Shown here: positions 1 to 64,000 of the stretch, piece by piece
Layout: every line of letters begins with the position of its first letter
Numbering within the stretch: the first letter of the stretch is position 1
Origin: Baylisascaris procyonis
Taxonomy: Eukaryota; Nematoda; Chromadorea; Rhabditida; Ascarididae
Direction of reading: 5' to 3'
Length of the DNA: 64,000 bases
Assembly (NCBI GenBank): GCA_037389465.1
Contig: JAZARR010000074.1
Location: 5,188,501-5,252,500, forward strand
Notes under the pieces: model-generated
What the model saw: the letters and a program-made list of their open reading frames with translations, nothing else
Database searches by the model: none
Told to the model about the DNA's origin: nothing
Translations under genes and position numbers: made by a program

Positions 1-1457
1 TTTTCTCGCTAAAAACAACTCCAATTTGGGCTCCATGATAACATTATCCAAAGAGCTCTTTCTTAACATTCTCTTCATCAAAACTATTCATTGAAAAATT
101 TCATCGAATATCTACAGGATAAACCAAAGAACACATATTGCCATAAAAGGCTGAAAACATGTCGGTTAAAATTAGATACTCTTAATAATTTAATGGGCGA
201 TTTTTTTTAAAGTGCTTCATTTGATAGCGTCATCGAGATTTTTTTCAGATTTATTACATTTGTCGCCATATATGAGAGATATCGTCGAATTATTTCAATG
301 CGTCATTAGTTTCAATGGCCGAAGAACGCTAGATTGTATATAGCCGCAAAAATGACATTGTTAGATCAAAGAAAAAATTGCAAAAGTTGACCTTTCAGAG
401 ACAACTCTACATCAAAATTTAAATCAACATTAGATGAATAGTGAAATGCTTATTTTTGATTGAGTGATTAGTATTGAATACTATAATAACCCCTTACTTA
501 TTTCCAATGCGTAATATAAGATGAATGTTCTAAGAAATATCATCATATAAAGTAAAGCTAAAGGGACAAAGCGTTGAATAGGCATGGGGTTGTATCACTA
601 GCAAAATTATCATCACTTTCCATTATGCAAAGATCGAAAAATAGGAGCATCATTTAAGAAGTGACTTTCGAAAAAGGCGCTATAAAAGTTGTTTTGTGTG
701 ACTTTTGAAGTTGCCCGCTGGACATGCCAGTTGTGCGCCGCTTAGTGCTCCAAAAAAAAAAAAAAAAAAAAAAAAAACACTGCAAATATCGCTTCCTCAT
801 GTCATCGTTCAAAAAAAGGGAGCAATCCTTGCCGCCAGCCGCTCAACAAGCAATCTCTATGCATTTGCAAAACAGTTCATCCTGTCCGAGATTGACTGCA
901 CCCTTCATCATTCATCGTTTCCTCACTGTTTGCCTTCTATCTCCTCTTGCATATGGCATGATCCACCGTTTATAAATATAAGCAACTTTTCATTCTACTG
1001 TATTATGCACATCGTTATTTATTTATTCAAGAGTTAAAACCTGAAGTCTTTCGTCGGCATGAGTGACTAAATTTTCTCAGGCACATAAGTTTGTGAAAGC
1101 ACCTTTGAGCGCTCCTGGCTTTCAATTTAAAAGGCAATGATGACGCTCTTTCATTGTGACGTATTTGCCAATGACGATTCCGGAGATTTCATCGTTAAGA
1201 GTTTCAAATTGGATTAGCACTGCATTATGGTTTTGCTCAAAAGAGGATACTGCATATGCACTGAAAATCGTCTAACTTATTTAATCGAAGCGAAACGTTT
1301 TGTCAAGTTAAGCGGAAAATATGATATAATACCACCTACTCTTTCAATAATCGTGCTCACTGTAGCTTCTTGCCGTTTATATGATTGCATCTAACTAGGC
1401 TTCCTTTCGAAATAACTTTTCATTTTGTCATTTCTTTAGATCGATTCGATTTTCCAG
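1..1457. other. AT-rich non-coding, no gene seen
   Basis: No exon with convincing splice borders was found. The only notable element is a run of 26 A at 752-777, which could be the tail of an old retroposed copy, but no recognisable body or target-site duplication is visible. Confidence 0.5.
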
Positions 1458-2686
1458 GATGATTTCAGTGTAATTTATACGAAAAGCGTTCGGCTATTTC
1501 CGCCTAAAATTCTTCCCCATTATGTATCAATTCTTATTTTGCGTAAGGCGCTCCCGTAACTGTATTTGGAGCTTATTTTATGGAACCTTCAGTAGAGGAA
1601 TGCATAGAGTTAAATTCTTCGCAATGAAAGCTCACATTTTTAGCGTTTGTGAACGTCAGCATCACATATCTCTAGAAGATACTGTATAATTCGTATTCAT
1701 GCTAGCGATTTAGAAGCTATTAAAAAGTTATATGCAAATATTAAGATTAGCTTGAGGAAATAAAACTTCGAAGTTAACTCAATAATGGTACTTTCGTTTT
1801 CAGTATGGAGACTATTTCCGGAATTCAAAGTTCTCATTTCCCACTTATTGCGTTCAACCGCAATCTATTTTCTTGCATCTTTCGATTAGTCATGTGCATT
1901 TTTGACCGCTTTATGACGCCTTAAATCTGAGCCCGTATTGTATTTATTCAATGAAGTGAAAGTATTTACTTGTAAATGAGAATTGTGATTGATTCTTCAC
2001 TTCCAGTATTTGCTTCAGCGCATTGAAAAATAACGATTCAATGAACAATAGATAGAAGTTGAATCAGGCGTGTCTGATGAACTGATAACATCGATGATCG
2101 AGAATTAGATTTTGATAGTTGCTGCTGATTGGACTATCGCTTTAGGATTAATGTCTTGTTGTTTCACTGAAATCTTTCCACTTGAGAATAGCAGACTATC
2201 CACATGGACGAACTCATTTGCTGAAAAGATGGCAGCATTTCTACCATCTTATGTGCGAAGATGAGTTGGATGTGAATTCCAGAAGATCGCATCCGGATAT
2301 CGTCTCAACAACACTCGATTTCTTTAGGAAAACGTAGTCGTCAAGGAAAAAATTGTACCAGCATCAGCTCAGTTTTGCTTTTACGGCATTTGAACCATCT
2401 TCGCTGCGTTGTTCCTTTATCTTTTGTCCGTGAATGTCATTACGCTATTAGTGGTTCAAACAAAACATTCGCATTCGACAGTAATAATGATGTGTTTGCC
2501 TCAAACCGTATTTTTTCAACACGTTATCTTTACAGTGTTGCCGTGTTGATTAGCTGAAGTCATATATAGCCTAAGTGATTTTCTTTCAGCTGGAATCATC
2601 GGTTACTCTAGAAGAGGGTCGTGTCAGCATCAATTATTTGTTGGAAGCAACTTATCTGAAGAAGGGAAAGAAGATAGCGATATGAG
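1458..2686 (+). CDS. Candidate 5' exons of the DM-domain gene
   Basis: Three possible exons: 1458-1542, 2328-2480 and 2590-2686. Each follows a good acceptor (gattttccag, gatttctttag, gattttctttcag) and precedes a GT donor (GTAAGG, GTAATA, GTGAGA). Phases chain without conflict: the first ends with one leftover base, the second starts with two and ends with one, the third starts with two and ends with two. That last phase fits the exon at 13630. The 2590-2686 peptide contains GIIGYSRRGSCQHQLF and an acidic EEGKEDSD stretch. No domain is recognised and no initiator ATG is identified. Open frames this short arise often by chance, so these exons could be false. If real, the gene continues upstream of the window or starts within the first kilobases. 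Confidence 0.33.
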
Positions 2687-5600
2687 GTGAGAAAATTTCG
2701 CTGCTATTCCAGATAATTTCATTTATTTAAATACTAACGATATCTTGATTCAACTGAAATATATTGACTGCTAACAGTTTTAATATACTCACTAGCAAAT
2801 TCTAGTGCTTTGTGGTAATTGCTTAGATGAAATCAATCAAATGCTTTGTTTACATATTCAATTGATTAAAGATTCTTGAAATAAATTCAAATTAAATGTT
2901 CAAGAATTTAGTATCGTAGACTTCGATAAAATTTTCTGAAAGTGGTGAGCAATGAAGATTAGAGATATATGTAACGAAGAGTGGAACATTACGTGTGGTG
3001 TTCTGTTTTGATCATTACACTCTTTCTTTTTCCACACATCACTCATTCGATTGTGGTTACGAACATCAATTTATGTGTCAATGAAAAAATTGTACTGATC
3101 TTAGCCGATAAGTCTAGTTTGCCCTCCAACTGTTGATGGATCTTTTAAATGATTGCTTCAATCGAGTGCGCATTTCTTAGAACGATTATCGTTTAACTAC
3201 TGTAGACAAGCGCATATTCGAAGATCTTATCGTTCATTCTACATTAGTCTTCAAAATCGTACATCGTCTTAGACTTCGCCTCGTAACTGGACACTCTAAG
3301 GCATTTCTGAGAATTGATTAGAAATTAACTTTCATATTAGAGCTGCTCATTGCCATCCTCTGATATATGGCTTGTATTATCTGACTTCGAGTAAGCATAA
3401 ACAGATCTTTTCATTCACACACATTTTCAAAGATATGTGGGTCTCTTTTTTAGGAATTTTTTTATCTTTCAAACGTAAAAAATGAAGATATTTGTAAAGA
3501 AACTTCATATTACACATACTTATGATATGCGCTAGAATTCAATGGCACTATCCTCGGTCAACATTGATTTTAAAACCACATAAAACATTTTACAGTACTA
3601 GATTGATACCAGCAACTCTGCAATATGATCGAACTAACCATTTTTGTTGATTGCCGAAAGCTTAACGCACAATATTTACGGCAATGATTGAACATCATTA
3701 TTTGTAGTTTTGATAAGTGGAATCATATGCACATTTATTGCTTTGATATTCTAATTCACATAACACTACAAGGGGTAGAGCATAATTGAATTTCTATATC
3801 GAAGAACAGATGTTATAGAATGTAAATAAATATTTTGTACTTATAGAATTAATCTCACTATAGACTACACCTAAAGCACTCTACTGCGATGATTTAGATG
3901 TTGCTAACAATAAGAGATTCTACTGCCATATTACCGTTTCAGCTCATGAATTGATCGTTTGAGCATTGAAAAAGCGAAAAATGACATAAATGTAAGAGAT
4001 GTGCAAGATGCGGAAGCAAAAGTGATATGCTTATCGAATGAAAGCCCAATTAAGTTAGTGCCTATAAAAAACGAAAATATATTCCACGATCTTTCCACTC
4101 TTTGAATCTTTCGTTTAGTCGCTATACGGCTTTCGTTTTTCATTATATTTACTTGACTCTACTTCATTTCTATGCAGATATTGCTATTGCTTCCGCATAG
4201 TTCATTTCATACCACCTATTTATTCTAATGTTTTCTTTTATGTTGTTAGTGCAGTGAATAATGTGATGAAAGCAGTTTGCTTCTGTGTATTTCTTGTGTT
4301 TACTTGTATATATATTTTTTTTAATTTCATGTCTTTATTTTATATAAGCATAAAAATATATTCATTTTTATACGTTTATTATCAAACGATGTAAAGGTAG
4401 GTGATGGATGCTTTTTGTTATGCAATAAAAGCGCTTCAGCAAATTTTCTACTCGCTTCATTTGTCGTAATTTACCAAAGTGTTGCTATTACGTCAATCCG
4501 AGTAGTGTTATGGAAAATATAGAATATTTTATTATCTCCCACGAGTTCCTCTATCTTATACAACCACCAGTTTATCCACTTCCACTTCAGAATTTCATCT
4601 CGTTTATCGCTCTGCTTGTTCCACTAATACAGCATATTTGGATTGTACGTTTAAACTTAGCAAGTATTGAAAGGTGTTTCGTATATGCTTCCTTTTGTTT
4701 CTGAGCATTCTGAAAATAAGCATCATTGCAAGGCAAACTGCTCCGAAAGTTGATGCGAACTTCCGATAAGTAGATACGGTTTGCAGATCAAAAGTTATTT
4801 CAATGATGAAATGATCTAATTCCAAAAAATTCATTTCTATAGTCGCAAAAGAAGTTGGGAGATCGTAACTGGCTACAACTTGGCATATACACATATGCAC
4901 AGATAATATACCTCCTAAACGCTCTTTCGTCAGAATTTATAGAACAAAAAAAAGAAAATATTAATAAATATAAATGCGACTGCTTAATTAATTAGCATCA
5001 AATATGCAAAACATTTGAGAATGATATGTCTATCAAAGTGCAGAAACAAGTTTGATTTGACGATCATCTGCGCCCTGTATACGACTTTAATGGCGCAAAT
5101 GAATAATGCTAGCAATGTAGGGAATAAGGTGATTTATATATGATCCTTTTAGAATCTTCAATATCTATAATCCTCGCACCATATAGGCGCTTTATTCCAG
5201 TAAATTTTTGCCTTCGTTTAGTAATTTCGTTAAACAGTATATACCATTGTCGCACTAATGTCATCTATTCAACTTTTTTTTGGTGTCTTAAGGAAATAAA
5301 ATAGCGAAAAAAGGTTTATATTCTATAGAACTACCACTTCCTGTGGTGTGCGTGTGAAAATTTGCATACCGCACCTATTCTCCAGCAAGATTCCCAACTT
5401 GACGTAAATTTTTTGAATCGGTATCGCTCAACTGCATCAAGCAACGAAGCTGCTTGTTGAAGATAGAAATCGAAATCAATTAAGTATATCAAGTTTCCCG
5501 ACGAATTATGATCCCAACCAAAACAAAAAAAAAAACTGATTGCTTTATTCCTCTAGCGAAAGGTCGCACTAATAAAGAATAACTATTGTTCTATATGTCA

Positions 5601-7839
5601 TAACTTGTTAATTCAATCCCTTATTTGACAGAAAATAGCGCAATTGCGGTGTTCGATGAAATAAGAATTCATTGAATGAGAAGCAATGATGATCACTATA
5701 ATTCTCTCAGATATAAATCAATGATTTAAATGATCTCTAAATTCGTCGTTCTGACAAATCGAATCATCGTTAGGCACGTATGATGCGCAATTTGTGGACA
5801 TAATACCCTATAGCTAAATCAATGTTCCCCTTTCACCTTTCTTAGACGTCTATAATTTTTCTGCATTTCATCATCGTTTTTCCTATCACATATGACAAAA
5901 TGAATATTTTTTTGAATGCCTTCTATGAGTTTTTCGTTTAAAAAAAAGAACAGGACTATATCAATGAAATGTTTGTGCATTTATTCGACCATCTATTCCG
6001 TGGAGTTTCACCTCAAAAAGTAGAAAAGATCTGTGACAATGAAACTCGCTGGGAACAGCTTAGACCGGAAAAGCCTTCTTTCCAGGAGTAATTTCTATTA
6101 CCCAATCACCTATGATCAATAAAATGACGCAGCACTATCACTTGAGGAGCTTAGTAATAGCATCAGATGAGAATTCATTTGACGATATCGGCTTGTCGTC
6201 GATTCATATCTTAGAATAGTAATCTAATAAGCGAGTAATATGCGCACACTATCTAAATTCTACTTTCATTTGCATATTCACCTTAGCGTAAATCTACATA
6301 TTTTTATAGTGTCCTAAATGCTTCTGATGCCTTTGGTATACACAAATACGATCTCAGTTATACAACTACACAAATATAATTATATATACAATTCTTTGTA
6401 CATATAATATATACAAAAACTCTTTTTTTTTCAAAATCTTAAAGAACTCATAGGAAATAAATAATTAGCTAAATGAAATCGTGCTATGATACTGAGCAAT
6501 TCACACAGCAGTGTGCCTTAAGAAAAATATCGCAAAGTTTTTGACACAATACCTATTGATGTGCTCGATGAGCGAAAAGAATTGAAAGTTCACAGAAATC
6601 AATTTTAGAAACGGATGACATCATTATTGCGTTTTAATCATTCGTAGAAAATTTGTTTATCGCTTAGTAATATTGTCTCTTTGATGAGTGCGCTGATGGA
6701 AACTTTAAACGTAATACACTAAAGGTAATCAATAATAAATCAATTAAAGTCCTTGCTGAATCATTTGATTTTCTCATATGTGATTATTCGCATTTAATAA
6801 AAACTATTGTTCTTTGAATAATAACCTATTTACACATCGATGTAGGTTTTCAATTTGTTTTTTTTTCCAGCACTTTATCTGCAAAATTTGCGATATTAAT
6901 TGCTGTTAGGCTTTGAAAAAACTTTATTGGCAGCGTGATGCTAGATTGGTCTTAACATTTTAAACTCGTCTTTCGTAAAGAATGATTCAACAAGGAAGTT
7001 ATCGGTTATAACTTTTCAATTAATTGGAAATCGCCAATGAAATAGGATGTATTGCATGTACCCCGGATTAAAAACAAGTGCAGAAATGTGGCAGAGGGGC
7101 TGGAGAGATATGTATCCATTATAAAGTGGTTTCTTATATATAACTCGAAAGGTGTTGAACATAAATCCTATCATTGCAAAATGCATGCAGTTTTTTCTCA
7201 ATTATATAGCCCGCAGCTCTTTTCGAAAAATTTGAGTTTTTTTTTTTTTATTCATTGAGAGCGTGAAAATTTCGTTTCGAAATGAAACTGAAACTTTGAC
7301 TCAATGATAAACATTTCGAGTTTATTTCCCAGTGATAAATCTTAAACTCGCAATAAGTCCTGGATATCCGAGCTTTACACCCCTTCCTGAAAATGTGGTA
7401 TCACTAAACATTATTGCAACAATTTTCAACTTTTGTTAGAATACATCTTGAGAAAACTTTTGCGAACAATCAACTAATCGTTCATGTGCCGTCGAAAGTT
7501 GTCTCACTGATCATGTTATGTAAATTGTCAAGATAAATGAAAAGAAAGATGTTCCTCAGAATGCCAATTGCTTCACCTCGTCTAATATTATCTCAATAAT
7601 TTTTGCACAAGAATTAGGTATTACGTTGTGGATTTGTTCCTCTAGTAAGACGATCATTTACCCATCTTTACCTTTCATTCATCAGTGAAACAGCTAAATC
7701 GTGAAATTTATCGAACATGTTAGTGGTAACTTTTACTAACCTTTCAAATTTTACCCATGTGCTTATCGGTGCTATTTTATATACTTGTAAATTCATTTTA
7801 CTACAGCAAACCTTGCCACGCTTTTTTGCAAGGACGTTG

Positions 7840-8410
7840 AGTAGTTTATGAGTATATTTTAACGAGCAAACGCACCAACATCCTACCCAGCAACAACGGT
7901 CCACACCATCACAGACAAGACGCCCAACGTGAGCACACAACAACAACGATAGTGACAGCTCGCACATATACGACAGCTAACATTGACGCCTAAAAGGTTC
8001 AAGCGAAAAGAAGAAGCGACTTTATGTGTGATACAACTCTTGCCTAACAACAACTTCAACGCCAGCAATTAAAACGACATTACGCTTAGGTTATTATTAC
8101 CGAGCAACACAGTCTACGCTAATGAAACACTATCAAGCACCAACATCGACGTTGCACTCCAACAGACGAAGTCAAGGTTTGACAACCGCCGAACCTTAGG
8201 GATGCTTTTGTACTCAATGGTTGCTGACGCAGTGCAACCTATGACAATTTGCTGCCCGCCACTTGTTTTCACGCCAATTAGATGTACAACTTTGATATCT
8301 TTATGAACTGTATTTCGGAGGAGCCGATCAGCAACCTCTTTGTTTTCTTTGCATTTGCGCGCAGTCGCAAGAATCACAATGAAATAGCATATTGACCGTG
8401 AAAACATCTT
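7840..8410. other. GC-richer CAA/AAC-rich patch, nature unknown
   Basis: Base composition departs from the AT-rich flanks. The plus strand is rich in AAC/CAA triplets, and the minus strand carries partly overlapping open frames of 61, 97 and 99 codons with no recognisable domain. A minus-strand frame ends next to a GTAAAG donor-like site at about 7671. This may be an old decayed transposon or gene fragment; I cannot assign it. Confidence 0.25.
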
Positions 8411-9527
8411 ATTCCATTGAGAATGCCATGCAGATTCCCATTAACATCTCTACGGATTGAAGATTATCCAAATTTTCCGAGAATATTTCATTTCAGAGAA
8501 CGGAAACATTTTCAAGGCAACAATTGTGGCAAAATTTTCGCCGCAAAACAACCATATTTTGGCATTTGCCCTACCATCATGTATCGTATATATCATCGAT
8601 CACATATAGTCAAACATTCTTCAATTAGACGCCATTCTTTTTGTTATACGTAATGAAACGCATGCAATACTAATGCAATGAATATCAATGTACATGCCAG
8701 TACGCTTGAATAACGGTGTTTCGTTAAGCGTCGAGCGACTGAGAAGACCACCTAATTGCTATTCCTTTGATTTGCTCGTTTTGAATTCAGAAAATAAGTT
8801 CATATTTCTATCACCGTGATTCATCTGTTATTGTTATTAACACTCATAGGTACCATAAAACTGCCTCATAACTAGCCCACTACAATTATATGGGTGTTCC
8901 TAACTGAAAACTTAGGATTTCTTATTGGTCGCAATTCACTTTTTTATTTGAAGGGAGAGTTGTTTGAAACATAGCATATAGAAACGTGCATCAAATGAGT
9001 TGGCTCAATATGCCCTTTTGTAATCCCAATATGAAAGCATTTTCATAACAAATAGTAAAACAGGTGCAATCGTGTATTCACATTTCTCTGATTCAACCAC
9101 TTGTGCAAACCTATCAAGGATTCGTTTCATTTACCTTTTTCAACCTACATTTGCTGAATATATTATTGTAAGCGTATGCCTCTAAATGTGCCAATGTACC
9201 TATCTGCTCGTCTGCCAAATTCCTCGCTTGCTAATCCATCTATGCCGGGATCAAATTCGGCAGTAGTTATATGCGCTTCCTGTTTAAAGCTGTCATAAAT
9301 GTTTATGCATGTATGTGTTTGCCAATAGAGCCGATATAGTTATGGAATATCTGGTGCCAAATCTAGGAAATTCGATAAATACGGTATAGGCTAGAGTGCG
9401 GAAGGTGTCTCCTACTCTGTGTTATGGTGAATCATTTCACTCGTCACTCACTGGGAAAGTCTTTCCTGTCCTGCCTTTCGCGTCCTGAAGGTGTTCGGAG
9501 ATGATGAGACCGTCCAGCGATGGATAA

Positions 9528-9995
9528 TTGGAATACGCTTGCTTTTATTATGAGATCATCCTTATATTTTGCATTGTACTATGTCCGAACTGCGGTGGAC
9601 TGAAGAGTTGCAGTTTTTGCGTATTTTTGCGTATAAACGCTCATGCATATAGCCTTCTTTTCGATGCTCAACTTAGCAATTTTCTAGCTGTTTTGCAACG
9701 ATTCATTGATTTACTTCAGATCGCAACACCCTCAGCAGATATCGTCGATTCAGACCGTATGCTTCTGAACATCATAAAACCGGCTAAATCATGCATTTTT
9801 TTGCCAACCCCATGCTACCGCCTAAACAGCACAATGAATGCTATAGCTAGTATGCTAGCCATCCAATCAGCATATCGTGGGCGTGGTTATACGTTATACA
9901 TGGCCGGGCCTTATCGTCTAATTTTACTGGAAAATACCTCAAGCAATTTCTTCCTCTTTCATAATTCTCATTGCGTCCTCAGTCGAACAACATAA
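9528..9995 (+). CDS. 155-codon open frame, unassigned
   Basis: The frame is open from a TAA just upstream to TAA at the end. The N-terminal part is hydrophobic with a Cys-Pro-Asn-Cys cluster. The C-terminal part includes a stretch around YRGRGYTLYMAGPYRL. The reported start is TTG, not ATG, and I see no clear acceptor or donor that would make it an internal exon of the DM gene. At this base composition, one open frame of this length in 64 kb is not far above chance. No family recognised. Confidence 0.18.
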   Translation: MEYACFYYEIILIFCIVLCPNCGGLKSCSFCVFLRINAHAYSLLFDAQLSNFLAVLQRFIDLLQIATPSADIVDSDRMLLNIIKPAKSCIFLPTPCYRLNSTMNAIASMLAIQSAYRGRGYTLYMAGPYRLILLENTSSNFFLFHNSHCVLSRTT

Positions 9996-12263
9996 TCATG
10001 TGCGGCTTATGGGCTAGCCAAGAGAGGTCGACTTGGTTTTAGTAATTGTGGTATCTATTCATTGCATGTTGCATGTGGAAAAGAGAGTTGTTTGCTGCGA
10101 ATATGATCTTCTAGAGTATTCTTTAGTCGTTGCGAACTTTGAGAGTCAACTCTTTAGAGGGATTATAATCGTGTACTGTTTTCAAAGAGACCTCTAATGC
10201 GACTAAATTTCCATAATCTTTTACATATCTCCCTCTCGAGGATCTATCCGAACATGGCGAATTTGGATGCCGAAATCTTTACAGTGAGCTGGTACCATAA
10301 CCAAATGAATATTTGAATTTGATGTTTGAATTCTTGAGCACAAATATTCATACAGTGAAATTTGATCATATCATATCCCACAATGAGTCAATCTTTAACT
10401 TGAAAGTATTATCAACAACACGTAAGTATAAAATTGCATGTAAATGAGAGAATTTTTACCACTAGAATGATTTATGGTAAGTTGAGACAATTTGAAGCAA
10501 ACAACGATGAAAAGAGCACTTGAAAACAGAATATAGATGGATTGTTCATCGAATTTCAAAGCGACGAAATATTTGCAAGAGAGCTTTAACGAAATTAATA
10601 ACCGGAAAATTCACTATACTAGTTGTCAGATGTTGTTCTCACATCGAAAAACTTATCAATACGCCTCCTATAGACCTATTTTCACATGTTCTTTATTACT
10701 GCTCTCTGTTTCAAGTACGCTTCCTTTATTTTAATTCTCTTCGAATGCAATATTCCTATCCTAGTATTGAATCTCTTCAGTCACAATAGTTCCTTCGTCC
10801 CACTTCAACTGAAGATACCTTCGCGAATTCTATCGCTAACTCTCTTTTATTTCCGTGAATTACCCCGGAAGTTATAACGATTTATGACTTCTGATTGCTA
10901 ATTCGCGTGTGATGCTTTCTTTCCAATTTGTTCGTTGAAATTTGTGCACTGAAATTGGTCATTTTATGGTTTTATATAAGCAAACCTAACAGACATTCTT
11001 CTCATTAGGCTCTTCATTAATGTGCCATTAAACTGTTCCGGAAATGAAATGATGTTTTTGCTATGTGATGACGAGATTTATGTGAGACAAATTCGGCGTA
11101 TAGGCATTAAAAAATTTCATGGGTCCTCAAAATTCAACTCAAAACGAATGAAAATGAGTCAAGGTTTAATTTAGCTTTTTTTGAGAATTTACTAGAAAGT
11201 GGAACGCTTTTCTCAATAATAAAGACAATCTAAACAAAGTTAATCATTCGAAAAATTTTGGAGATATGATGCATATTGTTTCAAAAAAAAAAAAAAACTA
11301 AAAGCACCTCAATAACGTTTTAATTACGTATATAATATACTTACGTAATAAAATTACAGCAGATGAAAACGGCTCTGTCTCATTGCGATTTCTCGAGCGA
11401 ATATTGATCAGAAATCATAAATGATCTTAAGGTTTACATGAAGTATACAGCATTACTTGCCATTCGAGATTCAAACTATTGAAGTTACATTTCTTCAAAT
11501 CATTATCTAAGGATCAAAGAGTCGCAAATTGGTTATTTTATGCTATTCGATTATAAAATGAGATATTTTGCAGCAATTAATCTCAATACGGCAAAAATAT
11601 ATTTCATCGCTTCTTTGCATAAAGGTGAATTGAATCAGCATGGAGTGCAGCTGTAACACAATCAACCAACTAGAAGTATAACCTATAATCTCAGATGTGT
11701 TTTTTTTTAGATAAAAAGCCCTTATCATAGTTGTTCATTCTTTATAATTTCAAAAATTTTGCGTGTTGAATGGTTTCAATGTTTTGCATCCTTTCTTATG
11801 TTTTTTTTGTTATATTTTTAATGCTTATTGTAAATAAAAGCTTTTATCTATCCCCTTCACTCTTAAGTACCTCTAACTGTTTTAACTATTATTGCATTGA
11901 CGATTATGTTTTTTTTCAATCTTTAATAAAGATTATCAATAAATTAGTAGCCTGTTGAAATGAACTCATAAAAAAAACTGGCTTTAATATATAGCATACT
12001 TTAAACTAACCACATTCCTCAAAAACCTTGTTCGATCCAATCTTGGCCCTAATCTTGCGGTCATTTCATTTGAAAGATTTCCCACCTTGATGCTAAGCGA
12101 AAAGGTTCATTCCTCTAAACTTTATAATGCAGGATCTGCTTGCACTTTCACCGATTTTTATATATGTGCGTTTTCTGGGATTGACTTTTGGCATTTGCAA
12201 AGCGTCTTATGGTGGTGTGACACTATACTCATGCACGCATGTTTATCACATTGGCGAATTATG

Positions 12264-12297
12264 AATTATTTATTTATTTATTTATTTATTTACTTAC

Positions 12298-12328
<31 letters not shown>

Positions 12329-12400
12329 CTTACTTACTTATTTATTTATTTATTTATTTATTTATTTGTTTATTTATTTATTTACTTATTTGTTTATATA
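12264..12400. repeat. (TTTA)n microsatellite
   Basis: About 135 bp of TTTA tetranucleotides with occasional TTAC and TTTG variants. The 112-codon open frame over it is a product of the repeat. Confidence 0.95.
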
Positions 12401-13137
12401 TTTCAAAGTTGAAAAAAATCAGTGAACATTTCACATCAATCAGTTTTCATTTCGCAGCGATCGAATTGGAAAAAAAAGGAAACAACCTCAATTTTGAGTG
12501 TGCGCTATGTTTAACCAGTAAATTAAAGCAATGCTTCGTCTTTTTATTATTCGTTGCTAATTGTGAAAACTGATCGATCGAATTGAGGTAATGCGAAAGT
12601 GCCTATCATGCCTATACATATGACATGTTTCTTCATTTGCTTTAAGCGTTATCATTACTTTTGCAAACCCTTCAAAGTCAATAAATCTGGACAATCAAAG
12701 AAAATAATTTCTTATTGCATAAATGCTTTGGGAGATTGAGATTAAACTTAGATTTCTATCGGATGAGTGCATTATTTCGCGTATTTTATTATTTCTCAAA
12801 AAATTTCAAAGCAGATCGATCAAAAAGCGAAGGATAATTAAAGCCTTTCCTCTACCACCCCTGTCCGCTTCTTCTATAAATATGAGTGCTGCAAAAGAAT
12901 AACCGATAACCGATAGGAAAATCAAAGCATGTTCATGATGTTGAGCATGACATCGTTATCGGAATGAAATCATCTACAGTTATGATATTGTGATAAAAGT
13001 GCATTAATTTCCGTATAGAGTTGAAGAATTTTCTAAGCGAAAAGTGTTGTGAAAGGAATTTTGAAATCCTTACAAGAATAGAATTATTTTTGAGGGTTAC
13101 CACAAACTGTTTGATAAAACGTAGTTGCAACGTTGCA

Positions 13138-13156
13138 TTTTTTTTTTTTTTTTTTT
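13138..13156. repeat. T19 homopolymer
   Basis: Nineteen consecutive T, roughly 475 bp upstream of the first well-supported exon of the DM-domain gene. Confidence 0.9.
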
Positions 13157-13629
13157 GAAAAGCAGCGATTTAGTGTGAATGGTTGGTTGATCTTCGAAGA
13201 ATATGACGTGTCAACATCCCTGACACATCGCTCATATCGGTACCAACAACTTGAGATCCGATTTTTTATCGATATTTTATAGTTTTATTTCATTGAAGAG
13301 AATAGTAGAGATTTAAGAGTGCAAATAGATTCCCTTTTTTTCCGTTAGAAATATTTCCCATTGCAAATAGTATCTCAAAAATTGATTATTCTGGTAAAGC
13401 GATCAAGCAATCAACCATAACAATGAAATGTATGTTGAGCATGAGATTATTATTCTAACGAAATCAGCCGTGAGATTGTGCTAAAAATGGAACAATTTCT
13501 CTATTACTAACGTGCATGAAAGCACATCTATGCTGCTGCTCTATGCCAGAGTAATTTTTTTTTTGATATCATAAATCGCTATATAGAAAATTAATATAGA
13601 TATTGATTAAATGAAAGGAAATATTTTAG

Positions 13630-16600
13630 TGAGGATAACTCACCGGTTACACTCTCGCTCAACGAGCCACCAATTGTCGTTCAGGCGCAACTTCTTACAT
13701 CTGACGTCGATCTGGCTGTAGACGAGGTATGGATATGTTATCTTCATTTTATTTCTTTACCCCTCTAGTCATTAATCGCCATTTCCTATTGTGCACTAAT
13801 CAACGCTTGTGATCTGACATACGAAGCAATTGCATTTCCGTTCATATTTTTCTCATTTTCATCTCTTCAGCAGTTGTTTCAACGATCATGTTTTCTTTAG
13901 GCTTTCAATTTCGAATGAACATCCTTTGAGCATAAAAATTTGAAACTTTTTTAAAGTCCAATTTCTGGATATATTGATTGAATTTCTGGACAGATTGCTA
14001 TATTGAATTCTTCTTCGCCCTGAAATTCTGTTTTCACGAAACAGTGTAAAAGTCTTTCGTTTCACCATAGAGAACATTTTTCTCCCCGCATTTTCCTTTC
14101 AAAACCGCATTTTGATAACCATGGTGCTTTATCGATAGTCTTCAGGTTCGCGATAGCCCGTTGGTGCTTGCGCCGGCCGATCCAAAAAATGTTTCTACGG
14201 CAAAAATTATGGAAAAAACCGTTGAAGTGGACAACGTAAAAGTGCAACCGGCTCTTGGTGGTATATATTCCTTGAGTTTCGAGAAAATCTTTAAAAAAAA
14301 GAATAAGTTGGAACGGTGGAATTTCATTTGTTATCGAATGTTTATGCTAAAAAAAAACAATTTGCTGTTGCTTCAAATAGCCACGAAAAAAAATAATTTT
14401 ATTTATGATGCACCCAGTGGAATATCTTTTTCGTCAATAAGCAATGCGTAGAACGATATTTTTTCCCTTAGTTATTCCCAACTTCAAATGCGCTTTGACT
14501 TTCAATGATAATAGAGGTTGTTGCTTTATGAGACTATCAGCAGAAGATGCTTAAACCACATAGTAAATTTTGTTCCCCAAAGATGGGATATTTAATGGAG
14601 AATTTGGGAAGCTCAACAAAAAACACAAAAAAAAGGCGTGGAAAAAGTGCCGAAAGAGCTATTGAGATATGAACTCTTGCAACTTTTCTTTCATTCAAAT
14701 GTTTTGAAAAGTTTACAGAAATAATGCGACTACGCGAAATCACCTTCGCATTGCAAACATATTAACCTACGGTGTGAATTTCTCACAAAATTGAGTTTTT
14801 CAGGGATTTTGTGATCTGATTGATTGCAAAATGCATATGATTTCTTGAGATGTTAAACGTTTATAGCTGCTCCGAAATTGATAGAACAATTTTAGAGTTA
14901 GGATGAGAGTGGCTTTATGTCATCCCAATCAACCATCAAGTCTTGCAGCCTCATCGATCCTTACATGAAGTTATCATTGAAGCGAATAGACAGACATCCG
15001 CACATAACATAACGTACACTTGTAACTACGCTGCCTAATATACTTTGCAAGTGAAAATCTATGAGAGTGTATTAAAACGGTTGAATAATGTCGGCTTAGG
15101 TACGATATTTTCAGAAAAGATGCCTGTGCGAACTTTATTTTGCCGGAAATGCGAAGGACACGGAAAACAAGTGGTGCTAAAAGGTCACGCCAGCAGTTGC
15201 CCCTATAATAACTGCAACTGCAAAACTGTTAGTAAATTTCATGAGATGCGTTTTTCTTTAGCAGCTAATTTTGATTTCTGCTGAAATTCGATTGTTGACT
15301 TAGCTTACGCTAACGTATAATTTACTTCATTTCTATGACTTTCATTTGTCGTCCAAATAAATACTCATCTTTATACTTATTGATTCGTATTGCTGACGTT
15401 TATTTTATTGAAGATTAGTAACGTCTTTGAAAAGGATAGTGATGATTGAGTTGGAGCGTTTTCTTATTCACTTTGTGCATATAAAATTCTATTTAAATCC
15501 AGAACAAGCATGCAATGTAATTTTTTTTTTTTGCATTTTATGTGCGGATGCATACTGAGAAAAATGCAGAATAAATCGTTGAAGGATGAAATTAATTCGA
15601 TCGTTTATTTATTCACACCTCATCGAGCGGCATGTTATTTCCGGATATGCAAAAAGCAACAATTAGCATCAATAGAAAATGAACACAAAGTTGAAAGCTT
15701 TGTGTTGTCGAAATATGCTTTTTTCCGTTTCATTAAAGAGCAATTTCGCACACATACACACAAAACTCAAAGCAATTTTATTTGCTATTCGCCTCTAAAT
15801 AACTTTTGATCGAGAGTAAAGAATGCTATAAACACGACGACAAATGCAAAATTTGTCAACGTTGAGAAGCAATAATGAGAGAAATAGCTTAATGTTCTCA
15901 CTGCAAGTTCCCATTCGGCTTATAAGTCAACCATATTCTCACATTCGATGTGATATTCACATTCGAACTCGATAATTTTCCGATTTTCATTGCGAATATC
16001 GTTTCGAAATAACAATTAAATCTTTAAAAAATTCAAATTTTCTCGTCCAAAGCCGAATCAAAAAATATTCAGTAAAGTTTCAAAAAAATTTTAGACTCGC
16101 TCATGAATTAGCAGGTCAATATGGGTGAAAGAATATCCCTTTCAGGACTGCAGAAATCAGCATTTTTCGGCAGAATAAAATTCATATATCTTTCAATACT
16201 CTTTGCAGAAACACTGATAGCGCGTTTATTGCATGTTTTATTGATGCGCTCCCACATGTTATTTTCAACCTTTGCAAGTATTAAACCTCAATCCCTCTTA
16301 TCCGTCAACAAACGGATCAGCGTGAATCAAATAGAATTGCAGTGTGCTAATGTGATGTCGATGAGGGCAAACGCGATCATAAGACGCTATAGGTCGCGTA
16401 CTTCTGAATGCGGTCTCGTGCTAAAGCCTGTCCACTTCCGCAATGGCAACACTAGACTCAGAGTGTTTCCCAGGTATATTGATGGTAAGTTGATTTGTTC
16501 GACATTCAACGCCTTTCTAGCGGAGTAGTGGAATCTAGGCATAGACAGAATCGCGATTGTATTCTTTTTGTTTTCGCAACAGTTCTGGATTTTAGCCTTT

Positions 16601-19600
16601 TCTTTTTTACATGCATAATTAAGAAGCATCAAGATAGTGCGCCATCGTGATCGACATAAAGCGCATTTTCCGTTCCATTAGGCCGAACCAGCCAGTAGCA
16701 AAATTGTGGAAGAGTGCCCAGTTATAGATGTACTTTTTAAATAGCTTGATGATGCAGATTTCGTTGAAAAGAACACCTTTAATCCCCAACCGACAGATCA
16801 AACGTTGGAATTTTGAAATATGCACGAAGAACGCTGAAATGCATTCCAATTTTTCACTTCATTCTGATAGATCGGAGATATATAAGTGGCAAAACGCGCC
16901 ACATGAGCTCACACAGTATGCACTTTCGCATTTCGTGCATCTTTTACCTGATTCGTGCTTGCAACTTCTGCGTTACAAATAACGACTAACACAAAATGCA
17001 GATCCAACCGGTGCAAAACGCACGCAGATTCTTGGAACGTTTAAAAGCCTTTAGGCGATATCGTGGATGACAGACCATCATGCATGGTGATATAGTCGGT
17101 GGTGAATTTAAAATATCCTGTAATAGTACGATTGTTCAAAAGTGGGGATTGCATACATCGCATTTCGCATACATTCCAGGTTCGGTGACTCCCGAGTTTG
17201 AACAATTAGACAGAGGGTACCCACATGCATATATGCATGACCAGGACATTAGTGTGGTGCGCTTTCCGAATTGTTATCTGCAAAACCGCGTAGAATTGAA
17301 TATATAAAGTCTTTCTTCAATTGCTTTTCGGTTATTCATAGATCAGGGTGCCTATTTACGATTGCACAGGCAAGTGTAGATCCTATTTCCAAGGCGCTCA
17401 TTCACCTTCCTCTTTTGTCTAAACAAATGAACAATACGCATTTGGTTCTATTACTAAGCTTTCTGCAAACAGCAACTGTTTTTTGTTCTCATTTCCCACC
17501 GAACTTTAAAATTTTTGAGTTCTGGCAGTCGTCACTGGTGGATTTTGCTACTCGATTGTTTTATTTCATAAATTTTGATACTGTTTGGTTCCAAATATTT
17601 CGCACCGAACAAAATTCAGATATAATGTATTGTGGCTTTTGTTTCATTTTCTTCTTTTGACTACTACATGTTCAGTTTATTAATTATAAACGATTTCCCT
17701 TGAAATAGAATAGAATGACGATTTATTACAAAGGTAAAAAGGACTGTTAAATCTTTTAAATATCAATTGACAACTTCAGATAATCGATGCAACAAAAATC
17801 CGCCTTTGTAGAATGTTTAGCAAAGTCTAGGAAGTGTATAGAATTAAAATTAGTGCATTCATTGAGGCAAATGATTTCCCATATGCATTTCGTAAACACA
17901 ACTCTCAGTATCTAAGAGTTTTTGCTTTAACGAGTTACATCCAATTTCACGTTTGATGTGAACAATTTTCATGGTTGATACCAACCGCCTTGTAATATAA
18001 TTAACCGGTGTTCCATCCCTCTCCTATATTTAGATATGAATTTATTTCGTGCAAGAAAATTAAAACAATATGAACAACCTCCATAAACATTAGAATGGTC
18101 TAAAAGTTTTTGAAAAGTTTAGTATTCTATTCATTAAGCATATTTTATTATGCGAATAAGGCTGCAGTCATCGAGATGATAGCCGTTTCTTAGAGGAGTG
18201 CCAGCGACTCTTTCACTTCCTCTATGCTTTGCCTTTGATATAGAAAGATGAGGACGCTTTTCCGTGAAGCGATGACGGAAGACGTCCATAGCGTGCCGTT
18301 TCGATAAAGGCTGAAGTTCCCTTTCTTGAATTCGGTTTACCAATTGTAGCACTTGACGATAAAGAGGCTCTTCTATCAACGACAACATGAGGTCAATGTG
18401 CACTTCCGATGCGCGGCAACATGAACAAAGACAGTGGAGGAGCACTGTGTGTAGTCCTGCTTTGAGATCATCGCAAAATCGAATTTACCTAATCCTCGAA
18501 ACCGACAGGGATGGAGTGACTCAAGCTACGCCGATTCATGGGTTTAGGGCTATTGTCCTTTGGAGTCCATCATCGACTAATCTACGACGACAATCCGTGA
18601 AAGTTGATTAACGATAGCACCTGAGAAAAACATATCATTTTTTTTTTTGGAGATTATTCATTTCTATTTGTCGCCCACTTTTGCATATTTACTTTATTTG
18701 CAAAACATTATTGGCAACATCATCTTCATTCGTCTTTTTTCTATATAGGCGTGTCTGTATCCTCATTTAGTAAATTGTGACTTGATAATCACTAGAGCAA
18801 GAGTTATGAAATTTGATATGCATAAATCGTAGCATGTTCTTATACAACCTATTTCATATTGGTATTCTCGCTATTGAATGAGGTAATAGACGTTTAAAAG
18901 CGAAGAAAAATCCGCTTGCATTTTACACCGATTGGATTATAATGGATCAATTTAATTCGAATATGAAAGCATTGTTTTAGCATATGAATTAGTGTTTTAA
19001 TAGCTTATGAAAGTGATTTCTTAGCTGAGGAATATACGTTTGAGTTTCAATGATAGTCTGCTTATCAGAACTTTATTAGAATATTTGATGAATTTCCATA
19101 GTTGCGTTACCAAGTTTGAAGTAGAATTTCATAGAGATTCATCTTTCAAGTGAATCGTTTCATCATTCATCGTAGAACATCACAAAAACAATCTCGCAAT
19201 AAAGCAAACGATAAATAAATGCAAACTTCGGGAATAATAATGAATACCTGATTGGCTACTTAAAGATTAGTGGCATAATGAATAGAAAGTATTAATTCTT
19301 GGAAGCGATCTTCAAATTTTGGCAACTATCGAGTACTACCTCATAGAAGCGTATATCGTGACATCCGTTTTTAGCATATTTCTTTATTTGTTGAAAGCAT
19401 TATTATAACTTTTTAAATCTCTGAAATAAAATTCATTGCTTACTCTCAAAATGATTTTGTAGAATTTCTCAATTTCCAAGAAATATTTTTAACGTTTCTA
19501 TATTTGATTCTTGGAAGCCTTAAATCTTATCTTGGTTGCAAGAAATGAGTGCAAGAAGTTCGTCTTTCATCATGATCTGTCAAATTTTATATGGGTACGG

Positions 19601-21821
19601 CGAAAATGTGGAAATTTAATGTAAGAGATTTTTTTTAAAGCTTTTATGGTGCCATTAATGAATATCCGATGAATTCACACATTAAATTACGTTGCTATGA
19701 TGTTGAATTGTGAATTTTGATTGCTTAGATCGCATACAATAAGCGATATCATTTCTTTAGATAAGGAATGCGTATCAATACCAATCGAGACAAACGATCA
19801 AGAAGTATATCGTCATATGCAAACATTTCCGAGTGTGCATCAGGGAATCACAACGGTTGTTGGTCAACCACAACGGAATGAAGAGACATCATCAATGAAC
19901 GGTATCAGTGCACGTATGAACAGTTTCGGTTCGATGAGCATGAAACGGCACAGTCGAGAGGTTCGCATCATATGCCCTGTTTTAATTCAGTTATATCCCT
20001 TGCGATGAATATTATTTCCTTAAGCGCAAATATGAACCGTTTATTTTCAAAGAGTTCGAACATCTTATTAGGCGGATGCAGAGTACCCGTTAACGATTTT
20101 TATCTTAACCATTTTTGCTTTATCTGTTTGGTAATGTTTTCTAAGCTTTTGGTGATTTTTTTTTCTTTTATATCGCGTATATGTATGCATATTTATAGGG
20201 TGCATATGTTGGAAAGTTAAGCAAAAGGGACTTTCTAATTTATTTTCTTCAAATGACACGTGTAATTATGAAACGTTACTTCAGTGAGTATTTCAGACAC
20301 ATCATTGTCCTACAAGATAACAATATACAGAGAAATTAGCGTTAAAAGCTAGTAATTTCTAATCCTCTGTGACAACTGTTAAAGTGAATAGTCCCATAAT
20401 CGGACTGCCTGAAAATCAGTGAAATTCATCTTGAAAAAATGAATTTTCTTGCAGGATATTGATCGCCAGAGTAAGCGTACTCAGTCTAATTCGCCATCGG
20501 ACGGTACTTCCGTGGAAATGACAAAAGCCAGTACAGCATCTGAATTGAACATCTCACCAAGTGCCTTTGCAGCGGGACTTGCTACCAACGCAAATAATTC
20601 ATTTGTCTCCTTACTGTTGGGTTCGGCGCAACTTTCAGCTAATGGTGGTAAAGGGGCTTTCTTACATCAAGGTGGGATCCTACCAAACGTGACTGGTGAG
20701 CATCTGGGATGGTCAAGCGCAACGCTCTCAACGGCTCCATTCTTCCAGGCACCTAGTCCTTCGGTTGTCACTTCAGGGTCACCACCACAGCTCGCTGAAA
20801 CTGATTTGATTGCGAAGTTGATACGTCACTCCGCCCTCCTCAATTCCACCTCTGCTGCACAACTACTGAACCATTACCATTTGAGCGGTACAAGTGCCAC
20901 ATTTCACTACCCACAGCACGATCATAACAACACCATCACCGCATCGCTTTATTCGCAGCCCTTTTCAACGGATGCATTCAGCACCAGTTCGTTATCCTAT
21001 ACGGCACCACAGACCTACTGCTCCACTGACCATCTTTATAATATCCCGGCGACCGCGCACCCTTGGGTATCATCGACCGCCACAACAACCAATTCATCAT
21101 TCGTACCAATTAATGGCAGTACAACACTGCCCACAGCTCTTCTCAAGGACTTACAGTTGGGTGCTGAAGATGGTGGACATGGTAGAAAAGAGACCTCCGA
21201 AATGGAGAACTTCTTGACGGATGCAGAAGGGCGCTTTAAAGGAACACCAGTTGCAACAACTAATGGACCTACAATTACCTCACACCAGCAATTTATGGAT
21301 GGGGGGTCGAAGAACGAAACCAATAAGGCTGGTAAGTTTTCGTTCAACATTACTGCTCAAATTGCAACTGCATTTGGGACAGTGTTTGTTGCTCAAACAT
21401 AGTGAGTCTGTAGGGGATCAACTGCTTTGCTTAGAGTTATCAACTTATGCATAACTTTTTGGTTTGGAAAAAGAAGGAAATTGACAGCTTAGAGAGATGA
21501 TTTATATGGACGGTTTTAGGCTTGAAAAAGAAATCAGAATTTTTTGTTAACGTAACGTTTGTGAAAGTTGGATCGCCTACTCTTTCATTTCTTGTTTCTC
21601 ATCAGATGTTATGAAACAAAAAAGCTTCAAAAGTGTAAAGAATTATAGGACAAGAAGTGCTTAGTGAAGATGATGGACGAATCAACGGAAGAGATTTATG
21701 CCCTCGTACATTACGATTAACAAGCGAAGGACATTCACGTCTACTTACCGCTAGGTATCGACGCTTTTTGGCGGCTGTTTGTGAGCTTGAGAACGAGATG
21801 CTCAATGAGGAATCCTCATGA
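13630..21821 (+). CDS. DM-domain (DMRT/mab-3 class) transcription factor
   Basis: Seven phase-compatible exons: 13630-13726, 14146-14260, 15115-15227, 16343-16484, 19761-19960, 20455-21331 and 21649-21821 (stop TGA). They encode about 570 residues, with the 5' end open. The DM zinc module is seen directly: C-x2-C-x2-H, then LKGH-x3-C-x4-C-x-C-x2-C. An intron falls just before the last cysteine, followed by the basic [15 protein letters not shown] recognition-helix region and a [12 protein letters not shown] segment. DM proteins bind AT-rich DNA as nuclear regulators, mainly of sexual differentiation. N-terminal to the module lies about 75 residues of unknown role (LVLAPADP region). C-terminal to it is a long Ser/Thr/Asn/His-rich tail. 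Only one DM module is visible, so a two-module mab-3 type is unlikely unless exons were missed. The orthologue is not assigned. The start is unknown: the ATG at 15120, five bases after an acceptor, could be an alternative trans-spliced start. Confidence 0.85.
15115..16484 (+). CDS. DM zinc-module exon pair of the DM gene
   Basis: Exon 15115-15227 begins after gatattttcag and ends before GTTAGT; exon 16343-16484 begins after gaattgcag and ends before GTAAGT. Joined at phase 0 they complete the intertwined zinc module ([26 protein letters not shown], then CANVMSMR). The first exon enters at phase 1 (AA completing a codon), which matches the exon ending at 14260. This shows the module is internal and not necessarily N-terminal. 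Spacing between zinc ligands fits the family. The Arg-rich stretch after the last cysteine corresponds to the DNA-contacting helix of the family. Confidence 0.88.
18134..18484 (-). CDS. Possible minus-strand ORF inside a DM-gene intron
   Basis: A 116-codon frame on the opposite strand lies within the 3.3-kb intron between 16485 and 19760 and ends in TAA at 18134. It is open from an in-frame TAA just upstream. It is GC-richer than the surrounding intron and reads as a mixed-composition, coding-like peptide: a Cys-rich start ([10 protein letters not shown]), then a Leu/Glu-rich helix-like part ([20 protein letters not shown]) and a basic tail ([15 protein letters not shown]). No good ATG or pyrimidine-rich acceptor is obvious, so it could be the last exon of a gene, a retroposed fragment or chance. 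No family recognised. Confidence 0.3.
   Translation of the reverse strand: MRFCDDLKAGLHTVLLHCLCSCCRASEVHIDLMLSLIEEPLYRQVLQLVNRIQERELQPLSKRHAMDVFRHRFTEKRPHLSISKAKHRGSERVAGTPLRNGYHLDDCSLIRIIKYA
20455..21331 (+). CDS. Large Ser/Thr-rich tail exon of the DM gene
   Basis: An 877-bp exon enters at phase 0 after tttcttgcag, continuing from KRHSRE in exon 19761-19960, and leaves at phase 1 before GTAAGT. It encodes 292 residues rich in Ser, Thr, Asn, Ala, Pro, His and Gln (for example [15 protein letters not shown]), with few charged residues except near the end. Such low-complexity tails in DM proteins usually act in regulation, but no known motif is seen. It is the longest open frame in the window. 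Confidence 0.85.
21606..21821 (+). CDS. Terminal exon with two possible acceptors
   Basis: The acceptor at 21648 (aattatag) gives a 56-residue end, coding-like and containing [20 protein letters not shown] and VCELENEML, stopping at TGA 21819-21821. A stronger acceptor at 21605 (tttctcatcag) is also phase-compatible but gives only [19 protein letters not shown] before TAG at 21662. The two would yield isoforms with unrelated C-termini. The longer frame looks the more protein-like, the shorter has the better splice site. Confidence 0.6.
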
Positions 21822-23306
21822 CATTCGCTTTTATATAAGCAAATAAATTGTTGATATGCTGCAAGAAAAGTAATTTGTTGATTTTCTTCTTTTTTTTTAA
21901 AATGTGTTCTGGGAGTGAGTTGTCTATTTATTTCTAGTAAAGTTAGCACTTGTTATCCTAATGCTGAAATATTCAATGAATATAATCTCAAATTGATCAA
22001 AATCTCAACGATTTGAAAAGTCTTCATTCAATCGTTGATGGGTAACAAATACATGAATAAATAGTTGCGAAGAGTAATCAGAGATAGAAATGCCTATGAA
22101 TTTATTCGAATATGAAACGCACGAAATGCTCACCTTTAAAATCAATCAAGTGAATCGATTTCGTGGGCGAGTTTTTCTTTTTGTTATGCCTAATAAGTTT
22201 TTTTCACTATCGGGACTAGGATGGAAAAAATTTTTTCGCATAAATGCAATTGTTCAATAAAATGTTTTGATACTAAAACATCGTTAGTACTGTTTTCATG
22301 CTAAACTATGCAAAATCTACTATCGTATAAATTTTTACTCATTATTGAATTGAGCAGATATAAAACTATGTGCAATATACAACAGAATTTCATCAGTAGG
22401 TGATAGCTGTGCGGTTTTTTTTGCGACTAACTTTAAGCAGAAACAATAATGCTGAAGTTCCCAGAATGCGAACAAATCGTTTAGTGGAGAGCATAATTTT
22501 TTGTTTTTTGTTTGTTTTTTTTTCGCATCATTTGTACAATTTTTGATGATTATAGAAACTGGTCCTGAAAACTGTGAACAATAATTCTGTGTTATCGTAT
22601 GTGATTTTAATTTGAATTATTTTTATTTAAGAAATATTTTCTCTCGTTTATATAATAGATTTTGTGTGTGTTGTGAGCAATATTATTGAAGCACTAGAGT
22701 CTTTCGTGTTTTTGTTGAGGAGAGATTATGTAGTATGATTCAAATGGAAATGCTGAATGAATGCAAAAATGTTGGCGTTGTCAAATTAGATTAAATGACA
22801 ATAAAGCAATTATATACGGATCATCTCACTTTTGTGTTAAATAATGCGCAATCAAAGTCGACTTGTTATTCAATGAAAAACAACCGATGATCGTTGTGAA
22901 GGTAAATATCTCATCGTAATAGGGCCTCCCTCATCTTTAAGAAACAACATTCAGAAGATCAGTTAAGAACAACGTGAAGAGTTCTGCTTATAGGAATACT
23001 GGACAGTTTGGCTCCTATGCAATGTAGGGGTTCAATGAGAAAATAAGTGATGCTATTCTACAGTACCGCATTCACGCGATAGATCGATCAACCCATTGAT
23101 AAATCTTATTCATTCTCTAAATGACATTATTTTTTCTGATGTTTCGAAACAATCCAAGAAGATATCTTCCAGCAAAAAGAATATTTTCAGATATATCGCA
23201 ATATTGCCGCATCAAAGCACTTAATGCTCAACTAAAGGGGCGAAATCTTGTTGGCTTCTTACTAAAAAAAAAAAAAAACTGCGTTCATAACCCTAGCTGC
23301 GTTCGA

Positions 23307-23311
<5 letters not shown>
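21822..23311. other. AT-rich, probable 3' flank, no gene seen
   Basis: It lies downstream of the DM-gene stop. Candidate polyadenylation signals (AATAAA) occur at about 21841 (gcaaataaattg) and 22256 (ttcaataaaatg). Nothing else recognisable. Confidence 0.4.
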
Positions 23312-23532
<221 letters not shown>

Positions 23533-23585
23533 AAAGTGAGGAAAAAGCCGTGTTTGATGAAGGACAAGAATGACCTAAACGATGA

Positions 23586-23762
23586 AGAATCTCGTGTCGT
23601 GCGCGGCAATTGAATCGGCTGCTGATGAATTTTTCGGTGGCAAGTACGATCCTACATTGTGGTGAACGGAAGAATATGAAGTGCGTTATTCGAAAAGATG
23701 GCATTAGCTGCCAACTTCATGCTTTCATTTATGAGGATTGCTTCTGGATGTATGACTCAAGC
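23586..23762 (+). CDS. Candidate exon ending at a GTAAGT donor
   Basis: An open frame of 59 codons ends exactly at phase 0 before a consensus donor GTAAGTAC. The peptide includes MKCVIRKDGISCQLHAFIYE. The upstream border is unclear, and an overlapping frame also reads well for 26 codons (ESAADEFFGGKYDPTLW). The 5' part resembles the sequence near 25,530 inside the palindrome arm. No family recognised. Confidence 0.28.
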
Positions 23763-24647
23763 GTAAGTACTTTTAGAAGTGAGAGGCTATTTCTTGAAGA
23801 GCTTATCTTGTTTTCTTTGAGAAGTGTACTTTACTTGTTCTGAGGGGATCGAGAACGTGGCTTACGACGATGAATCGAGTGCAACGTTGCAAACAGATCG
23901 TTCTCTTTCATGAAATGTTTTTCTTAATAAGTGAGACCAAACTCACTTAGTTTATTTCCAATAAATCTCTGGTAAGGGTCGACAAAAGTTTCTGAAAATC
24001 TATGTTTTTGATTAGAACTCAATTTAACTGGAACTGTCAAGTCCAGAGGAAACGAGATTGTGGTTGAGACTGAAGCAGTTTTGAATGATGTTGGCTTCAG
24101 ATGGAGAAACACCTCGGTTGGAAGCTTACGATTTCGAAATGTCTGAACATGTTACATGTCAGGAATTTAGATTCCTCTAAGGGTTCAATTACTTATGCTA
24201 ACTATGATAATGACGACTGATTAGTGAAGCATACGTACGGAGAGCGAGTGTCATCGAAGATACGATCAATATTCTCAAATCCCTATCGTGTTTTCACTTC
24301 GCTTGCTGCTCTATCCTGTCCGCCTATCCTTATGTTTTTCCACGTTTCATACCAATCATCTCACGTCTTACTGTAGTGTATCGTAATACATCTTATCATA
24401 TGCGTTAGTCAGTAAGCGAATGGAACGATTTGATCAACAAAGTCATATAATGTGAAAATTCAAGGAATTTTATGGAAAATGCCCATAGAAGTGGTCCTTC
24501 TTTTTCGAGAGAAGTAACACTCTTCTCGATTGTTGCGGTAGTGGTCGACCAACTTTACAATTAGTAAACATACAGATATTTTTTAATGTGTCGCAGTTAC
24601 AGCCTCGGTTCCAAATGACGCTCTTTTTTTCGTTTTATCACGCGCAG

Positions 24648-24826
24648 TGGAGTTGTCAATTGCGCGGCGTTTTATGACCTATGACCTGAGAAGAAGCCCG
24701 CGATTATCGATTAAATGCTTGGCAAGCAAGAAGAGCAGCATGGTCGCCTCTGGCATGTTTCCATGCGTTTTGAGTCGCGCGGCGGTCCGCTGCGTTTGTT
24801 TTTTTTTAAGATTTACGTCTTTACAA
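24648..24826 (+). CDS. Candidate exon near the outer edge of the left arm
   Basis: The acceptor gttttatcacgcgcag is followed by an open phase-1 frame of 59 codons to a GTAAGA donor. The stretch is distinctly GC-richer than its flanks. A second frame starting at the ATG at 24715 also reads well (EEQHGRLWHVSMRFESRGG). In the right arm the corresponding T run has eight instead of nine T, so neither frame survives there. Either one copy is broken or a homopolymer error separates them. Confidence 0.28.
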
Positions 24827-25706
24827 GTAAGAAGTTATGCTGTATTAGTTTGATTTTTGTCGGTTTTCTTGGGATTCATTATATCCGAAGCAATACAGTT
24901 TTTGTTTGTGTTGTATTCTCAAGTAGGGATTAGGAAGGAAACAGTTGTAAACTGCCACTTCGTTGATGGTGAATTTTAGCTTGCAATAGGGGAGCGTGAG
25001 TTTTATGCTGAAGCAAAGAGGCTTTTAATTATTTTTTTCGATATTTCATTCAACCAACAATGTTAAAAAATTTTTTTGAAAGAATGTTACGGTCATCTTA
25101 AGTGATTGAATTATATGGTGATGAAATCTCCTCGTTGATTGAACAGTTGTGAAAGATGAAATGATTGTTATGAATTTGTTCGAAGATGAAACCAATCTTA
25201 TAATGTCTTTATGAACCGTCTATATTTTTGTCTTTGTCGGTGCTCGCTTTCTTTGCCTTTCCTGTCGGGAAACTTTTGTCTGAGGTGAACTGCACCTCTA
25301 GAAAACAATGCTATTTATTTTTATTTACTTGTTGTCTTTTATTGGCTCCGTGATTATGTATCATTCACTTTATTGAAATTCGACGGAGTGTAGTTTGCGA
25401 ATGTAGGTTATGTAAACGATTGATCTGTTTCACGTTTGGTTCAGTTTGCTCACTGTTATTTTAATACGTCGATATCTGTCTCTCTTTGCCAAGGGATGAA
25501 GGCAGATATAGGACGACAAGAGAGCAAGCAGCAACAGAAACCTAAGTGTTTGAAGACCAGGATGACCTAGGATTGAAGAATGCTTTCAATGCTGCGCCTT
25601 GGTCTCCCATCCGAATATGTGGAAAGTTCGATGATGTGTAATTATGGACGTCGCTACTCACTCTGGCATGCCGTTGACCGGAAATATGAACACAGCATGA
25701 AGCGTT

Positions 25707-26000
25707 ATGTCCACGCAGTTCTGCAGGTGTGCCACGCAGATGGAGGAGCATGGGTTGGCCGACGAATGTGAACTAACGCCCAGAATTTCGAAGAAGGAAT
25801 CGACGAAGAAGAATCTGAATATGGGATTGACGGGAGACGAAGTGGTCGTTGAATCGAACCATAGAAGAATGGGTCGCGGCACTGACCAGTGGTCACGAAG
25901 ACAGGATGGCCTCGGACCAGATAAGATGAGTCGATGCAGTGGTAACAGGCGAACAGTGACCGGCGTTGAAGACGATTACATCAACTGTGACGCAAGATGA
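25707..26000 (+). CDS. 97-codon ORF in left arm, unassigned
   Basis: ATG-initiated frame, GC-richer than the flanks, with a strongly charged, hydrophilic composition (ISKKESTKKNLNMGL, SNHRRMGRGTDQWSRRQ, GVEDDYINCDAR). Its translation is identical in the right arm (50860-51153, minus). An overlapping 63-codon frame (25580-25771) ends inside it. The DDYIN string recalls protein tyrosine phosphatases, but the other hallmarks of that family are absent, so I do not assign it. It may be an exon or a degenerate gene piece. Confidence 0.38.
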   Translation: MSTQFCRCATQMEEHGLADECELTPRISKKESTKKNLNMGLTGDEVVVESNHRRMGRGTDQWSRRQDGLGPDKMSRCSGNRRTVTGVEDDYINCDAR

Positions 26001-26519
26001 GTCGCTTAAAATTTTTCTTAGCAACTTTGGGGCCCGAATCGATATCATTTAATTCTCGTAGCTCCCCATTTCTTCTTAGGAAGCAAAGGATTTCACATTC
26101 TCAAAGTAGAATTCATCTTCTTTCCGTTATGCTCCCAAATCTTCCTGAGAAATTTGCAGTCTTACGGTGTTCACAGAGTTTATCGGGTGCATTTAAATTA
26201 ATCACACAAATCGGCATATGGATAGGGCAGCTGACAAGATTGGTGGCGTTTGATTTTTCTCTTCCGTACTAGATAATGGGAAGTTTTTTCGATGTTGTGG
26301 TGGGTATTTTCGCATGGTTTTTTTGTGCTGAAAGTTTTTTTTTTTGGTTTGGTTCAAAATAGTTCACGTAATTTTCTAGAAATTTGAAAAGATTTACCAC
26401 TAATTCACCGACCATGAAAAGGAAGCCAATTCTATCAACTGCCGTATGCGTATGCCGATATTCGTGATTAATGTAAATCAGTTGAACTCTATGATTTCTG
26501 TAAGACTGCATTGTTGGTC

Positions 26520-28800
26520 TTGGCAGATTAGTAAATGAAAATGCTGAGTGTGAAAATTAGCTGAATCCAGCTACATTTGAGCACGTCAGATCGCTCTTCC
26601 CAAGGATAGACATTCTTGCTTTGCTTAGGTGAATTTGAATTACTGTGGATCCATTCATCTTTTACGTATACCCCACCCTGTTATGGCACCGTTCAAGCTC
26701 AGAGGCGTGCCAATCGTGCAAAGAAGGGCACCTTTCAACACTCATTTTTTAATAGAGATGCACGTATTGTAATACGTTCAGCCACATTTTGCGCTACTTC
26801 GATGGCTTGAATTCGTTGAGATAATGAACTTGCATTGTGATGTGACCAAAAGTGTGCAGTAGGAATTATATATGAATCAAAAATACCTGCAGTGGATGGT
26901 CGCTTGTGACATTAAACAGATTTGTGACATGATTCTTTAGGTTTTTCTTTGCTCCAGCTGAGCCGTCGAATATCTCATTGAAGAAAAACGAACAAATTTT
27001 TGTAGGAAGTATTATTCCACGAAATCCTTCGCTATCATTTTTGAAAAAAAACTGGTGGAATTAAACTTGGTAAAGATAGGTTTCATTGTTTTTCTGTAGA
27101 TAGCGCCGCTATAGTCGGAGCGTAAAAAAAGCGGAGGACCTCCTGAAAAGGTAGTTCGTTCTTACGCAGCCCCGTGACCGATAAATTTGTGGCGCAATAA
27201 CATTCGTATTGTGGGCCAGGATATTTCTGGTTTGAAATTGTAATATTTCAATCCTAAAATAGACTGGAAAAATCACAGTGCGAACAGTTACGAAGTTGAA
27301 TCTCATACTGTTCCGCTTTTAACTTGTTGACTAATAATTCAGTTAATAGAAATAGAAACATTCATTTTACTTTGCATAGTATAGCGCAAAATTTCTTCAG
27401 TGAACCAATGGGTGGGGGATTTATGTGCGCTTTATTTTCTTTTTTCTGCTGTGTGTACGTTGCTGGAGAGTTGTATACAGGTGCAGCTGTAAGTTTATTT
27501 CTTCACACCCTATAGCTGTGATGGGGTAGCCTTCCTAATTGATTTATTTTTTTGCCTATACATATTCTGCGTGATAATTTTTGGCAGTCGATAAATTGCT
27601 CTGATTGAGCTTCTCTACGGTGTCCTCAAAGCCGCTGAAAAGGAGGCATTGGGCGAAGATGCCAGCTCCTTAGCGGTGACCTGTGGAGATTCCAATTCAC
27701 CGTTGAAGGAGACATTGGCCGCGACGCCAAGTCTTCAACTCTTCAACGGTTGCCTATAATGACTCCATTATGCTGTTGAAGACGAGTCATTAAGGCCACG
27801 CCATCACTCTACCGAGGGTCAGTGACCCGGTTGAGATGTTGAAAGGGAGTCATTGGGCGATAATGCCAGCTCCTTAATGATGGCCACTAAATTGTGCTCC
27901 ACAGGTGTCCTCCTGAGGACTATTCTATATTGAGGAGGTATGAAGACTTACAGCTGCACACTTCAACATTTGATTCGTCATTCAATTGTGTGAAAAAAAA
28001 GAAAATACGGCGCAGAGAAGGGGTTTGAAATCGCAGATGGTGCTGAATTATTGCAATATGAGGTCATTAAGTGATTTCCATAGTCATTCTGGATCGTTCA
28101 CGGAACAGATGGGTGTATGAATTATAAATGCAAATAAAATCTCGACACGAAATATTGATGAGTAGGTAGAAGGGGTGAGTACGTTGTTAGTAATCACCCC
28201 GGAGCTTCGAATTTGTAGCTGTTCGTATTATGATTTTTTAGACTAAGTAAGGGGTGAAAAGTTGCTATTTCAAGCCCAAAATATTCTCACACATAATATG
28301 AATGTTATTGCGCCATAAACTTATCGGGCACGGGGTCGCCTCAATGAGATATTCGATGCTTAGCTGGAATAAATTAGAACTGAATATATACATTAAAGAT
28401 CTGTTTGACATGCCAACAACCACCACTGCAAAGTGTTTTCGTTTCATGTTTCATTGTTATTGTTCATTTTCCTTGCATCACAATGCACACTTCATTTGTC
28501 TCTTCCATTCCATGCCATCGTGGTTGTGCAAATTGTGGCGGACATACTGCAAAACGTGCATCCTATTACTTAATGAGTCTTGAAGAGTTTCTTCGCTTTG
28601 CACGATTGGTGGGTTCCTCTGTGCTTCAGTGGTGCCATCATGGTGAAGTGTATGTGAGAGGTGTATGCGCAGTAGTTCATATTCATCTAAGTATTGCAAG
28701 AATGCCATTGTCCTCCAGTAAGAGCGATTTAGTGTGCTATGTAGTTGGATTGAGTGTAATTTTCACGTTCATCATTCTCGTTACATTGTGCCAAACCTTT
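26520..28800. repeat. Nested diverged inverted repeat in left arm
   Basis: The segment 26520-27302 matches the reverse complement of 28207-28800 at roughly 70% by eye. Anchors include gtgaaaatta...atcca(g/a)ctacat, caatcgtgcaaag and gcgcaataacattc(g/a)tat. The first copy carries an extra block of about 210 bp after ctcattga. The ~900-bp middle holds the block at 27.6-27.9 kb. The arrangement resembles a foldback or long-TIR DNA element of about 2.3 kb, but no transposase is seen. A further short inverted match pairs 26150-26260 with 26430-26520. Confidence 0.7.
27600..27925. repeat. GC-rich block with repeated GAGTCATTGGGCGA motif
   Basis: A motif of the form cattgggcga(a/t)(g/a)atgccagctcctta occurs at about 27648 and again at about 27855, with weaker echoes between (gagacattggccgcgacgcc, gacgagtcattaaggccacg). 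The block is GC-richer than its surroundings and sits in the middle of the nested inverted repeat. Its mirror lies at about 48935-49260. Confidence 0.6.
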
Positions 28801-28941
28801 TTTGGGGCCTTTGAGGGAAATGGCGGTGAGGAATTTGTTTCTACTTTGAACCGTTTAACTGTCCCAGTGGTGAAGGGGGTTGGAATTTCAAGATTCTTAT
28901 TTTATTTCGACTGCTTGAAATTTTTGTTCACTGAGCGATAA
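28405..28941 (+). other. 178-codon open frame over repeat sequence
   Basis: This is the second-longest frame in the window, with hydrophobic stretches (VCYVVGLSVIFTFIILVTLC). It overlaps one half of the nested inverted repeat. The right-arm copy (47919-48455) differs at five residues (L/P, L/F, T/I, A/V, G/E), all non-synonymous, and the diverged repeat partner does not keep the frame. I read it as a chance frame in repeat DNA. Confidence 0.2.
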
Positions 28942-30340
28942 AAAAATGAGAAGCTTTTCAAGTTTGAAAACCTTTTGATGTTTTTATGAGCAAGAAACAA
29001 TTTGAAGTTTTGATTTTTGCTTTGTGAGGAAAACTTATTGGTTTAATTCTAACGTAGCCTTTCAATCGTACCTCCGAGTTCAAGCACTACAGTGTGCGAA
29101 ATTTTTGGGCATGGCGTCATGGTTTGCAGCTTAGTTGGTTATGGTGCAAAATTGCGCTTTTATCGCTAATCGTGCTCTAATTTTCCAGTGATGTATCGAG
29201 TGCTTTTTGTTCGCCGCAGCTTATGACGATGAGTAATGGATAAGGTGATCGCCGAACTGTTTAAATTTTTCGACAGATCGACACGTTCTCAGTTCTGTGC
29301 AGTCGGAGGTTGGCACTTGTTTTATCACCACCGAGCTTTCGATGATCGTCATCGAGGTGGTTTCATTCTATTCAGTATGTGCTCCTTATTTATTGTGGGA
29401 AAGGGCAGGGTTGGGTTGAAAGATGGAAGGACTTATTTATAAGAGTTGAAACGTGGATGCCGTTTACGCTTCATGAGATACATTCCAGCAGATTTTGATT
29501 CTCACAAAAATTTCCATCACCAAATTTTGGAGGGCGGATAGTCAAGCGATATCTGTAACTTTCTGAAATTTTCTCGAAAGCTTATAGTCGACGAATAAGT
29601 TTTAGATATCCTTCTTCGATATGTGAAAGTAGTAACTGTCGCGAGTATGCGGATATCGTGCTTGAAGTGATTTCTGACGTTCAAAGAAGGAAGTGAGACG
29701 ACTTGTGGCGATTCTCATCTTCGTGGGAAGCTACTGCCAGAGTTTTACGCTGGTCTGTTTACATCTTTCTTTGACAAAATGTTTCATATCTGTGATTTGA
29801 AGTGACAGAAGAGTAGCGGACACTGAAAAAAAATTTGCAGAGTTTAGTCCTTGCAGCATTTTATTAGGCAGAAATTTTTTGTTTTAGCCTGAAGGCGAAT
29901 GCTATTCTATATCACTCAATTATTTCGTAAATTGTCATATTAGGCGAGCAAGTTTCTCATTAGCAAAGCGAGCTTTGGGACTGAAAGTTTGTCTAAGTGC
30001 GGTTCCATTCCCTTGGGGCCACTAGTTTACAGCTTCATTCGTCTTAAATTCTAACTTCCGAGTTCACTTTTGTTTGGTTATCACTTGATGGAAGGTTCAT
30101 TGTTTACAATGAATTTGAATGGAAACAAAAAATGTAGAAAGAATCGAGGTAATAGAGATTTAGTTCTTAGTTCATTTATTTCGTTGTTATTTTGAGAGTG
30201 AAATTCAAGGGCGCGATTGCCATTTTTCGCTAAAGGGTGAGCTCAGAGCAGCCCATATTTTCGAATCCACTTCTATACCTCAGAATATACAAAATTTCTT
30301 TCTATCTGGAATATGAAAAAAATATTCTACGCAATTTCAG

Positions 30341-31842
30341 AGCAACGAATTCACTGATGATCGCAATGACGAAACACCCGAAGAAGGGAGCAATGGTAAA
30401 AAAGCGGTGGAATATGACGAATCGAACGGACTTCGATGGAAAGAGGTTTGATCTTATTTAGTGCTAGAAAGAGTTTATTGACTGCTTCTTTTTGCTCTTA
30501 ACTGAGAGTATAAGCTTTACATATAAAGTCGCATGTGAAATTTAAACAAGGTTAGAAACTTTGGTAATGAGTTGATAACATAACATGCTTTGTCCAAACG
30601 ATGAACGTTTTTGATAACATATTTGCCTAAATAAGGCATATTTGCAATTGGAGGATGCTTATGAAATATTTTCTTGGGTTGAAGGCTTTTTTATATTACC
30701 TTTCTCATAAAAAATTTACCTTGTATACGATAAGCAGAGTTTAATAGAGGAGGGAATTTAGAGAGGTTACATTTGAACCGTGAATATTTCACCTACGTTT
30801 TTTCGCTTATCACAGAATAAACCTAAGTGAGAGGCGGCTCTTGTAATTTCGATTCTATTATTTTGATTAGCATTTGGCACAATTTGTGAAGGCCTTGTTT
30901 ATTTCTATATTGGGATCAGCTAGTGCGGTTGTAGCGTGTGATACAGTATAAAAATTGCATAGCCATTGCAAATACAATTTACAGACCATTCGATTAGAGT
31001 GCACTTCACGTTGATCGTTAAATGGTAAATAGATGCCCGTATCGACTGTAGTAAATGAGCTTGTTTTCTTCGTTTCAGTGCTGAACATAATTCAAACGTA
31101 ATATTTTTTGTTTCATAGATTGTCACTAAGTTGGCTTGAACAAATTATTTCGGTTATACTAACTGTTTGAGTTGAGACATTTTAAATGATTTGTGTTGTG
31201 GTGGATAACATTTCCACCACTTAATGACTTTATTTTACTGCAGGTACCAGAGCTTTGTCAATGGGCAGTTTTGGTTACCGAACATACGTCATTAGTGGAG
31301 GTAAGAATTTTTAAATTCTTCTAAAATGTCCCTCTCCTTATACAAGGGAAATTTATTCGTTGTTCGAGGCAGACGAGCTGAAGAAAATCATTCTCAATGA
31401 TGATGAAAAAGTGTCTTTAAATTTTTTCTGTAGCAGTGAGATGATATGAAAACAACTTTCTTGAACTACATTTTTCATAGAAAATTGTACCTTTCCCACC
31501 TGTTATTTTTCATTTTCTACGGAAAGCAGTACGTAGCATATCTCTAAGTTTCTATTGGGGAAATTTGGATGTGGTAGATTGAGTGATGTAGTTAATCCGA
31601 GGTTGGTCGAACCTTACCGACTCTTATAGGCTGAAATGAACTAGGATTTGAATGTTTCGCATAAAAAAAAATATATCGCAGAAATTACGGAAGGATTTTC
31701 GTTCGCACATGCGTAAATTTTTCCACGTTTATTGAATGCTTTCCTTTGCTGTTCAAAGCTGACCTTGTTGTTGAATGCATTCTCAAATGCTTTCTGTGTG
31801 CTATTCATCGAGTGTTTGCAGGATAACGAGAGTACGGACTAG
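30341..31842 (+). CDS. Spliced acidic protein C-terminus, left-arm copy
   Basis: Three exons, all joined at phase 0. Exon 30341-30445 lies between gcaatttcag and GTTTGA, 31244-31300 between tattttactgcag and GTAAGA, and 31822-31842 follows gtgtttgcag and ends in TAG. The peptide is hydrophilic and acidic at first (FTDDRNDETPEEGSNGKK, VEYDESNGLRWKE), then VPELCQWAVLVTEHTSLVE, ending DNESTD. Upstream exons were not resolved; possible ones are 29188 onward (DVSSAFCSPQLMTM, after aattttccag) and the GC-rich ORFs at 24.6-26.0 kb. No domain recognised. Transcription points toward the palindrome centre, so the two copies are convergent. Confidence 0.55.
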
Positions 31843-32149
31843 TTGCTAGTATAATGAAATCAAGCGAAAGGAGCGGCCAGACGGTGTTGTCGGAGTGCTA
31901 TATGGATACACGGGTCTACTGAATATCCAGAGAATGAAGTGATGATAGCTTACCGGTTTATATTGATGTATTTTGTATTTTTTATGAGACATATATCCGC
32001 ATTTTGTGGTTCTGTGTAATCTTCTTCATGGCTGTTGTTGTTGCTGTGCACGTTGTTGTTTCATTTCTGTTGTAATTGCTGTTATGCCTTGTGTTTCGCC
32101 ACTCTCGGTATTTTAACCGGGGATTTCACTAATGAATTTAGCGGGAGCT

Positions 32150-34520
32150 GATTCCAAGTCCGAGTAGATGAACCGAGAGTGGCGCCGGTTAAAGATTTGC
32201 CTACGTCGTGCTCACACTGAATGAGGCCAGTTGAAACAGCAGGCCACGGTCGTTTCCAGCGAACAAGGGAATTTGCATCGGTCGTTTAAAGATCGCATAG
32301 GCGTGTCTTGGGGTCTACGGATTGGTGAGAATTGCGGCTGTAGGGAGTTTTGTAGCCTGCATATCTGAAATCGGTTTGTCGGTGCTCTGCGTCAGCCGGT
32401 AGACTGCAACGATTTCTTCCGGCTAACGTAGGCTGCATTTTTTTGCTGTTCTTTGAGGCAATGTGGAGCTGTGACGTTCGGGTCCTCAGTATGGTCGGAT
32501 GGTGCCGCTATTTCCAGCTGCGAAGTAGCCGGACGCAGTAGGGAGTTCTGTAGCTTACATATCTGAAATCAGTTTGTCGGTGGTCTGCGTCAGCCGGGCA
32601 GACGGTGATGATTTCTTCCGGCTGACGTAGGCTGCATTTTATTGTCGTTCGTTGAGGCAATGTCGGGGTTGTGACGTTCGGGTTCCGAGTATGGTCGGAA
32701 GGTTGCCGCTATATTCTAGCTGCGAAGTAGCCGGATGCAGTAGGGAGTTCTGTAGCTTACGTATCTGAAATCAGTTTGTCGGTGGTCTGCGTCAGCCGGG
32801 CAGACGGTGATGATTTCTTCCGGCTGACATAGGCTGCATTTTATTGTGCTGCATTTTATTGTCGTTCGTTGAGGCAATGTCGGGGTTGTGACGTTCGGGT
32901 TCCGAGTATGGTCGGAAGGTTGCCGCTATATTCTAGCTGCGAAGTAGCCGGATGCAGTAGGGAGTTCTGTAGCTTACGTATCTGAAATCAGTTTGTCGGT
33001 GGTCTGCGTCAGCCGGTAGACTGCAATGATTTCTTCCGGCTAACGTAGGCTGCATTTTTTTGCCGTCCCTTGAGGCAATGTGGGGGCTGTGACGTTCGGG
33101 TCCTGAGTATGGTCGGACGGTTGCCGCTATATTCTAGCTGCGAAGTAGCCCGATGCAGTAGGGAGTTCTGTAGCTCACATATCTGAAATCAGTTTGTCGG
33201 TGGTCTGCGTCAGCCGGTAGACTGCAATGATTTCTTCCGGCTAACGTAGGCTGCATTTTTTTGCCGTCCCTTGAGGCAATGTGTGGGCTGTGACGTTCGG
33301 CTCCTGAGTATGGTCGGACGGTTGCCGCCATTTTCTACCTGCGAAGTAGCCGGATGCAGTAGGGTCTTTGATGTGGCCAGAGCCGTGGCGCTTGAACTTG
33401 ATTTCTGAAGTAGTTCGGAGAGGTTCCATATGTTGCGCGAGTTTGACCTACCAGCGAAGCGTTTTAGCTGCGTTCATGAGCTGGTAGGTGTGTCTGTTTA
33501 TGTATTGATGGTGTCTGGCATCGTGTCCAATGAACAAGGGAATCTGCGTCGGTCCCATAAAGAGCGCACAGGTGCGTCTGGCGCTGTACTGGTTGCTGAG
33601 GGTTGCGGCTGTAGGAAGTTATGTACTCCCGTGTCGCACATCAGTTGGTCCTTTGTGTGCGTCAGCTGGGTAGATCTGTAATGTGATTTCTTCCGGCTAA
33701 CGTACGCTGCATTTTCTGCCGTTGGTTGAGGCAGTGTGGGGAAGTGTCACGTTTGGGTTTTGAGTACGGTTGGGCAGTTGCCGCTATTTTCTGGCTGCGA
33801 AGTAGCCGGGTCCAGTGGGGTCTTTGGTTTAGCTTGAGCCGTGTCCCTCGAATTTGATTTCTGAAGTAGTTCGGAGATCGGCGACTTCATGCGTGGCGGG
33901 CGTTTGACCTACCACCGATCAAACGTTGTGTGGAGTTCATGGGCTGGTACCGTGTGTCTATCTGTGCGTTGACGGTGTTTGGCGCCGTGTCCAGCGAACG
34001 AGGGAGTCTGCGTCGGTCCTTGCAGCCGCAGGGAATTTTGTAGCTGGCGTATCTCGGATCAGTTTGTCGGGCGGTCTGCGTCAGCTGGGTTGATCTGTAA
34101 TGTGACATCTTCCGGCTAACGTAGGTTGCATTTTTTTTACCGTTCTTTGAGGCAATGTGGAGCTGTGACGTTCGGGTCCTGAGTATGGTCGGACGGTGCC
34201 GCTATTTCCAGCTGCGAAGTAGCCGGATGCAGTGGGCCTTTGGTGTGGCTTGAGACGTGGCGCTTCAATTTGGTTTCTGAAGTAGTTCGGAGAGGTTTCA
34301 TGTGTTGCGCGCGTTTGACCTGCTAGCGAAGCGTTTTAGCGGCGTTCATGGGCTGGTAGGTGTGTCTGTCTATGAGTTGATCGTGTATGGCATTGCGTCC
34401 AGCGAACAAGGGAATCCGCGTGGGTCCCATAAAGAGCGCAGATCAGTTGGTCGGTGGTGTGCGTCGTTGGGCAGATGCATAATGTGATTTCTTCCGGCTA
34501 ACGAAGGTTATGTCGATTTT
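32150..34520. repeat. GC-rich tandem repeat array, left arm
   Basis: A minisatellite-like array in sequence visibly richer in GC than the rest of the arm. The marker GTAGGGAGTTCTGTAGC recurs at 32538, 32740, 32957 and 33158, and the related GTAGGGTCTTTG at 33360, giving a unit of about 201 bp. One unit is lengthened by a 15-bp internal duplication. From 33360 the units become longer (about 415-450 bp) by adding a segment with cttgaacttgatttctgaag and a GAACAAGGGAATCTGCG box. Each unit contains TTCCGGCTAACGTAGGCTGC and TGAGGCAATGTG. The ORFs over the array are repeat artefacts. Confidence 0.9.
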
Positions 34521-34606
34521 TAATGCATGGTGGCGCTATTATGTTTCCCAACGATAGTTATATAACTCGGCTTCTGTTGGCCTCTTTTAATTGCTTATCG
34601 GTAATC

Positions 34607-34819
34607 TCATACTCTACTGCTAGTCGATATGAATATGGAGCATTCAATACATGCATAAGATGCAAAATCGAATAAGTAGAGAAAAGCAACATCTGGCCAT
34701 ACACAGACCTCTCGGAATGGCGTTGCTCCGCATAACCGATTGATTATGATGAGCAAGAAGAGTGCAGTTAGTTGTGCCAAAAGTAGAATGAATCGGACAG
34801 TGAAAAAGATCTGCGTCAT
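34607..34819 (-). CDS. Small ORF with hydrophobic N-terminus, left arm
   Basis: A 70-codon ATG frame lies eight bases downstream of a strong acceptor (gcttttattttag), a spacing often seen at nematode trans-splice sites. Residues 5-27 are strongly hydrophobic after an Arg (FFTVRFILLLAQLTALFLLI), compatible with a signal peptide or signal anchor; a second hydrophobic stretch lies near residues 45-65. It reads away from the palindrome centre. It differs by one residue from the right-arm copy (SSRV/SNRV ending). It could be a small secreted or membrane protein, a first exon, or chance. Confidence 0.3.
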   Translation of the reverse strand: MTQIFFTVRFILLLAQLTALFLLIIINRLCGATPFREVCVWPDVAFLYLFDFASYACIECSIFISTSSRV

Positions 34820-36420
34820 AGCTAATTCTAAAATAAAAGCAAATGGCAGCTACTCTTAACACCACCTAGATTAATGTACTTAACATCAACAATATCTACA
34901 AAATGAGTTCCCAGGAACAAATGAACAAGCATTTCTTTCATATTTCAAATTGATCCTTTGCAATCACAACATCTATGCAATTTTTTTCACTTTAATCCAC
35001 AACCTGCTAGAAAAAAATATTGGCTAATTTTACTGCTTAAGTAAGTGCAAATTTATCTTATCGTCCACATCCTAACTAAAACTGCAAATGTCCTATATTC
35101 TATCTATTCTAACCACGATCAGTTCAAATGCTAACAAAGAGAGTGAGGCAACCATCAAAACCTACCACTTGCTCAAATGACGGCGAGTGAGTGATGGGAA
35201 TGTTTGAAAAAAACAGCTGCAGAAATAAGATATGCAAATTTACTGGAAAGTAATGACCGAAACGTTTTCACTTCACCATTTCTAGGTCGACCATTTTACA
35301 CCGACGTGATGCAAAATTTGCATGCCGTCCTTACTTCCTAACACATAAAGCTGAAAAGTTACAGTGGCCAACTAACACTGACATTGTTTGTCACAAGGCC
35401 CTTTGTCGTCAGTTATTAGCTTTTTTGTCAGTTTTCAGATGGCAGCATCATACTTTCTCAGTTTTTTACATTTATCACATTTGTTAGCTGACAACATCAG
35501 GAAAAGTACATGAAAAGAAACAGTTACCAAGTGGTCAAATTACATTTTAATTTCAATTACCACCAAACTCGGCTAATAAAAATTAGTGTCCATCATATGC
35601 ACAAATGAAGAGTCAGATATACAGGTAGGAGAATGAAAGATGTCAAAGTGCGAATGAGAGATATCAAAATGCAAAGAAACCATCTTTCACAAAAAATGAC
35701 CAACAAAACTGGCAAATATGCATAAAACGACGCCGCAAACTCGAGAATTTATTGCTCGTTGGAATTCTCAATTGGAATAACGCCATGTGAACGCATTTGC
35801 CTGATTAGGTAGTTGTAAGGCAGCTTTTCTCCTCAGTAGCATCGTTCATAGGCATAGATTGGAAAAAACTAGACGGAACTGAAGTCAATATCTCCAATGC
35901 AAAAAGTTGCACTCGCCAACACCCGCGAAGGCAAAATATTTGAGCACGATGTTAGTATAAAAAAGGGCAAAATGAAACAGTCGTTTCAGCCACCACATGC
36001 CATGGTTGTGACGACGCTATAAATTATACAACAACAAGAATTATTCGAATAAAAAGATTGATATGAGGTGGTTTTCTCAGTGAACATGCCATTGTCAAGA
36101 CGTTTGAAACTGAAGGAGGAAATGCGAATGACTGAAAAATCTTTCGCTGACGAGGCCAGGAGAGAATCAAGGGGTGGGGAGGGGAGGTGGGGAAGATTTT
36201 CCGCCCCCCCCCCCAATATTAGGAACCTGCAGGCGTTAGGTTTTTGCGCCTCTGCGTCCCGATTGTTTGGTGAAGTCGCTTAATGAAGCCGAAACTAAAA
36301 GGACTCCTTAAAAAAGCCACTGGAGTCGAATTTTAGAGTTGGGATCAAGATTTCGACATTTTGTTGGCGGTCGTGAAAATTAGCTTGCATTCGCCAATAA
36401 CAATTGAAATTCCCTTCTTT

Positions 36421-36690
36421 CTAGAAAACTCCCAACTCTTGCGGGGGATCGAACCTGAGTGCTATTTGTTACATTCCATTTTGTTCATTACAACCCAGCT
36501 CATACTATGAACGAACCAATCTCTCTCTCTCCCTCTCTCTATCAGTAGCGGCGTCCTCAAGTTTTATTGGAAATGGTGCTCGAAATCGCACAAATCTTAC
36601 AAAACTCTCAACCCATGCGGAGGGTCGAACCTGTAAGACCTTGACTGGGAGCCGAACTCTTTACCCGCTGCGCCGCACTGCCACGCGCAT
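36421..36690 (-). mobile_element. tRNA-derived SINE-like unit and a fragment
   Basis: On the minus strand, 36616-36682 reads as a tRNA-like head. It has an A-box-like GGCGCAGCGGGTAA and a B-box GGTTCGACCC followed by CTCCGCATGGGTTGAGAG. A second partial copy at about 36426-36458 has GGTTCGATCCCCCGCAAGAG followed by the same TTGGGAG-type sequence but lacks the A-box part. Both boxes are the RNA polymerase III promoter elements of tRNA-derived SINEs. A (CT)n tract at 36519-36541 lies between them. It is not a functional tRNA: the cloverleaf stems do not pair well. Confidence 0.6.
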
Positions 36691-36748
36691 CCACCCCATT
36701 TGCGCGCCTGAGTAGCCAAAACCTTAAGAATGTGCGCTATGGGTTGCG

Positions 36749-37057
36749 TTACCGGAAACATGAGGCTGTTTTCGTTCGTTTAGTATTCTTTTTTTCCCCC
36801 AACGACTGTACTTCTAGTATTATAATAGAAAACTGTGTTATACAAGGAAGAGACTGATCTGAAGATGACATAAACGAGAAAGGTGCAGCAGGCCTCCACA
36901 CTCCATACAGTCCATGCATAAGTACAGCTCCGTAAATGCGAGATATGGTTCTTTGACATGCAGGAATATCCTTCTTCGAGGAGAGGAATCGACAGTGCAC
37001 AAACAGGCAGGAATTGAGCAGGAATTGATATTTTGGAAATGTGCTTCTGGAATCCAA
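36749..37057. other. Coding-like segment, strand unresolved
   Basis: The minus strand has a 102-codon frame (CQRTISRIYGAVLMHGLYG). The plus strand has an overlapping frame of about 60 codons (SIQSMHKYSSVNARYGSL) ending shortly before a plus-strand acceptor at 37097. Both read plausibly and only one can be real. Confidence 0.25.
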
Positions 37058-37127
37058 GTCTAGAACAGTAGGGATGATATTCGAATATTCTTCTTCAGAT
37101 TATGCAAGAAATTTTGCTTCTTTATAG

Positions 37128-37530
37128 GCCAGCATCATAGGATGGCGAATTTATTCGCCTTCAGGCTCATTGTTGGCACATCGTTGGTATCCCACCAAGA
37201 AAGCGTCGGCTACGAATCGGAACTTTGACCAGTTTTTGCAAGCTGATGTGGAATTTTCATTTTTCCCGTCGTCAGCAAAATTCATTTATCGACCGAATGA
37301 ATGCCTTTGGCTCGCAACCAGCGCACATTTTTGAAACGTTTGATTTCAACTGAACTATGGTTGCAAAGGAGCACTTTCTGTTAGATAACAATTGAACGAT
37401 ATTTGCCAGCTGCTTTTTCGAAGTTCTTATCCGCATTGATTATTATTAAACATTTGTGCTTATTTTTATGTAGATAGTGAAACGATTGGAAGCACTTTTT
37501 CATGCTAAAGCGCAAGAAAAATTCCATTGA
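37128..37530 (+). CDS. Candidate plus-strand exons in spacer
   Basis: The first exon, 37128-37334, follows tgcttctttatag and is open for 68 codons at phase 0 (ASIIGWRIYSPSGSLLAHRW, NFDQFLQADVEFSFF, YRPNECLWLATSAHF) before TGA. A second, 37474-37530, follows tatttttatgtag and encodes IVKRLEALFHAKAQEKFH before TGA. A GTGGAA donor inside the first exon would join them at phase 0, but it is weak. They may be alternative ends of one gene. No family recognised. Confidence 0.38.
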
Positions 37531-38675
37531 GAATTGTTTGGCAACTTGAGGCCTTTACTTATCACAATACAGAAATTATATCCCCGAACATTATTCAATG
37601 ACCATGACAATAGCAATGCCGCTAAAAAACTTAGTTCAAACTCTGAAGACCTATCAAGCTTATTCCATGATTACTCTCCGATACAACTTATTCCACTCTC
37701 GCTTTTTTCTGAAAGCCATCCTCAATGTACTATTTTAAAAACTACTCTCCACTGCCCCATTACTCTCGTGTATAGTTGAATGCTTAGCATACGATATGGG
37801 AAATTTCTTTTATTTAGTCTCTACAAACAACCATCACAGAATTCAACTCAAACATCAACGTAAAATAATAGATGTATGAAGGTGCATATCTCGATGACAG
37901 GATGTTGTTTTTTTTTTTTCTCTCAACAGATCTATGCGCATCAATGAAGAGTGAACGAGCTGATGAGATCTACTGCTTCCAATGAACTCGATAAACTGTT
38001 AAGAATTTGTTGAGTGATGGGAATCTTCTCGATGGATAATATGGATAAGCCGCAGTCAGAAATGTAAAAAAAAGACGGGCTCTCGAAGCTGTTCATTAAC
38101 AAAAAAGTTTTAATAAATGGACCGTTCTGGTTTATAAAAAATTCTGCGCATTTCACAACCGGAGTCTACCAGTCATATCTTTTCGTTAAGTAAACAAGCA
38201 AAGACATATCTGAATACGTTTAAAATTTAGAGATCAATAATCGGATGATACATAAAAAAGACTCAATGAAAGAAGAGATCGTACATGAAGCACACGAAGT
38301 CAGCATATCCATAGTGAATTGCAGGGCAAGACCATTAAACGTTCAAAGAGAATTTTACAGCAATATTACACTCTCTACTTTAGTAAATACACGTGCAAAA
38401 GCATCCCAAACGAGTTGATATAACATACCCTTTTGCATTCCGTCTACATGATCGAACAATTTTATTAATATCAAAGAAACAATAAATTAGCCGATATTCT
38501 AATGTATCGATATTCTAACTGATCCGACCATTCGAATGACTCATTCATAGAAGATCCCTCTTTTATAACGCGATCGGTGGTGACAATGCTGATTTTTTGC
38601 GTAAAATAGTTAGCAAAATGCTTTCGTTTTATTGCATATTAAATCGATCGGCTATTCACTGATAATATCTCTAAA

Positions 38676-38822
38676 ATGAATTTTTTTTTTAAGCGTAATA
38701 ATGCAAAAAGGATGACCGAATTTGACGAGATGGAAGCGCGGATCCACGAAACACTTCAAGATGCATCTAATGAGCGCTTCTTGCAATTAAGCCTCATTGC
38801 AGCAGTTGAATTGCTAAGTTGA
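38676..38822 (+). CDS. 48-codon ORF, tail-to-tail with a minus gene
   Basis: ATG frame, or an exon following tttttttttaag. The peptide is helical and amphipathic in look (RMTEFDEMEARIHETLQDAS, RFLQLSLIAAVELLS). It stops 15 bp before the stop codon of the convergent minus-strand gene at 38838. No family recognised. Confidence 0.35.
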   Translation: MNFFFKRNNAKRMTEFDEMEARIHETLQDASNERFLQLSLIAAVELLS

Positions 38823-38837
38823 AATGATGAGCATAAG

Positions 38838-40003
38838 TCAGCTATTGTCATCTTCAGGCAACAATACCTCCTCCTTTTGCTCGTCTTCATTTCGCATAAC
38901 AGATTCATTTTGGCTTGATTCTTCCCGATTCGATTCACTTATAAAATGCTCAACCACCGTGAGTTGTCGTTCGTTATGCGTAACCTGAAAAAAAAAACAG
39001 AGAGCATTATTTAGGAAACTAGCTGAAGAGTGCTAACGCCTCTTTAAATATGAAGGAGAAGCAAAACAGCGACAGTTGGCATTATGCGCAAGACGTTTTT
39101 CTAGGTCAAAAGAATATCTCTTAAATGCTTGTACAATTATTAATGTCTAGTTACATCGTTTTCTGTTAACGAATGTGTGACGGTGCACGGAGCACCCGAT
39201 GCCAATGCATCAGCGATGCATTGGCATTCCAAGTGAAGCGCATCGACGAGGTTTACGTTAGCTGCTTATAGTGTCTTCGTCGGGAAGGAAGATTCTGAAG
39301 CAAAATTAAAAGTGGCAAAGTTGGAGTACCTGATCGTAAGGGGGCACAACGAGTGGTACAGATTTGTCACCATCGAAATCACCGCAAATGCATCGCATCT
39401 CGACACTGCAAAACAACCGAAACCGTTATAGTTTCTATGCGCATCTTCATCAACGAACAGTACGAACGCAAAGATGAAACTTTCTGTCGAATATAAGAGG
39501 CTAAATTTCTAATATATTTTAAATTTTGTACTGGATAGATCAGATAAGTGAACGCCTATTAAACAATAAAAAATACTCTTCATATATTGCAACATTTTGA
39601 AAGAAAACATCATTAATAAAAGCTATATTTTCATATAGCGAATAAAGTTACTACGTAATTAGAGAAAATTCACTTTAATGCTTGCGAATTTAATTATTTT
39701 CACAAAGCTGACATATTCAACTCGACAATTTCGAAGTTATGTAAGTGCTACGAGTGTACTTTTATAACATTTGAAAATCTTTTCCCCCCAAATTCGAAAT
39801 ACAACATGAAATAGACAAAACCCGAAATTTATAACATTACCCAAAAGTTACACTTCATATACGTCAAGAAAAAGTATATGAGAACACAACCGAATGAATG
39901 CCTTACATAGATTCCTTCTGTGGATCGAGGTCCTTGATGCGTGCTTTTTTCATCTCTGCACGAATTCTGCCACACTCTCGACCGTCCACATAAAGCACAT
40001 ATC
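38838..40003 (-). CDS. Three 3' exons of an unassigned gene in spacer
   Basis: Exons run 39907-40003, 39330-39405 and 38838-38984 (stop TGA). Acceptors are gaatgttaag, cggttgttttgcag and a very strong gttttttttttcag; donors are GTAAGG and GTACTC. Phases chain perfectly (2+93+2, 1+75, then phase 0). The first encodes GRIRAEMKKARIKDLDPQKE, the second MRCICGDFDGDKSVPLVVPP, the last an acidic tail (SESNREESSQNESV, NEDEQKEEVLLPEDDNS). RCICGD recalls the start of PHD-type zinc fingers, but the remaining ligands are absent, so I do not assign it. Upstream exons must lie beyond 40003, possibly in the right arm. Confidence 0.6.
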
Positions 40004-40105
40004 CTTAACATTCAATATTTTTCAAGTCAATATTGTCGCTTCCTAACCTAAAACCCAAAATTTCGGGTCCACTTGAGTTCAATTTTTTTTTTACTTTTTC
40101 CTCAG

Positions 40106-40555
40106 GGTACTGAAATTCGTGATCAACGAATAGGCAGAACAATCCGGGAAAAGCCAGAGCTAAAAATCATACAACTTATAAGACGATACAATAGACAACG
40201 TATCTATAACAAGGATTGGAATATCTGCTTTCCAACTCTGTTTCCTCTAGCAAAAGGTGTTTGCTTGAACGGACTTTCTCAAGCAGCTTCTCCATCTTCT
40301 ACTTGCTCCCTTTATCCGCATCTACAAAACCTTGTTAAACAACGTTAATTTACCAAGATCAAAAGTAAACAAGTGTTGTTGCACGACGGTACTGCAATTA
40401 AGTAAACTGAATCTAGTGATTCCAAACCGCTGATCCGCATAAAAACCGAGGTGGGGATCGATCCCAAGTCGGTAGAGGATAAAAGCGGTGGAGAAGATCC
40501 CAAAAAACTGATAGCTAAATATCTGAGTAGAAAGCCCCAACCGTGCATCAAGTGA
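40106..40555 (+). pseudogene. Coding-like frame with two in-frame TAA stops
   Basis: After a classical acceptor (actttttcctcag) the frame is open for 80 codons (EIRDQRIGRTIREKPELKII, IRRYNRQRIYNKDWNICF) to TAA at 40346. The same frame continues with FTKIKSKQVLLHDGTAIK to TAA at 40403. It then runs 49 codons (LIRIKTEVGIDPKSVEDKSG, EDPKKLIAKYLSRKPQP) to TGA at 40553. One frame that stays coding-like across two stops suggests a recently disabled gene, or a real stop at 40346 with chance downstream similarity. A small intron removing both stops was looked for and not found. Confidence 0.45.
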
Positions 40556-42050
40556 TCTATGGGAGGGATGGATCGAAATGTAGTCTAGAAGAAAGGTACA
40601 TTGTGTAAAATAAAATTTCTATGAGAGAAATAATCCGTCTTAAAAAGATTTTATCTGACACCCCGATCGATGCTTTTGAAATGCATTCGGTCTTAAGCAA
40701 CTTTCGACTATCAATGAAACATCAGAAACGTCAGCGGTCTATTCGCAAGTGAAAAAAATTTCGATCGTTTACCACCGCTAGATACTATCTAATCCAGAGA
40801 AGGATAGAACTAGAACTTTTTATTCGAATAATTCTTGTTGTTGTATAATTTATAGAATCGTCACAACCATGGCTTGTGGTGGCTGAAACGACTGTTTCAT
40901 TTTGCCCTTTTTATACTAACGTCGTGCTCAAATATTTTGCCTTCGCGGGTGTTGGCGAGTGCAACTTTTTGCATTGGAGATATTGACTTCAGTTCCGTCT
41001 AGTTTTTTCCAATCTATGCCTATGAACGATGCTACTGAGGAGAAAAGCTGCCTTACAACTACCTAATCAGGCAAATGCGTTCACATGGCGTTATTCCAAT
41101 TGAGAATTCCTTCGAGCAATAAATTCTCGAGTTTGCGGCGTCGTTTTATGCATATTTGCCAGTTTTGTTGGTTATTTTTTGTGAAAGATGGCTTCTTTGC
41201 ACTTTGGTACCTCTCATTCGCACTTTGGCATCTCTCATTCTCCTACCTGTGTATCTGACTCTTTATTTGTGCATATGATGGAACTAATTTTTATTAGCCG
41301 AGTTTGGTGGTAATTGAAATTAAAATGTGATTTAACCACCTGGTAACTGTTTCTTTTCATGTAACCTTCCTGATGTTGTCAGCTAACAAATGTGATAAAT
41401 GTAAAAAACTGAGAAAGTATGATGCTGCCATATGAAAACTAACAAAAAAGCTAATAATTGACGACAAAAGGCCCTGCGACAAACAAAGTCAGTGTTAGGT
41501 GGCCACTGTAATTTTCGAACTTTATGTGTTAGGAAGTAAGGACGGCATGCAAATTTTGCACCGCGTCGGTGTAAAATGGTCGACCTAGAAATGGTGAAGT
41601 GAAAACGTTTCGGTCATTACTTTCCAGTAAATTTGCATATCTTATTTCTGCAGCTGTTTTTTTCAAACATTCCCATCACTCACTCGCCGTCATTTGAGCA
41701 AGTGGTAGGTTTTGATGGTTGCCTCACTCTCTTTGTTAGCATTTGAACTGATCGTGGTTAGAATAGATAGAATATAGGACATTTGCAGTTTTAGTTAGGA
41801 TGTGGACGATAAGATAAATTTGCACTTACTTAAGCAGTAAAATTAGCCAATATTTTTTTCTAGCAGGTTGTGGATTAAAGTGAAAAAAATTGCATAGATG
41901 TTGTGATTGCAAAGGATCAATTTGAAATATGAAAGAAATGCTTGTTCATTTGTTCCTGGGAACTCATTTTGTAGATATTGTTGATGTTAAGTACATTAAT
42001 CTAGGTGGTGTTAAGAGTAGCTGCCATTTGCTTTTATTTTAGAATTAGCT

Positions 42051-42263
42051 ATGACGCAGATCTTTTTCACTGTCCGATTCATTCTACTTTTGGCACAACT
42101 AACTGCACTCTTCTTGCTCATCATAATCAATCGGTTATGCGGAGCAACGCCATTCCGAGAGGTCTGTGTATGGCCAGATGTTGCTTTTCTCTACTTATTC
42201 GATTTTGCATCTTATGCATGTATTGAATGCTCCATATTCATATCGACTAGCAATAGAGTATGA
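42051..42263 (+). CDS. Small ORF with hydrophobic N-terminus, right arm
   Basis: Mirror of 34607-34819, with the same acceptor, start and hydrophobic segments and one substitution near the C-terminus. Confidence 0.3.
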   Translation: MTQIFFTVRFILLLAQLTALFLLIIINRLCGATPFREVCVWPDVAFLYLFDFASYACIECSIFISTSNRV

Positions 42264-42349
42264 GATTACCGATAAGCAATTAAAAGAGGCCAACAGAAGC
42301 CGAGTTATATAACTATCGTTGGGAAACATAATAGCGCCACCATGCATTA

Positions 42350-44718
42350 AAAATCGACATAACCTTCGTTAGCCGGAAGAAATCACATTATGCATCTGCC
42401 CAACGACGCACACCACCGACCAACTGATCTGCGCTCTTTATGGGACCCACGCGGATTCCCTTGTTCGCTGGACGCAATGCCATACACGATCAACTCATAG
42501 ACAGACACACCTACCAGCCCATGAACGCCGCTAAAACGCTTCGCTAGCAGGTCAAACGCGCGCAACACATGAAACCTCTCCGAACTACTTCAGAAACCAA
42601 ATTGAAGCGCCACGTCTCAAGCCACACCAAAGGCCCACTGCATCCGGCTACTTCGCAGCTGGAAATAGCGGCACCGTCCGACCATACTCAGGACCCGAAC
42701 GTCACAGCTCCACATTGCCTCAAAGAACGGTAAAAAAAATGCAACCTACGTTAGCCGGAAGATGTCACATTACAGATCAACCCAGCTGACGCAGACCGCC
42801 CGACAAACTGATCCGAGATACGCCAGCTACAAAATTCCCTGCGGCTGCAAGGACCGACGCAGACTCCCTCGTTCGCTGGACACGGCGCCAAACACCGTCA
42901 ACGCACAGATAGACACACGGTACCAGCCCATGAACTCCACACAACGTTTGATCGGTGGTAGGTCAAACGCCCGCCACGCATGAAGTCGCCGATCTCCGAA
43001 CTACTTCAGAAATCAAATTCGAGGGACACGGCTCAAGCTAAACCAAAGACCCCACTGGATCCGGCTACTTCGCAGCCAGAAAATAGCGGCAACTGCCCAA
43101 CCATACTCAAAACCCAAACGTGACACTTCCCCACACTGCCTCAACCAACGGCAGAAAATGCAGCGTACGTTAGCCGGAAGAAATCACATTACAGATCTAC
43201 CCAGCTGACGCACACAAAGGACCAACTGATGTGCGACACGGGAGTACATAACTTCCTGCAGCCGCAACCCTCAGCAACCAGTACAGCGCCAGACGCACCT
43301 GTGCGCTCTTTATGGGACCGACGCAGATTCCCTTGTTCATTGGACACGATGCCATACACCATCAATACATAAACAGACACACCTACCAGCTCATGAACGC
43401 AGCTAAAACGCTTCGCTGGTAGGTCAAACTCGCGCAACATATGGAACCTCTCCGAACTACTTCAGAAATCAAGTTCAAGCGCCACGGCTCTGGCCACATC
43501 AAAGACCCTACTGCATCCGGCTACTTCGCAGGTAGAAAATGGCGGCAACCGTCCGACCATACTCAGGAGCCGAACGTCACAGCCCACACATTGCCTCAAG
43601 GGACGGCAAAAAAATGCAGCCTACGTTAGCCGGAAGAAATCATTGCAGTCTACCGGCTGACGCAGACCACCGACAAACTGATTTCAGATATGTGAGCTAC
43701 AGAACTCCCTACTGCATCGGGCTACTTCGCAGCTAGAATATAGCGGCAACCGTCCGACCATACTCAGGACCCGAACGTCACAGCCCCCACATTGCCTCAA
43801 GGGACGGCAAAAAAATGCAGCCTACGTTAGCCGGAAGAAATCATTGCAGTCTACCGGCTGACGCAGACCACCGACAAACTGATTTCAGATACGTAAGCTA
43901 CAGAACTCCCTACTGCATCCGGCTACTTCGCAGCTAGAATATAGCGGCAACCTTCCGACCATACTCGGAACCCGAACGTCACAACCCCGACATTGCCTCA
44001 ACGAACGACAATAAAATGCAGCCTATGTCAGCCGGAAGAAATCATCACCGTCTGCCCGGCTGACGCAGACCACCGACAAACTGATTTCAGATACGTAAGC
44101 TACAGAACTCCCTACTGCATCCGGCTACTTCGCAGCTAGAATATAGCGGCAACCTTCCGACCATACTCGGAACCCGAACGTCACAACCCCGACATTGCCT
44201 CAACGAACGACAATAAAATGCAGCCTACGTCAGCCGGAAGAAATCATCACCGTCTGCCCGGCTGACGCAGACCACCGACAAACTGATTTCAGATATGTAA
44301 GCTACAGAACTCCCTACTGCGTCCGGCTACTTCGCAGCTGGAAATAGCGGCACCATCCGACCATACTGAGGACCCGAACGTCACAGCTCCACATTGCCTC
44401 AAAGAACAGCAAAAAAATGCAGCCTACGTTAGCCGGAAGAAATCGTTGCAGTCTACCGGCTGACGCAGAGCACCGACAAACCGATTTCAGATATGCAGGC
44501 TACAAAACTCCCTACAGCCGCAATTCTCACCAATCCGTAGACCCCAAGACACGCCTATGCGATCTTTAAACGACCGATGCAAATTCCCTTGTTCGCTGGA
44601 AACGACCGTGGCCTGCTGTTTCAACTGGCCTCATTCAGTGTGAGCACGACGTAGGCAAATCTTTAACCGGCGCCACTCTCGGTTCATCTACTCGGACTTG
44701 GAATCAGCTCCCGCTAAA
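42350..44718. repeat. GC-rich tandem repeat array, right arm
   Basis: Mirror of the left array with the same number and order of units, including the unit that carries the 15-bp duplication. Only scattered substitutions separate the two. Keeping copy number equal in such an array argues for very recent duplication or active homogenisation. Confidence 0.9.
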
Positions 44719-45012
44719 TTCATTAGTGAAATCCCCGGTTAAAATACCGAGAGTGGCGAAACACAAGGCATAACAGCAATTACAACAGAAATGAAACAAC
44801 AACGTGCACAGCAACAACAACAGCCATGAAGAAGATTACACAGAACCACAAAATGCGGATATATGTCTCATAAAAAATACAAAATACATCAATATAAACC
44901 GGTAAGCTATCATCACTTCATTCTCTGGATATTCAGTAGACCCGTGTATCCATATAGCACTCCGACAACACCGTCTGGCCGCTCCTTTCGCTTGATTTCA
45001 TTATACTAGCAA

Positions 45013-46514
45013 CTAGTCCGTACTCTCGTTATCCTGCAAACACTCGATGAATAGCACACAGAAAGCATTTGAGAATGCATTCAACAACAAGGTCAGCTTT
45101 GAACAGCAAAGGAAAGCATTCAATAAACGTGGAAAAATTTACGCATGTGCGAACGAAAATCCTTCCGTAATTTCTGCGATATATTTTTTTTTATGCGAAA
45201 CATTCAAATCCTAGTTCATTTCAGCCTATAAGAGTCGGTAAGGTTCGACCAACCTCGGATTAACTACATCACTCAATCTACCACATCCAAATTTCCCCAA
45301 TAGAAACTTAGAGATATGCTACGTACTGCTTTCCGTAGAAAATGAAAAATAACAGGTGGGAAAGGTACAATTTTCTATGAAAAATGTAGTTCAAGAAAGT
45401 TGTTTTCATATCATCTCACTGCTACAGAAAAAATTTAAAGACACTTTTTCATCATCATTGAGAATGATTTTCTTCAGCTCGTCTGCCTCGAACAACGAAT
45501 AAATTTCCCTTGTATAAGGAGAGGGACATTTTAGAAGAATTTAAAAATTCTTACCTCCACTAATGACGTATGTTCGGTAACCAAAACTGCCCATTGACAA
45601 AGCTCTGGTACCTGCAGTAAAATAAAGTCATTAAGTGGTGGAAATGTTATCCACCACAACACAAATCATTTAAAATGTCTCAACTCAAACAGTTAGTATA
45701 ACCGAAATAATTTGTTCAAGCCAACTTAGTGACAATCTATGAAACAAAAAATATTACGTTTGAATTATGTTCAGCACTGAAACGAAGAAAACAAGCTCAT
45801 TTACTACAGTCGATACGGGCATCTATTTACCATTTAACGATCAACGTGAAGTGCACTCTAATCGAATGGTCTGTAAATTGTATTTGCAATGGCTATGCAA
45901 TTTTTATACTGTATCACACGCTACAACCGCACTAGCTGATCCCAATATAGAAATAAACAAGGCCTTCACAAATTGTGCCAAATGCTAATCAAAATAATAG
46001 AATCGAAATTACAAGAGCCGCCTCTCACTTAGGTTTATTCTGTGATAAGCGAAAAAACGTAGGTGAAATATTCACGGTTCAAATGTAACCTCTCTAAATT
46101 CCCTCCTCTATTAAACTCTGCTTATCGTATACAAGGTAAATTTTTTATGAGAAAGGTAATATAAAAAAGCCTTCAACCCAAGAAAATATTTCATAAGCAT
46201 CCTCCAATTGCAAATATGCCTTATTTAGGCAAATATGTTATCAAAAACGTTCATCGTTTGGACAAAGCATGTTATGTTATCAACTCATTACCAAAGTTTC
46301 TAACCTTGTTTAAATTTCACATGCGACTTTATATGTAAAGCTTATACTCTCAGTTAAGAGCAAAAAGAAGCAGTCAATAAACTCTTTCTAGCACTAAATA
46401 AGATCAAACCTCTTTCCATCGAAGTCCGTTCGATTCGTCATATTCCACCGCTTTTTTACCATTGCTCCCTTCTTCGGGTGTTTCGTCATTGCGATCATCA
46501 GTGAATTCGTTGCT
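45013..46514 (-). CDS. Spliced acidic protein C-terminus, right-arm copy
   Basis: Exact mirror of the left-arm gene: exons 46410-46514, 45555-45611 and 45013-45033 on the minus strand. All splice sites, frames and the stop are kept, so both copies could be expressed. The exons match the left arm with no change that I can see. Confidence 0.55.
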
Positions 46515-48059
46515 CTGAAATTGCGTAGAATATTTTTTTCATATTCCAGATAGAAAGAAATTTTGTATATTCTGAGGTATAGAAGTGGATTCGAAAATAT
46601 GGGCTGCTCTGAGCTCACCCTTTAGCGAAAAATGGCAATCGCGCCCTTGAATTTCACTCTCAAAATAACAACGAAATAAATGAACTAAGAACTAAATCTC
46701 TATTACCTCGATTCTTTCTACATTTTTTGTTTCCATTCAAATTCATTGTAAACAATGAACCTTCCATCAAGTGATAACCAAACAAAAGTGAACTCGGAAG
46801 TTAGAATTTAAGACGAATGAAGCTGTAAACTAGTGGCTCCAAGGGAATGGAACCGCACTTAGACAAACTTTCAGTCCCAAAGCTCGCTTTGCTAATGAGA
46901 AACTTGCTCGCCTAATATGACAATTTACGAAATAATTGAGTGATATAGAATAGCATTCGCCTTCAGGCTAAAACAAAAAATTTCTGCCTAATAAAATGCT
47001 GCAAGGACTAAACTCTGCAAATTTTTTTTCAGTGTCCGCTACTCTTCTGTCACTTCAAATCACAGATATGAAACATTTTGTCAAAGAAAGATGTAAACAG
47101 ACCAGCGTAAAACTCTGGCAGTAGCTTCCCACGAAGATGAGAATCGCCACAAGTCGTCTCACTTCCTTCTTTGAACGTCAGAAATCACTTCAAGCACGAT
47201 ATCCGCATACTCGCGACAGTTACCACTTTCACATATCGAAGAAGGATATCTAAAACTTATTCGTCGACTATAAGCTTTCGAGAAAATTTCAGAAAGTTAC
47301 AGATATCGCTTGACTATCCGCCCTCCAAAATTTGGTGATGGAAATTTTTGTGAGAATCAAAATCTGCTGGAATGTATCTCATGAAGCGTAAACGGCATCC
47401 ACGTTTCAACTCTTATAAATAAGTCCTTCCATCTTTCAACCCAACCCTGCCCTTTCCCACAATAAATAAGGAGCACATACTGAATAGAATGAAACCACCT
47501 CGATGACGATCATCGAAAGCTCGGTGGTGATAAAACAAGTGCCAACCTCCGACTGCACAGAACTGAGAACGTGTCGATCTGTCGAAAAATTTAAACAGTT
47601 CGGCGATCACCTTATCCATTACTCATCGTCATAAGCTGCGGCGAACAAAAAGCACTCGATACATCACTGGAAAATTAGAGCACGATTAGCGATAAAAGCG
47701 CAATTTTGCACCATAACCAACTAAGCTGCAAACCATGACGCCATGCCCAAAAATTTCGCACACTGTAGTGCTTGAACTTGGAGGTTTTGTACGATTGAAA
47801 GGCTACGTTAGAATTAAACCAATAAGTTTTCCTCACAAAGCAAAAATCAAAACTTCAAATTGTTTCTTGCTCATAAAAACATCAAAAGGTTTTCAAACTT
47901 GAAAAGCTTCTTATTTTTTTATCGCTCAGTGAACAAAAATTTCAAGCAGTCGAAATAAAATAAGAATCTTGAAATTTCAACCCCCTTCACCACTGGGACA
48001 GTTAAACGGTTCAAAGTAGAAACAAATTCCTCACCGCCATTTCCCTCAAAGACCCCAAA

Positions 48060-50340
48060 AAAGGTTTGGCACAATATAACGAGAATGATGAACGTGAAAA
48101 TTACACTAAATCCAACTACATAACACACTAAATCGCTCTTACTGGAGGACAATGGCATTCTTGCAATACTTAGATGAATATGAACTACTGCGCATACACC
48201 TCTCACATACACTTCACCATGATGACACCACTGAGGCACAGAGGAACCCACCAATCGTGCAAAGCGAAGAAACTCTTCAAGACTCATTAAGTAATAGGAT
48301 GCACGTTTTGCAGTATGTCCGCCACAATTTGCACAACCACGATGGCATGGAATGGAAGAGACAAATGAAGTGTGCATTGTGATGCAAGGAAAATGAACAA
48401 TAACAATGAAACATGAAACGAAAACACTCTGCAGTGGTGGTTGTTGGCATGTCAAACAGATCTTTAATGTATATATTCAGTTCTAATTTATTCCAGCTAA
48501 GCATCGAATATCTCATTGGGGCGACCCCGTGCCCTATAAGTTTGTGGCGCAATAACATTCATATTATGTGTGAGAATATTTTGGGCTTGAAATAGCAACT
48601 TTTCACCCCTTACTTAGTCTAAAAAATCATAATACGAACAGCTACAAATTCGAAGCTCCAGGGTGATTACTAACAACGTACTCACCCCTTCTACCTACTC
48701 ATCAATATTTTGTGTCGAGATTTTATTTGCATTTATAATTCATACACCCATCTGTTCCGTGAACGATCCAGAATGACTATGGAAATCACTTAATGACCTC
48801 ATATTGCAATAATTCAGCACCATCTGCGATTTCAAACCCCTTCTCTGCGCCGTATTTTCTTTTTTTTCACACAATTGAATGACGAATCAAATGTTGAAGT
48901 GTGCAGCTGTAAGTCTTCATACCTCCTCAATATAGAATAGTCCTCAGGAGGACACCTGTGGAGCACAATTTAGTGGCCATCATTAAGGAGCTGGCATTAC
49001 CGCCCAATGACTCCCTTTCAACATCTCAACCGGGTCACTGACCCTCGGTAGAGTGATGGCGTGGCCTTAATGACTCGTCTTCAACAGCATAATGGAGTCA
49101 TTATAGGCAACCGTTGAAGAGTTGAAGACTTGGCGTCGCGGCCAATGTCTCCTTCAACGGTGAATTGGAATCTCCACAGGTCACCGCTAAGGAGCTGGCA
49201 TCTTCGCCCAATGACTCCTTTTCAGCGGCTTTGAGGACACCGTAGAGAAGCTCAATCAGAGCAATTTATCGACTGCCAAAAATTATCACGCAGAATATGT
49301 ATAGGCAAAAAAATAAATCAATTAGGAAGGCTACCCCATCACAGCTATAGGGTGTGAAGAAATAAACTTACAGCTGCACCTGTATACAACTCTCCAGCAA
49401 CGTACACACAGCAGAAAAAAGAAAATAAAGCGCACATAAATCCCCCACCCATTGGTTCACTGAAGAAATTTTGCGCTATACTATGCAAAGTAAAATGAAT
49501 GTTTCTATTTCTATTAACTGAATTATTAGTCAACAAGTTAAAAGCGGAACAGTATGAGATTCAACTTCGTAACTGTTCGCACTGTGATTTTTCCAGTCTA
49601 TTTTAGGATTGAAATATTACAATTTCAAACCAGAAATATCCTGGCCCACAATACGAATGTTATTGCGCCACAAATTTATCGGTCACGGGGCTGCGTAAGA
49701 ACGAACTACCTTTTCAGGAGGTCCTCCGCTTTTTTTACGCTCCGACTATAGCGGCGCTATCTACAGAAAAACAATGAAACCTATCTTTACCAAGTTTAAT
49801 TCCACCAGTTTTTTTTCAAAAATGATAGCGAAGGATTTCGTGGAATAATACTTCCTACAAAAATTTGTTCGTTTTTCTTCAATGAGATATTCGACGGCTC
49901 AGCTGGAGCAAAGAAAAACCTAAAGAATCATGTCACAAATCTGTTTAATGTCACAAGCGACCATCCACTGCAGGTATTTTTGATTCATATATAATTCCTA
50001 CTGCACACTTTTGGTCACATCACAATGCAAGTTCATTATCTCAACGAATTCAAGCCATCGAAGTAGCGCAAAATGTGGCTGAACGTATTACAATACGTGC
50101 ATCTCTATTAAAAAATGAGTGTTGAAAGGTGCCCTTCTTTGCACGATTGGCACGCCTCTGAGCTTGAACGGTGCCATAACAGGGTGGGGTATACGTAAAA
50201 GATGAATGGATCCACAGTAATTCAAATTCACCTAAGCAAAGCAAGAATGTCTATCCTTGGGAAGAGCGATCTGACGTGCTCAAATGTAGCTGAATTCAGC
50301 TAATTTTCACACTCAGCATTTTCATTTACTAATCTGCCAA
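48060..50340. repeat. Nested diverged inverted repeat in right arm
   Basis: Mirror of 26520-28800: outer copies at about 48060-48653 and 49558-50340. The insertion of about 210 bp is present in the equivalent copy, so it predates duplication of the arms or was spread by conversion. Confidence 0.7.
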
Positions 50341-50859
50341 GACCAACAATGCAGTCTTACAGAAATCATAGAGTTCAACTGATTTACATTAATCACGAAT
50401 ATCGGCATACGCATACGGCAGTTGATAGAATTGGCTTCCTTTTCATGGTCGGTGAATTAGTGGTAAATCTTTTCAAATTTCTAGAAAATTACGTGAACTA
50501 TTTTGAACCAAACCAAAAAAAAAAACTTTCAGCACAAAAAAACCATGCGAAAATACCCACCACAACATCGAAAAAACTTCCCATTATCTAGTACGGAAGA
50601 GAAAAATCAAACGCCACCAATCTTGTCAGCTGCCCTATCCATATGCCGATTTGTGTGATTAATTTAAATGCACCCGATAAACTCTGTGAACACCGTAAGA
50701 CTGCAAATTTCTCAGGAAGATTTGGGAGCATAACGGAAAGAAGATGAATTCTACTTTGAGAATGTGAAATCCTTTGCTTCCTAAGAAGAAATGGGGAGCT
50801 ACGAGAATTAAATGATATCGATTCGGGCCCCAAAGTTGCTAAGAAAAATTTTAAGCGAC

Positions 50860-51153
50860 TCATCTTGCGTCACAGTTGATGTAATCGTCTTCAACGCCGG
50901 TCACTGTTCGCCTGTTACCACTGCATCGACTCATCTTATCTGGTCCGAGGCCATCCTGTCTTCGTGACCACTGGTCAGTGCCGCGACCCATTCTTCTATG
51001 GTTCGATTCAACGACCACTTCGTCTCCCGTCAATCCCATATTCAGATTCTTCTTCGTCGATTCCTTCTTCGAAATTCTGGGCGTTAGTTCACATTCGTCG
51101 GCCAACCCATGCTCCTCCATCTGCGTGGCACACCTGCAGAACTGCGTGGACAT
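50860..51153 (-). CDS. 97-codon ORF in right arm, copy of 25707-26000
   Basis: Mirror copy with an identical predicted peptide. It is transcribed toward the spacer, as is its left-arm twin. Perfect conservation here does not prove selection, because the arms around it are also nearly identical. Confidence 0.38.
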   Translation of the reverse strand: MSTQFCRCATQMEEHGLADECELTPRISKKESTKKNLNMGLTGDEVVVESNHRRMGRGTDQWSRRQDGLGPDKMSRCSGNRRTVTGVEDDYINCDAR

Positions 51154-52705
51154 AACGCTTCATGCTGTGTTCATATTTCCGGTCAACGGCATGCCAGAGT
51201 GAGTAGCGACGTCCATAATTACACATCATCGAACTTTCCACATATTCGGATGGGAGACCAAGGCGCAGCATTGAAAGCATTCTTCAATCCTAGGTCATCC
51301 TGGTCTTCAAACACTTAGGTTTCTGTTGCTGCTTGCTCTCTTGTCGTCCTATATCTGCCTTCATCCCTTGGCAAAGAGAGACAGATATCGACGTATTAAA
51401 ATAACAGTGAGCAAACTGAACCAAACGTGAAACAGATCAATCGTTTACATAACCTACATTCGCAAACTACACTCCGTCGAATTTCAATAAAGTGAATGAT
51501 ACATAATCACGGAGCCAATAAAAGACAACAAGTAAATAAAAATAAATAGCATTGTTTTCTAGAGGTGCAGTTCACCTCAGACAAAAGTTTCCCGACAGGA
51601 AAGGCAAAGAAAGCGAGCACCGACAAAGACAAAAATATAGACGGTTCATAAAGACATTATAAGATTGGTTTCATCTTCGAACAAATTCATAACAATCATT
51701 TCATCTTTCACAACTGTTCAATCAACGAGGAGATTTCATCACCATATAATTCAATCACTTAAGATGACCGTAACATTCTTTCAAAAAAATTTTTTAACAT
51801 TGTTGGTTGAATGAAATATCGAAAAAAATAATTAAAAGCCTCTTTGCTTCAGCATAAAACTCACGCTCCCCTATTGCAAGCTAAAATTCACCATCAACGA
51901 AGTGGCAGTTTACAACTGTTTCCTTCCTAATCCCTACTTGAGAATACAACACAAACAAAAACTGTATTGCTTCGGATATAATGAATCCCAAGAAAACCGA
52001 CAAAAATCAAACTAATACAGCATAACTTCTTACTTGTAAAGACGTAAATCTTAAAAAAAACAAACGCAGCGGACCGCCGCGCGACTCAAAACGCATGGAA
52101 ACATGCCAGAGGCGACCATGCTGCTCTTCTTGCTTGCCAAGCATTTAATCGATAATCGCGGGCTTCTTCTCAGGTCATAGGTCATAAAACGCCGCGCAAT
52201 TGACAACTCCACTGCGCGTGATAAAACGAAAAAAAGAGCGTCATTTGGAACCGAGGCTGTAACTGCGACACATTAAAAAATATCTGTATGTTTACTAATT
52301 GTAAAGTTGGTCGACCACTACCGCAACAATCGAGAAGAGTGTTACTTCTCTCGAAAAAGAAGGACCACTTCTATGGGCATTTTCCATAAAATTCCTTGAA
52401 TTTTCACATTATATGACTTTGTTGATCAAATCGTTCCATTCGCTTACTGACTAACGCATATGATAAGATGTATTACGATACACTACAGTAAGACGTGAGA
52501 TGATTGGTATGAAACGTGGAAAAACATAAGGATAGGCGGACAGGATAGAGCAGCAAGCGAAGTGAAAACACGATAGGATTTGAAAACATAGATCACTATT
52601 ATTTTCTGTTCTTTTTTTTCTAATGGGTGATTAATTTCTTTTCAAATAAAAAAAAATCAATTTTTCATTCAAAAAAATGTTTACAAGGTATTGCGATCTG
52701 TCCAG

Positions 52706-52864
52706 GCTGTATTGAAATGCCTCACTGGATCTCCAAAAAATTACTTGCATGCTTGGCCAGTCACCTCAAAACGATGTAAGGTGAAGGATGAATATTTAAA
52801 GCACCTTTCCAATTGCAAACAGACCTTATTTGCTGGTTGGCGTTATGCCAAGAAATTATTATAA
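52706..52864 (+). CDS. Candidate terminal exon just outside right arm
   Basis: It follows gcgatctgtccag and is open for 52 codons to TAA (KCLTGSPKNYLHAWPVTSKR, KDEYLKHLSNCKQTLFAGWR). An overlapping frame (52830-53018) also reads plausibly. The sequence starts about 120 bp outside the palindrome edge and is not present on the left flank. No family recognised. Confidence 0.33.
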   Translation, partial: AVLKCLTGSPKNYLHAWPVTSKRCKVKDEYLKHLSNCKQTLFAGWRYAKKLL

Positions 52865-53921
52865 TGATGCCTGTGTTGAAAAGTTTTGGGCATTTTTAAA
52901 TGATCACTTGCAAGCAATTTTTGCTTTACTTCATCCTTATGGCTTCGCTGATATAGAAACCGTTTTGATTATTCAACCATCACATGGAAATGAGCTTTGC
53001 TTTTATAGCTGGCAATAGTTCGCATTGCAATTGCTGTACCATCACAAGACAAGTATTCAAAAATTGCATTGTTGCTGGTTTAACAAAGAGAAACAATTGA
53101 TGCTTGTATGATTTGCATGAAATCGACTGATACAATGAATTGAAATTTATGCATGAAATGAAAACTTCAGAAATTTGTGTTTTAACTTCACGTTTGAATT
53201 CCAACTTATAAGACAGCTGGCGATTACATTCTTAAGATATTTTTGCTGATTACGGCAATTCTAATTCGATCACTTATATAAACGGCTCATAAGACATTCG
53301 TTTCGGCTGTTTTATTGGCGCTTAGCAAGGGGAGATTGAAGAACCACACCGTTGTATAATATGAGCGCAGAATTTTATTCCATTTACGAACGCCCACATC
53401 TCATTTTAGTATTGATCAATCAGTGTAAAAAGAAGTGGTGCAATCAGCTATCCTATAGTTTAGAATCTAATTTCCAAAGATGCACTATGGCGAAATCACA
53501 AATTCGATTATAGGCACTGGCAGAAAATTAAGAATCATCATCGATTTCTCTTCACTTTCGGATAAGTTTACTTTCAAGTTGAAGTTTATTTCAGTCTTAT
53601 GTGAATGATAAGCAAATATGAATTACTCGTTGACACTGCCCACCCGATATCAAAATAAAACATAATCAAAGAACTCATAAAAGATGCAGATCTTTAGCTG
53701 TTAGCCGTATTCATCGTTGTGTGGATGACTGGAAATAATCGAAATAAACCATTAATGAACTCAAGTTGCGGTTGTAAGTCTCAGATATTTTACTGTGGGA
53801 AACCGGTCGAAATTTCGTAGCTTTTTTTCTCTGAACATCTCATCATCAAATATTGGCACTCTCCGGAAATGACCGGAAAATTTGGCTCGAAATAAGCTAG
53901 TTTTATCCGACCAAGATAAGT

Positions 53922-54501
53922 CCGGCCCCAAACGGAAAGCTTCAAGCGACAGTATCACCGAACTTCAGCCAAGTGCAGTAGCTATGAGAGATTAAGTGCC
54001 TGGGTTGTTGATGAATTGAATGTACAAGTATTATTCCGCCACCGTCCCCTTCTTGTCACCAATGTAAGCTGGCTAAATCAAAAAAAAGTAATAATAAAAA
54101 TTCCCAAGAAGGAAATACAACTGCCCATCCCTGTTACCTGCGCATTGACTAAGCCCGCTCCGCGTATCGCTTACGCGATGAAGGCCTACAAGGAGCAGTA
54201 AGGTAGGTTTTCATGAATTCCAAACTTTTTTGATCAATTGTTGCAGCCTTTTTTTCATTGGCAAACTACCATTCCCCTGTTCCATTGGCATTTCGTGAAT
54301 CGGTTCAGAGAGGAACAGGATGTCCCTTTGCATGCAAAGGTCCCTCCCTCATCTACGTTTCCGCGGACTTCATGCTGCACCTCACAATTACCAATCAATA
54401 ACACATTGAATGAGCTAATTAATCCGCAATCATATCAATTTCAGGACAATTGTACGGGCAGCCCTGAGACGTTGGTCGGCTATAACTCCTACTCGAAATG
54501 A
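53922..54501 (+). CDS. Candidate coding region near 54 kb, structure unresolved
   Basis: A frame at 53922-54201 is open for 92 codons (AKCSSYERLSAWVVDELNVQ, TCALTKPAPRIAYAMKAY). A second at 54247-54501 follows gatcaattgttgcag, is open for 84 codons (NNTLNELINPQSYQFQ) and contains a further acceptor (tatcaatttcag) before GDNCTGSPETLVG-like sequence. A GTAGGT donor at 54202 would join them, but the joined phase hits a stop. Other frames over 53.88-54.00 also look coding (GPKRKASSDSITELQPS). Probably a real gene whose exon borders I could not settle. No family recognised. Confidence 0.33.
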
Positions 54502-54639
54502 AATACGATGCGCGTACATCAAACAACTTTATTGACGCTTTCAACATCTCTCGCAGTTTGCTTTTGTTCACGCTATCGCTATACACTTCAAATGTAAATG
54601 ACAACGAAACAATTAACTTGTTGGTACTTCTTTTTCGCA

Positions 54640-56269
54640 TATTTGAATATTAAATTCCAATTTTTCTTGGAGAATGAAATTTATTAAGAATGTTAAGAAA
54701 AAATTAATCAACAAAAATATGAGAAAAATAACATCAAATTGTAATATAATCACAAACTTTAAATCATAAAAAAAAAGATATTTACAACAAAAATCGAAAA
54801 GAATCGCATAAAAACTAAAATTATTTCTAAGCACTATGCTAGAAGTGGAAGGCAATGAAATATAGCCATTATCATTGAATTTGGAAGATGTTTGCATCGA
54901 TACGGAACAATCATTCAATATAGCAGCCCAAGTGCCTCATTTCCTGTTTTTTTCGAAATTCTTTCAGTTGCATTTATAATCCCCCTCGACCCCCCTAACA
55001 GAGAACCTTTTTCAGTACCAAAACTTAAAATTAACGAATATATTTGGCGCTGATATTCATTACAATATTTAAACTGATAGCTCATTCTTCTTACTTATTA
55101 ACTCTTCAGTGAGAACCACTAATTAATATAACTTTCCAGTGCTCCCGTTCCATAAAACAACCACCAACATTGCAATTAATATCTCTTTAAAATATCACCT
55201 TAAATATGTGTGTGCTATAAACATTGATGAAAGAAAAAATAAAATAAACTAGAACAATAATAGACGAATCCGTTACGGAAGACAAGCAAAAATACATTTA
55301 AAAATCTGGTTGTAACACCATAAGAGAACATGAAATAGAGGCAGGATCGAGGAACAATCGACATTGCTATAAAATTCTACAGAAAAAAAAACACATGGAA
55401 AATAAAAATTCATGAAATGCAATAAGAAAATAGTTTCCGCTATTTAAGATTGGAATGTCGCATTTTCCTGAAATTTGTATCAACTATAAACACAATCCAG
55501 AAGAAAAAAAAGAAAAAATGAAAGAGAATGAAATCAAATTGGAAAACTTTAACACATAAGATTTTAAGGGTGGGAAAGAAGAGACGCCAAATGCGGCTTT
55601 AATAACATATGTAAGGCCTTATGCCCTCATATTGCATGCATCAAACTTATTGCTTACAAAAGAAAGAAAAAAAACCATCGCTCTCACCGATTTTCACCTA
55701 ATCGCAGAAATTATGAATCAATTCTCATTTACTAACCGATAATTCAAAACTCTAATCACATAAAAACGGAAAAGGCATCACTGAAATACCCCTTATGTCC
55801 GCGTTTTCTCGTCGAATTTCCTTATTTCTTCAAAACGAAACATTCACAAATCAACTCGTGAAATAGCTTATACAAATATCGAGTTGCTTCAAGCTGACGC
55901 AAAAAGCATATAAACAGTGCGGGTTGAAAAAATGAAACATAAGCCGATGAACATTCTTTACATTAACGGAGCTATCCGATATATCATTTCGATCTATAAG
56001 GCGCACATAATTGCTATGAAAATCATCGCTGCGATACTCTACTTCTCCAAAAATTTCAAAGCTTTCAAAGCTGATAAAAAGTGCCATAGATTGGCTGACG
56101 AAATTCTAAAAAAAACAGGCAAGAGCATGGTAAAATAAAAACAAGATAAAATATTGATAAAAGAGCAGAATGAAACCCGCAAAAAGTATAACGCATGAGG
56201 CATGACACATATCAGATCAAAGCGGCATCAAATTATTATGATCTCATACTCAGTCCCCTCCTCCCTCTT

Positions 56270-56334
<65 letters not shown>

Positions 56335-57240
56335 CCGCTTGCATTACATCCATTCTAAATCAGAAATAAATCCTTCTTTTAATTACCAAGCCCACTTAAG
56401 CATCTCCATGATATAACGCCCCATCTTTCATTGTTGCAAACGCCGTACTAAATTACTATTACCTCATATGCCAAAAATCAGAAGAAAACGGGAGTGCTGA
56501 AAATAGAAGACATGCACCTAATTGTTCATTCCCTCTTGCTCCAGAAAGTTATAGTAGTTGAGTTGAGTTCGCTAAAGTTTTGCAACCAGAGCAGAAAGAG
56601 AGCATTCAAAGAAAGCATAAAGCGATAAAAAAACAAATCAATTTTTAGAAATCAATATCTCTCTTCAATCATCGATTTGTTTCATCTTATTTAAATTCCT
56701 TTCCCTCATCCTACCCTATTGACTTCACAACAGAAAATTCAAGAACTACTGAAGAACTCGAGGAAACAAACGATTGGGGAAGATTTCACGGTAGGTATAG
56801 CTCAAATAGGAAACATTTAGATTACCACCTTCATACCCAATCATCTATATTGAGAGTTCGGTATAAAAACTCGCATCGAAAAGGCTCATATAAAGATTCA
56901 TAGTTAATGGAGATTCATTCAAAAATGAATTTCAAATGCGATAAAACATTCTCCACCCTTTGAAATAATATTATGCTATAAAAGGTAAAAAGTACGAAAG
57001 TAAATCGATTAGAATGATAAAATTGAAAATAAAAAGATGGAAGCTCACAATGGGAAGCGATTTAACACAAACAATAACGGCAATATTCCATAGAATGCAA
57101 TAATTGCAACATAACGCATCATTAAACAATCATCACCTTTTTGCTCATCAAATGAAATATCGACGAGGAAGAAAACTGAAATTTTTCCTCACAAAAAAAT
57201 CAAGAATTGCATCAAAATGATCCTAAGTTACTCATTAACA
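54640..57240. other. AT-rich, no gene seen; (TA)n at 56273-56328
   Basis: A very AT-rich stretch with only short chance frames. It contains a pure (TA) microsatellite of about 55 bp at 56273-56328. Confidence 0.5.
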
Positions 57241-57282
57241 TTAATGGGAAATTTTTACTACTAAAATTTAAAAAGAAAACTG

Positions 57283-57819
57283 TTAAAACAATGCGTTCAA
57301 ACCATTGCTACGAATACGTATAACATTCCCCACTTTCCACATCATAAACAAAACTTTATTTTTAATTCCCTGATTGTCGTAAAAAAATGAGGAGTGAACA
57401 CAATGGTAATTACCACTACCAATAAGGCTGATAATTAGCCAACGAGGAGTTCGGCATAAAGCGGCACCAACTAATATCGAGATTTCTCTGAACATGAGAC
57501 ATTGGAAGAAGGATAACCAATCCGCCAACCGTTATCAATATCAGTGTCCACATCCAGAACCGTATTAGTCCAAGATGACAGCATAAGTGCCATTGCAAAC
57601 AATACGCCCAAACAACGTTCGTCCAAAATAGTAGCACATCAAGAAATACAGTACACCTGGAATCAGTAAATCTAAAATTACCGCAAGAGCTAAGATACAC
57701 CAAGGCATATGCTTCGAAATAACAAAAATATGTGGATGAAGGATGAAATTAAGAACGGATTTAAACCAAAATTTACCTATATATTTTTGGGAAAAGAAAC
57801 GCAATAAGCGTAAAAGCAA
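57283..57819 (-). CDS. Possible membrane-protein exons, frame unresolved
   Basis: Overlapping minus-strand frames of 84, 95 and 81 codons are unusually hydrophobic: CILALAVILDLLIPGVLYFL, then ILITVGGLVILLP, then EISILVGAALCRTPRWLIIS. The hydrophobic segments shift from one frame to the next, which suggests either small introns or frameshifts. A donor-like CAG/GTGTAC at about 57653 and an acceptor-like tctcatgttcag at about 57491 exist, but their phases do not join cleanly. It could be part of a multi-pass membrane gene or its remnant. Confidence 0.25.
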
Positions 57820-58998
57820 TCGCCAAATGAGTGAAAAGAAGCAAAAAGCAATAAAGAGGCAAGAAAAAACTCTTCTATTAAATGAAACGCAAAAAAGCCA
57901 TCAAGCATATAAACAAGAACAATGAACCAAGTGAATGCATCTATAGTGCGATTAAATAAAAGGATAGCTAGCTGAGAAGCTTATAAAATTCTTTGCGCTT
58001 CATCAGTATTTATCCTCATTTCTCTCTGTTCTATCCGCTTCTTACTACTTCCCACTAACAAACCTTTCTACATAACCACCTGAGATTTACGAAAACCTCT
58101 GTCTGGCTTATCTATACCAAAATATAACCATTTCACTCTGAAAACATAAAGATGCCAACAGCCCCATAATATACTAATTCAAAATAACGCGATCTTTCAT
58201 CCATTACCTGTGGGGTATAGCAATGTTCGGCACTCGTGGAATCCTTTTTGTTAGTGAATCAAAAAAGAAAATATGAGATCCAACAAATGGGATTCACTTC
58301 GATATGCACCATATTGATATTTAAAATACAAACTATTTATGCATTAGAAACGACCGAGATAAACATCCAAAATACGTTGAACCAAAAATTTATTAGAACG
58401 CCGAAAGTGCCATTCACGAAATCGCCGATGCAACATTGCTACACTCCACCTGAAATACTAGAAATAACCCAAATAGTCTACGCATCAACTAGGTTATCAT
58501 TCACCTATATTTGCACTCAATTTTCCATTCAAGAAGTAATCCAACAAAATCTGCATACACCCGAATTTCTCTACACACAACCAAAATCCATTCCATAAAA
58601 ATTTCCCTGCCTATATTAGTAGGAGTGTTCAACAGATGCGTACTTTACTGCCTATAGTCGGGATCAGGTCTTCATTTGCATAACCTTTAATCCATCTTAA
58701 GCTCGACCCTACGCGTCAATAGCGGTATTGAAGACTCGGGATGATGATGCGATGTCTGAATGATCTCTCTGTGGCGATCATTTTCTTTTTGATTTTGCTA
58801 CTAGATCTATTAACCAAAGCCAATCGATAATCGACATCATACCTTTTTACATTTAGTTTTGACTTATTGGATTGAAGAGCAAAACCGCTATTCCCCTACT
58901 CTCCCTAGTTCTGGCAACATAAAATAAGAAAAGAGGTGAAGGACACAAACAAAAGCAGCACAAACTTTCGAAGTAATTCAACATTTCAGCCAAACTAT

Positions 58999-59320
58999 TT
59001 AACAAACACAAGTTAAGTAACATGATTCAGCGATGAATCGAATAAATGCATTTACACAGCTGAAGAGCATCAGTAATCCTGGATTATCGTAGGCATTCTG
59101 TTCTGGTTTGAGAAATTTGAATTGTGCTGGTATGAAAGTTTTTCGAATATTGCTTACTAAAATAGCGAATGAAGTCATCATTCGTAATAACTGAAGCAAT
59201 AGCTCAATGGCACTCGAGATTCTTCTTTCTTTGAAACAATAGAGGAACATTAAAACTGGACAGTAACAAATAGAGAAGGTCAATGAAACTACATAGGATG
59301 AAGAATTTCTCGACGCACTG
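58999..59320 (-). CDS. Hydrophobic candidate terminal exon
   Basis: A 107-codon frame ending in TAA, with three hydrophobic stretches (SLTFSICYCPVLMFLYCF, LLLQLLRMMTSFAILVSNI, LLMLFSCVNAFIRFI). Its start after ttattttgag needs one base to complete a codon, which fits the phase left by the exon ending at 59483. It may therefore be the last exon of that gene. The change from a basic soluble segment to a membrane-like one is abrupt, so it may belong elsewhere. Confidence 0.3.
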
Positions 59321-59482
59321 CTCAAAATAACAGCTTCAGAGATGCTTTTATATATAGATTAGCATCTAAACAATTTCATTGACAACCATTTCACAGCATC
59401 CAAACAGATCACAACAAAAAGGCCTACGAGCAAACACCTATGGCTTCATGCAGCCCAACTTAGAAAGTTGAATGTAATATAC

Positions 59483-62404
59483 CTTGTTTCTCTCTTTGCG
59501 ACAGCGGCCAATTCGGCACGTCGTCGTGCACGCAGACGTTTCGCTAGTGCTTTCCGATCTCGTTTTTCACGCTTTACCATTTGCTTCTTCGTCTTCAAAT
59601 CGTATGGATTCGTACAATCAGGACGTAAGACGTTCAACGCCACAATCGCTGCGTCTATACGACATTGTTTTATTTGAATATCATGCAGAAAGATCAACTC
59701 AAATAGGTGATAATTTTACATCTTTTTTTCTAAAAATATTGGACCACTCAAATTAAGGAGAGAAAAAATGTTCAACTCGTTCGATTTTGAAATCCAATAA
59801 TCACCCCAACTTTTTATCTCATGCTTTTTTTCTTGCAGCATTTTACCACATCCAACTAATACTCGCATGATAAAAATGCATGTCATTGACTCTATCTTAT
59901 ATCTCCTATCCGCTCTTCCACAATCCGACGTCGCAATTATTACCTCAACAATCACAAAACAACGCAGAAACATTAAACTAAAAACCTTCAGTAGAATCTG
60001 ACTTCTTCGCAAATCCTTTTGGTAACAACTTGCGCAAAATTATTCTTCCATTTCGTCCGCCATCATTTGACGTATTCAACGAGCTCCCTTCACTCTGGCC
60101 ATCATTACTGTTGTTGCACTTACGCCATCTGCGCTTCTCAGCCTTTGAAACAAAGCTTTCAGGAACTCAGGAAAATTTTTGGGGAATCTCTTATAAATCC
60201 TACTTCATAAATATGCTAAATGTAACGTCGATGAAGGAGACAGGGGAAGATGATGGGGGGAGGTAAATGGTGGATGGGAGACGGAGGGTGAGAGGGAGGA
60301 AGGGAGATGAGTGCAGCTATTATGCAAGCGGGCACAACCACCCTACCCTAATCTCATTTCCTTGCTGTTTATACGTTGCCGTGGTATTCAGATATTACGT
60401 CACTGATACCACTTGCCACCTGTTCCAACTTGCTGAAAAGCTGATAAGATAATAGCAACTGAGGAAAAGGACGAAAGTTCATTTCAGTTCACTATCGAGA
60501 ACAGCTATAAAACTCATTAGATACGATTGCTAATAATTATCACTGATAAAGCGATTTTAAAAACTTGTTAGAAGCATTAGCAATTCGTACTGCTTGCATC
60601 AATTAGCAAACATCTATAAACTGAGAAAATGCTATATTTCTACATAACGGATTGAATACCACCACTTTCATGGGCAGAGAACTAGATCGATAAGTGCAAA
60701 CAGTACGCGATGCAACAAACCTTGTCTTGAATGCTTGAGGCAAATCAACGAGGGGCAACGAATTCTTGGCGTGCTTTGGCATCACAACATCATCGACTTG
60801 ATCCGAGTTCGCTTCTGCCGTTGAATAGTTTTTAGTTCGAGAAGGGCATACTGAAGGCAGGTCACATTCTTCTCAAATGAACATGAGAGCATATACACTT
60901 TCATGATCACCCTCTTGTGACAGCAATGTGATCTGTATTACGCGAAAACATTCGCATATCCCTGTAACCCACTAGGTTGTTTAACCTCAGGCAGAATTGT
61001 GCGACGCCAATAATTGCAAAGTGGAAGAACTCCATCAACAGTAGGTTGCTTATTGAATTCTATTCACTCCTGATCATTATCGATGCTGATCATTCCACGG
61101 TCATAACTCCATCGAGAATGTCTCTTCCTATAACTTCGTTTAAGCAACAGGAAGCAAAAGCCAATAATCCAAAAGAAACACAAAACTGTGATTTAATAAG
61201 AAGCCCAAAAATTTTATGCTAGTTGCTACTAAACAAAAAGAAAATCATCAGGTCTAAAAACATTTGAAAAATTCATCAAAATCTATGAAATGAGAGATAT
61301 TTCTAAAGCACGAACATAAAAATGAATTGAATTAACAGGGAAAAAAATATGAGAATTAAAAAAAAATACCTATCATATCATTTTGTTGTTCGAGATCAGG
61401 ATATGAGAGAAACGCGCGTCCAACAAATACTTGTTCCATGCATTCTCTTTCTTCTTCTGCCATAATCTCTTTTGGTGATACCTTTTCGAAATATTTGTTT
61501 TCATTTGCGTCTACTCCCTCGCATTCATTGTTGTCGAATGTCGTAATTCTAGTAATTATTTCATAAATAACAAAAAGCAAAAATATATAGATATACATAT
61601 AGCTTCAATTATTTATGAACTTAAAACTTATTTCTTTAATTTCCTTTTTTTTTAAAGTGAAACTCAGCATTAAAATATTCAAGTAAAAAAATAACTGCTT
61701 TAAACTTCACCACATATCAACTTTTTTCAATGCCCAATGTGGGAATTTCTCAAAACTGCTCTCTTTGGTAGCAATATCTATGAAGTGATAACTTAGAAGC
61801 AATCATTGAACGAAATACTTCCATTCTTTCATTACGATCTCTAGCTCTAAACAACTAGAGTGGACAGCTGTGCATTGAGATGACCATAGCAATCATGCTA
61901 CGAAATCATGCTACGAAATGGCCATGTCATCATCCAAAAAGGAATAGCCATCTGCTTGAGGGTAGAGTTGAAATAACGCCTGAAAAAATTCAAGAGGAGT
62001 AGCACAAATTAACCTGAGCTGATTACTACACGAAAGGTAGATCAAATGTGATAAAAATGTTATAAATTTTGTCGCAAAAGCTTCACTAGCACACTATGCA
62101 GTAATTACTTGCTTAGGTTGATATGAATTTGCCTTAGTAACCTTCATGATTCATCGTCGAACGGCTTCATATTCATAAAGAATTCTAAGGAAGCTTTAGA
62201 TGTATGTATGAGCTATTCTTGTCAACACTATTTAGGAATAAGTACCTACTGCTTTGGATGAGTAGGACGTTGTATGAATTGATGACAGGTTTCCTCGTCA
62301 TCGGAGCTCGATGAATGCTCACTCACCACGTCCACGGTCTCGAGCTTCGACCGTATTAATCCGTTCCAATGCACACTCAGCTTTCGTTTTCCTTTTCTTT
62401 CCAT
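59483..62404 (-). CDS. Multi-exon basic protein, unassigned
   Basis: Five minus-strand exons chain in phase: 62250-62404 (ATG at 62404), 61370-61548, 60721-60814, 59986-60155 and 59483-59648 or 59654. The start lies about 20 bases after an attttag acceptor-like site, as for trans-splicing. The peptide starts MERKGKRKLSVHWNGLIRS. It has a Ser/Asp/Glu patch (SEHSSSSDDEETCHQF), an acidic middle (KEIMAEEERECMEQVF), a basic stretch (KAEKRRWRKCNNSNDGQ) and a long Lys/Arg/Ala helix (VKREKRDRKALAKRLRARRR). This suggests a nuclear or nucleolar RNA/DNA-associated protein, by composition only. If the donor at 59985 is not used, the frame stops three codons later at TAG 59978. No domain recognised; about 255 residues to 59483. 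Confidence 0.6.
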
Positions 62405-63227
62405 ATTCTATCATTTAGATTTCCTAAAATAATGAAAAAATTCAAAGTGCTTATTAATGTGATTATAGAGGGAAAAATTATTCGTATAGATGATAATCGT
62501 TGAGATTACCATGCCGTCGTTTATTAACTGAACTGCGCAGCAAATTGTGGAATTACATTGCAATTCCCGACGTCACATAGGTTAGTTTCGATTTGTGGAA
62601 TTGATGGATACAGATGTAAGATGGCAAATCACAGGAAAACAGCGCAAAGAAGCATAACTTTTTAAAAAGCCTTCACCTATTTCAAAAATGGCTTAAGAAA
62701 ACCAATAGTAACATGGAATGGGGAAAATTGATTCCCCTCGCAGATCTTTCCGATTCGAAAATTGAATAGGATGGTTCAAAAATCAGATTCATTGCAACCT
62801 TATAGTGCTTGAAAACAAAGCCAAAAGATAGGCGTTACGAATATTTACTTCAGCAATATAAAAACGAAAAATCTCATCAAAGCTGACTATTTAAGCTTTT
62901 TTCAGAGGCGATTATAGGTTAGATTTTATCAATTGCTACCCGCAATTATATGCACGCTAAAATATGGTGAAACTCGAGCTTTTCTTTTACTTTCTTTCAT
63001 ATATTTGAAAAAAATTTCGTTGGTAGAAAAAGATCATATTAAAAAACAACTGCAATTAATCACTCAGTTTTCTTCGAAAGGCATTACCACTAGCAAAGAT
63101 TGGTGCTCTTCCTACGAAAAATAGAATTATAACGCAAAAAAGGACTGTTAATTGAATGAAAATTTAAACATAAACTCGGAAAAAATCAACCAAAGTAGAT
63201 AACATATAAAAAAACTTGACAACTTAC

Positions 63228-63552
63228 CTTATAGGTTTTGTCTGAATAACAAATCCTCCGTTTCCACATAAAATTACACCATACGATAAGATGGCTTTCA
63301 TTCCTAAGTGGTTTGAAGCATAAACAGAGCGTAAGATGCATCCAAAACCATCGCAAATCATACGTTTTCCATAGAACTAAATATGCGCAATTCACATAAA
63401 GCGACACTAGCCAATTGAAAAGCATCAGACATGACAGTGCAAGGCGATACATGAACCAAATAGGAAACAGCACCACCGCATCCTGGGGGGGCCGTTGTTT
63501 GTGAATTTTTGCACGAATTTGTCCTCTCAAAGGTCCTCAAATATGCCGGCAC
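63228..63552 (-). CDS. Two candidate exons upstream of the basic-protein gene
   Basis: Exon 63364-63552 follows acagaagtttcag and is open for 63 codons at phase 0 (CGGAVSYLVHVSPCTVMSD) to a GTATGA donor. Exon 63228-63303 follows caaaccacttag, starts GA-ATG and encodes MKAILSYGVILCGNGGFV before a perfect GTAAGT donor at phase 2. The second is phase-compatible with the exon at 61370-61548, so it could be an alternative first exon of that gene. The two do not join each other cleanly. A competing 114-codon frame covers both but is implausibly Trp-rich. Confidence 0.33.
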
Positions 63553-64000
63553 CTGAAACTTCTGTACTGCTAACTAAATAACATTTCACGAAACAATTCA
63601 ACATCGATTAATATGGTCATAGCAATTCTATCAAAAAAGCATACTCCCGTCAGTGTCACTAACATTATGCGCTCTCATATGTTAGGAACTACAATATATG
63701 AATGACACCAAGAAAAAAAAACTGCCAACGTCCTCGACACAACAGAAATCATTCAATATGACCCATGAAAGACTACATAAATTTAGCTATTTATTTTCCC
63801 ACTCTTCCGTTCACCTGGCCGATCCATCGTTCTATCTATACGGAGTGCACCTGAATGAAACAAACAAGGGAAAGCATTGATAGGAAGGGTATGTTGGGAT
63901 TATAAAAATTACGCTCAACTTTTAAAGTACTAGACAGCACCGAAACAAACATGATAAAATAACTCAACGACACATTATTTGCGCGCAGTGAAACCGAAAA

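What the first reader, a model, noticed from the sequence alone, without database searches (positions are those of the whole stretch)
24276..52582. Giant near-perfect inverted repeat (two 11.8-kb arms, 4.76-kb spacer)
The sequence from 24276 to 36056 reappears as its reverse complement at 40816-52582, collinear throughout. It carries ORFs, splice sites, nested repeats and a tandem array in both arms. Such palindromes are known where arm-to-arm gene conversion keeps copies alike, for example on sex chromosomes, or arise by recent inverted duplication. The unique spacer and the scattered differences make a simple folded-read artefact less likely. No terminal transposase signature explains it.
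Basis: partly seen in the sequence, partly recalled or inferred. Interest (0 to 1): 0.85.

Follow-up and report, generated by a model that had tools for sequence, protein, structure and literature searches.

The report
Mirror-image DNA duplication in a roundworm
In the genome of a large parasitic roundworm, a 12-kilobase stretch lies next to its own near-identical mirror image; it belongs to a widely copied, apparently gene-free segment whose neighbouring copies seem to have swapped sequence with one another.

Summary
The inverted repeat is real: 24264-36056 matches 52594-40816 as reverse complement at 99.26%, spacer 4,759 bp. The genome is an ascaridid nematode's. The arm is one copy of a segmental-duplication family with at least 40 scored places, 32 of them on two contigs, seven in a 20-21-kb tandem array. 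A third copy 73 kb downstream forms a larger, more perfect palindrome with arm 2, running past the window's end. A second palindrome of the family lies 0.29 Mb away: arms 99.84% alike, 88-92% like these. Three neighbouring copies form a block mosaic: over 30,101-32,330 the two arms are identical while the third copy differs by about 2%; elsewhere other pairs match (7 switches at 106 sites against 68.5 in shuffles). That points to non-allelic exchange, probably gene conversion. I found no known protein domain, no long ORF intact in diverged copies and no consistent splice-signal conservation. Junctions look like end-joining. Known kind: ampliconic palindrome. Sex linkage, expression and read support are untested.

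The parts
24264..36056 (+). Arm 1 (copy c1 of unit A)
   Evidence: BLASTN self-match 99.263% to 52594-40816; 41 match rows in the genome for its first 1,001 bases
36057..40815 (.). Spacer S; repeated beside the third copy c3; its first part holds a dispersed tandem-type repeat
   Evidence: 99.66% to c3 over 4,755 bp; 36100-38100 has 118 match rows, mostly to about 36422-36810; 38800-40811 occurs at only 2 places
40816..52594 (-). Arm 2 (copy c2 of unit A, inverted)
   Evidence: inverted match to c3 as well
52595..64000 (-). Segment B, the continuation of arm 2 in the larger c2/c3 palindrome; also next to A in other family copies
   Evidence: 44110-64000 matches C74:5294214-5274314 inverted, 99.47%; 11 match rows for 52600-54600; order B'-A in C74:4.11 Mb and C211:2.10 Mb
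32340..33364 (+). 201-bp tandem array in arm 1 (5.0 copies)
   Evidence: unit has 80 match rows in the genome
43506..44515 (-). 201-bp tandem array in arm 2 (5.0 copies)
26534..28782 (.). Nested diverged inverted pair in arm 1 (26534-26981 / 28341-28782)
   Evidence: 71% over 458 columns; its middle occurs at 40 scored near-full-length places
48078..50326 (.). The same nested inverted pair in arm 2
40806..40822 (.). Junction spacer/arm 2 with a short duplicated filler; c1-c3 homology ends here
52590..52600 (.). Junction A/B shared by c2 and c3: about 1.6 kb missing relative to two other copies, 3-bp shared GAT

Best explanation
A young cluster of inverted and direct copies of an amplified, apparently non-coding segment (order B'-A-S) in an ascaridid nematode. 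Shown: three copies within about 90 kb, c1 (A-S), c2 (inverted A, then B) and c3 (B'-A-S); non-homologous junctions; a block mosaic of identity among the three. Inferred: a unit that had lost 1.6 kb at the B/A border was duplicated in inverted orientation (c2/c3 palindrome); end-joining with loss of DNA then put the older copy c1 with its S next to c2 and made the 11.8-kb palindrome; because the copies lie close together, non-allelic recombination (probably gene conversion; one switch lies at or next to the tandem array) overwrote tracts and keeps the arms alike. I see no sign of a gene being maintained; the structure most likely persists as a by-product of recombination among amplicons.
For: Arms 99.26% alike. 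Family of at least 40 scored places, direct, inverted and in a tandem array. Third copy and larger palindrome. Mosaic: 7 switches among 106 sites, shuffled mean 68.5, 0 of 10,000 shuffles as low; without the array region 99 sites, 4 switches against 64.1. Arm-arm mismatches 23, 0 and 40 in 24264-30100, 30101-32330 and 33365-36056, against 22, 41 and 2 for c1-c3. Junction forms. A second palindrome of the family with 99.84% arms. No domains, diverged-copy ORFs or splice conservation.
Against: Conversion and crossing-over cannot be told apart, and switching between haplotypes in the assembly could also give a mosaic; places of near-equal score on small contigs (C19 with C195, C86 with C211) suggest that alternative haplotypes are present in this assembly. 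The three blocks are few, so few events are proven. Only 2 outgroup copies were used. An open 35-codon stretch at 30342-30447 in all 8 covering copies leaves a small coding exon possible.
Confidence: 0.7

Rival explanations
1. Recent inverted duplication without ongoing exchange: the arms are alike only because they are young, and the mosaic reflects a few older recombination events or the way c1 was first assembled from pieces of c2-like and c3-like copies.
For: c2 and c3 differ at only 11 sites from 46 to 63 kb, as a very recent duplication would; the mosaic has only three main blocks.
Against: Three different closest pairs along one arm, with 0 mismatches between arms over 2,230 bp where c3 differs at 41, need at least two exchanges between existing copies, so some exchange has happened whatever its present rate.
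Confidence: 0.13
2. Assembly artefact: a folded or chimeric read, or haplotype switching, produced the inverted repeat or its mosaic.
For: No reads could be examined; apparent alternative haplotypes of some family copies are in the assembly.
Against: A folded read would give arms without clustered private differences and an undefined spacer; here 63 mismatches lie in blocks, the spacer is repeated at c3, and a second palindrome of the family is on the same contig.
Confidence: 0.08
3. A functional palindrome: sex-linked or germline-expressed amplicon, kept for a transcript (coding or hairpin RNA).
For: G and T excess on one strand in A (skews 0.132 and 0.102) and B' (0.106 and 0.107) but not in spacer, DM gene or flanks, as transcribed DNA can show; acceptor-like motifs are kept somewhat above background (16 of 22 on the + strand); two palindromes of the family with the same orientation; a DM-domain gene 2.9 kb from arm 1.
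Against: Donor motifs are kept no better than background, acceptor-like motifs are also kept on the other strand (17 of 28); no domain or ORF intact in diverged copies; the DM gene is outside the repeat; sex linkage and expression unknown.
Confidence: 0.07
4. A large transposable element with giant inverted ends.
For: Dispersed copies; nested old inverted pair.
Against: No mobility domain in six frames; copies end at different points and were mostly found without an inverted partner close by (positions); no constant termini.
Confidence: 0.02

Closest known systems
Ampliconic palindromes of mammalian sex chromosomes with intrachromosomal gene conversion (review PMC3403216, passages seen)
   Same: Arms above 99% identity, a spacer, several amplicon copies nearby, signs of exchange between copies
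   Different: No gene found in the arms; a nematode; sex linkage unknown; the unit belongs to a dispersed family that is mostly not palindromic
Long near-perfect inverted repeats of Caenorhabditis, maintained across species (PMC1803023; abstract and part 1 of 2 of Results seen)
   Same: Nematode; arms more alike than divergence of other copies would suggest; active maintenance proposed there
   Different: There: gene pairs and intergenic arms of 124-160 bp in the two examples read; here: 11.8 kb (23 kb in the larger palindrome) without detected genes; cross-species comparison not done here
Segmental duplication / amplicon family
   Same: Copies of more than 10 kb, tandem and dispersed, variable ends, junctions like end-joining
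   Different: No difference found; the palindromes are local arrangements of such a family

Membership tests
Ampliconic palindrome with arm-to-arm exchange | Long inverted arms above 99% identity around a spacer | tested here: met
   99.263% over 11,798 columns, spacer 4,759 bp
Ampliconic palindrome with arm-to-arm exchange | Sequence exchange between arms | tested here: met
   Block mosaic with a third copy and outgroups; haplotype switching in the assembly not excluded
Ampliconic palindrome with arm-to-arm exchange | Genes in the arms, often testis-expressed (typical, not strictly defining) | tested here: not met
   No Pfam match over a cut-off, no long ORF intact in diverged copies; expression not tested
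Ampliconic palindrome with arm-to-arm exchange | Sex-chromosome location (typical) | not testable with these tools
Ampliconic palindrome with arm-to-arm exchange | Structure older than a species split, arms more alike within than between species | not testable with these tools
   No relative of this genome is held (stated)
Segmental duplication family | Copies above 1 kb and 90% identity at several places | tested here: met
Segmental duplication family | No mobility genes, variable ends | tested here: met
Transposable element with terminal inverted repeats | Transposase or other mobility domain | tested here: not met
   Six-frame Pfam scans of arm 1, spacer and B
Transposable element with terminal inverted repeats | Constant ends with target-site duplications | tested here: not met
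   Ends differ among the copies read; junctions are end-joining scars; target-site duplications as such not searched

The most novel reading that the evidence does not exclude
In this nematode one non-coding amplified segment repeatedly settles into palindromes with the array side inward (two found on one contig), kept alike by gene conversion and transcribed from one strand in the germline, so that read-through makes long hairpin RNA that feeds small-RNA silencing of the whole family: a palindrome kept for its RNA, not for a gene.
Probability: 0.05. Interest if true: 0.75.

Novelty: new member of a known kind. Interest (0 to 1): 0.36.

Why it matters
It documents palindromes with a conversion-like mosaic in an ascaridid nematode, a group known for programmed DNA elimination, in arms where no gene was found. 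If reads confirm it, arm homogenisation here needs no genic selection, only inverted copies close together, and two palindromes of one family on one contig give a natural system in which to measure conversion tracts.

Tried and rejected
Genes in the arms: six-frame Pfam scans of arm 1 plus spacer and of B gave nothing at or above a curated cut-off; listed below it were DUF3646 (E 0.11, arm), Gp54 (0.18, B) and EMC4 (0.04, B). A scan for AG-to-GT stretches with excess synonymous change gave short stretches on both strands (best z 5.2 on +, 5.9 on -), which I treated as noise. Two candidate exons were inspected in the copies that cover them: 30342-30447 is open in one frame in 8 of 8, 31244-31301 has a stop in 1 of 8. 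ORF table: the 185-aa ORF is broken in 5 of 9 other copies; a few shorter ORFs (for example 34610-34849 and 34647-34865 on the - strand) are intact in the 4 other copies that cover them, but those copies are close relatives, so this says little; insertions relative to c1 were not counted as frameshifts. Splice motifs: donors kept at 0.42-0.49 on + against a 5-mer background of 0.56; acceptor-like motifs 16 of 22 on + and 17 of 28 on - against 0.51 for exact 6-mers. RNA families and tRNAs: none in the window.

Transposon: rejected (see rivals). Species: COX1 places led to a mitochondrial contig; ND4 was used for the species question; not settled to species, and the protein library is clustered at 90%, so nearer species may hide in a cluster. 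Papers: searches (Ascaris/ascarid with palindrome, segmental duplication, inverted duplication; 8, 1 and 1 papers) listed, by title and start of abstract, no report of such palindromes in ascarids; this covers only the library held. One of three protein searches was not used.

The value meant for the best explanation is given now (0.7); interest and novel-case figures are unchanged. Mended on checking: the range of identity to other family members, the splice-motif result, the mismatch count of c2/c3 and the distance of the copies.

Full report
Observation. The window lies at C74:5188501-5252500 of a 272.8-Mb genome in 293 contigs. Self-BLASTN confirms one collinear inverted repeat, 24264-36056 against 52594-40816, 99.263% over 11,798 columns with 63 mismatches and 6 gap openings. 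Both arms carry a 201-bp tandem array of five copies and an old nested inverted pair.

Organism. A four-unit TTAGGC pattern occurs at 108,209 forward and 192,439 reverse places, the reversed control at none. The ORF 20443-21399 is 91% identical to an unnamed protein and, over 20% of its length, 94% to a DM-domain protein of Parascaris univalens. Mitochondrial ND4 is 94% identical to the Baylisascaris transfuga representative, 91% to Ascaris lumbricoides, 90% to Toxascaris leonina, 86% to Toxocara canis and 84% to Parascaris. This is an ascaridid nematode near Baylisascaris and Ascaris; species not settled.

A repeat family. The first 1,001 bases of the arm give 41 match rows (95 candidates, 40 scored: a lower bound). 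The stretch 27000-28300 gives 40 scored near-full-length places at 81-100%: 10 on C74, 22 on C211, 2 each on C86 and C32, 1 each on C78, C228, C19 and C195 (106 candidates, 40 scored). These include the three copies here; C19 and C195 (same score) and C86 and C211 (near-equal scores) may be alternative haplotypes. Seven matches at C211:1618089-1742285 follow at 20.2-21.0 kb. B (52600-54600) has 11 match rows, and in C74:4.11 Mb and C211:2.10 Mb it lies on the same side of A as in c2 and c3. The far spacer (38800-40811) occurs at 2 places only, here and beside c3.

Third copy and larger palindrome. C74:5285728-5301661 (c3) repeats 24264-40811 in direct orientation in two pieces, 98.67% and 99.66%. 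The stretch 44110-64000 reappears inverted at C74:5294214-5274314, 99.47%, and 40816-43916 continues it at 98.36%; from 46 to 63 kb there are 11 mismatches in all. So c2 and c3 form a larger palindrome with arms of at least 23 kb; its inner ends lie beyond the window and were not followed.

Mosaic. With copies at C74:3.98 and 4.11 Mb as outgroups (2 of the copies read), 106 substitution sites among c1, c2 and c3 fall into three main blocks: c2=c3 against c1 from 24,268 to 30,017 (22 of the 23 such sites, with one other-pattern site at 28737); c1=c2 against c3 from 30,842 to 32,330 (42 of 43); c1=c3 against c2 from 33,515 to 36,016 (39 of 40, with one site of each other pattern, 33810 and 34504). 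There are 7 switches; shuffles average 68.5 and none of 10,000 was as low. Without the array region: 99 sites, 4 switches, 64.1 on average. By BLASTN, c1-c2 has 23, 0 and 40 mismatches in 24264-30100, 30101-32330 and 33365-36056; c1-c3 has 22, 41 and 2, and 12 in the 4,755-bp spacer. Three different closest pairs along one arm cannot come from one duplication history; exchange between copies is needed, in the middle block between the two arms of the reported palindrome (or by replacement in c3 from a more distant copy, which would also be exchange). Conversion and crossing-over cannot be told apart, and haplotype switching is not excluded.

Junctions. In c2 and c3, B joins A through a 3-bp GAT present at both ends, with about 1.6 kb missing relative to the two other copies compared; c1 keeps the longer left end. 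Spacer and arm 2 are joined through a short duplicated filler, and c1-c3 homology stops there. These look like end-joining scars, not transposon ends. Inferred order: B/A deletion, inverted duplication giving c2/c3, deletion joining c1's spacer to c2, tract exchange.

Second palindrome. Family matches of near-equal score at C74:5530388(+) and 5570515(-) led to C74:5530017-5536200 and 5566013-5572200, reverse complements at 99.84% (4 mismatches, 3 gap openings, 6,189 columns) but 88-92% like the window's arms. The array side faces inward, as in c1/c2. Only 6.2 kb of each arm was read, so its extent is unknown. Inverted pairs of this family thus recur, each young or homogenised.

Content. No Pfam match at or above a cut-off in six frames of arm 1 plus spacer or of B; no Rfam or tRNA match in the window; the longest ORF is broken in 5 of 9 other copies. 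Splice motifs are not consistently kept: donors no better than background, acceptor-like motifs somewhat better on both strands. One short open stretch, 30342-30447, is open in 8 of 8 covering copies, so a small exon is not excluded. A and B are rich in G and T on the same strand while spacer, DM gene and flanks are near zero; this may reflect transcription and is otherwise unexplained.

Comparison. In kind this matches ampliconic palindromes with intrachromosomal conversion (PMC3403216, passages seen) and, in nematodes, the maintained inverted repeats of Caenorhabditis (PMC1803023, abstract and part 1 of 2 of Results seen). It differs in having no detected gene and in belonging to a dispersed family. 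A review of Ascaris programmed DNA elimination says that analysis of break regions, palindromes included, revealed no defining feature (PMC9894435, passages seen); no link to elimination was tested here. A review of nematode chromosomes mentioned in the passages shown only palindromes of other kinds (PMC9071541, 12 of 15 places shown). Searches listed no report of such palindromes in ascarids in the library held.

Verdict. Real, and richer than first described, but of a known kind; interest is modest unless reads, a sister species or RNA data show maintenance or function.

Noticed in passing
window 13625-21399 (+): A DM-domain (doublesex/mab-3-like) gene: six blocks match a Parascaris univalens DM-domain protein (75-98% identity) and a 319-codon C-terminal ORF matches an unnamed protein at 91%; it ends 2.9 kb before arm 1.
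   Followed up: partly
window 23313-23522 and 56274-56332: Long (TA)n runs, the first 0.7 kb outside arm 1; such runs can form hairpins and break (recalled), so a possible breakage site.
   Followed up: no
C211:1618089-1742285 (genome G000): Seven copies of the arm's family in a tandem array of 20.2-21.0-kb period.
   Followed up: partly
L035 and L036 (C74:5530001-5536200, 5566001-5572200): A second palindrome of the same family, arms 99.84% alike over the 6.2 kb read.
   Followed up: partly
C198:591851-653739 (genome G000): Three COX1-like stretches with many stops at a 30.5-kb period: probably nuclear copies of mitochondrial DNA within a tandem duplication; other COX1-like places on C219, C80, C81 and C221.
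   Followed up: no
window 24264-36056 and 52595-64000: Strand asymmetry: G and T excess on the same strand in A and B', absent from spacer and flanks.
   Followed up: partly
window 36422-36810: Part of the spacer is a repeat of about 160-210 bp found in tandem at many places on C74, C82, C151 and other contigs.
   Followed up: no
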